Assembly: GCF_000003605.2 (NCBI RefSeq)
Contig: NW_003106344.1
Span: forward strand, 1-44,562
Direction of reading: 5' to 3'
DNA from: Saccoglossus kowalevskii
Taxonomy: Eukaryota > Hemichordata > Enteropneusta > Harrimaniidae
DNA length: 44,562 nt
Shown here in pieces: positions 1 through 44,562 of this stretch (positions within the stretch are counted from its first letter, which is position 1; each line of letters starts with the position of its first letter). A program made the translations under genes and the position numbers. A model generated the notes under the pieces. It saw only the letters and a program-made list of their open reading frames with translations. It was not told the origin of the DNA and ran no database searches.

Positions 1-215
1 GCTTACCCCACTCAATTAAAATGGATAAATTGCATCGTATGAGTATGAGTGTATTTGTTCTGTATATGTATTACTTTTAACTTATATTCGTACAATTATA
101 TATGAATTTAAATAAAGAGAACTAATATTAAAATTCCACGGTGTTTCTGACGCAAGTTGTATTGAACAAAATGCGGTTATCCTATTGAAAGTGCACTCAA
201 TTGGTTGTTTCATCT
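1..215 (+). other. Left-edge unit fragment (rearranged tail before T1)
   Basis: Bases 1-34 are the end of a tRNA-side spacer (attaaaatggataaattgc), joined to a Fox 3' tail (gtatgagtgtatttgttctg onward) with an AATAAA at about 112-117. The same junction occurs at about 2440 and 9260, so the window opens inside another tail-tRNA doublet. No Fox ORF lies here. Confidence 0.8.
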
Positions 216-315
216 TCTCCAGTGGCACAATCGGTTAGCGCGCCGTACTTATAAGGCAGTACTGCTCGGTTACAGAGTAATACGGAGGTTGTGAGTTCGA
301 GCCTCACCTGGGGAA
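216..315 (+). tRNA. T1: tRNA-Ile(UAU), intron-containing
   Basis: Acceptor TCTCCAG pairs with CTGGGGA (one G-U). The anticodon loop is CTTATA, a 26-base intron after position 37, then A. The anticodon stem CCGTA/TACGG is fully Watson-Crick, unlike most copies, which have TGCGG. The intron start reads AGGC rather than TGGC, a variant shared only with T19. A B box (GTTCGAGCC) and a downstream TTTT are present. The D stem has an A-C mismatch (GCAC/GCGC), common to the array. Confidence 0.88.
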
Positions 316-1111
316 TGAGTATGTTTTGAATCCACGAATTGGAGAATAATTGAATCGAAACACTTATGATCGCAAATTCCATTCGCGATCCAATCTCCAG
401 CATTTAGTTTCATCTAATTTAAATGACATCGATCGCCATTTATATGGTCGCAAAATACGTCGAATTTGAGTTAAAAGACCTGCTTAACCCCACTCAATTA
501 AAATGGATAAATGGCATCACAGCTGACGTATATATCTAACTATAATTGCATGCAATCCTATGAAGTGCTGTTTTTTTATTTTAATTACCCAGTGTTTACC
601 AAGCCTGCTAAAAATGTCCAGTGGTGATGCACTATTTAGGCAGAAGAATAAATGTCATTGACTTGCTCAAGATGGTTATATAGTTCTACGATTTTGAGGG
701 CGCTGTTTAGCAGACTGTTTGTTTGAGCGCTATCTTGTGATCGTTTACTGATTGGCAAATTGAAATTACGGATGATCTATGTTCATTTCAAGAATGATAT
801 TCAATAATTTTCACGTACATTACATTTCATTTATCCATGCTATAAAACAATAACCCAATACACTTTATATAGATTATGTAACAGGTGAGATATTTATGAA
901 AGTGCGAAGCACATGATATTACGGATAACACAATAGGTGAATTTGTTCGATTATCGCCATTAAGTGCTGTATTTTAATTAGGAGTTAATGTCATTTGTTT
1001 TCCTGCTCTCTGATTGGGTTATTTTGAATAATATGCAAATTTCAATGTGACCTATGGTCTACCTTGTTGACTCAAACCATTCTTAAATTCAAAAAAAATA
1101 CATCATTCGAA
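316..1111 (+). promoter_or_regulatory. Spacer and putative promoter of F1
   Basis: This is the standard spacer between a tRNA and the next Fox ATG. It holds a T-rich tract near 571, a perfect forkhead core site TGTTTAC at 593-599, a second GTTTAC at 743-748, a TATAAAA box at 841-847, and a consensus splice donor CAG|GTGAGA at 882-890. An inverted CCAAT (ATTGG) sits at 1013-1017. Where intact copies read ATGCAGATTTCAAGGTG, this copy reads ATGCAAATTTCAATGTG, so both possible AG acceptors near 1037 and 1046 are gone. The TATA box and donor suggest a short first exon and a 5' UTR intron of about 150 bases; this is inference. A uORF of 10 codons starts at 1054. Confidence 0.55.
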
Positions 1112-1938
1112 ATGACGATGCACAATCCAAGAGGTAACTTAATGTATGTGGCAGATGTTTACTCACGCACACAGCATATGTATGCCAATCCACCGTATAC
1201 CAGTAATTTCAACTCTCACAGTACATTGTCATGCATAGACCGACCGGCGTATAGCTTCGTAGCACTATCGTCTTGGCTATAAAGTCATACGCAGAACAGA
1301 GGGCTACATTGAAAGATATCTACCGCTATATAGAGACAACTTGTCCGTATTATCGTGTGCAGGGCCCTTGCTGGAAGAATTCAATCCGTCATAACTTCTC
1401 TTTGAACAAATGCTTCATCAAGAGTCCTCGTAGTATACATGCCCTGACTCACGGTCATTTCTGGAGACTAGCAGAGGGTTGGAAAGAAATGTTTGCTGAA
1501 AGCGACTTCCGCCGCCGTCGTCGAGGATATAAGAAATCCAATAACCACGAGTTTATAACAACTAACAGCCAAGCGAAGGAGGATTATATTGCGCGATATA
1601 AACCTGAAAGCACGCCGTCGTCGGTGGAGTCATGCAAGAAACAGACGCCAAATTACGTTTACTCGATTACACATAGCGAGAGAACACAAGAAAGACATGT
1701 AAACAGAAAACAGATTAGTGACTTTAGTATTGCCAAAATACTACGTTGTCAGTCGAAACGAAAAGCCGGCCACTGTGATGTATCGGACAATAAAATGATT
1801 AAGCGTGTTGGACGTATTGTTAGTAATGTCACAAAAGACACTGCGCGTGACATTCCTGGTCAATCATTCAATGCAAGTAGTCAGATATCTTCAATTCGAG
1901 TCATTTTGTATTACCCACCAGTTTCAAGAAAGTTTTAA
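1112..1938 (+). pseudogene. F1: forkhead gene, frameshifted
   Basis: The ATG at 1112 opens the normal N-terminus, but one base is missing near 1264-1267 (cactatcg against cacttatcg in intact copies). The frame stops at 1282, a few residues into the forkhead domain. The remainder, with recognition helix, wing, basic run and eh1 motif, continues in another frame to the usual stop at 1938. Odd residues: Pro46Ala at the PPYSF start of the domain, His-Asn-Phe instead of His-Asn-Leu in helix 3, and Ile for Phe just before the eh1 motif. It is almost identical to F5 (6818 bases downstream), so the lesion was copied by duplication rather than arising twice. Its spacer has also lost the AG acceptor candidates. 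Confidence 0.92.
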
Positions 1939-1939
1939 T

Positions 1940-2050
1940 AATAAACAGTGCTGCTAAATATCAGCCACGTATGAGTGTATTTGTTCTGTATATGTATTAC
2001 TTTTAACTTATATTCGTACAATTATATATGAACCGTCAAATTTAAATAAA
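1940..2050 (+). terminator. Fox 3' UTR with two AATAAA signals (representative)
   Basis: In every unit the stop TAA runs directly into TAATAAA, so a first AATAAA begins 2 bases after the stop (1940-1945 here). A second AATAAA lies about 107 bases after the stop (2045-2050). The second is the more plausible cleavage signal, since the first would leave almost no 3' UTR. The T1-to-T27 tRNA genes begin about 100 bases after the second signal. Confidence 0.5.
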
Positions 2051-2149
2051 GAGAACTAATATTAAAATTCCACGATATTTCTGACGCAAGTTGTATTGAA
2101 CAAAATGCGGTTATCCTATTGAAAGTGCACTCAATTTTTTGTTTCATCT

Positions 2150-2249
2150 TCCCCTGTGGCACAAACGGTTAGCACGCCGTACTTATATGGCAGTACTGCT
2201 CTGTTACTGAGTAATGCGGAGGTTGTGAGTTCGAGCCTCACCTGGGGAA
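2150..2249 (+). tRNA. T2: tRNA-Ile(UAU), decaying copy
   Basis: Same fold and 26-base intron as the others, but the acceptor reads TCCCCTG against CTGGGGA (a T-T clash), the D loop reads ACAAACGG, and the D stem has another change (GCACG). Probably a weak or dead copy. T7 is its near twin. Confidence 0.75.
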
Positions 2250-2632
2250 TGAGTATGTTTTGAATCCACGAATTGGAGAATAATTGAATCGAAACATTTC
2301 CAAATCGCAAATTCCATTCGCGATCCAATCTCCAGCATTTAGTTTCATCTAATTTAAATGACATCGATCGCCATTTATATGGTCGCAAAATACGTCGAAT
2401 TTGAGTTAAAAGACCTGCTTAACCCCACTCAATTAAAATGGATAAATTGCATCGTATGAGTATGAGTGTATTTGTTCTGTATATGTATTACTTTTAACTT
2501 ATATTCGTACAATTATATATGAATTTAAATAAAGAGAACTAATATTAAAATTCCACGATATTTCTGACGCAAGTTGTATTGAACAAAATGCGGTTGTTCT
2601 ATTGAAAGTGCACTCAATTGGTTGTTTCATCT
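2250..2632 (+). repeat. Tail-tRNA doublet between T2 and T3
   Basis: After T2 the normal spacer runs for about 190 bases, to aatggataaattgc near 2440, then jumps back to a Fox 3' tail (gtatgagtatgagtgtatttg) without any Fox ORF between. T3 follows, exactly 483 bases after T2. No coding potential is seen apart from the open frame antisense to T2. Confidence 0.85.
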
Positions 2633-2748
2633 TCTCCAGTGGCACAATCGGTTATCGCGCCAATCGGTTATCGCGCCGTACTTATATGGCAGTACTGCTC
2701 TGTTACTGAGTAATGCGGAGGTTGTGAGTTCGAGCCTCACCTGGGGAA
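2633..2748 (+). tRNA. T3: tRNA-Ile(UAU) pseudogene with D-arm duplication
   Basis: A 16-base stretch (caatcggttatcgcgc) is tandemly duplicated inside the D arm, making the gene 116 bases long. The anticodon loop, intron, T arm and acceptor are otherwise normal. The D arm cannot fold as in the other copies. The base change TTAT for TTAG in the D stem is shared with T8. Confidence 0.8.
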
Positions 2749-2934
2749 TGAGTATGTTTTGAATCCACGAATTGGAGAATAATTTGAATCGAAACATTTT
2801 CAAATCGCAAATGGCATTTGTTTTCCTGCTCTCTGATTGGGTTATTTTGAGTAATATGCAGATTTCAAGGTGACTTATGGTCTACCTTGTTGACTCAAAC
2901 CATTCTTAAATTCACAAAAAATACATCATTCGAG
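2749..2934 (+). other. Shortened spacer before F2 (promoter deleted)
   Basis: The normal spacer breaks at about 2811 (tcgcaaat|ggcatttg) and resumes about 120 bases before the ATG. About 600 bases are missing, including the forkhead site, TATAAAA box and splice donor. The AG candidates (ATGCAGATTTCAAGGTG) remain. F2 therefore has an intact ORF but no copy of the usual promoter. Confidence 0.8.
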
Positions 2935-3762
2935 ATGACGATGCACAATCCAAGAGGTAACTTAATGTATGCTGCAGATGTTTACTCACGCACACAGCAT
3001 ATGTATGCCAATCCACCGTATACCAGTAATTTCAACTCTCACAGTACATTGTCATGCACAGACCGACCGCCGTATAGCTTCGTAGCGCTTATCGTCTTGG
3101 CTATAAGGTCATACGCGGAACAGAGGGCTACATTGAAAGATGTCTACCGCTATATAGAGACAACTTTTCCGTATTATCGTGTGAAGAGCCTTGGCTGGAA
3201 GAATTCAATCCGTCATAACCTCTCTTTGAACAATTGCTTCATCAAGAGTCCTCGTAGTATACATGACCTGACTCACGGTCATTTCTGGAGACTAGCAGAG
3301 GGTTGGAAAGAAATGTTTGCTGAAAGTGACTTCCGCCGCCGTCGTCGAGGATATAAGAAATCCAATAACCACGAGTTTATAACAACTAACAGCCAAGCGA
3401 ACGAGGATTATATTGCGCGATATAAACATGAAAGCACGCCGTCGTCGGTGGAGTCATGCAAGAAACAGACGCTAAATTACGTTTACTCGATTACACATAG
3501 CGAGAGAACACAAGAAAGACATGTAAACGGAAATGAGTTTAGTGACTTTAGTATTGCCAAAATACTACGTTGTCAGTCGAAACGAAAAGCCGGCCACTGT
3601 GATGTATCGGACAATAAAAGGATTAAACGTGTTGGACGTATTGTTAGTAATGTCACAAAAGACACTGCGCGTGACATTCCTGGCCAATCTTTCAATGCAA
3701 GTAGTCAGATATCTTCAATTCGAGTCATTTTGTATTACCCATCAGTTTCAAGAAAGTTTTAA
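2935..3762 (+). CDS. F2: forkhead transcription factor, 275 aa
   Basis: Sequence-specific DNA-binding protein of the Fox family, expected in the nucleus. Order of parts: N-terminal arm (1-43); forkhead domain about 44-142, starting [14 protein letters not shown]; helix 3 with [15 protein letters not shown] at 88-102, including the conserved base-contacting Asn90, Arg93 and His94; wing HGHFWRL; then a basic run DFRRRRRGYKK (132-142) likely to serve as wing 2 and NLS. A C-terminal FSIAKIL (205-211) matches the eh1 motif that recruits Groucho/TLE, so a repressor role is inferred. I chose the ATG at 2935, because the open frame extends upstream only to non-ATG codons. No introns. The Fox class is uncertain: the RRRR wing and eh1 fit a divergent FoxQ2-like or orphan class. 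The usual promoter is deleted upstream, so expression is doubtful. Confidence 0.9.
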   Translation: MTMHNPRGNLMYAADVYSRTQHMYANPPYTSNFNSHSTLSCTDRPPYSFVALIVLAIRSYAEQRATLKDVYRYIETTFPYYRVKSLGWKNSIRHNLSLNNCFIKSPRSIHDLTHGHFWRLAEGWKEMFAESDFRRRRRGYKKSNNHEFITTNSQANEDYIARYKHESTPSSVESCKKQTLNYVYSITHSERTQERHVNGNEFSDFSIAKILRCQSKRKAGHCDVSDNKRIKRVGRIVSNVTKDTARDIPGQSFNASSQISSIRVILYYPSVSRKF

Positions 3763-3973
3763 TAATAAACCGTGCTGCTAAATATCAGCTACGTGTGAGT
3801 GTATTTGTTCTGTATATGTATTACTTTTAACTTATATTCGTACAATTATATATGAACCGTCAAATTTAAATAAAGAGAACTAATATTAAAATTCCACGAT
3901 ATTTCTGACGCAAGTTGTATTGAACAAAATGCGGTTATCCTATTGAACGTGCCCTCAATTGGTTGTTTCATCT

Positions 3974-4073
3974 TCCCCAGTGGCACAATCGGTTAGCGCG
4001 CCGTACTTATATGGCAGTACTGCTCTGTTACTGAGTAATGCGGAGGTTGTGAGTTCGAGCCTCACTTGGGGAA
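3974..4073 (+). tRNA. T4: tRNA-Ile(UAU), intron-containing
   Basis: Acceptor TCCCCAG/TTGGGGA keeps seven pairs with one G-U. Anticodon loop CTTATA|A, stem CCGTA/TGCGG, B box and downstream TTTT are all present. Looks usable apart from the array-wide D-stem A-C mismatch. Confidence 0.88.
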
Positions 4074-4866
4074 TGAGTATGTTTTGAATCCACGAATTGG
4101 AGAATAATTGAATCGAAACATTTCCAAATCGCAAATTCCATTCGCGATCCAATCCCCAGCATTTAGTTTCATCTAATTTAAATGACATCGATCGCCATTT
4201 ATATGGTCGCAAAATACGTCGAATTTGAGTTAAAAGACCTGCTTAACCCGACTCAATTAAAATGGATAAATGTCATCACAGCTAACGTATATATCTAACT
4301 ATAATTGCATGCAATCCTATGAAGTGCTGTTTTTTTTTACTTTATTTACCCAGTGTTTACCAAGCCAAACGTCCAGTGGTGATGCACTATTTAGGCAGAA
4401 GAATAAATGTCATTGACTTGCTCAAGACGGTTGTATAGTTCTACGATTTTGAGGGCACTGTTTTTCAGACTGATTGTGTGAGCGCTATCTTGTGATCGTT
4501 TACTGATTGGCAAATTGAAATGACGGATGATCTATGTTCATTTCAAGAATGATATTTAATAATTTTCACGTATATTACATTTCATTGATCCATGCTATAA
4601 AACAATAACCCAATACACTTTATATAGATTATGTAACAGGTGAGATATTTATGAAAGTGCGAAACACATGATATTACGGATAACACAATAGGTGAATTTG
4701 TTCGATTATCGCCATTAAGTGCTGTATTTTAATTAGGAGTTAATGTCATTTGTTTTCCTGCTCTCTGATTGGGTTATTTTGAATAATATGCAAATTTCAA
4801 TGTGACCTATGGTCAACCTTGTTGACTCAAACCATTCTTAAATTCACAAAAAATACATCATTCGAA
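4074..4866 (+). promoter_or_regulatory. Spacer and putative promoter of F3
   Basis: Forkhead site TGTTTAC at 4354-4360, TATAAAA at 4596-4602, splice donor CAG|GTGAG at 4637-4644. The acceptor stretch reads ATGCAAATTTCAATGTG, so both AGs are lost, as before F1 and F5. Confidence 0.5.
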
Positions 4867-5713
4867 ATGACGATGCACAATCCAAGATGTAACTTAACGT
4901 ATGCTGTAGATGTTTAAACACGCACACAACATATGTATGCCAATCCACCGTTCACCAGTAATTTCAACTCTCACAGTACATTGTCATGCATAGACCGACC
5001 GCCGTATAGCTTCGTAGCACTATCGTCTTGGCTATAAGGTCATACGCGGAACAGAGGGCTACATTGAAAGATATCTACCTCTATATAGAGACAACTATTC
5101 CGTATTATCGTGTGAAGAGCCTTGGCTGGAAGAATTCAATCCGTCATAACCTCTCTTTGAACAATTGCTTCATCAAGAGTCCTCGTAGTATACATGACCT
5201 GACACACGGTCATTTCTGGAGACTAGCAGAGGGTTGGAAAGAAATGTTTGCTGAAAGTGACTTCCGCCGCCGTCGTCGAGGATATAAGAAATCCAATAAC
5301 CACGAGTTTATAACAACTAACAGCCAAGCGAACGAGGATTATATATTGCGCGATATAAACCTGAAAGCACGCCGTCGTCGGTGGAGCCATGCAAGAAACA
5401 GACGCCAAATTACGTTTCCTCGATTACACATAGCGAGAGAACACAAGAAAGACATGTAAACGGAAAACGGTTTAGTGACTTTAGTATTGCCAAAATACTA
5501 CGTTGTCAGTCGAAACGAAAAGCCGGCCACTGTGATGTATCGGACAATAAAGGATTAAACGTGTTGGACGTATTGTTAGTAATGTCAAAAAAGACACTGC
5601 GCGTGACATTCCTGGCCAATCTTTCAATGCAAGTAGTCAGATATCTTCAATTCGAGTCATTTTGTATTATCCACCAGTTTCAAGAAAGTTTTAATAATAC
5701 ACCGTGCTGCTAA
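4867..5713 (+). pseudogene. F3: forkhead gene, multiply broken
   Basis: The ATG at 4867 is followed by a stop at 4915-4917 (codon 17, where intact copies have Tyr). One base is then missing near 5020 (the same cactatcg lesion as F1/F5). Two bases (AT) are gained near 5343, and one A is lost from the AAAAGG run near 5550 (the C-terminal shift also seen in F8, F17 and F19). The forkhead helix 3 and eh1 motif are still readable in pieces. This is the most degraded full-length copy. Confidence 0.93.
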
Positions 5714-5905
5714 ATATCAGCTACGTGTGAGTGGATTTGTTCTGTATATGTATTACTTTTAACTTATATTCGTACAATTATATATGAACCGTCAAATTTA
5801 AATAAAGAGAACTAATATTAAAATTCCACGATATTTCTGACGCAAGTTGTATTGAACAAAATGCGGTTATCCTATTGAAAGTGCACTCAATTAGTTGTTT
5901 CATCT

Positions 5906-5924
5906 TCCCCAGTGGCACAATCGG
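5906..5924 (+). pseudogene. T5: tRNA-Ile stub, 5' quarter only
   Basis: Only TCCCCAG and the first half of the D arm remain. After caatcgg the sequence jumps to ctataaggtgacttatgg, which normally lies just before a Fox gene. No anticodon, so no tRNA. Confidence 0.85.
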
Positions 5925-5996
5925 CTATAAGGTGACTTATGGTCTACCTTGTTGATTCAAACCATTCTTAAATTCACAAGAAATACATCATTCGAG
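5925..5996 (+). other. Composite deletion junction before F4
   Basis: The whole spacer of about 800 bases is gone. The bases ggctataaggt at the join match both the inside of the Fox ORF (ttggctataaggtcat) and, at the right end, the pre-ATG leader (caaggtgacttatgg). F4 thus has no TATA box, forkhead site or donor. Confidence 0.7.
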
Positions 5997-6822
5997 ATGA
6001 CGATGCACACTCCAAGAGGTAACTTAATGTATGCTGCAGATATTTACTCACGCACGCAGCATATGTATGCCAATCCACCGTATACCAGTATTTTCAACTC
6101 TCACAGTACATTGTCATGCATAGACCGACCGCCGTATAGCTTCGTAGCACTTATCGTCTTGGCTATAAGGTCATACGCGAAACAGAGGGCTACATTGAAA
6201 GATATATACCGCTATATAGAGACAACTTTTCCGTATTATCGTGTGACGAGCCCTGGCTGGAAGAATTCAATCTGTCATAACCTCTCTTTGAACAATTGCT
6301 TCATCAAGAGTCTCGTAGTATACATGACGTGACTCACGGTCATTTTTGGAGACTAGCAGAGGGTTGGAAAGAAATGTTTGCTGAAAGCGACTTCCGCCCC
6401 GTCGTCGAGGATATAAGACATCCAATAACCACGAGTATATAACAACTAACAGCCAAGCGAACGAGGATTGTATTGCGCGATATAAACCTGAAATCACGCC
6501 GTCGTCGGTGGAGTCATGCAAGAAACAGACGCCAAATTACGTTTACTCGATTACACATAGCGAGAGAACACAAGAAAGACATGTAAACGGAAAACAGTTT
6601 AGTGACTTTAGTATTGCCAAAATACTACGTTGTCAGTCGAAACGAAAAGCCGGCCACTGTGATGTATCGGACAATAAAAGGATTAAACGTGTTGGACGTA
6701 TTGTTAGTAATGTCACAAAAGACACTGCGCGTGACATTCCTAGTCAATCTTTCAATGCAAGTAGTCAGATATCTTCAATTCGAGTCATTTTGTATTACCC
6801 ACCAGTTTCAAGAAAGTTTTAA
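5997..6822 (+). pseudogene. F4: forkhead gene (type A), frameshifted
   Basis: The frame from the ATG at 5997 is normal (type A marks: HTPRG, SIFNSH, YAKQR) until one C is lost at about 6311 (agtctcg for agtcctcg), giving a stop at 6332 within the forkhead domain after helix 3. A second one-base loss near 6396 hits the Arg run (cgccccgtc). The remaining frame with eh1 motif is open to 6822. Helix 3 also has Arg93Cys (tctgtcat). Upstream promoter absent. Confidence 0.92.
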
Positions 6823-7025
6823 TAATAAACCGTGCTGCTAAATATCAGCTACGTATGAGTGTATTTGTTCTGTATATGTATTACTTTTAACTTATATTCG
6901 TACAATTATATATGAATTTAAATAAAGAGAACTAATATTAAAATTCCACGGTATTTCTGACGCAAGTTGTATTGAACAAAATGCGGTTGTTCTATTGAAA
7001 GTGCACTCAATTGGTTGTTTCATCT

Positions 7026-7125
7026 TCTCCAGTGGCACAATCGGTTAGCGCGCCGTACTTATATGGCAGTACTGCTCTGTTACTGAGTAATGCGGAGGTT
7101 GTGAGTTCGAGCCTCACCTGGGGAA
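7026..7125 (+). tRNA. T6: tRNA-Ile(UAU), intron-containing
   Basis: Acceptor TCTCCAG/CTGGGGA with one G-U. Anticodon stem CCGTA/TGCGG, loop CTTATA|A, 26-base intron, B box and TTTT downstream are all intact. Confidence 0.9.
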
Positions 7126-7929
7126 TGAGTATGTTTTGAATCCACAAATTGGAGAATAATTTGAATCGAAACACTTATGATCGCAAATTCCATTCGCGAT
7201 CCAATCTCCAGCATTTAGTTTCATCTAATTTAAATGACATAGATCGCCATTTATATGGTCGCAAAATACGTCGAATTTGAGTTAAAAGACCTGCTTAACC
7301 CCACTCAAATAAAATGGGTAAATGGCATCACAGCTGACGTATATATCTAACTATAATTGCATGCAATCCTATGAAGTGCTGTTTTTTACTTTATTTACCC
7401 AGTGTTTACCAAGCCTGCTAAAAACGACTAGTGGTGATGCACTATTTAGGCAGAAGAATAAATGTCATTGACTTGCTCAAGACGGTTACTAGTATATAGT
7501 TCTACGATTTTGAGGGCGCTGTTTAGCAGACTGTTTGTTTGAGCGCTATCTTGTGATAGTTTACTGATTGGCAAATTGAAAATTACGGATGATCTATGTT
7601 CATTTCAAGAATGATATTCAATAATTTTCACGTACATTACATTTCATTTATACATGCTACAAAACAATAAACCCAATACACTTTTATATAGATTTATGTA
7701 ACAGGTGAGATATTTATGAAAGTGCGAAGCACATGATATTACGGATAACACAATAGGTGAATTTGTTCGATTATCGCCATAAGTGCTGTATTTTATTTAG
7801 GAGTTAATGTCATTTGTTTCCTGCTCTCTGATTGGGTTATTTTAAATAATATGCAAATTTCAATGTGACTTATGGTCTACCTTGTTGACTCAAACCATTC
7901 TTAAATTCACAAAAAATACATCATTCGAA
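7126..7929 (+). promoter_or_regulatory. Spacer of F5, TATA box mutated
   Basis: Forkhead site TGTTTAC at 7403-7409 and donor CAG|GTGAGA at 7702-7710 are kept. The TATA box reads TACAAAA near 7658, and several one-base gains surround it. Both AG acceptors are lost (ATGCAAATTTCAATGTG). It looks like a decayed version of the F1 spacer. Confidence 0.55.
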
Positions 7930-8756
7930 ATGACGATGCACAATCCAAGAGGTAACTTAATGTATGTGGCAGATGTTTACTCACGCACACAGCATATGTA
8001 TGCCAATCCACCGTATACCAGTAATTTCAACTCTCACAGTACATTGTCATGCATAGACCGACCGGCGTATAGCTTCGTAGCACTATCGTCTTGGCTATAA
8101 AGTCATACGCAGAACAGAGGGCTACATTGAAAGATATCTACCGCTATATAGAGACAACTTGTCCGTATTATCGTGTGCAGGGCCCTTGCTGGAAGAATTC
8201 AATCCGTCATAACTTCTCTTTGAACAAATGCTTCATCAAGAGTCCTCGTAGTATACATGCCCTGACTCACGGTCATTTCTGGAGACTAGCAGAGGGTTGG
8301 AAAGAAATGTTTGCTGAAAGCGACTTCCGCCGCCGTCGTCGAGGATATAAGAAATCCAATAACCACGAGTTTATAACAACTAACAGCCAAGCGAAGGAGG
8401 ATTATATTGCGCGATATAAACCTGAAAGCACGCCGTCGTCGGTGGAGTCATGCAAGAAACAGACGCCAAATTACGTTTACTCGATTACACATAGCGAGAG
8501 AACACAAGAAAGACATGTAAACAGAAAACAGATTAGTGACTTTAGTATTGCCAAAATACTACGTTGTCAGTCGAAACGAAAAGCCGGCCACTGTGATGTA
8601 TCGGACAATAAAATGATTAAGCGTGTTGGACGTATTGTTAGTAATGTCACAAAAGACACTGCGCGTGACATTCCTGGTCAATCATTCAATGCAAGTAGTC
8701 AGATATCTTCAATTCGAGTCATTTTGTATTACCCACCAGTTTCAAGAAAGTTTTAA
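7930..8756 (+). pseudogene. F5: forkhead gene, frameshifted twin of F1
   Basis: Same missing T as F1 (near 8083), the same Pro46Ala, Asn-Phe-Ser and Lys changes in helix 3, and the same stop at 8100. The two partial frames give the same protein as F1 over the ORF. With the flanking T2/T3-T7/T8 doublets also matching, a block of about 2.7 kb was duplicated over about 6.8 kb. Confidence 0.93.
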
Positions 8757-8967
8757 TAATAAACAGTGCTGCTAAATATCAGCCACGTATGAGTGTATTT
8801 GTTCTGTATATGTATTACTTTTAACTTATATTCGTACAATTATATATGAACCGTCAAATTTAAATAAAGAGAACTAATATTAAAATTCCACGATATTTCT
8901 GACGCAAGTTGTATTGAACAAAATGCGGTTATCCTATTGAAAGTGCACTCAATTTTTTGTTTCATCT

Positions 8968-9067
8968 TCCCCTGTGGCACAAACGGTTAGCACGCCGTAC
9001 TTATATGGCAGTACTGCTTTGTTACTGAGTAATGCGGAGGTTGTGAGTTCGAGCCTCAACTGGGGAA
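8968..9067 (+). tRNA. T7: tRNA-Ile(UAU), decaying copy
   Basis: Twin of T2 with acceptor TCCCCTG and D loop AAACGG. It also carries CTCAA in the T stem and TTTG in the intron. Several stems are mispaired, so it is likely dead. Confidence 0.72.
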
Positions 9068-9450
9068 TGAGTATGTGTTGAATCCACGAATTGGAGAATA
9101 ATTGAATCGAAACATTTCCAAATCGCAAATTCCATTCGCGATCCAATCTCCAGCATTTAGTTTCATCTAATTTAAATGACATCGATCGCCATTTATATGG
9201 TCGCAAAATACGTCGAATTTGAGTTAAAAGACCTGCTTAACCCCACTCAATTAAAATGGATAAATTGCATCGTATGAGTATGAGTGTATTTGTTCTGTAT
9301 ATGTATTACTTTTAACTTATATTCGTACAATTATATATGAATTTAAATAAAGAGAACTAATATTAAAATTCCACGATATTTCTGACGCAAGTTGTATTGA
9401 ACAAAATGCGGTTGTTCTATTGAAAGTGCACTCAATTGGTTGTTTCATCT
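9068..9450 (+). repeat. Tail-tRNA doublet between T7 and T8
   Basis: Same structure and same junction as 2250-2632 (spacer start joined to a Fox 3' tail near 9268), with the same 483-base T-to-T distance. No gene seen. Confidence 0.85.
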
Positions 9451-9550
9451 TCTCCAGTGGCACAATCGGTTATCGCGCCGTACTTATATGGCAGTACTGC
9501 TCTGTTACTGAGTAATGCGGAGGTTGTGAGTTCGAGCCTCACCTGGGGAA
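9451..9550 (+). tRNA. T8: tRNA-Ile(UAU), D-stem variant
   Basis: Acceptor, anticodon arm, intron and T arm are normal. The D arm ends TTATCGC instead of TTAGCGC, adding a second mismatch to the D stem. It is the unduplicated parent form of T3. Confidence 0.8.
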
Positions 9551-10348
9551 TGAGTATGTTTTGAATCCACGAATTGGAGAATAATTTGAATCGAAACACT
9601 TATGATCGCAAATTCCATTCGCGATCCAATCTCCAGCATTTAGTTTCATCTAATTTAAATGACATAGATCGCCATTTATATGGTCGCATAATACGTCGAA
9701 TTTGAGTTAAAAGACCTGCTTAACCCGACTCAATTAAAATGGATAAATTGCATCACAGCTGACGTATATATCTAACTATAATTGCATGCAATCCTATGAA
9801 GTGCTGTTTTTTTTTACTTTATTTACCCAGTGTTTACCAAGCCTGCTAAAATCGTCAAGTGGTAATGCACTATTTAGGCAGAAGAATAAATGTCATTGAC
9901 TTGCTCAAGACGGTTATATAGTTTTACGATTTTGAGGGCGCTGTTTAGCAGACTGTTTGTTTGGGCGCTATCTTGTGATAGTTTACTGATTGGCAAATTG
10001 AAAAAAGGATGATCTATGTTCATTTCAAGAATGATATTCAATAATTTTCACGTACATTACATTTCATTTATCCATTCTATAAAACAATAACCCAATACAC
10101 TTTATATAGATTATGTAACACGTGAGATATTTATGAAAGTGCGAAGCACATGATATTACGGATAACACAATAGTTGAATTTGTTCGATTATCGCCATTAA
10201 GTGCCGTATTTTAATTAGGGGTTAATGGCATTTGTTTTCCTGCTCTCTGATTGGGTTATTTTGAATAATATGCAGATTTCAAGGTGACTTATGGTCTACC
10301 TTGTTGATTCAAACCATTCTTAAATTCACAAGAAATACATCATTCGAG
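9551..10348 (+). promoter_or_regulatory. Spacer and putative promoter of F6
   Basis: Forkhead site TGTTTAC at 9831-9837 and TATAAAA at 10078-10084. The donor reads CAC|GTGAG (about 10119), with the last exon base changed from G to C but the GT kept. AG candidates (ATGCAG, TTTCAAG) are present just before a uORF ATG. Confidence 0.55.
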
Positions 10349-11176
10349 ATGACGATGCACACTCCAAGAGGTAACTTAATGTATGCTGCAGATATTTACT
10401 CACGCACGCAGCATATGTATGCCAATCCACCGTATACCAGTATTTTCAACTCTCACAGTACATTGTCATGCATAGACCGACCGCCGTATAGCTTCGTAGC
10501 ACTTATCGTCTTGGCTATAAGGTCATACGCGAAACAGAGGGCTACATTGAAAGATATATACCGCTATATAGAGACAACTTTTCCGTATTATCGTGTGACG
10601 AGCCCTGGCTGGAAGAATTCAATCCGTCATAACCTCTCTTTGAACAATTGCTTCATCAAGAGTCCTCGTAGTATACATGACCTGACTCACGGTCATTTCT
10701 GGAGACTAGCAGAGGGTTGGAAAGAAATGTTTGCTGAAAGCGACTTCCGCCGCCGTCGTCGAGGATATAAGAAATCCAATAACCACGAGTTTATAACAAG
10801 TAACAGCCACGCGAACGAGGATTATATTGCGCGATATAAACCTGAAAGCACGCCGTCGTCGGTGGAGTCATGCAAGAAACAGACGCCAAATTACGTTTCC
10901 TCGATTACACATAGCGAGAGAACACAAGAAGGACATGTAAACGGAAAACAGTTTAGTGACTTTAGTATTGCCAAAATACTACGTTGTCAGTCGAAACGAA
11001 AAGCGGGCCACTGTGATGTATCGGACAATAAAAGGATTAAACGTGTTGGACGTATTGTTAGTAATGTCACAAAAGACACTGCGCGTGACATTCCTGGTCA
11101 ATCTTTCAATGCAAGTAGTCAGATATCTTCAATTCGAGTCATTTTGTGTTACCCACCAGTTTCAAGAAAGTTTTAA
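10349..11176 (+). CDS. F6: forkhead transcription factor (type A), 275 aa
   Basis: Full-length type A copy. It differs from F2 at Asn5Thr, Val16Ile, Asn32Ile, Glu62Lys and Lys84Thr (RVTSPGWKN). Helix 3 contact residues Asn90, Arg93 and His94 are conserved, the basic run is intact, and the eh1 FSIAKIL is intact. The C-terminal tail has Cys for Tyr (VILCYPP), shared with F18 and F20. The ATG at 10349 is followed by a second ATG two codons later. It has its own TATA box and forkhead site; the splice donor is slightly weakened. Confidence 0.92.
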   Translation: MTMHTPRGNLMYAADIYSRTQHMYANPPYTSIFNSHSTLSCIDRPPYSFVALIVLAIRSYAKQRATLKDIYRYIETTFPYYRVTSPGWKNSIRHNLSLNNCFIKSPRSIHDLTHGHFWRLAEGWKEMFAESDFRRRRRGYKKSNNHEFITSNSHANEDYIARYKPESTPSSVESCKKQTPNYVSSITHSERTQEGHVNGKQFSDFSIAKILRCQSKRKAGHCDVSDNKRIKRVGRIVSNVTKDTARDIPGQSFNASSQISSIRVILCYPPVSRKF

Positions 11177-11387
11177 TAATAAACAGTGCTGCTAAATATC
11201 AGCCACGTATGAGTGTATTTGTTCTGTATATGTATTACTTTTAACTTATATTCGTACAATTATATATGAAGCGTCAAATTTAAATAAAGAGAACTAATAT
11301 TAAAATTCCACGAGATTTCTGACGCAAGTTGTATTGAACAAAATGCGGTTATTCTATTGAAAGTGCACTCAATTGTTTGTTTCATCT

Positions 11388-11487
11388 TCCCCAGTGGCAC
11401 AATCGGTTAGCGCGCCGTACTTATATGGCAGTACTGCTCTGTTACTGAGTAATGCGGAGGTTGTGAGTTCGAGCCTCACCTGGGGAA
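11388..11487 (+). tRNA. T9: tRNA-Ile(UAU), intron-containing
   Basis: Consensus copy for the array: acceptor TCCCCAG/CTGGGGA with seven Watson-Crick pairs, A at the discriminator, anticodon stem CCGTA/TGCGG, 26-base intron at 37/38, T stem GTGAG/CTCAC. A run of TTTT follows about 10 bases after the end. Confidence 0.93.
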
Positions 11488-12283
11488 TGAGTATGTTTTG
11501 AATCCACGAATTGGAGAATAATTGAATCGAAACATTTCCAAATCGCAAATTCCATTCGCGATCCAATCTCCAGCATTTAGTTTCATCTAATTTAAATGAC
11601 ATCGATCGCCATTATGGTCGCAAAATACGTCGAATTTGAGTTAAAAGACCTGCTTAACCCGACTCAATTAAAATGGATAAATTGCATCACAGCTGACGTA
11701 TATATCTAACTATAATTGCATGCAATCCTATGAAGTGCTGTTTTTTTTTACTTTATTTACCCAGTGTTTACCAAGCCTGCTAAAATCGTCAAGTGGTAAT
11801 GCACTATTTAGGCAGAAGAATAAATGTCATTGACTTGCTCAAGACGGTTATATAGTTTTACGATTTTGAGGGCGCTGTTTAGCAGACTGTTTGTTTGGGC
11901 GCTATCTTGTGATCGTTTACTGATTGGCAAATTGAAAATACGGATGATCTATGTTCATTTCAAGAATGATATTCAATAATTTTCACGTACATTACATTTC
12001 ATTTATCCATTCTATAAAACAATAACCCAATACACTTTATATAGATTATGTAACAGGTGAGATATTTATGAAAGTGCGAAGCACATGATATTACGGATAA
12101 CACAATAGGTGAATTTGTTCGATTATCGCCATTAAGTGCCGTATTTTAATTAGGGGTTAATGGCATTTGTTTCCCTGCTCTCCGATTGGGTTATTTTGAA
12201 TAATATGCAGATTTCAAGGTGACTTATGGTCTACCTTGTTGATTCAAACCATTCTTAAATTCACAAGAAATACATCATTCGAG
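11488..12283 (+). promoter_or_regulatory. Spacer and putative promoter of F7
   Basis: A complete example: forkhead site TGTTTAC at 11765-11771, TATAAAA at 12013-12019, donor CAG|GTGAG at 12054-12061, AG candidates ending at 12210 and 12218. A 10-codon uORF starts at about 12226 and ends before the Fox ATG. Confidence 0.6.
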
Positions 12284-13111
12284 ATGACGATGCACACTCC
12301 AAGAGGTAACTTAATGTATGCTGCAGATATTTACTCACGCACGCAGCATATGTATGCCAATCCACCGTATACCAGTATTTTCAACTCTCACAGTACATTG
12401 TCATGCATAGACCGACCGCCGTATAGCTTCGTAGCACTTATCGTCTTGGCTGTAAGGTCATACGCGAAACAGAGGGCTACATTGAAAGATATCTACCGCT
12501 ATATAGAGACAACTTTTCCGTATTATCGTGTGACGAGCCCTGGCTGGAAGAATTCAATCCGTCATAACCTCTCTTTGAACAATTGCTTCATCAAGAGTCC
12601 TCGTAGTATACATGACCTGACTCACGGTCATTTCTGGAGACTAGCAGAGGGTTGGAAAGAAATGTTTGCTGAAAGCGACTTCCGCCGCCGTCGTCGAGGA
12701 TATAAGAAATCCAATAACCACGAGTTTATAACAACTAACAGCCAAGCGAACGAGGATTATATTGCGCGATATAAATCTGAAAGCACGCCGTCGTCGGTGG
12801 AGTTATGCAAGAAAAAGACGCCAAATTACGTTTCCTCGATTACACATAGCGAGAGAACACAAGAAAGACATGTAAACGGAAATGAGTTTAGTGACTTTAG
12901 TATTGCCAAAATACTACGTTGTCAGTCGAAACGAAAAGCCGGACACTGTGATGTATTGGATAATAAAAGGATTAAACGTGTTGGACGTATTGTTAGTAAT
13001 GTCACAAAAGACACTGCGCGTGACATTCCTGGCCAATCTTTCAATGCAAGTAGTCAGATATCTTTAATTCGAGTTATTTTGTATTACCCACCAGTTTCAA
13101 GAAAGTTTTAA
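12284..13111 (+). CDS. F7: forkhead transcription factor (type A/B hybrid), 275 aa
   Basis: The N-terminal half is type A ([18 protein letters not shown], with Ile57Val shared only with F8). The C-terminal half carries marks otherwise seen in type B (CKKKTPNY, NGNEFSDF, DVLDNK), so the gene looks recombinant with a switch after the forkhead domain. Recognition-helix contacts and eh1 are intact. Complete promoter-like spacer upstream. Confidence 0.92.
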   Translation: MTMHTPRGNLMYAADIYSRTQHMYANPPYTSIFNSHSTLSCIDRPPYSFVALIVLAVRSYAKQRATLKDIYRYIETTFPYYRVTSPGWKNSIRHNLSLNNCFIKSPRSIHDLTHGHFWRLAEGWKEMFAESDFRRRRRGYKKSNNHEFITTNSQANEDYIARYKSESTPSSVELCKKKTPNYVSSITHSERTQERHVNGNEFSDFSIAKILRCQSKRKAGHCDVLDNKRIKRVGRIVSNVTKDTARDIPGQSFNASSQISLIRVILYYPPVSRKF

Positions 13112-13322
13112 TAATAAACCGTGCTGCTAAATATCAGCTACGTGTGAGTGTATTTGTTCTGTATATGTATTACTTTTAACTTATATTCGTACAATTATAT
13201 ATGAACCGTCAAATTTAAATAAAGAGAACTAATATTAAAATTCCACGATATTTCTGACGCAAGTTGTATTGAACAAAATGCGGTTATCCTATTGAAAGTG
13301 CACTCAATTAGTTGTTTCATCT

Positions 13323-13436
13323 TCCCCAGTGGCACAATCGGTTAGCGCGCCGTACTTATATGGCAGTACTTATATGGCAGTACTGCTCTGTTACTGAGTA
13401 ATGCGGAGGTTGTGAGTTCGAGCCTCATCTGGGGAA
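13323..13436 (+). tRNA. T10: tRNA-Ile(UAU) with 14-base duplication at the anticodon
   Basis: The stretch tatatggcagtact occurs twice in tandem, so the anticodon CTTATA appears twice and the apparent intron grows to 40 bases. Acceptor and D arm are normal; the T stem has CTCAT (a G-U). Splicing by the usual geometry may fail or choose either copy. Confidence 0.8.
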
Positions 13437-14236
13437 TGAGTATGTTTTGAATCCATGAATTGGAGAATAATTGAATCGAAACATTTCCAAATCGCAAATT
13501 CCATTCGCGATCCAATCTCCAGCATTTAGTTTCATCTAATTTAAATGACATCGATCGCCATTTATATGGTCGCAAAATACGTCGAATTTGAGTTAAAAGA
13601 CCTGCTTAACCCGACTCAATTAAAATGGATAAATTGCATCACAGCTGACGTATATATCTAACTATAATTGCATGCAATCCTATGAAGTGCTGTTGTTTTT
13701 TTACTTTATTTACCCAGTGTTTACCAAGCCTGCTAAAATCGTCAAGTGGTAATGCACTATTTAGGCAGAAGAATAAATGTCATTGACTTGCTCAAGACGG
13801 TTATATAGTTTTACGATTTTGAGGGCGCTGTTTAGCAGACTGTTTGTTTGGGCGCTATCTTGTGATCGTTTACTGATTGGCAAATTGAAAATACGGATGA
13901 TCTATGTTCATTTCAAGAATGATATTCAATAATTTTAACGTACATTACATTTCATTTATCCATTCTATAAAACAATAACCCAATACACTTTATATAGATT
14001 ATGTAACAGGTGAGATATTTATGAAAGTGCGAAGCACATGATATTACGGATAACACAATAGGTGAATTTGTTCGATTATCGCCATTAAGTGCCGTATTTT
14101 AATTAGGGGTTAATGGCATTTGTTTCCCTGCTCTCTGATTGGGTTATTTTGAATAATATGCAGATTTCAAGGTGACTTATGGTCTACCTTGTTGATTCAA
14201 ACCATTCTTAAATTCACAAGAAATACATCATTCGAG
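13437..14236 (+). promoter_or_regulatory. Spacer and putative promoter of F8
   Basis: Forkhead site TGTTTAC at 13718-13724, TATAAAA at 13966-13972, donor CAG|GTGAG at 14007-14014, AG candidates kept before the uORF. Confidence 0.57.
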
Positions 14237-15130
14237 ATGACGATGCACACTCCAAGAGGTAACTTAATGTATGCTGCAGATATTTACTCACGCACGCAGC
14301 ATATGTATGCCAATCCACCGTATACCAGTATTTTCAACTCTCACAGTACATTGTCATGCATAGACCGACCGCCGTATAGCTTCGTAGCACTTATCGTCTT
14401 GGCTGTAAGGTCATACGCGAAACAGAGGGCTACATTGAAAGATATCTACCGCTATATAGAGACAACTTTTCCGTATTATCGTGTGACGAGCCCTGGCTGG
14501 AAGAATTCAATCCGTCATAACCTCTCTTTGAACAATTGCTTCATCAAGAGTCCTCGTAGTATACATGACCTGACTCACGGTCATTTCTGGAGACTAGCAG
14601 AGGGTTGGAAAGAAATGTTTGCTGAAAGCGACTTCCGCCGCCGTCGTCGAGGATATAAGAAATCCAATAACCACGAGTTTATAACAACTAACAGCCACGC
14701 GAACGAGGATTATATTGCGCGATATAAACCTGAAAGCACGCCGTCGTCGGTGGAGTCATGCAAGAAACAGACGCCAAATTACGTTTCCTCGATTACACAT
14801 AGCGAGAGAACACAAGAAGGACATGTAAACGGAAAACAGTTTAGTGACTTTAGTATTGCCAAAATACTACGTTGTCAGTCGAAACGAAAAGCCGGCCACT
14901 GTGATGTATCGGACAATAAAGGATTAAACGTGTTGGACGTATTGTTAGTAATGTCACAAAAGACACTGCGCGTGACATTCCTGGCCAATCTTTCAATGCA
15001 AGTAGTCAGATATCTTCAATTCGAGTCATTTTGTATTATCCACAGTTTCAAGAAAGTTTTAATAATAAACAGTGCTGCTAAATATCAGCCACGTATGAGT
15101 GTATTTGTTCTGTATATGTATTACTTTTAA
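14237..15130 (+). CDS. F8: forkhead protein with frameshifted C-terminus, 297 aa
   Basis: Type A through the forkhead domain and eh1 motif, all intact. One A is missing from the AAAAGG run near 14918, so after Asp-Asn-Lys228 the protein continues in the +1 frame (GLNVLDVLLVMSQKTLRV...). A second one-base loss near 15043 (ccacag for ccaccag) moves it on again past the normal stop to TAA at 15130. The replacement tail is 69 residues, hydrophobic in places, against 47 normally. F17 encodes the same protein. It may be a young pseudogene or an alternative C-terminus. Confidence 0.75.
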   Translation: MTMHTPRGNLMYAADIYSRTQHMYANPPYTSIFNSHSTLSCIDRPPYSFVALIVLAVRSYAKQRATLKDIYRYIETTFPYYRVTSPGWKNSIRHNLSLNNCFIKSPRSIHDLTHGHFWRLAEGWKEMFAESDFRRRRRGYKKSNNHEFITTNSHANEDYIARYKPESTPSSVESCKKQTPNYVSSITHSERTQEGHVNGKQFSDFSIAKILRCQSKRKAGHCDVSDNKGLNVLDVLLVMSQKTLRVTFLANLSMQVVRYLQFESFCIIHSFKKVLIINSAAKYQPRMSVFVLYMYYF

Positions 15131-15273
15131 CTTATATTCGTACAATTATATATGAAGCGTCAAATTTGAATAAAGAGAACTAATATTAAAATTCGACGAG
15201 ATTTCTGACGCAAGTTGTATTGAACAAAATGCGGTTATTCTATTGAAAGAGCACTCAATTGTTTGTTTCATCT

Positions 15274-15373
15274 TTCCCAGTGGCACAATCGGTTAGCGCG
15301 CCGTACTTATATGGCAGTACTGCTCTGTTACTGAGTAATGCGGAGGTTGTGAGTTCGAGCCTCACCTGGGGAA
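15274..15373 (+). tRNA. T11: tRNA-Ile(UAU), intron-containing
   Basis: Acceptor TTCCCAG/CTGGGGA with one U-G. All other parts match the array consensus. Shared variant with T20. Confidence 0.9.
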
Positions 15374-16169
15374 TGAGTATGTTTTGAATCCACGAATTGG
15401 AGAATAATTGAATTTAAACACTTATGATCGCAAATTCCATTCGCGATCCAATCTCCAGCATTTAGTTTCATCTAATTTAAATGACATCGATCGCCATTTA
15501 TATGGTCGCAAAATACGTCGAATTTGAGTTAAAAGACCTGCTTAACCCGACTCAATTAAAATGGATAAATGGCATCACAGCTGACGTATATATCTAACTA
15601 TAATTGCATGCAATCCTATGAAGTGCTGTTTTTTTTTTACTTTATTTACCCAGTGTTTACCAAGCCTGCTAAAATCGTCAAGTGGTAATGCACTATTTAG
15701 GCAGAAGAATAAATGTCATTGACTTGCTCAAGACGGTTATATAGTTTTACGATTTTGAGGGCGCTGTTTAGCAGACTGTTTGTTTGGGCGCTATCTTGTG
15801 ATCGTTTACTGATTGGCAAATTGAAAATACGGATGATCTATGTTCATTTCAAGAATGATATTCAATAATTTTCACGTACATTACATTTCATTTATCCATT
15901 CTATAAAACAATAACCCAATACACTTTATATAGATTATGTAACAGTGAGATATTTATGAAAGTGCGAAGCACATGATATTACGGATACACAACAGGTAAA
16001 TTTGTTCGATTATCGCCATTAAGTGCTGTATTTTAATTAGGGGTTAATGCCATTTGTTTTCTGCTCTTTGATTGGGTTATTTTGAATAATATGCAGATTT
16101 CAAGGTGACATATGGTCTACCTTGTTGACTCAAGCCATTCTTAAATTCACAAAAATTACATCATTCAAG
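15374..16169 (+). promoter_or_regulatory. Spacer of F9, donor damaged
   Basis: Forkhead site TGTTTAC at 15654-15660 and TATAAAA at 15902-15908. The donor has lost one G (ACAGTGAG near 15943), so the consensus CAG|GTGAG is broken. AG candidates kept. Confidence 0.55.
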
Positions 16170-17002
16170 ATGACGATGCACAATCCAAGAGGTAACTTAA
16201 TGTATGCTGCAGATATTTACTCACGCACACAGCATATGTATGCCAATCCACCGTATACCAGTAATTTCAACTCTCACAATAGATTGTCATGCATAGACCG
16301 ACCGCCGTACAGCTTCGTAGCACTTATCGTCTTGGCTACAAGGTCATACGCGGAACAGAGGGCTACATTCATTTGAAAGATATCTACCGCTATATAGAGA
16401 CAACTTTTCCGTATTATCGTGAGAAGAGCCCTTGCTGGAAGAAATCAATCCGTCATAACCTCTCTTTGAACAATTGCTTCATCAAGAGTCCTCGTAGTAT
16501 ACATGACCTGACTCACGGTCATTTCTGGAGACTAGCAGAGGGTTGGAAAGAAATGTTTGCTGAAAGCGACTTCCGCCGCCGTCGTCGAGGATATAAGAAA
16601 TCCAATAACCACGAGTTTATAACAACTAACAGCCAAGCGAACGAGGGTTATATTGCGCGATATAAACCTGAAAGCACGCCGTCGTCGGTGGAGTCATGCA
16701 AGAAAAAGACGCCAAATTACGTTTCCTCGATTACACATAGCGAGAGAACACAAGAAAGACATGTAAACGGAAATGAGTTTAGTGACTTTAGTATTGCCAA
16801 AATACTACGTTGTCAGTCGAAACGAAAAGCCGGACACTGTGATGTATTGGATAATAAAAGGATTAAACGTGTTGGACGTATTGTTAGTAATGTCACAAAA
16901 GACACTGCGCGTGACATTCCTGGCCAATCTTTCAATGCAAGTAGTCAGATATCTTCAATTCGAGTCATTTTGTATTACCCACCAGTTTCAAGAAAGTTTT
17001 AA
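16170..17002 (+). pseudogene. F9: forkhead gene (type B), 5-base insertion
   Basis: The frame from the ATG at 16170 is open until a 5-base gain (cattt) near 16370-16374, which produces a stop at 16376 inside the forkhead domain. The rest, in another frame, has type B helix 3 (CWKKSIRHN, Asn90Lys), the basic run and eh1, and ends at 17002. Confidence 0.9.
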
Positions 17003-17213
17003 TAATAAACCGTGCTGCTAAATATCAGCTACGTGTGAGTGTATTTGTTCTGTATATGCATTACTTTTAACTTATATTCGTACAATTATATATGAACCGT
17101 CAAATTTAAATAAAGAGAACTAATATTAAAATTCCACGAGATTTCTAACGCAAGTTGTATTGAACAAAATGCGGTTATACTATTGAAAGTGCACTCAATT
17201 GTTTGTTTCATCT

Positions 17214-17313
17214 TCCCCAGTGGCACAATCGGTTAGCGCGCCGTACTTATATGGCAGTACTGCTCTGTTACTGAGTAATGCGGAGGTTGTTAGTTCGAGC
17301 CTCACCTGGGGAA
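17214..17313 (+). tRNA. T12: tRNA-Ile(UAU), T-stem mutation
   Basis: Matches consensus except GTTAG in the T stem (against CTCAC), which breaks one pair next to the B box. Activity uncertain. Confidence 0.82.
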
Positions 17314-18119
17314 TGAGTATGTTTTGAATCCACGAATTGGAGAATAATTGAATCGAAACATTTCCAAATTGCAAATTCCATTCGCGATCCAATCTCCAGC
17401 ATTTAGTTTCATCTAATTTCAATGACATTGATCGCCATTTATATGGTCGCAAAATTGCAAATACGTCGAATTTGAATTAAACACCTGCTTAACCCGACTC
17501 AATTAAAATGGATAAATGGCATCACAGCTGACGTATAAATCTAACAATAATTGCTTGCAATCCTGTGAAGTGCTGTTTTTTACTTACTTATTTACCCAGT
17601 GTTTACAAAGCCTGCTAAAAACGTCCAGTGGTGATGCATTATTCAGGTAGAAGAATAGATGTCATTGACTTGCTTAAGACGGTTATATAATTCTACTATT
17701 TTGAGGGCGCTGTTAAGCAGACTGTTTTGTTGGAGCGCCATCTTGTGATCGTTTACTGATTGGCAAATTGAAATTATGGATGATCTATGTTCATTTCAAG
17801 AATGATATTCAATAATTTTCACGTACATTACATTTCATTCATCCATGCTATAAAACAATAACCCTATACACTTTATATAGATTATGTAACAGGTGAGATA
17901 TTTATGAAAGTGCAAAGCACATGATATTACGGATAACACAATAGGTAAATTTGTTCGATTATCGCCATTAAGTGCTGTATTTTAATTAGGGGTTAATGCC
18001 ATTTGTTTTCCTGCTCTCCGATTGGGTTATTTTGAATAATATGCAGATTTCAAGGTGACATATGGTCTACCTTGTTGACTCAAGCCATTCTTAAATTCAC
18101 AAAAAATACATCATTCGAG
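17314..18119 (+). promoter_or_regulatory. Spacer and putative promoter of F10
   Basis: Type B spacer, with an extra ATTGCAA before aatacgtcg near 17453. Forkhead site TGTTTAC at 17600-17606, TATAAAA at 17849-17855, donor CAG|GTGAG at 17890-17897, AG candidates kept. Confidence 0.57.
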
Positions 18120-18947
18120 ATGATGATGCACAATCCAAGAGGTAACTTAATGTATGCTGCAGATATTTACTCACGCACACAGCATATGTATGCCAATCCA
18201 CCGTATACCAGTAATTTCAACTCTCACAATAGATTGTCATGCATAGACCGACCGCCGTATAGCTTCGTAGCACTTATCGTCTTGGCTATAAGGTCATACG
18301 CGGAACAGAGGGCTACATTGAAAGATATCTACCGCTATATAGAGACAACTTTTCCGTATTATCGTGAGAAGAGCCCTTGCTGGAAGAAATCAATCCGTCA
18401 TAACCTCTCTTTGAACAATTGCTTCATCAAGAGTCCTCGTAGTATACATGACCTGACTCACGGTCATTTCTGGAGACTAGCAGAGGGTTGGAAAGAAATG
18501 TTTGCTGAAAGCGACTTCCGCCGCCGTCGTCGAGGATATAAGAAATCCAATAACCACGAGTTTATAACAACTAACAGCCAAGCGAACGAGGATTATATTG
18601 CGCGATATAAACCTGAAAGCACGCCGTCGTCGGTGGAGTCATGCAAGAAAAAGACGCCAAATTACGTTTCCTCGATTACACATAGCGAGAGAACACAAGA
18701 AAGACATGTAAACGGAAATGAGTTTAGTGACTTTAGTATTGCCAAAATACTACGTTGTCAGTCGAAACGAAAAGCCGGACACTGTGATGTATTGGATAAT
18801 AAAAGGATTAAACGTGTTGGACGTATTGTTAGTAATGTCACAAAAGACACTGCGCGTGACATTTCTGGCCAATCTTTCAATGCAAGTAGTCAGATATCTT
18901 CAATTCGAGTCATTTTGTATTACCCACCAGTTTCAAGAAAGTTTTAA
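18120..18947 (+). CDS. F10: forkhead transcription factor (type B, Asn90Lys), 275 aa
   Basis: Full-length copy. In helix 3 the residues read CWKKSIRHNLS: Lys replaces the conserved Asn90, one of the residues that contacts bases in forkhead-DNA structures. Gly87Cys and Val83Glu accompany it. Other type B marks are His-Asn-Arg-Leu at 36-39, where other types have His-Ser-Thr-Leu. Arg93 and His94 are kept; basic run and eh1 intact. The start has Met-Met-Met in place of Met-Thr-Met. Promoter-like spacer is complete, so an expressed protein with changed DNA contact is possible. Confidence 0.9.
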   Translation: MMMHNPRGNLMYAADIYSRTQHMYANPPYTSNFNSHNRLSCIDRPPYSFVALIVLAIRSYAEQRATLKDIYRYIETTFPYYREKSPCWKKSIRHNLSLNNCFIKSPRSIHDLTHGHFWRLAEGWKEMFAESDFRRRRRGYKKSNNHEFITTNSQANEDYIARYKPESTPSSVESCKKKTPNYVSSITHSERTQERHVNGNEFSDFSIAKILRCQSKRKAGHCDVLDNKRIKRVGRIVSNVTKDTARDISGQSFNASSQISSIRVILYYPPVSRKF

Positions 18948-19158
18948 TAATAAACCGTGCTGTTAAATATCAGCTACGTATGAGTGTATTTGTTCTGTAT
19001 ATGTATTACTTTAAACTTATATTCGTACAATTATATATGAACCGTCAAATTTAAATAAAGAAAACTAATATTACAATTCCACGATATTTCTGACGCAAGT
19101 TGTATTGAACAAAATGCGGTTATACTATTGAAAGTGCACTCAAATGTTTGTTTCATCT

Positions 19159-19258
19159 TTTCCAGTGGCACCATCGGTTAGCGCGCCGTACTTATATGGC
19201 AGTACTGCTCTGTTACTGAGTAATGCGGAGGTTGTGAGTTCGAGCCTCACCTGTGGAA
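19159..19258 (+). tRNA. T13: tRNA-Ile(UAU), degraded acceptor
   Basis: Acceptor TTTCCAG against CTGTGGA has a C-T clash plus two U-G pairs, and the D loop reads ACCATCGG. The anticodon arm and intron are normal. Likely weak or dead. Confidence 0.72.
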
Positions 19259-19292
19259 TGAGTATGTTTTGAATCCACGAATTGAAGAATAA

Positions 19293-19555
19293 AAGTGTTC
19301 CCACAACAAATATTTTCGACTAAAAACGGCCATATGCCCTGAAAGAATCGAACAGAGCTTTACATGTATGAATAATTTATTGGGCTTAAAAGAAAAACGT
19401 GTCAAATTTAGTTATAGCCATAACTTTTTTAGCGCGGAAGTTGCCAACAAATGTAAAAAAAAATCGTGAATTTCATAGATTCGAATAAAATAAAGCAAGC
19501 GATTGATAAGGATGATTATTAATATTTTCCCCGATGCTCTTCGAATTTTTAGGGG
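19293..19555. mobile_element. 263-base segment unrelated to the array
   Basis: After gaattgaagaataa the array sequence stops and resumes inside the Fox ORF at ttatcgtgagaag. The segment between has no match elsewhere in the window. It is AT-rich with poly-A/T runs, no obvious terminal inverted repeats and no target-site duplication that I can see. It replaces the spacer and the first 80 or so Fox codons, so it is a replacement rather than a simple insertion. It could be filler from break repair or a transposon remnant; I do not recognise it. Confidence 0.6.
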
Positions 19556-20144
19556 TTATCGTGAGAAGAGCCCTTGCTGGAAGAAATCAATCGGTCATAA
19601 CCTCTCTTTGAACAATTGCTTCATCAAGAGTCCTCGTAGTATACATGACCTGACTCACGGTCATTTCTGGAGACTAGCAGAGGGTTGGAAAGAAATGTTT
19701 GCTGAAAGCGACTTCCGCCGCCGTCGTCGAGGATATAAGAAATCCAATAACCACGAGTTTATAACAACTAACAGCCAAGCGAACGAGGATTATATTGCGC
19801 GATATAAACCTGAAAGCACGCCGTCGTCGGTGGAGTCATGCAAGAAAAAGACGCCAAATTACGTTTCCTCGATTACACATAGCGAGAGAACACAAGAAAG
19901 ACATGTAAACGGAAATGAGTTTAGTGACTTTAGTATTGCCAAAATACTACGTTGTCAGTCGAAACGAAAAGCCGGACACTGTGATGTATTGGATAATAAA
20001 AGGATTAAACGTGTTGGACGTATTGTTAGTAATGTCACAAAAGACACTGCGCGTGACATTCCTGGCCAATCTTTCAATGCAAGTAGTCAGATATCTTCAA
20101 TTCGAGTCATTTTGTATTACCCACCAGTTTCAAGAAAGTTTTAA
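19512..20144 (+). pseudogene. F11: 5'-truncated forkhead gene fused to foreign DNA
   Basis: An in-frame ATG at 19512 lies in the foreign segment and reads through about 15 novel codons into the Fox frame at Tyr81. The first half of the forkhead domain (helices 1 and 2) is missing. Helix 3 has the type B Lys90 and an extra Arg93Gly (KKSIGHN). Basic run, eh1 and C-terminus are intact to 20144. A protein of about 210 residues could be made, but it lacks half the DNA-binding domain and has no known promoter. Confidence 0.85.
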
Positions 20145-20357
20145 TAATAAACCGTGCTGCTAAATATCAGCTACGTATGAGTGTATTTGTTCTGTATATG
20201 TATTACTTTTAACTTATATTCGTACAATTATATATGAACCGTCAAATTTAAATAAAGAGAACTAATATTAAAATTCCACGAGATTTCTGACACAAGTTGT
20301 ATATTGAACAAAATGGGGTTATACTATTGAAAGTGCACTCAATTGTTTATTTCATGT

Positions 20358-20457
20358 TCCCCAGTGGCACAATCGGTTAGCGCGCCGTAATTATATGGCA
20401 GTACTGCTCTGTTACTGAGTAATGCGGAGGTTGTGAGTTCGAGCCTCACCTGGGGAA
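20358..20457 (+). tRNA. T14: tRNA-Ile(UAU), loop position 32 changed
   Basis: Consensus except the anticodon loop begins ATTATA instead of CTTATA; the anticodon itself is unchanged. Acceptor and T arm are fully paired. Confidence 0.86.
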
Positions 20458-21262
20458 TGATTATGTTTTGAATCCACGAATTGGAGAATAATTGAATCGA
20501 AACATTTCCAAATCGCAAATTCCATTCGCGATCCAATCTCCAGCATTTAGTTTCATCTAATTTAAATGACATCGATCGCCATTTATATGGTCGCAAAATT
20601 GCAAATACGTCGAATTTGAGTTAAACACCTGCTTAACCCGACTCAATTAAAATGGATAAATGGCATCACAGCTGACGTATAAATCTAACGATAATTGCTT
20701 GCAATACTGTGAAGTGCTGTTATTTACTTATTTATTTACCCAGTGTTTACAAAGCCTGCTAAAAACGTCCAGTGGTGATGCATTATTCAGGTAGAAGAAT
20801 AGATGTCATTGACTTGCTTAAGACGGTTATATAATTCTACTATTTTGAAGGCGCTGTTAAGCAGACTGTTTGTTGGAGCGCCATCTTGTGATCGTTTACT
20901 GATTGGCAAATTGAAATTGCGGATGATCTATGTTCATTTCAAGAATGATATTCAATAATTTTCACGTATATTACATTTCATTCATCCATGCTATAAAACA
21001 ATAACCCAATACACTTTATATAGATTATGTAACAGGTGAGATATTTATGAAAGTGCAAAGCACATGATATTACGGATAACACAATAGGTAAATTTGTTCG
21101 ATTATCGCCATTAAGTGCTGTATTTTAATTAGGGGTTAATGCCATTTGTTTTCCTGCTCTCTGATTGGGTTATTTTGAATAATATGCAGATTTCAAGGTG
21201 ACATATGGTCTACCTTGTTGACTCAAGCCATTCTTAAATTCACAAAAATTACATCATTCGAG
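20458..21262 (+). promoter_or_regulatory. Spacer and putative promoter of F12
   Basis: Forkhead site TGTTTAC at 20744-20750, TATAAAA at 20992-20998, donor CAG|GTGAG at 21033-21040, AG candidates and uORF kept. Confidence 0.57.
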
Positions 21263-22090
21263 ATGACGATGCACAATCCAAGAGGTAACTCAATGTATGC
21301 AGCAGATATTTACTCACGCACACAGCATATGTATGCCAATCCACCGTATACCAGTAATTTCAACTCTCACAATAGATTGTCATGCATAGACCGACCGCCG
21401 TATAGCTTCGCAGCACTTATCGTCTTGGCTATAAGGTCATACGCGGAACAGAGGGCTACATTGAAAGATATCTACCGCTATATAGAGACAACTTTTACGT
21501 ATTATCGTGTGAAGAGCCTTGCCTGGAAGAATTCAATCCGTCATAACCTCTCTTTGAACAATTGCTTCTTCAAGAGTCCTCGTAGTATACATGACCTGAC
21601 TCACGGTCATTTCTGGAGACTAGCAGAGGGTTGGAAAGAAATGTTTGCTGAAAGCCACTTCCGCCGCCGTCGTCGAGGATATAAGAAATCCAATAACCAC
21701 GAGTTTATAACAACTAACAGCCAAGCGAACGAGGATTATATTGCGCGATATAAACCTGAAAGCACGCCGTCGTCGGTGGAGTCATGCAAGAAAAAGACGC
21801 CAAATTACGTTTCCTCGATTACACATAGCGAGAGAACACAAGAAAGACATGTAAACGGAAATGAGTTTAGTGACTTTAGTATTGCCAAAATACTACGTTG
21901 TCAGTCGAAACGAAAAGCCGGACACTGTGATGTATTGGATAATAAAAGGACTAAACGTGTTGGACGTATTGTTAGTAATGTCACAAAAGACACTGCGCGT
22001 GACATTCCTGGCCAATCTTTCAATGCAAGTAGTCAGATATCTTCAATTCGAGTCATTTTGTATTACCCACCAGTTTCAAGAAAGTTTTAA
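21263..22090 (+). CDS. F12: forkhead protein (type B with normal Asn90), 275 aa
   Basis: Full frame. N-terminus is type B (SHNRLS), but helix 3 reads SLAWKNSIRHN, close to F2, so a short stretch was probably converted from that type. Several changes hit usually conserved spots: Val50Ala in the first helix, Pro79Thr in the FPYY motif, Ile103Phe, Asp132His before the Arg run, and Ile-to-Thr in the C-terminal KRIKR. eh1 intact. The cluster of changes suggests relaxed constraint even though the frame is open. Confidence 0.87.
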   Translation: MTMHNPRGNSMYAADIYSRTQHMYANPPYTSNFNSHNRLSCIDRPPYSFAALIVLAIRSYAEQRATLKDIYRYIETTFTYYRVKSLAWKNSIRHNLSLNNCFFKSPRSIHDLTHGHFWRLAEGWKEMFAESHFRRRRRGYKKSNNHEFITTNSQANEDYIARYKPESTPSSVESCKKKTPNYVSSITHSERTQERHVNGNEFSDFSIAKILRCQSKRKAGHCDVLDNKRTKRVGRIVSNVTKDTARDIPGQSFNASSQISSIRVILYYPPVSRKF

Positions 22091-22302
22091 TAATAAACCG
22101 TGCTGCTAAATATCAGCTACGTATGAGTGTATTTGTTCTGTATATGTATTACTTTTAACTTATATTCGAGCAATTATATATGAACCGTCAAATTCAAAAT
22201 AAAGAGAACTAATATTAAAATTCCACGATATTTCTGACGCAAGTTGTATTGAACAAAATGCGGTTATACTATTGAAAGTGCACTCAATTGTTTGTTTCAT
22301 CT

Positions 22303-22402
22303 TCCCCAGTGGCACAATCGGTTAGCGCGCCGTACTTATATGGCAGTACTGCTCTGTTACTGAGTAATGCGGAGGTTGTGAGTTCGAGCCTCACCTGGGG
22401 AA
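22303..22402 (+). tRNA. T15: tRNA-Ile(UAU), intron-containing
   Basis: Identical in all structural parts to T9, with full acceptor and T-stem pairing and TTTT downstream. Confidence 0.93.
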
Positions 22403-23207
22403 TGAGTATGTTTTGAATCCACGAATTGGAGAATAATTGAATCGAAACATTTCCAAATCGCAAATTCCATTCGCGATCCAATCTCTAGCATTTAGTTTCA
22501 TCTAATTTAAATGACATCGATCGCCATTTATATGGTCGCAAAATTGCAAATACGTCGAATTTGAGTTAAACACCTGCTTAACCCGACTCAATTAAAATGG
22601 ATAAATGGCATCACAGCTGACGTATAAATCTAACGATAATTGCTTGCAATCCTGTGAAGTGCTGTTTTTTACTTATTTATTTACCCAGTGTTTACAAAGC
22701 CTGCTAAAAACGTCCAGTGGTGATGCATTATTCAGGTAGAAGAATAGATGTCATTGACTTGCTTAAGACGGTTATATAATTCTACTATTTTGAGGGCGCT
22801 GTTAAGCAGACTGTTTGTTGGAGCGCCATCTTGTGATCGTTTACTGATTGGCAAATTGAAATTACGGATGATCTATGTTCATTTCAAGAATGATATTCAA
22901 TAATTTTCGCGTACATTACATGTCATTCATCCATGCTATAAAACAATAACCCAATACACTTTATATAGATTATGTAACAGGTGAGATATTTATGAAAGTG
23001 CAAATCACATGATATTACGGATAACACAATAGGTAAATTTGTTCGATTATCGCCATTAAGTGCTGTATTTTAATTAGGGGTTAATGCCATTTGTTTTCCT
23101 GCTCTCTGATTGGGTTATTTTGAATAATATGCAGATTTCAAGGGGACATATGGTCTACCTTGTTGACTCAAGCCATTCTTAAATTCACAAAAATTACATC
23201 ATTCGAG
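22403..23207 (+). promoter_or_regulatory. Spacer and putative promoter of F13
   Basis: Forkhead site TGTTTAC at 22689-22695, TATAAAA at 22937-22943, donor CAG|GTGAG at 22978-22985. One acceptor candidate is ATGCAG; the second reads TTTCAAG|GGG. Confidence 0.57.
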
Positions 23208-24101
23208 ATGACGATGCACAATCCAAGAGGTAACTTAATGTATGCTGCAGATATTTACTCACGCACACAGTATATGTATGCCAATCCACCGTATACCAGT
23301 AATTTCAACTCTCACAATAGATTGTCATGCTTAGACCGACCGCCGTATAGCTTCGTAGCACTTATCGTCTTGGCTATAAGGTCATACGCGGAACAGAGGG
23401 CTACATTGAAAGATATCTACCGCTATATAGAGACAACTTTTCCGTATTATCGTGAGAAGAGCCCTTGCTGGAAGAAATCAATCCGTCATAACCTCTCTTT
23501 GAACAATTGCTTCATCAAGAGTCCTCGTAGTATACATGACCTGACTCACGGTCATTTCTGGAGACTAGCAGAGGGTTGGAAAGAAATGTTTGCTGAAAGC
23601 GACTTCCGCCGCCGTCGTCGAGGATATAAGAAATCCAATAACCACGAGTTTATAACAACTAGCAGCCAAGCGAACGAGGATTATATTGCGCGATATAAAC
23701 CTGAAAGCACGCCGTCGTCGGTGGAGTCATGCAAGAAAAAGACGCCAAATTACGTTTCCTCGATTACACATAGCGAGAGAACACAAGAAAGACATGTAAA
23801 CGGAAATGAGTTTAGTGACTTTAGTATTGCCAAAATACTACGTTGTCAGTCGAAACGAAAAGCCGGCCACTGTGATATATCGGACAATAAAAGGATTGAA
23901 CACATTGGACGTATTGTTCGTAATGACACGAAGACACTGCGCGTGACATTCCTGGCCAATCTCTCAATGCAAGTAGTCAGATTTCTTCAGTCGAGTCATT
24001 TTGTATTATCCACCAGTTTCAAGAAAGCTTTAATAATAAACCGTGCTGCTAAATATCAGCTACGTATGAGTGTATTTGTTCTGTATATGTATTACTTTTA
24101 A
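23208..24101 (+). CDS. F13: forkhead protein (type B) with frameshifted C-terminus, 297 aa
   Basis: Type B with Asn90Lys and intact basic run and eh1. The end is chimeric: from about 23873 it follows type C sequence (cacattgg, gttcgtaatgacac). A base lost near 23930 (acacgaagaca for acacaaaagaca) and another near 23988 (cttcagtcg) shift the frame twice, so it passes the normal stop and ends at 24101. These shifts arose independently of those in F8/F17/F19 yet give a similar extended tail. Confidence 0.75.
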   Translation: MTMHNPRGNLMYAADIYSRTQYMYANPPYTSNFNSHNRLSCLDRPPYSFVALIVLAIRSYAEQRATLKDIYRYIETTFPYYREKSPCWKKSIRHNLSLNNCFIKSPRSIHDLTHGHFWRLAEGWKEMFAESDFRRRRRGYKKSNNHEFITTSSQANEDYIARYKPESTPSSVESCKKKTPNYVSSITHSERTQERHVNGNEFSDFSIAKILRCQSKRKAGHCDISDNKRIEHIGRIVRNDTKTLRVTFLANLSMQVVRFLQSSHFVLSTSFKKALIINRAAKYQLRMSVFVLYMYYF

Positions 24102-24244
24102 CTTTTATTCGTACAATTATATATGAACCGTCAAATTTAAATAAAGAGAACTAATATTAAAATTCCACGATATTTATGTCGCAAGTTGTATTAAACAAAA
24201 TGCGGTTATCCTATTGAAAGTGCACTCAATGGGTTGTTTCATCT

Positions 24245-24344
24245 TCCCCAGTGGCACAATCGGTTAGAGCGCCCTACTTATATGGCAGTACTGCTCTGTT
24301 ACTGAGTAATGCGAAGGTTGTGAGTTCGAGCCTCACCTGTGGAA
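24245..24344 (+). tRNA. T16: tRNA-Ile(UAU), degraded (type C)
   Basis: Anticodon stem CCCTA against TGCGA has two mismatches, the D stem reads GAGC, and the acceptor 3' strand reads CTGTGGA (one clash). Anticodon and intron length are kept. Probably not functional. Confidence 0.7.
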
Positions 24345-25148
24345 TGAGTATGTTTTGAATCCACGAATTGGAGAGTAATTGAATCGACACATTTCCAAAT
24401 CGCAAATTCCATTCGCGATCCATTCTCCAGCATTTATTTCATCTAATTTAAATGACATCGATCGCCATTTTTATTGTCACAAAATTGCAAATACGTCGAA
24501 TTTGAGTTAAACACGTGCTTAACCCGACTCAATTAAAATGGATAAATGGCATCACAGCTTGCGTATATATCTAACGATAATTGCATGCAATCCTGTGAAG
24601 TGCTGTTTTTTACTTATTCATTTACCCAGTGTTTACAAAGCCTGCTAAAAACGTCCAGTGGTGATGCATTATTCAAGTAGAATAATAGATGTCATTGACT
24701 TGCTCAAGACGGTTATATAATTTTACGATTTTGAGGGCGCTGTTAAGCAGACTGTTTGTTGGAGCGCCATCTTGTGATCGTTTACTGATTGGCATATTGA
24801 AATCACGGATGATCTATGCTCATTTCATGAATGACATTCAATAATTTTCACGTACATTACATTTCATTTATGCATGCTATAAAACAATAACCCAATACAC
24901 TTTATATAGATTATGTAACAGGTGAGGTATTTATGAAAGTGCGAAGCACATGTTATTACGGATATCACAATAGGTGAATTTGTTCGATTATCGCCAATAA
25001 GTGCTGATTGTAATTAGGGGTTAATGGCATTTGATTTCCTGCTCTCTGATTGGGTTATTTTGAATAATATGCAGATTTCAAGGTGACTTAAATTCCACCT
25101 TGTTGACTCAAACCATTCTTAAATTCACAAAAAAATACATCATTCGAG
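24345..25148 (+). promoter_or_regulatory. Spacer and putative promoter of F14
   Basis: Forkhead site TGTTTAC at 24630-24636, TATAAAA at 24878-24884, donor CAG|GTGAGG at 24919-24927, ATGCAG and TTTCAAG kept. The upstream ATG seen in other types is gone (acttaaattcc). Confidence 0.57.
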
Positions 25149-25976
25149 ATGACGATGCACAATCCAAGAGGTAACGTAATGTATGCTGCAGATGTTTACT
25201 CACGCATACAGCATATGTATGCCAATCCACCGTATACCAGTAATTTCAACTCTCACAGTACATTGTCATGCGTAGACCGACCGCCGTATAGCTTCGTAGC
25301 ACTTATCGTCTTGGCTATAAGGTCAAACGCGGAACAGAGGGCTACATTGAAAGATATCTACCGCTATATAGAGACAACTTTTCCGTATTATCGGGTGAAG
25401 AGCACTGGCTGGAAGAATTCAATCCGTCAAAACCTCTCTGTAAACAATTGCTTCATCAAGAGTCCTCGTAGTATACATGACCTGACGCACGGTCATTTCT
25501 GGAGACTAGCAGAGGGTTGGAAAGAAATGTTTTCTGAAAACGACTTCCGCCGCCGTCGTCGAGGATATAAGAAATCCAATAACCACGAGTTTATAACAAC
25601 GAACAGCCAAGCGAACGAGGATTATATTACCCGATATAAACCTGAAAGCACGTCGTCGTCGGTGGAGTCATGCAAGAAACATACGCCAAATTACGTTTTC
25701 TCGATTACACGTAGCGAGAGAACACAAGAAAGACATGTAAACGGAAAACAGTTTAGTGACTTTAGTATTGCCAAAATACTGAGCTGTCAGCCGAAACGAA
25801 AAGCCGGCCATTGTGATGTAACGGACAATAAAAGGATTAAACATGTTGGACGTATTGTTAGTAATGACACAAAAGACTCTGCGCGTGACATTCCTGGTCA
25901 ATCTTTCAATGCAAGTAGTCAGATTTCTTCAAGTCGAGTCATTTTGTATTATCCACCAGTTTCAAGAAAGCTTTAA
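25149..25976 (+). CDS. F14: forkhead transcription factor (type C, His94Gln), 275 aa
   Basis: Full frame. Helix 3 reads TGWKNSIRQNLSVNN: Gln replaces His94, which is nearly invariant in forkhead domains and contacts bases, and Val replaces Leu98. Asn90 and Arg93 are kept. Other type C marks: Leu10Val, Thr20Ile, Tyr60Asn, FSENDF before the Arg run, CKKHTPNY, FSITRSE. eh1 FSIAKIL intact; ends SRKL instead of SRKF. No uORF in the leader, and TATA, forkhead site and donor are present. Confidence 0.9.
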   Translation: MTMHNPRGNVMYAADVYSRIQHMYANPPYTSNFNSHSTLSCVDRPPYSFVALIVLAIRSNAEQRATLKDIYRYIETTFPYYRVKSTGWKNSIRQNLSVNNCFIKSPRSIHDLTHGHFWRLAEGWKEMFSENDFRRRRRGYKKSNNHEFITTNSQANEDYITRYKPESTSSSVESCKKHTPNYVFSITRSERTQERHVNGKQFSDFSIAKILSCQPKRKAGHCDVTDNKRIKHVGRIVSNDTKDSARDIPGQSFNASSQISSSRVILYYPPVSRKL

Positions 25977-26187
25977 TAATAAACCGTGCTGCTAAATATC
26001 AGCTACGTATGAGTGTATTTGTTCTGTATATGTATTACTTTTAACTTTTATTCGTACAATTATATATGAACCGTCAAATTTAAATAAAGAGAACTAATAT
26101 TAAAATTCCACGATATTTATGTCGCAAGTTGTATTAAACAAAATGCGGTTATCCTATTGAAAGTGCACTCAATGGGTTGTTTCATCT

Positions 26188-26287
26188 TCCCCAGTGGCAC
26201 AATCGGTTAGAGCGCCCTACTTATATGGCAGTACTGCTCTGTTACTGAGTAATGCGGAGGTTGTGAGTTCGAGCCTCACCTGTGGAA
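26188..26287 (+). tRNA. T17: tRNA-Ile(UAU), degraded (type C)
   Basis: Anticodon stem CCCTA/TGCGG has a C-C clash and the acceptor CTGTGGA has one clash. Otherwise as T16 but with the standard TGCGG. Confidence 0.72.
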
Positions 26288-27089
26288 TGAGTATGTTTTG
26301 AATCCACGAATTGGAGAGTAATTGAATCGACATATTTCCAAATCGCAAATTCCATTCGCGATCCATTCTCCAGCATTTATTTCATCTAATTTAAATGACA
26401 TCGATCGCCATTTTTATTGTCACAATATTGCAAATACCTCGAATTTGAGTCAAACACCTGTTTAACCCGATTCAATTAAAATGGATAAATGGCATCACAG
26501 CTGACGTATAAATCTAACGATAATTGCTTGCAATCCTGTGATGTGCTTTTTTTACTTATTTATTTACCCAGTGTTTACAAAGCCTGCTAAAAACGTCCAG
26601 TGGTGATGCATTATTCAAGTAGAATAATAGATGTCATTGACTTGCTCAAGACGGTTATATAATTTTACGATTTTGAGGGCGCTGTTAAGCAGACTGTTTG
26701 TTGGAGCGCCATCTTGTGATCGTTTACTGATTGGCATATTGAAATCACGGATGATCTATGCTCATTTCATGAATGACATTCAATAATTTTCACGTACATT
26801 ACATTTCATTTATGCATGCTATAAAACAATAACCCAATACACTTTATATAGATTATGTAACAGGTGAGATATTTATGAAAGTGCGAAGCACATGTTATTA
26901 CGGATATCACAATAGGTGAATTTGTTCGATTATCGCCAATAAGTGCTGATTGTAATTAGGGGTTAATGGCATTTGATTTCCTGCTCTCTGATTGGGTTAT
27001 TTTGAATAATATGCAGATTTCAAGGTGACTTAAGTTCTACCTTGTTGACTCAAACCATTCTTAAATTCACAAAAAATACATCATTCGAG
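26288..27089 (+). promoter_or_regulatory. Spacer and putative promoter of F15
   Basis: Forkhead site TGTTTAC at 26572-26578, TATAAAA at 26820-26826, donor CAG|GTGAG at 26861-26868, AG candidates kept; no uORF ATG (acttaagttc). Confidence 0.57.
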
Positions 27090-27917
27090 ATGACGATGCA
27101 CAATCCAAGAGGTAACGTAATGTATGCTGCAGATGTTTACTCACGCATACAGCATATGTATGCCAATCCACCGTATACCAGTAATTTCAACTCTCACAGT
27201 ACATTGTCACGCGTAGACCGACCGCCGTATAGCTTCGTAGCACTTATCGTCTTGGCTATAAGGTCAAACGCGGAACAGAGGGCTACATTGAAAGATATCT
27301 ACCGCTATATAGAGACAACTTTTCCGTATTATCGGGTGAAGAGCCCTGGCTGGAAAAATTCAATCCGTCAAAACCTCTCTGTAAACAATTGCTTCATCAA
27401 GAGTCCTCGTAGTATACATGACCTGACTCACGGTCATTTCTGGAGACTAGCAGAGGGTTGGAAAGAAATGTTTTCTGAAAACGACTTCCGCCGCCGTCGT
27501 CGAGGATATAAGAAATCCAATAACCACGAGTTTATAACAACGAACAGCCAAGCGAACGAGGATTATATTACCCGATATAAACCTGAAAGCACGTCGTCGT
27601 CGGTGGAGTCATGCAAGAAACATACGCCAAATTACGTTTTCTCGATTACACGTAGCGAGAGAACACAAGAAAGACATGTAAACGGAAAACAGTTTAGTGA
27701 CTTTAGTATTGCCAAAATACTGAGCTGTCAGCCGAAACGAAAAGCCGGCCACTGTGATGTATCGGACAATAAAAGGATTAAACATGTTGGACGTATTGTT
27801 CGTAATGACACAAAAGACTCTGCGCGTGACATTCCTGGTCAATCGTTCAATGCAAGTAGTCAGATTTCTTCAAGTCGAGTCATTTTGTATTACCCACCAG
27901 TTTCAAGAAAGTTTTAA
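27090..27917 (+). CDS. F15: forkhead transcription factor (type C, His94Gln), 275 aa
   Basis: Very close to F14, with the same Gln94 and Val98 in helix 3 and the same FSENDF. Private change: Cys41Arg before the domain (LSRVDRPP). Ends SRKF. eh1 intact, promoter-like spacer intact. Confidence 0.91.
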   Translation: MTMHNPRGNVMYAADVYSRIQHMYANPPYTSNFNSHSTLSRVDRPPYSFVALIVLAIRSNAEQRATLKDIYRYIETTFPYYRVKSPGWKNSIRQNLSVNNCFIKSPRSIHDLTHGHFWRLAEGWKEMFSENDFRRRRRGYKKSNNHEFITTNSQANEDYITRYKPESTSSSVESCKKHTPNYVFSITRSERTQERHVNGKQFSDFSIAKILSCQPKRKAGHCDVSDNKRIKHVGRIVRNDTKDSARDIPGQSFNASSQISSSRVILYYPPVSRKF

Positions 27918-28129
27918 TAATAAACCGTGCTGCTAAATATCAGCTACGTATGAGTGTATTTGTTCTGTATATGTATTACTTTAAACTTATATTCGTACAA
28001 TTATATATGAACCGTCAAATTTAAAATAAAGAGAACTAATATTAAAATTCCACGACATTTCTGACGCAAGTTGTATTAAACAAAATGCGGTTATCCTATT
28101 GAAAGTGCACTCAATGGGTTGTTTCATCT

Positions 28130-28236
28130 TCCCCAGTGGCACAATCGGTTAGAGCGCACTACTTATATGGCAGTACTGCTCTGTTACTGAGTAATGCGTA
28201 ATGCGAAGGTTGTGAGTTCGAGCCTCACCTGTGGAA
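28130..28236 (+). tRNA. T18: tRNA-Ile(UAU) with 7-base duplication (type C)
   Basis: The bases taatgcg are duplicated at the 3' side of the anticodon stem (gtaatgcgtaatgcg), the stem 5' strand is CACTA, and the acceptor has CTGTGGA. Non-functional by appearance. T25 shares the duplication. Confidence 0.75.
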
Positions 28237-29040
28237 TGAGTATGTTTTGGATCCACGAATTGGAGAACAATTGAATCGAAACATTTCCAAATCGCAAATT
28301 CCATTCGCAATCCAATCTCCAGCATTTATTTCATCTAATTTAAATGACATCGATCGCCATTTTTATGGTCACAAAATTGCAAATACGTCGAATTTGAGTT
28401 AAACACCTGATTAACCCGATTCAATTAAAATGGATAAATGGCATCACAGCTGACGTATAAATCTAACGATAATTGCTTGCAATCCTGTGAAGTGCTGTTT
28501 TTTACTTATTTATTTACCCAGTGTTTACAAAGCCTGCTAAAAACGTCCAGTGGTGATGCATTATTCAGGTAGAAGAATGGATGTCACTGACTTGCTTAAG
28601 ACGGTTATATAATTCTACGATTTTGAGGGCGCTGTTAAGCAGACTGTTTGTTGGAGCGCCATCTTGTAATCGTTTACTGATTGGCATATTGAAATCACGG
28701 ATGATCTATGCTCATTTCATGAATGACATTCAATAATTTTCACGTACATTACATTTCATTTATGCATGCTATAAAACAATAACCCAATACACTTTATATA
28801 GATTATGTAACAGGTGAGGTATTTATGAAAGTGCGAAGCACATGTTATTTCGGATATCACAATAGGTGAATTTCTTCGGTTATCGCCAATAAGTGCTGAA
28901 TTGTAATTAGGGGTTAATGGCATTTGATTTCCTGCTCTCTGATTGGGTTATTTTGAATAATATTCAGATTTCAAGGTGACTTAACGTCTACCTTGTTGAC
29001 TCAAACCATTCTTAAATTCACAAAAAATACATCATTCGAG
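28237..29040 (+). promoter_or_regulatory. Spacer and putative promoter of F16
   Basis: Forkhead site TGTTTAC at 28522-28528, TATAAAA at 28770-28776, donor CAG|GTGAGG at 28811-28819. The first AG candidate reads ATTCAG; the second is kept. No uORF ATG (acttaacgtc). Confidence 0.57.
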
Positions 29041-29868
29041 ATGACGATGCACAATCCAAGAGGTAACGTAATGTATGCTGCAGATGTTTACTCACGCATA
29101 CAGCATATGTATGCCAATCCACCTTATACCAGTAATTTCAACTCTCACAGTACATTGTCATGCGTAGACCGACCGCCGTATAGCTTCGTAGCACTTATCG
29201 TCTTGGCTATAAGGTCAAACGCGGAACAGAGGGCTACATTGAAAGATATCTACCGCTATATAGAGACACCTTTTCCGTATTATCGGGTGAAGAGCCCTGG
29301 CTGGAAGAATTCAATCCGTCAAAACCTCTCTGTAAAAAATTGCTTCATCAAGAGTCCTCGTAGTATACATGACCTGACTCACGGTCATTTCTGGAGACTA
29401 GCAGAGGGTTGGAAAGAAATGTTTGTTGAAAGCGACTTCCGCCGCCGTCGTCGAGGATATAAGAAATCCAATAACCACGAGTTTATAACAACTAACAGCC
29501 AAGCGAACGCGGATTATATTGCGCGATATAAACCTGAAAGCACGCCGTCGTCGGTGGAGTCATGCAAGAAAAAGACGCCAAATTACGTTTCCTCGATTAC
29601 ACATAGCGAGAGAACACAAGAAAGACATGTAAACGTAAATGAGTTTAGTGACTTTAGTATTGCCAAAATACTACGTTGTCAGTCGAAACGAAAAGCCGGC
29701 CACTGTGATGTATCGGACAATAAAAGGATTAAACGTGTTGGACGTATTGTTAGTAATGTCACAAAAGACACTGCGCGTGACATTCCTGGCCAATCTTTCA
29801 ATGCAAGTAGTCAGATATCTTCAATTCGAGTCATTTTGTATTACCCATCAGTTTCAAGAAAGTTTTAA
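29041..29868 (+). CDS. F16: recombinant forkhead gene (type C front, F2-like back), 275 aa
   Basis: Up to about codon 127 the gene is type C (GNVMY, SRIQH, RSNAEQ, RQNLSV with Gln94). From about MFVESDF on it follows the F2/type B pattern (CKKKTPNY, ITHSERT, NEFSDF, DVSDNK, YYPSVSRKF), and the downstream tail and T19 also match the left part of the array. The crossover therefore lies near 29425. Private changes: Thr77Pro before FPYY, Asn99Lys, Glu157Ala. eh1 intact. Confidence 0.9.
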   Translation: MTMHNPRGNVMYAADVYSRIQHMYANPPYTSNFNSHSTLSCVDRPPYSFVALIVLAIRSNAEQRATLKDIYRYIETPFPYYRVKSPGWKNSIRQNLSVKNCFIKSPRSIHDLTHGHFWRLAEGWKEMFVESDFRRRRRGYKKSNNHEFITTNSQANADYIARYKPESTPSSVESCKKKTPNYVSSITHSERTQERHVNVNEFSDFSIAKILRCQSKRKAGHCDVSDNKRIKRVGRIVSNVTKDTARDIPGQSFNASSQISSIRVILYYPSVSRKF

Positions 29869-30079
29869 TAATAAACCGTGCTGCTAAATATCAGCTACGT
29901 GTGAGTGTATTTGTTCTGTATATGTATTACTTTTAACTTATATTCGTACAATTATATATGAACCGTCAAATTTAAATAAAGAGAACTAATATTAAAATTC
30001 CACGATATTTCTGACGCAAGTTGTATTGAACAAAATGCGGTTATCCTATTGAAAGTGCACTCAATTGGTTGTTTCATCT

Positions 30080-30179
30080 TCCCCAGTGGCACAATCGGTT
30101 AGCGCGCCGTACTTATAAGGCAGTACTGCTCGGTTACAGAGTAATACGGAGGTTGTGAGTTCGAGCCTCACCTGGGGAA
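30080..30179 (+). tRNA. T19: tRNA-Ile(UAU), fully paired anticodon stem
   Basis: Carries the T1 variant: CCGTA/TACGG stem without the usual U-G, intron beginning AGGC and containing CGGTTACAGAG. Here the acceptor is TCCCCAG/CTGGGGA with seven Watson-Crick pairs, making it one of the best-paired copies in the window. Confidence 0.92.
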
Positions 30180-30975
30180 TGAGTATGTTTTGAATCCACG
30201 AATTGGAGAATAATTGAATCGAAACACTTATGATCGCAAATTCCATTCGCGATCCAATCTCCAGCATTTAGTTTCATCTAATTTAAATGACATCGATCGC
30301 CATTTATATGGTCGCAAAATACGTCGAATTTGAGTTAAAAGACCTGCTTAACCCCACTCAATTAAAATGGATAAATGGCATCACAGCTGACGTATATATC
30401 TAACTATAATTGCATGCAATCCTATGAAGTGCTGTTTTTTTATTTTAATTACCCAGTGTTTACCAAGCCTGCTAAAAATGTCAAGTGGTAATGCACTATT
30501 TAGGCAGAAGAATAAATGTCATTGACTTGCTCAAGACGGTTATATAGTTTTACGATTTTGAGGGCGCTGTTTAGCAGACTGTTTGTTTGGGCGCTATCTT
30601 GTGATCGTTTACTGATTGGCAAATTGAAAATACGGATGATCTATGTTCATTTCAAGAATGATATTCAATAATTTTCACGTACATTACATTTCATTTATCC
30701 ATTCTATAAAACAATAACCCAATACACTTTATATAGATTATGTAACAGGTGAGATATTTATGAAAGTGCAAAGCACATGATATTACGGATAACACAATAG
30801 GTGAATTTGTTCGATTATCGCCATTAAGTGCCGTATTTTAATTAGGGGTTAATGGCATTTGTTTCCCTGCTCTCTGATTGGGTTATTTTGAATAATATGC
30901 AGATTTCAAGGTGACTTATGGTCTACCTTGTTGATTCAAACCATTCTTAAATTCACAAGAAATACATCATTCGAG
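30180..30975 (+). promoter_or_regulatory. Spacer and putative promoter of F17
   Basis: First part matches the F1 spacer (tattttaattacccag), second part type A. Forkhead site TGTTTAC at 30457-30463, TATAAAA at 30705-30711, donor CAG|GTGAG at 30746-30753, AG candidates and uORF kept. Confidence 0.57.
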
Positions 30976-31869
30976 ATGACGATGCACACTCCAAGAGGTA
31001 ACTTAATGTATGCTGCAGATATTTACTCACGCACGCAGCATATGTATGCCAATCCACCGTATACCAGTATTTTCAACTCTCACAGTACATTGTCATGCAT
31101 AGACCGACCGCCGTATAGCTTCGTAGCACTTATCGTCTTGGCTATAAGGTCATACGCGAAACAGAGGGCTACATTGAAAGATATCTACCGCTATATAGAG
31201 ACAACTTTTCCGTATTATCGTGTGACGAGCCCTGGCTGGAAGAATTCAATCCGTCATAACCTCTCTTTGAACAATTGCTTCATCAAGAGTCCTCGTAGTA
31301 TACATGACCTGACTCACGGTCATTTCTGGAGACTAGCAGAGGGTTGGAAAGAAATGTTTGCTGAAAGCGACTTCCGCCGCCGTCGTCGAGGATATAAGAA
31401 ATCCAATAACCACGAGTTTATAACAACTAACAGCCACGCGAACGAGGATTATATTGCGCGATATAAACCTGAAAGCACGCCGTCGTCGGTGGAGTCATGC
31501 AAGAAACAGACGCCAAATTACGTTTCCTCGATTACACATAGCGAGAGAACACAAGAAGGACATGTAAACGGAAAACAGTTTAGTGACTTTAGTATTGCCA
31601 AAATACTACGTTGTCAGTCGAAACGAAAAGCCGGCCACTGTGATGTATCGGACAATAAAGGATTAAACGTGTTGGACGTATTGTTAGTAATGTCACAAAA
31701 GACACTGCGCGTGACATTCCTGGCCAATCTTTCAATGCAAGTAGTCAGATATCTTCAATTCGAGTCATTTTGTATTATCCACAGTTTCAAGAAAGTTTTA
31801 ATAATAAACAGTGCTGCTAAATATCAGCCACGTATGAGTGTATTTGTTCTGTATATGTATTACTTTTAA
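30976..31869 (+). CDS. F17: forkhead protein with frameshifted C-terminus, 297 aa
   Basis: Same structure as F8: type A forkhead domain and eh1 intact, one A lost near 31657 and one C lost near 31782, extended tail ending at 31869. The only visible protein difference from F8 is Ile57 in place of Val57. The two lie 16.7 kb apart, and the following tail and tRNA (T20 and T11) match as well, so a unit-sized block was copied. Confidence 0.77.
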   Translation: MTMHTPRGNLMYAADIYSRTQHMYANPPYTSIFNSHSTLSCIDRPPYSFVALIVLAIRSYAKQRATLKDIYRYIETTFPYYRVTSPGWKNSIRHNLSLNNCFIKSPRSIHDLTHGHFWRLAEGWKEMFAESDFRRRRRGYKKSNNHEFITTNSHANEDYIARYKPESTPSSVESCKKQTPNYVSSITHSERTQEGHVNGKQFSDFSIAKILRCQSKRKAGHCDVSDNKGLNVLDVLLVMSQKTLRVTFLANLSMQVVRYLQFESFCIIHSFKKVLIINSAAKYQPRMSVFVLYMYYF

Positions 31870-32012
31870 CTTATATTCGTACAATTATATATGAAGCGTC
31901 AAATTTGAATAAAGAGAACTAATATTAAAATTCGACGAGATTTCTGACGCAAGTTGCATTGAACAAAATGCGGTTATTCTATTGAAAGAGCACTCAATTG
32001 TTTGTTTCATCT

Positions 32013-32112
32013 TTCCCAGTGGCACAATCGGTTAGCGCGCCGTACTTATATGGCAGTACTGCTCTGTTACTGAGTAATGCGGAGGTTGTGAGTTCGAGCC
32101 TCACCTGGGGAA
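32013..32112 (+). tRNA. T20: tRNA-Ile(UAU), intron-containing
   Basis: Same variant as T11 (acceptor TTCCCAG, one U-G), otherwise consensus with TTTT downstream. Confidence 0.9.
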
Positions 32113-32909
32113 TGAGTATGTTTTGAATCCACGAATTGGAGAATAATTGAATTTAAACACTTATGATCGCAAATTCCATTCGCGATCCAATCTCCAGCAT
32201 TTAGTTTCATCTAATTTAAATGACATCGATCGCCATTTATATGGTCGCAAAATACGTCGAATTTGAGTTAAAAGACCTGCTTAACCCGACTCAATTAAAA
32301 TGGATAAATGGCATCACAGCTGACGTATATATCTAACTATAATTGCATGCAATCCTATGAAGTGCTGTTTTTTTTTACTTTAATTACCCAGTGTTTACCA
32401 AGTCTGCTAAAATCGTCAAGTGGTAATGCACTATTTAGGCAGAAGAATAAATGTCATTGATTTGCTCAAGACGGTTATATAGTTTTACGATTTTGAGGGC
32501 GCTGTTTAGCAGACGGTTTATTTGGGCGCTATCTTGTGATCGTTTACTGATTGGCAAATTGAAATTACGGATGATCTATGTTCATTTCAAGAATGATATT
32601 CAATAATTTTCACGTACATTACATTTCATTCATCCATGCTATAAAACAATAACGCAATACACTTTATATAGATTATGTAACAGGTGAGATATTTATGAAA
32701 GTGCGAAGCACATGATATTACGGATAACACAATAGGTAAATTTGTTCCATTATCACCATTAAGTGCTGTATTTTAATTAGGGGTTAATGCCATTTGTTTT
32801 CCTGCTCTCTGATTGGGTTATTTTGAATAATATGCAGATTTCAAGGTGACTTATGGTCTACCTTGTTGATTCAAACCATTCTTAAATTCACAAAAATACA
32901 TCATTCGAG
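32113..32909 (+). promoter_or_regulatory. Spacer and putative promoter of F18
   Basis: Forkhead site TGTTTAC at 32392-32398, TATAAAA at 32640-32646, donor CAG|GTGAG at 32681-32688, AG candidates and uORF kept. The middle has type B marks (catccatgc, ggtaaatttg), so the spacer is itself a mosaic. Confidence 0.57.
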
Positions 32910-33737
32910 ATGACGATGCACACTCCAAGAGGTAACTTAATGTATGCTGCAGATGTATACTCACGCACGCAGCATATGTATGCCAATCCACCGTATACCA
33001 GTATTTTCAACTCTCACAGTACATTGTCATGCATAGACCGACCGCCGTATAGCTTCGTAGCACTTATCGTCTTGGCTATAAGGTCATACGCGAAACAGAG
33101 GGCTACATTGAAAGATATCTACCGCTATATAGAGACAACTTTTCCGTATTATCGTGTGACGAGCCCTGGCTGGAAGAATTCAATCCGTCATAACCTCTCT
33201 TTGAACAATTGCTTCATCAAGAGTCCTCGTAGTATACATGACCTGACTCACGGTCATTACTGGAGACTAGCAGAGGGTTGGCAAGAAATGTTTGCTGAAA
33301 GCGACTTCCGCCGCCGTCGTCGAGGATATAAGAAATCCAATAACCACGAGTTTATAACAACTAACAGCCACGCGAACGAGGATTATATTGCGCGATATAA
33401 ACCTGAAAGCACGCCGTCGTCCGTGGAGTCATGCAAGAAACAGACGCCAAATTACGTTTCCTCGATTACACATAGCGAGAGAACACAAGAAGGACATGTA
33501 AACGGAAAACAGTTTAGTGACTTTAGTATTGCCAAAATACTACGTTGTCAGTCGAAACGAAAAGCGGGCCACTGTGATGTATCGGACAATAAAAGGATTA
33601 AACGTGTTGGACGTATTGTTAGTAATGTCACAAAAGACACTGCGCGTGACATTCCTGGTCAATCTTTCAATGCAAGTAGTCAGATATCTTCAATTCGAGT
33701 CATTTTGTGTTACCCACCAGTTTCAAGAAAGTTTTAA
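32910..33737 (+). CDS. F18: forkhead transcription factor (type A), 275 aa
   Basis: Full frame, type A helix 3 with Asn90, Arg93 and His94. Private changes in the wing region: Phe117Tyr (HGHYWRL, the usual residue in many Fox proteins) and Lys125Gln. Val16 in place of Ile. C-terminus VILCYPP as in F6. eh1 intact. The leader lacks one A before the ATG, which closes the upstream open frame and supports the ATG at 32910 as the true start. Confidence 0.92.
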   Translation: MTMHTPRGNLMYAADVYSRTQHMYANPPYTSIFNSHSTLSCIDRPPYSFVALIVLAIRSYAKQRATLKDIYRYIETTFPYYRVTSPGWKNSIRHNLSLNNCFIKSPRSIHDLTHGHYWRLAEGWQEMFAESDFRRRRRGYKKSNNHEFITTNSHANEDYIARYKPESTPSSVESCKKQTPNYVSSITHSERTQEGHVNGKQFSDFSIAKILRCQSKRKAGHCDVSDNKRIKRVGRIVSNVTKDTARDIPGQSFNASSQISSIRVILCYPPVSRKF

Positions 33738-33948
33738 TAATAAACAGTGCTGCTAAATATCAGCCACGTATGAGTGTATTTGTTCTGTATATGTATTACT
33801 TTTAACTTATATTCGTACAATTATATATGAAGCGTCAAATTTAAATAAAGAGAACTAATATTAAAATTCCACGAGATTTCTGACGCAAGTTGTATTGAAC
33901 AAAATGCGGTTATTCTATTGAAAGAGCACTCAATTGTTTGTTTCATCT

Positions 33949-34048
33949 TCCCCAGTGGCACAATCGGTTAGCGCGCCGTACTTATATGGCAGTACTGCTC
34001 TGTTACTGAGTAATGCGGAGGTTGTGAGTTCGAGCCTCACCTGGGGAA
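33949..34048 (+). tRNA. T21: tRNA-Ile(UAU), intron-containing
   Basis: Consensus copy; all stems as in T9. Confidence 0.93.
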
Positions 34049-34846
34049 TGAGTATGTTTTGAATCCACGAATTGGAGAATAATTGAATTTAAACACTTAT
34101 GATCGCAAATTCCATTCGCGATCCAATCTCCAGCATTTAGTTTCATCTAATTTAAATGACATCGATCGCCATTTATATGGTCGCAAAATACGTCGAATTT
34201 GAGTTAAAAGACCTGCTTAACCCGACTCAATTAAAATGGATAAATGGCATCACAGCTGACGTATATATCTAACTATAATTGCATGCAATCCTATGAAGTG
34301 CTGTTTTTATTTACTTTAATTACCCAGTGTTTACCAAGCCTGCTAAAATCGTCAAGTGGTAATGCACTATTTAGGCAGAAGAATAAATGTCATTGACTTG
34401 CTCAAGACGGTTATATAGTTTTACGATTTTGAGGGCGCTGTTTAGCAGACTGTTTGTTTGGGCGCTATCTTGTGATCGTTTACTGATTGGCAAATTGAAA
34501 ATACGGATGATCTATGTTCATTTCAAGAATGATATTCAATAATTTTCACGTACATTACATTTCATTTATCCATTCTATAAAACAATAACCCAATACACTT
34601 TATATAGATTATGTAACAGGTGAGATATTTATGAAAGTGCGAAGCACATGATATTACGGATAACACAATAGGTGAATTTGTTCGATTATCGCCATTAAGT
34701 GCCGTATTTTAATTAGGGGTTAATGGCATTTGTTTCCCTGCTCTATGATTGGGTTATTTTGAATAATATGCAGATTTCAAGGTGACTTATGGTCTACCTT
34801 GTTGATTCAAACCATTCTTAAATTCACAAGAAATACATCATTCGAG
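34049..34846 (+). promoter_or_regulatory. Spacer and putative promoter of F19
   Basis: Forkhead site TGTTTAC at 34328-34334, TATAAAA at 34576-34582, donor CAG|GTGAG at 34617-34624, AG candidates and uORF kept. Confidence 0.57.
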
Positions 34847-35671
34847 ATGACGATGCACACTCCAAGAGGTAACTTAATGTATGCTGCAGATATTTACTCA
34901 CGCACGCAGCATATGTATGCCAATCCACCGTATACCAGTATTTTCAACTCTCACAGTACATTGTCATGCATAGACCGACCGCCGTATAGCTTCGTAGCAC
35001 TTATCGTCTTGGCTATAAGGTCATACGCGAAACAGAGGGCTACATTGAAAGATATCTACCGCTATATAGAGACAACTTTTCCGTATTATCGTGTGACGAG
35101 CCCTGGCTGGAAGAATTCAATCCGTCATAACCTCTCTTTGAACAATTGCTTCATCAAGAGTCCTCGTAGTATACATGACCTGACTCACGGTCATTTCTGG
35201 AGACTAGCAGAGGGTTGGAAAGAAATGTTTGCTGAAAGCGACTTTCGCCGCCGTCGTCGAGGATATAAGAAATCCAATAACCACGAGTTTATAACAACTA
35301 ACAGCCACGCGAACGAGGATTATATTGCGCGATATAAACCTGAAAGCACGCCGTCGTCGGTGGAGTCATGCAAGAAACAGACGCCAAATTACGTTTCCTC
35401 GATTACACATAGCGAGAGAACACAAGAAGGACATGTAAACGGAAAACAGTTTAGTGACTTTAGTATTGCCAAAATACTACGTTGTCAGTCGAAACGAAAA
35501 GCCGGCCACTGTGATGTATCGGACAATAAAGGATTAAACGTGTTGGACGTATTGTTAGTAATGTCACAAAAGACACTGCGCGTGACATTCCTGGCCAATC
35601 TTTCAATGCAAGTAGTCAGATATCTTCAATTCGAGTCATTTTGTATTATCCACAGTTTCAGAAAGTTTTAA
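34847..35671 (+). CDS. F19: forkhead protein with internal frameshifted stretch, 274 aa
   Basis: Type A domain and eh1 intact. It shares the lost A near 35528 and the lost C near 35653 with F8 and F17, and has a third loss (tttcagaaag for tttcaagaaag) near 35660. The three losses restore the original frame, so it ends ...HSFRKF at the ordinary stop. About 40 residues before the end are read in shifted frames. This looks like the F8/F17 lineage with one further event. Confidence 0.78.
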   Translation: MTMHTPRGNLMYAADIYSRTQHMYANPPYTSIFNSHSTLSCIDRPPYSFVALIVLAIRSYAKQRATLKDIYRYIETTFPYYRVTSPGWKNSIRHNLSLNNCFIKSPRSIHDLTHGHFWRLAEGWKEMFAESDFRRRRRGYKKSNNHEFITTNSHANEDYIARYKPESTPSSVESCKKQTPNYVSSITHSERTQEGHVNGKQFSDFSIAKILRCQSKRKAGHCDVSDNKGLNVLDVLLVMSQKTLRVTFLANLSMQVVRYLQFESFCIIHSFRKF

Positions 35672-35882
35672 TAATAAACAGTGCTGCTAAATATCAGCCA
35701 CGTATGAGTGTATTTGTTCTGTATATGTATTACTTTTAACTTATATTCGTACAATTATATATGAAGCGTCAAATTTGAATAAAGAGAACTAATATTAAAA
35801 TTCCACGAGATTTCTGACGCAAGTTGTATTGAACAAAATGCGGTTATTCTATTGAAAGAGCACTCAATTGTTTGTTTCATCT

Positions 35883-35982
35883 TCCCCAGTGGCACAATCG
35901 GTTAGCGCGCCGTACTTATATGGCAGTACTGCTCTGTTACTGAGTAATGCGGAGGTTGTGAGTTCGAGCCTCACCTGGGGAA
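35883..35982 (+). tRNA. T22: tRNA-Ile(UAU), intron-containing
   Basis: Consensus copy with full pairing outside the D stem. Confidence 0.93.
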
Positions 35983-36779
35983 TGAGTATGTTTTGAATCC
36001 ACGAATTGGAGAATAATTGAATTTAAACACTTATGATCGCAAATTCCATTCGCGATCCAATCTCCAGCATTTAGTTTCATCTAATTTAAATGACATCGAT
36101 AGCCATTTATATGGTCGCAAAATACGTCGAATTTGAGTTAAAAGACCTGCTTAACCCGACTCAATTAAAATGGATAAATGGCATCACAGCTGACGTATAT
36201 ATCTAACTATAATTGCATGCAATCTATGAAGTGCTGTTTTTTTTTACTTTATTTACCCAGTGTTTACCAAGCGTGCTAAAATCGTCAAGTGGTAATGCAC
36301 TATTTAGGCAGAAGAATAAATGTCATTGACTTGCTCAAGACGGTTATATATTTCTACGATTTTGAGGGCGCTGTTTAGCAGACTGTTTGTTTGGGCGCTA
36401 TCTTGTGATCGTTTACTGATTGGCAAATTGAAAATACGGATGATCTATGTTCATTTCAAGAATGATATTCAATAATTTTCACGTACATTACATTTCATTT
36501 ATCCATTCTATAAAACAATAACCCAATACACTTTATATAGATTATGTAACAGGTGAGATATTTATGAAAGTGCGAAGCACATGATATTACGGATAACACA
36601 ATAGGTGAATTTGTTCGATTATCGCCATTAAGTGCCGTATTTTAATTAGGGGTTAATGGCATTTGTTTCCCTGCTCTCTGATTGGGTTATTTTGAATAAT
36701 ATGCAGATTTCAAGGTGACTTATGGTCTACCTTGTTGATTCAAACCATTCTTAAATTCACAAGAAATACATCATTCGAG
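35983..36779 (+). promoter_or_regulatory. Spacer and putative promoter of F20
   Basis: Forkhead site TGTTTAC at 36261-36267, TATAAAA at 36509-36515, donor CAG|GTGAG at 36550-36557, AG candidates and uORF kept. Confidence 0.57.
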
Positions 36780-37606
36780 ATGACGATGCACACTCCAAGA
36801 GGTAACTTAATGTATGCTGCAGATATTTACTCACGCACGCAGCATATGTATGCCAATCCACCGTATACCAGTATTTTCAACTCTCACAGTATATTGTCAT
36901 GCATAGACCGACCGCCGTATAGCTTCGTAGCACTTATCGTCTTGGCTATAGTTCATACGCGAAACAGAGGGCTACATTGAAAGATATCTACCGCTATATA
37001 GAGACAACTTTTCCGTATTATCGTGTGACGAGCCCTGGCTGGAAGAATTCAATCCGTCATAACCTCTCTTTGAACAATTGCTTCATCAAGAGTCCTCGTA
37101 GTATACATGACCTGACTCACGGTCATTTCTGGAGACTAGCAGAGGGTTGGAAAGAAATGTTTGCTGAAAGCGACTTCCGCCGCCGTCGTCGAGGATATAA
37201 GAAATCCAATAACCACGAGTTTATAACAACTAACAGCCACGCGAACGAGGATTATATTGCGCGATATAAACCTGAAAGCACGCCGTCGTCCGTGGAGTCA
37301 TGCAAGAAACAGACGCCAAATTACGTTTCCTCGATTACACATAGCGAGAGAACACAAGAAGGACATGTAAACGGAAAACAGTTTAGTGACTTTAGTATTG
37401 CCAAAATACTACGTTGTCAGTCGAAACGAAAAGCGGGCCACTGTGATGTATCGGACAATAAAAGGATTAAACGTGTTGGACGTATTGTTAGTAATGTCAC
37501 AAAAGACACTGCGCGTGACATTCCTGGTCAATCTTTCAATGCAAGTAGTCAGATATCTTCAATTCGAGTCATTTTGTGTTACCAACCAGTTTCAAGAAAG
37601 TTTTAA
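36780..37606 (+). pseudogene. F20: forkhead gene (type A), frameshifted
   Basis: The frame is broken at ggctatagttcat (about 36948), where intact copies read ggctataaggtcat: one base lost and one changed, just after helix 1. The first frame stops at 36980; the second, with helix 3, basic run and eh1, is open to 37606. C-terminus VILCYQP. Everything else is intact, so the break is probably recent. Confidence 0.9.
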
Positions 37607-37817
37607 TAATAAACAGTGCTGCTAAATATCAGCCACGTATGAGTGTATTTGTTCTGTATATGTATTACGTTTAACTTATATTCGTACAATTATATATGAA
37701 GCGTCAAATTTAAATAAAGAGAACTAATATTAAAATTCCACGAGATTTCTGACGCAAGTTGTATTGAACAAAATGCGGTTATTCTATTGAAAGAGCACTC
37801 AATTGTTTGTTTCATCT

Positions 37818-37917
37818 TCCCCAGTGGCACAATCGGTTAGCGCGCCGTACTTATATGGCAGTGCTGCTCTGTTACTGAGTAATGCGGAGGTTGTGAGTTC
37901 GAGCCTCACCTGGGGAA
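37818..37917 (+). tRNA. T23: tRNA-Ile(UAU), intron-containing
   Basis: Consensus apart from one intron base (gcagtgctg). Confidence 0.92.
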
Positions 37918-38715
37918 TGAGTATGTTTTGAATCCACGAATTGGAGAATAATTGAATTTAAACACTTATGATCGCAAATTCCATTCGCGATCCAATCTCC
38001 AGCATTTAGTTTCATCTAATTTAAATGACATCGATCGCCATTTATATGGTCGCAAAATACGTCGAATTTGAGTTAAAAGACCTGCTTAACCCGACTCAAT
38101 TAAAATGGATAAATGGCATCACAGCTGACGTATATATCTAACTATAATTGCATGCAATCCTATGAAGTGCTGTATTTTTTTACTTTATTTACCCAGTGTT
38201 TACCAAGCCTGCTAAAATCGTCAAGTGGTAATGCACTATTTAGGCAGAAGAATAAATGTCATTGACTTGCTCAAGACGGTTATATAGTTTTACGATTTTG
38301 AGGGCGCTGTTTAGCAGACTGTTTGTTTGGGTGCTATCTTGTGATCGTTTACTGATTGGCAAATTGAAAATACGGATGATCTATGTTCATTTCAAGAATG
38401 ATATTCAATAATTTTCACGTAGATTACATTTCATTTATCCATTCTATAAAACAATAACCCAATACACTTTATATAGATTATGTAACAGGTGAGATATTTA
38501 TGAAAGTGCTAAGCACATGATATTACGGATAACACAATAGGTGAATTTGTTCGATTATCGCCATTAAGTGCTGTATTTTAATTAGGGGTTAATGGCATTT
38601 GTTTTCCTGCTCTCTGATTGGGTTATTTTGAATAATATGCAGATTTCAAGGTGACTTATGGTCTACCTTGTTGATTCAAACCATTCTTAAATTCACAAAA
38701 AATACATCATTCGAG
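37918..38715 (+). promoter_or_regulatory. Spacer and putative promoter of F21
   Basis: Forkhead site TGTTTAC at 38197-38203, TATAAAA at 38445-38451, donor CAG|GTGAG at 38486-38493, AG candidates and uORF kept. Confidence 0.57.
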
Positions 38716-39543
38716 ATGACGATGCACACTCCAAGAGGTAACTTAATGTATGCTGCAGATGTATACTCACGCACGCAGCATATGTATGCCAATCCACCGT
38801 ATACCAGTATTTTCAACTCTCACAGTACATTGTCATACATAGACTGACCGCCGTATAGCTTCGTAGCACTTATCGTCTTGGCTATAAGGTCATACGCGAA
38901 ACAGAGGGCTACATTGAAAGATATCTACCGCTATATAGAGACAACTTTTCCGTATTATCGTGTGACGAGCCCTGGCTGGAAGAATTCAATCCGTCACAAC
39001 CTCTCTTTGAACAATTGCTTCATCAAGAGTCCTCGTAGTATACATGACCTGACTCACGGTCATTTCTGGAGACTAGCAGAGGGTTGGAAAGAAATGTTTG
39101 CTGAAAGCGACTTCCGCCGCCGTTGTCGAGGATATAACAAATCCAATAACCACGAGTTTACAACAACTAACAGCCAAGCGAACGAGGAATATATTGCGCG
39201 ATATAAACCTGAAAGCACGCCGTCGTCGGTGGAGTTATGCAAGAAACAGACGCCAAATTACGTTTCCTCGATTACACATAGCGAGAGAACACAAGAAGGA
39301 CATGTAAACGGAAAACAGTTTAGTGACTTTAGTATTGCCAAAATACTACGTTGTCAGTCGAAACGAAAAGCCGGCCACTGTGATGTATTGGATAATAAAA
39401 GGATTAAACGTGTTGGACGTATTGTTAGTAATGTCACACAAGACAGTGCGCGTGACATTCCTGGCCAATCTTTCAATGCAAGTAGTCAGATATCTTCAAT
39501 TCGAGTCATTTTGTATTACCCACCAGTTTCAAGAAAGTTTTAA
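38716..39543 (+). pseudogene. F21: forkhead gene (type A) with nonsense codon
   Basis: Codon 44, the Arg that opens the forkhead domain (RPPYSF), is TGA at 38845-38847. No frameshift: the rest is open to 39543. Further changes Arg137Cys and Lys141Asn hit the basic run. Leaky translation or a start at a later codon would lose little of the domain, but no good ATG lies near. C-terminal half has type B marks (DVLDNK). Confidence 0.9.
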
Positions 39544-39754
39544 TAATAAACCGTGCTGCTAAATATCAGCTACGTATGAGTGTATTTGTTCTGTATATGT
39601 TTTACTTTTAACTTATATTCGTACAATTATATATAAACCGTAAAATTTAAATAAAGAGAACTAATATTAAAATTCCACGAGATTTCTGACGCAAGTTGTA
39701 TTGAACAAAATGCGGTTATACTATTGAAAGTGCACTAAATTGTTTGATTCATCT

Positions 39755-39854
39755 TCCCCAGTGGCACAATCGGTTAGCGCGCCGTACTTATATGGCAGTA
39801 CTGCTCTGTTACTTAGTAATGCGGAGGTTGTGAGTTCGAGCCTCACCTGGGGAA
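39755..39854 (+). tRNA. T24: tRNA-Ile(UAU), intron-containing
   Basis: Consensus copy with one intron change (ttacttag). Confidence 0.92.
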
Positions 39855-40659
39855 TGAGTATGTTTTGAATCCACGAATTGGAGAATAATTGAATCGAAAC
39901 ATTTCCAAATCGCAAATTCCATTCGCGATCCAATCTCCAGCATTTAGTTTCATCTAATTTAAATGACATCGATCGCCATTTATATGGTCGCAAAAATTGC
40001 AAATACGTCGAATTTGAGTTAAACACCTGCTTAACCCGACTCAATTAAAATGGATAAATGGCATCACAGCTGACGTATAAATCTAACGATAATTGTTTGC
40101 AATCCTGTGAAGTGCTGTTTTTTACTTATTTATTTACCCAGTGGTTACAAAGCCTGCTAAAAACGTCCAGTGGTGATGCATTATTCAAGTAGAATAATAG
40201 ATGTCATTGACCTGCTTAAGACGGTTATATAATTTTACGATTTTGAGGGCGCTGTTAAGCAGACTGTTTGTTGGAGCGCCATCTTGTGATCGTTTACTGA
40301 TTGGCATATTGAAATCACGGATGATCTATGCTCATTTCATGAATGACATTCAATAATTTTCACGCACATTACATTTCATTTATGCATGCTATAAAACAAT
40401 AACCCAATACACTTTATATAGATTATGTAACAGGTGAGGTATTTATGAAAGTGCGAAGCACATGTTATTACGGATATCACAATAGGTGAATTTGTTCGAT
40501 TATCGCCAAAAAGTGCTGATTGTAATTAGGGGTTAATTGCATTTGATTTCCTGCTCTCTGATTGGGTTATTTTGAATAATATGCAGATTTCAAGGTGACT
40601 GAAGTTCTACCTTTTTGACTCAAACCATACTTAAATTCACAAAAAATACATCATTCGAG
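39855..40659 (+). promoter_or_regulatory. Spacer and putative promoter of F22, forkhead site mutated
   Basis: The conserved site reads TGGTTAC at 40142-40148 instead of TGTTTAC; it is the only full spacer in the window to lose it. TATAAAA at 40390-40396 and donor CAG|GTGAGG at 40431-40439 are kept. No uORF ATG (gactgaagttc). Confidence 0.57.
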
Positions 40660-41487
40660 ATGACGATGCACAATCCAAGAGGTAACGTAATGTATGCTGC
40701 AGATGTTTACTCACGCATACAGCATATGTATGCCAATCCACCGTATACCAGTAATTTCAACTCTCACAGTACATTGTCATGCGTAGACCGACCGCCGTAT
40801 AGCTTCGTAGCACTTATCGTCTTGGCTATAAGGTCAAACGCGGAACAGAGGGCTACATTGAAAGATATCTACCGCTATATAGAGACAACTTTTCCGTATT
40901 ATCGGGTGAAGAGCCCTGGCTGGAAGAATTCAATCCGTCAAAACCTCTCTGTAAACAATTGCTTCATCAAGAGTCCTCGTAGTATACATGACCTGACGCA
41001 CGGTCATTTCTGGAGACTAGCAGAGGGTTGGAAAGAAATGTTTTCTGAAAACGACTTCCGCCGCCGTCGTCGAGGATATAAGAAATCCAATAACCACGAG
41101 TTTATAACAACGAACAACCAAGCGAACGAGGATTATATTACCCGATATAAACCTGAAAGCCCGTCGTCGTCGGTGGAGTCATGCAAGAAACATACGCCAA
41201 ATTACGTTTCCTCGATTACACGTAGCGAGAGAACACAAGAAAGACATGTAAACGGAAAACAGTTCAGTGACTTTAGTATTGCCAAAATACAATGCTGTCA
41301 GTCGAAACGAAAAGCCGGCCTCTGTGATGTATCGGACAATAAAATGATTAAACATGTTGGACGTATTGTTCGTAATGACACAAAAGACACTGGGCGTGAC
41401 ATTCCTGGCCAATCTTTCAATGCAAGTAGTCAAATTTCTTCAAGTCGAGTCATTTTGTATTATCCACCAGTTTCAAGAAAGCTTTAA
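40660..41487 (+). CDS. F22: forkhead protein (type C, His94Gln), altered eh1, 275 aa
   Basis: Full frame with the type C helix 3 (Gln94, Val98). The eh1 motif reads FSIAKIQ: the last Leu211 is Gln, which should weaken Groucho binding. Nearby His221Leu, Arg-to-Met in the KRIK stretch and Ala-to-Gly in TGRDIPG show general drift. Ends SRKL as F14. Its spacer has lost the forkhead core site, so both the output motif and the putative autoregulatory input are damaged. Confidence 0.88.
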   Translation: MTMHNPRGNVMYAADVYSRIQHMYANPPYTSNFNSHSTLSCVDRPPYSFVALIVLAIRSNAEQRATLKDIYRYIETTFPYYRVKSPGWKNSIRQNLSVNNCFIKSPRSIHDLTHGHFWRLAEGWKEMFSENDFRRRRRGYKKSNNHEFITTNNQANEDYITRYKPESPSSSVESCKKHTPNYVSSITRSERTQERHVNGKQFSDFSIAKIQCCQSKRKAGLCDVSDNKMIKHVGRIVRNDTKDTGRDIPGQSFNASSQISSSRVILYYPPVSRKL

Positions 41488-41699
41488 TAATAAGCCGTGC
41501 TGCTAAATATCAGCTACGTATGAGCGTATTTGTTTTGTATATGTATTACTTTTAACTTATATTCGTACAATTATATATGAACCGTCAAATTTAAAATAAA
41601 GAGAACTAATATTAAAATTCCCCGACATTTCTGACGCAAGTTGTATTAAACAAAATGCGGTTATCCTATTGAAAGTGCACTCAATTGGTTGTTTCATCT

Positions 41700-41806
41700 T
41701 CCCCAGTGGCACAATCGGTTAGAGCGCCCTACGTATATGGCAGTACTGCTCTGTTACTGAGTAATGCGTAATGCGAAGTTTGTGAGTTCGAGCCTCACCT
41801 GTGGAA
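41700..41806 (+). tRNA. T25: tRNA-Ile pseudogene (type C)
   Basis: It has the 7-base taatgcg duplication of T18, and the base before the anticodon (U33) is G (ctacgtata). The anticodon stem and acceptor are mispaired. Not functional by appearance. Confidence 0.75.
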
Positions 41807-42178
41807 TGAGTATGTTTTGGGTCCACGAATTGGAGAATAATTGAATCGAAACATTTCCAAATCGCAAATTCCATTCGCAATCCAATCTCCAGCATTTATT
41901 TCATCTAATTTAAATGACATCGATCGCCATTTTTAGTGGTCACAAAATTGCAAATACGTCGAATTTGAGTTAGACACCTGATTAACCCGATTCAATTAAA
42001 ATGGATATTTATTCTGTATATGTATTACTTTTAACTTATATTCGAGCAATTATATATGAACCGTCAAATTCAAAATAAAGAGAACTAATATTAAAATTCC
42101 ACGATATTTCTGACGCAAGTTGTATTGAACAAAATGCGGTTATCCTATTGAAAGTGTACTCAATTGGTTGTTTCATCT
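41807..42178 (+). repeat. Tail-tRNA doublet between T25 and T26
   Basis: The start of a spacer (to attaaaatggata near 42007) is joined to a Fox 3' tail (tttattctgtatatg). Same kind of event as at 2250-2632 but with a different join, so it arose separately. T-to-T distance 479. No ORF. Confidence 0.83.
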
Positions 42179-42277
42179 TCCCCGTGGCACAATCGGTTAG
42201 CGCGCCGTACTTATATGGCAGTACTGCTCTGTTACTGAGTAATGCGGAGATTGTGAGTTCGAGCCTCACCTGTGGAA
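42179..42277 (+). tRNA. T26: tRNA-Ile(UAU), acceptor deletion
   Basis: One A is missing from the acceptor 5' strand (TCCCCG), and the 3' strand reads CTGTGGA. Anticodon arm, intron and T arm are normal. Likely inactive. Confidence 0.75.
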
Positions 42278-43076
42278 TGAGTATGTTTTGGATCCACGAA
42301 TTGGAGAATAATTGAATCGAAACATTTCCCAATCGCAAATTCCATTCGCAATCCAATCTCTAGCATTTATTTCATCTAATTTAAATGACATCGATCGCCA
42401 TTTTTATGGTCACAAAATTGCAAATACGTCGAATTTGAGTTAAACACCTGATTAACCAAGATTCAATGGATAAATGGCATCACAGCTGACGTATAAATCT
42501 AACGATAATTGCTTGCAATCCTGTGAAGTGCTGTTTTTTTACTTATTTATTTACCCAATGTTTACAAAGCCTGCTAAAAACGTCCAGTGGTGATGCATTA
42601 TTCAGGTAGAATAATAGATGTCATTGACTTGCTTAAGAGGGTTATATAATTCTACGATTTTGAGGGCGCTGTTAAGCAGACTGTTTGTTGGAGCGCCATC
42701 TTGTGATCGTTTAATGATTGCCATATTGAAATCACGAATGATCTATGCTCATTTCATGAATGACATTCAATAATTTTCACGTACATTACATTTCATTTAT
42801 GCATGCTATAAAACAATAACCCAATACACTTTATATAGATTATGTAACAGATGAGATATTTATGAAAGTGCGAAGCACATGTTATTACGTATATCACAAT
42901 AGGTGAATTTGTTCGATTATCGCCAATAAGTGCTGATTGTAATTAGGGGTTAATGGCATTTGATTTCCTGCTCTCTGATTGGGTTATTTTGAATAATATG
43001 CAGATTTCAAGGTGACTTAAGTTCTACCTTGTTTACTCAAACCATTCATAAATTCACAAAAAATACATCATTCGAG
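42278..43076 (+). promoter_or_regulatory. Spacer of F23, donor GT lost
   Basis: Forkhead site TGTTTAC at 42559-42565 and TATAAAA at 42807-42813 are kept. The donor reads CAG|ATGAG at 42848-42855, so the GT is gone. AG candidates kept; no uORF ATG. Confidence 0.55.
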
Positions 43077-43904
43077 ATGACGATGCACAATCCAAGAGGT
43101 AACTTGATGTATGCTGCAGATGTTTACTCACGCATACAGCATATGTATGCCAATCCACCGTATACCAGTAATTTCAACTCTCACAGTACATTGTCATGCA
43201 TAGACCGACCGCCGTATAGCTTCGTAGCACTTATCGTCTTGGCTATAAGGTCAAACGCGGAACAGATGGCTACATTGAAAGATATCTACCGCTTTATAGA
43301 GACAACTTTTCCGTATTATCGTATGACGAGCCCTGGCTGGATGAATTCAATCCGTCATAACCTCTCTTTGAACAATTGCTTCATCAAGAGTCCTCGTAGT
43401 ATACATGACCTGACTCACGGTCATTTCTGGTGACTAGCAGAGGTTTGGAAAGAAATGTTTTCTGAAAGCGACTTCCGTCGCCGTCGTCGAGGATATAAGA
43501 AATCCAATAACCACGAGTTTATAACAACGAACAGCCAAGCGAACGAGGATTATATTGCCCGATATAAACCTGCAAGCACGTCGTCGTCGGTGGAGTCATG
43601 CAAGAAACAGACGCCAAATTACGTTTCCTCGATTACACGTAGCGAGAGAACACAAGAAAGTCATGTAAACGGAAAACAGTTTAGTGACTTTAGTATTGCC
43701 AAAATACTATGTTGTCAGTCGAAACGAAAAGCCAGCCACTGTGATGTATCGGACAATAAAAGGATTAAACATGATGGACGTATTGTTCGTAATGACACAA
43801 AAGACACTGCGCGTGACATTCCTGGCCAATCTTTCAATGCAAGTAGTCAGATATCTTCAATTCGAGTCATTTTGTATTACCCACCAGTTTCAAGAAAGTT
43901 TTAA
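43077..43904 (+). pseudogene. F23: forkhead gene (type C-like) with nonsense codon
   Basis: The frame runs from the ATG at 43077 to a TGA at 43431-43433 (codon 119, normally AGA after HFW), inside the wing. Past it the same frame is open to 43904 with basic run and eh1. Helix 3 is WMNSIRHNLS: His94 and Leu98 are in the ancestral state although flanking marks are type C. Asp replaces Val in the KHDGRIV stretch. As the last unit before the unique flank it may escape homogenisation. Confidence 0.9.
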
Positions 43905-44116
43905 TAATAAACCGTGCTGCTAAATATCAGCTACGTATGAGTGTATTTGTTCTGTATATGTATTACTTTAAACTTATATTCGTACAATTATATATGAACC
44001 GTCAAATTTAAAATAAAGAGAACTAATATTAAAATTCCACGACATTTCTGACGCAAGTTGTATTAAACAAAATGCGGTTATCCTATTGAAAGTGCACTCG
44101 ATTGGTTGTTTCATCT

Positions 44117-44216
44117 TCCCCAGTGGCACAATCGGTTAGCGCGCCGTACTTATATGGCAGTACTGCTCGGTTACTGAGCAATGCGGAGGTTGTGAGTTCA
44201 AGCCTCACCTGGGGAA
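44117..44216 (+). tRNA. T27: tRNA-Ile(UAU), last copy of the array
   Basis: Acceptor TCCCCAG/CTGGGGA fully paired, anticodon stem CCGTA/TGCGG, T loop TTCAAGC (a normal B-box variant), intron with cggttactgagca. TTTT follows at about 44225. Looks usable. Confidence 0.91.
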
Positions 44217-44334
44217 TGAGTATGTTTTAAATCGCAGTAATAACCAATTTAAAGTGAAGTTTCCATTCATGAAATGCCTGCTTGGCGTGTTGGAGCTATA
44301 TAATGTAGCGGCACTCGATAACTTGCTGGTATGA
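44217..44334. other. Right boundary of the array and 3' flank of the neighbour gene
   Basis: Similarity to the other units ends at about 44228 (gtatgtttt|aaatcgcag). The rest, up to the stop of the minus-strand ORF, would be the 3' UTR of that gene. I see no AATAAA on the minus strand here. Confidence 0.65.
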
Positions 44335-44562
44335 CTAGCAGGAAGGAATCACTATAATGTCCTTGAAGTCATTTGTGACTGGATGAAATTGTTGGCACGC
44401 ACGTGGGGTACAGAGGTCTTGTGATGAAGGGGTAATTGGGTAAATTTCTTGGCTTCGATATCGTTTCATGCTTCTGACTAGTTCTTCGCTGCGGACTGTT
44501 TTCTTCGGTGAGCAGCCTAATATATTTGATATGCTGAAGTCTTTGCAGGTCTTTCTCGTTTC
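44335..44562 (-). CDS. Partial C-terminus of a diverged forkhead-like gene
   Basis: Read on the minus strand, 75 codons are open from the window edge to a TAG at 44335-44337, with no start inside, so the gene continues past the window. Near the start of the piece is D-FSISNIL-GCSPKK, a good eh1 motif. The array proteins have D-FSIAKIL-RCQSKRK at the matching place, followed in both by a basic stretch, a Gln-x-Phe and a hydrophobic end (DIIVIPSC against RVILYYPP). The distance from eh1 to the stop is also similar (67 against 71 residues). From this I infer a single-copy Fox relative in tail-to-tail orientation with the array. The forkhead domain itself is not in view, so another eh1 protein is possible. 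Confidence 0.62.
   Translation of the reverse strand, partial: ETRKTCKDFSISNILGCSPKKTVRSEELVRSMKRYRSQEIYPITPSSQDLCTPRACQQFHPVTNDFKDIIVIPSC

Follow-up and report, generated by a model that had tools for sequence, protein, structure and literature searches.

The system most similar to the locus analysed here is the human D4Z4 macrosatellite, a large tandem array in which every unit carries the transcription factor retrogene DUX4, according to the available parts of the reports (PMC5849414, PMC3616921). Tandem units bearing tRNA genes have likewise been described as the human 1q23.3 tRNA tandem repeat (PMC4041453) and the Arabidopsis SYY tRNA cluster (PMC12308677), with no transcription factor gene named in those units in the portions of these accounts available to us. 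Lineage-specific multiplication of Fox genes is known from expansions of the FoxQ2 class (PMC9539403), with as many as 13 genes in one annelid and one to four in hemichordates (PMC12828049). As far as these sources describe them, the expanded FoxQ2 genes evolve fast, some encode a C-terminal EH-i-like motif, and they are few separate genes rather than a macrosatellite.

The window, which is the whole of Saccoglossus kowalevskii contig NW_003106344.1 (C112; 44,562 bp), contains 23 copies of a Fox gene (22 full length and one truncated), arranged head to tail with an intron-bearing tRNA-Ile(UAU) gene in units of about 1.94 kb. Most units are 1932–1953 bp long, and the off-size ones measure 1130, 1823, 2417, 2419, and 3143 bp. 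The array match ends at position 44233, within five bases of the end placed at 44228 by the original prediction, and the left end of the contig falls inside the array. Like DUX4 in D4Z4, as far as that array is described in the cited reports, a factor gene without coding introns is present in nearly every unit. Unlike D4Z4, the factor is a Fox protein rather than a double homeobox protein, the 1.94-kb unit includes a tRNA gene, the host is an invertebrate deuterostome, and about half of the full-length factor copies have broken frames. The array, its flank, and its Fox copies are as follows.

1..44233, + strand, tandem array of ~1.94-kb Fox and tRNA units; left side open at the contig end, right edge at 44233
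44234..44562, no strand, 329 bp of DNA outside the array, 3' of the right edge
1112..1938, + strand, Fox copy, broken frame
2935..3762, + strand, Fox copy, intact, 275 codons
4867..5694, + strand, Fox copy, broken frame; 1130-bp unit without tRNA
5997..6822, + strand, Fox copy, broken frame
7930..8756, + strand, Fox copy, broken frame; coding part identical to the copy at 1112
10349..11176, + strand, Fox copy, intact
12284..13111, + strand, Fox copy, intact
14237..15130, + strand, Fox copy, open for 297 codons; frameshifted tail, forkhead domain and EH1-like motif retained
16170..17002, + strand, Fox copy, broken frame
18120..18947, + strand, Fox copy, intact
19556..20144, + strand, Fox copy, truncated, only the 3' part
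21263..22090, + strand, Fox copy, intact
23208..24101, + strand, Fox copy, open for 297 codons
25149..25976, + strand, Fox copy, intact, His94 to Gln
27090..27917, + strand, Fox copy, intact, His94 to Gln; reference copy for comparisons
29041..29868, + strand, Fox copy, intact, His94 to Gln
30976..31869, + strand, Fox copy, open for 297 codons
32910..33737, + strand, Fox copy, intact
34847..35671, + strand, Fox copy, open for 274 codons, altered tail
36780..37606, + strand, Fox copy, broken frame
38716..39543, + strand, Fox copy, early stop
40660..41487, + strand, Fox copy, intact, His94 to Gln
43077..43904, + strand, Fox copy, in-frame stop
44335..44562, - strand, 75-codon open frame leaving the contig end; includes DFSISNIL, an EH1-like stretch similar to the one in the array Fox

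The complete 275-codon frame is retained by 10 of the 22 full-length copies, and four more are open with an altered tail (297, 297, 297, and 274 codons); the original prediction had arrived at the same two counts. The minus-strand frame beyond the array edge, which matched no Pfam family, may represent the tail of a further regulator gene.

The same array occurs on five further contigs, bearing out the predicted amplification of at least 23-fold and its extension beyond the left edge. The six contigs together span 168,178 bp and carry about 80 units, as estimated from 79 copies of a promoter-side element; we infer that they represent a single locus. Copy counts, overlaps, and selection statistics cover 138,687 bp of these contigs and include 57 full-length Fox copies with at least 93 per cent identity to the reference copy over about 828 bp, which excludes chance. 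An assembly artefact, in which a few real copies or uncollapsed haplotypes were multiplied by the assembler, would be compatible with the position of the contig ends, most of which lie within the array (9 of the 10 examined among 12; the tenth, the right end of the window, is the array edge), and with inter-contig stretches at 99 per cent identity, one of 2673 bp and four of 1.0–1.2 kb. However, copies differ by 3.8 per cent on average and by up to 6.9 per cent, and no inter-contig stretch of at least 3 kb at 99 per cent identity was found within the 138,687 bp. The short length of the longest near-identical overlap argues against duplicate contigs, and we regard an artefact as extremely improbable.

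We consider it probable that the array is a gene-bearing macrosatellite. It would have started as a chromosomal segment with a divergent Fox gene, whose coding part lacked an intron, and an intron-bearing tRNA-Ile(UAU) gene, amplified head to tail and then reshaped by unequal exchange and conversion, as the unit structure and the similarity of neighbouring units suggest. Adjacent units are less distant from each other than non-adjacent ones (means of 0.038 and 0.052; 0 of 500 permutations), as predicted by unequal exchange. By contig, this neighbour similarity has a P-value of 0.012 in the window and of 0.40 in contig C3072 alone. The correlation between coding and spacer distances is loose (r = 0.22).

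Selection on the protein appears nearly absent in most copies. Among the 57 full-length copies, 27 are intact and 30 are broken. Distinct variants comprise 225 nonsynonymous and 66 synonymous changes versus 3.10:1 expected from the spacer mutation spectrum (ratio of 1.10). Under a codon model, dN/dS is 1.03 in broken and 0.73 in intact copies (P-value = 0.036 against 1), with 0.65 for the forkhead domain of intact copies alone (P-value = 0.12). For variants found in at least two intact copies, the ratio is 0.62 (P-value = 0.032), and 10 stops are observed versus about 15 expected. One frameshift is common to 12 copies and another to 8, so broken types have also been amplified. Judged by these substitution patterns, copies seem to drift almost neutrally, with weak constraint in the intact ones that leaves room for some working copies; at most a minority would have been kept working through weak selection. 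Dosage, one of the meanings originally offered for the array, therefore has little sequence support, given near-neutral copies, 30 of 57 broken frames, and the amplified frameshifts. Of the meanings offered, a non-adaptive or selfish macrosatellite fits best, and some working copies may persist within it.

The encoded protein is, by domain match and predicted winged-helix fold, a Fox protein. Two long array proteins match the Pfam Forkhead family with 100.9 and 102.8 bits (cut-off of 27), while a third, short array frame that lacks the domain has no match to it. The forkhead domain fold is predicted confidently and matches solved Fox–DNA structures: 114 PDB chains are matched at E ≤ 0.001, and the best 50 of the 114 are all Fox proteins, including a few under older names that we take to be such. 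The EH1-like motif FSIAKIL is found near the C-terminus in 26 of 27 intact copies, and the forkhead and EH1-like strings share one frame in 34 of 57 copies. In the same genome, pattern searches find EH1-like motifs in FoxQ1 and FoxI pieces and in none of four FoxQ2-like pieces, which are partial. If expressed, intact copies would encode a winged-helix repressor with a Groucho-type motif. For most of the time, silencing of the array is probable.

In the forkhead domain tree, built with reference domains of the Fox classes, the array Fox is weakly nearest to FoxQ2 (support of 90/66) on a branch with a length of about 1. Placements with FoxL1 (approximately unbiased [AU] test; P-value = 0.40), FoxI (0.24), FoxL2 (0.11), and FoxF (0.24) are not rejected, and FoxQ1 is borderline (0.053). 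Placements with FoxD and FoxA are rejected (P-values of 0.010 and 0.0005). On this very long branch, with several classes fitting, the array Fox is an orphan. FoxA, B, C, D, E, F, G, I, L1, L2, Q1, and Q2 genes, as classified by the reference domains, lie elsewhere in the genome, and the earlier designation of the array gene as a developmental Fox gene goes too far. This set of Fox genes, together with the gene order and genetic code of the mitochondrion, agrees with the hemichordate Saccoglossus as the source. The description of the array gene as intronless holds only for the coding part; its 5'UTR may have an intron.

Regulatory-looking sequence is also conserved. The promoter-side element occurs 21 times in the window, and its 79 genomic copies all lie on the six array contigs; it ranks third among 768 spacer windows in conservation, which is unusually high. 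The poly(A) signal is unusually conserved too, being kept in 35 of 35 units.

26992..27021, + strand, example of the 30-bp promoter-side element, 68 bp upstream of a Fox ATG

Maintenance of the array for a functional multicopy factor, whose many copies would provide germline or early embryo with a DUX4-like burst of Fox repressor, would account for these conserved elements, for the 27 intact copies with their reduced dN/dS, and for the retained FSIAKIL motif and predicted fold. We nevertheless find it unlikely, since the ratio is near 1 over all copies and in broken ones, and the EH1 stretch has low variation in broken but not in intact copies. In addition, the available part of a survey of Fox genes in S. 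kowalevskii, which drew on ESTs and genome traces, gives 23 Fox genes and no such gene.

Also weighing against a functional factor are changes at Asn90 and His94 of the recognition helix, presumably the usual base-contacting positions. Asn90 is present in 44 of 57 copies and Lys90 in 13; His94 is present in 45 and Gln94 in 12. One of the two positions is altered in 19 of 27 intact versus 6 of 30 broken copies (Fisher P-value = 0.00017, with copies counted as independent). Because three types coexist (both usual residues, Lys90, or Gln94) and intact copies are mostly contact-changed, the array might be read as a DUX4-like, tandem-encoded Fox regulator and a nursery of altered DNA-binding specificities, which we judge distinctly unlikely. 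We counted as points against macrosatellite drift the dN/dS below 1 in intact copies, the shortage of stops, the joint strings in 34 of 57 copies, the conserved poly(A) signal and 30-mer, and the neighbour result for C3072.

The tRNA copies of the window are listed below.

216..315, + strand, tRNA-Ile(UAU)-type gene with intron (Rfam)
2150..2249, + strand, tRNA copy (Rfam)
2661..2748, + strand, extra tRNA copy, partial (blastn only)
3974..4073, + strand, tRNA copy (Rfam)
7026..7125, + strand, tRNA copy (Rfam)
8787..9754, + strand, doubled block of ~483 bp with tRNAs at 8968–9067 (blastn) and 9451–9550 (Rfam)
11388..11487, + strand, tRNA copy (Rfam)
13323..13436, + strand, tRNA copy with internal 14-bp duplication (Rfam)
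15274..15373, + strand, tRNA copy (Rfam)
17214..17313, + strand, tRNA copy (Rfam)
19162..19258, + strand, tRNA copy under the Rfam threshold (blastn only)
20358..20457, + strand, tRNA copy (Rfam)
22303..22402, + strand, tRNA copy (Rfam)
24245..24344, + strand, tRNA copy (Rfam)
26188..26287, + strand, tRNA copy (Rfam)
28130..28236, + strand, tRNA copy, diverged (Rfam)
30080..30179, + strand, tRNA copy, top Rfam score of 49.4 bits (Rfam)
32013..32112, + strand, tRNA copy (Rfam)
33949..34048, + strand, tRNA copy (Rfam)
35883..35982, + strand, tRNA copy (Rfam)
37818..37917, + strand, tRNA copy (Rfam)
39755..39854, + strand, tRNA copy (Rfam)
41527..42467, + strand, doubled block of ~479 bp with tRNAs at 41700–41806 (diverged, blastn) and 42178–42277 (Rfam)
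44117..44216, + strand, final tRNA copy, adjoining the array edge (Rfam)

An intron-bearing tRNA-Ile(UAU) was correctly recognized by the original prediction, but its presence "in each unit" is true only of nearly every unit: two blocks are doubled (8787–9754 and 41527–42467), a partial extra copy lies at 2661–2748, and the 1130-bp unit from 4867 has none. Twenty-two Rfam tRNA matches in the window exceed the gathering score, and the anticodon arm reads CUUAUA, that is, UAU, with an intron present. ARAGORN reports 21 or 22 tRNA genes in the window, according to the options chosen; it puts the intron elsewhere, and its anticodon labels are therefore mixed. Both exons equal those of the tRNA-Ile(UAU) gene outside the array in 6 of 24 full-span window copies, and in 25 of the 73 full-span tRNAs of the array the exons are identical to this solo gene. 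All seven acceptor pairs (G-U allowed) are formed in 54 of 73, and TTTT follows within 25 bp in 71 of 73. Part of the copies thus combine an Rfam match, UAU, an intron, and a complete acceptor stem.

The tRNA itself could drive the array, either by supplying tRNA-Ile(UAU) or by acting as a boundary element, and Fox would then be a passenger; a boundary role has been proposed for the human tRNA tandem repeat, according to the accessible part of that report (PMC4041453). Consistent with this, 64 of 67 genomic matches to the tRNA 5'-half lie in the array (one is the solo gene, and two apparently belong to another tRNA), the downstream TTTT is nearly always kept, and diversity within the intron is lower than around it (π = 0.021). 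The mature part, however, is no better conserved than the Fox coding part (π of 0.034 vs 0.037), only the 25 copies equal the solo gene, and that gene exists elsewhere. We consider a tRNA-driven array highly unlikely; under the preferred macrosatellite reading, selection on the tRNA, as on the protein, would be nearly absent in most copies.

Compared with the 1q23.3 and SYY repeats, as far as these are described, the array shares tandem tRNA-bearing units and differs in having one, often decayed, intron-bearing tRNA-Ile(UAU) per unit alongside a factor gene. Set beside D4Z4 and the 1q23.3 repeat, the array stands out by joining a Fox gene and a tRNA gene in one unit; in agreement with the original prediction, no described array of this composition was found among the titles and abstract openings listed in the literature searches. 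Transcription factor genes within macrosatellites are best known from DUX4 and D4Z4, and a hemichordate Fox example would show the arrangement arising from unrelated factor families. When Fox genes are counted in draft genomes, arrays of this kind can be missed or inflated. The pairing of a Pol II gene with a Pol III gene in one unit makes a natural test of array maintenance. Such an example would also open an accessible marine embryo to the question of whether arrays of this type are silenced, switched on at genome activation, or simply parasitic.

In the assembly examined (572 Mb in 4830 contigs), the window is the whole of one contig (C112; 44,562 bp), and its bases 1–44233 form a single head-to-tail array on the plus strand, with units mostly 1932–1953 bp long. 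An ordinary unit contains an 828-bp Fox coding region, a putative poly(A) signal, a tRNA with an intron, and a spacer. The putative signal, AATAAAG, is situated 107 bp 3′ of the Fox stop codon and is present in 35 of 35 aligned units. The window contains 23 Fox copies, 22 of full length and one truncated; 10 are intact (complete 275-codon frame) and four more are open with altered tails, which bears out the original prediction of an at least 23-fold Fox amplification with ten full frames and four open ones; 22 tRNAs score above the Rfam threshold. Before the ATG, there are a TATA-like string at unit position 1668, a donor-like CAGGTGAG at 1709, and an acceptor-like ATATGCAG at 1858. The donor- and acceptor-like strings make a 5′UTR intron of about 150 bp possible; the conservation of the upstream splice-site, TATA-like, and CCAAT-like strings is not clearly above that of their surroundings.

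The array extends over several contigs. In a genome-wide protein search with the array Fox, in which the best 140 of 180 candidates were scored, close Fox copies were located on six contigs (C112, C3072, C4502, C2214, C3756, and C434) with a summed length of 168,178 bp, and the remaining matches among those 140 were one lone fragment on another contig (C153) and otherwise Fox genes at 37–49 per cent identity. A 30-bp element positioned 68 bp 5′ of the Fox ATG has 79 matches at three or fewer mismatches (58 exact, 19 with one mismatch, and two with two), all of them on the same six contigs. Of the 12 ends of these contigs, the nine that were tested lie within the array, and the right end of C112 is an edge; at the starts of C2214 and C3756, which are outside the sequence analyzed at copy level, there are tRNA and Fox matches within 262 and 470 bp. 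The copy-level analysis covers 138,687 of the 168,178 bp. It yielded 57 Fox copies of full length; another 26 pieces are partial, some of them because of gaps in coverage. Duplicate contigs hardly inflate this count, because stretches of 99 per cent identity between contigs in the analyzed sequence reach only 2673 bp, followed by four of 1.0–1.2 kb. The C153 match was rejected as an array edge, as it is a single isolated 551-bp fragment amid unrelated DNA (6000 bp examined). This fragment (locus L043, bases 1446–1995) is 94 per cent identical to the array, and the surrounding DNA resembles a degenerate minisatellite.

Neighboring units are more similar to each other than distant ones (0.038 vs. 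0.052 across all contigs; 0 of 500 permutations), a pattern that holds in C112, but not in C3072 alone. Two consecutive 1811-bp units in C434, together with doubled 480-bp blocks that are also present in the array, are expected traces of unequal exchange. Distances in the 5′ coding part are loosely correlated with those in the upstream spacer (r = 0.22), and distances in the tRNA block show no detectable correlation with those in the spacer (r = 0.11). Because these distances barely track each other, we regard the units as mosaics.

The forkhead domain of the array Fox spans residues 44–138, and is predicted at fair to high confidence (70–91 per ten-residue block over residues 41–130). The predicted domain matches Fox–DNA structures, and confidence is low elsewhere in the model. 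A C-terminal FSIAKIL, which is EH1-like, is present in 26 of the 27 intact copies. In a phylogeny of 34 forkhead domains, the array Fox is located on a branch of approximately one change per site, weakly placed beside FoxQ2 (support 90/66). Constrained groupings with FoxD or FoxA were rejected, whereas those with FoxL1, FoxI, FoxL2, or FoxF were not, and FoxQ1 was borderline. We do not accept membership in FoxQ2 and regard the array Fox as an orphan Fox.

The match to the array ends at window position 44233, 17 bp past a tRNA, and the 329 bp beyond have no match in the array. This is the one edge found, and a single-copy founder of the array was not found. The flank contains the following feature:

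44335–44562, minus strand, open frame (75 codons) truncated by the contig end, with the EH1-like stretch KDFSISNILGCSPKK

This stretch resembles KQFSDFSIAKILRCQSKR of the array Fox, with 10 of 18 residues identical (E = 4e-5 in a single comparison). Of 2000 shuffles, 3 reached the score against the array Fox C-terminus and 15 did so against the full-length protein; other Fox pieces score 18–36 in the same comparison, vs. 44–55 for the array Fox. No Pfam domain was detected in the flanking frame. Because EH1-like motifs are short and recurrent, we do not claim homology to the array Fox; the frame may encode the C-terminal end of a further regulator, in a gene that faces the array, which we treat as a lead rather than a finding.

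Two kinds of test point to a Fox coding part that evolves near neutrality. Among the 57 copies, the coding variants comprise 225 nonsynonymous and 66 synonymous changes, 10 stops, and one lost stop; relative to the expectation from the spacer mutation spectrum, the nonsynonymous-to-synonymous ratio is 1.10 (0.96 in the forkhead domain). Frame-shifting lengths (not multiples of three) are found in 24 of the 25 distinct aligned coding indels; one indel is common to 12 copies and another to eight. Under a codon model, dN/dS is 1.03 in copies broken by a frameshift or stop (29 distinct of 30) and 0.73 in the 27 intact copies. The latter value differs from 1 (P-value = 0.036), whereas the value of 0.65 obtained for the forkhead part by itself does not (P-value = 0.12). 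Speaking against near neutrality, the ratio for variants present in at least two intact copies is 0.62 (P-value = 0.032), and the number of stop variants is lower than the roughly 15 expected; a weakly constrained subset of Fox copies is therefore possible. At 0.037, diversity in the coding part resembles that of the 500 bp 3′ of the stop codon (0.016–0.070 across windows) and is roughly half of the level in the upstream spacer at unit positions 1351–1550 (0.07–0.11). Unit positions 1341–1838 (approximately window 28430–28930) have about twice the diversity of the rest of the unit and are followed by a conserved 30-mer near the ATG. We dropped a reading of selection from low variation at the EH1-like motif, because the low variation is confined to broken copies and is not seen in intact ones.

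Asn90 and His94, both in the NSIRHNLS stretch of the recognition helix, are base-contacting residues in Fox proteins. The two positions differ among array subfamilies: Lys90 occurs in 13 and Gln94 in 12 of the 57 copies (codons 90 and 94, e.g. window 27357–27371). One or the other change is carried by 19 of 27 intact vs. 6 of 30 broken copies (Fisher's exact test, kinship among copies ignored; P-value = 0.00017). Because the copies are related, this excess may reflect two young clades rather than selection.

The commonest array tRNA has a mature part identical to that of a solo tRNA-Ile(UAU) gene on another contig (C810), which is the only other tRNA-Ile(UAU) among the matches listed by pattern and DNA searches (in the DNA search, the best 40 of 95 candidates were scored, and all 40 are in the array). 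The intron is approximately 40 bases long in the solo gene vs. approximately 26 in most array copies. The solo locus (L077, G000:C810:152708 region) was rejected as an array edge or founder, as it shares only the tRNA body, without array flank; no Fox on C810 is among the matches listed. Full-span array tRNAs in the analyzed sequence number 73, leaving out copies split by blastn, such as those with a 14-bp duplication. Their exons are identical to those of the solo gene in 25, all seven acceptor pairs are kept in 54, and TTTT follows within 25 bp downstream in 71. Diversity is 0.034 in tRNA exons, 0.037 in the Fox coding part, and 0.021 in the tRNA intron, so that the exons vary about as much as the coding part and the intron somewhat less. 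Some array copies could therefore be working tRNA genes, but the array as a whole is not kept at the standard of a tRNA gene. ARAGORN labels of Thr, His, and Ala on array tRNAs were attributed to intron misplacement. Elsewhere, a tRNA-like 5′ half (GTTTCTGTGGCGCAATCGG...) occurs twice, 2087 bp apart (G000:C4647:9217 and 11304), perhaps as a second small tRNA tandem repeat.

In the same assembly, FoxF, FoxC, and FoxL1 share one contig, and two FoxQ2 genes are 26 kb apart; the same linkage and FoxQ2 pair are reported for S. kowalevskii in the passages covered of the 2014 survey (PMC4077281). There are four FoxQ2-like genes (L081, L082, L085, and L086) vs. three in those passages (PMC4077281), and two FoxQ1-like genes (L083 and L084 on G000:C1049) are situated approximately 15 kb apart, one of them on a long branch. 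On the mitochondrial contig (17,037 bp), cox1 is on the strand opposite most genes, nad5 adjoins cob (nad1 and nad2 were named by our own reading of the sequence), and tRNA-Lys has the anticodon UUU. We take AAA to fall at conserved lysines and ATA at a cox2 isoleucine position. The parts covered of two mitochondrial papers describe, for S. kowalevskii, a COX1 inversion, a moved ND1 or ND2, and a code in which AUA is Ile and AAA is Lys, with tRNA-Lys UUU (PMC3121625, PMC2697986). The mitochondrial features agree with this description, and together with the Fox genes they point to Saccoglossus, very likely S. kowalevskii.

No Fox array with a tRNA and no Fox macrosatellite is among the titles and starts of abstracts listed in literature searches, and the array is not mentioned in the passages covered of the Saccoglossus survey of 23 Fox genes (PMC4077281). 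In the literature so covered, the array's closest counterparts are D4Z4 with its DUX4 gene and tandem repeats of tRNA genes. We therefore class the Fox and tRNA array among gene-bearing macrosatellites, as a real and unusual one with a putative function.
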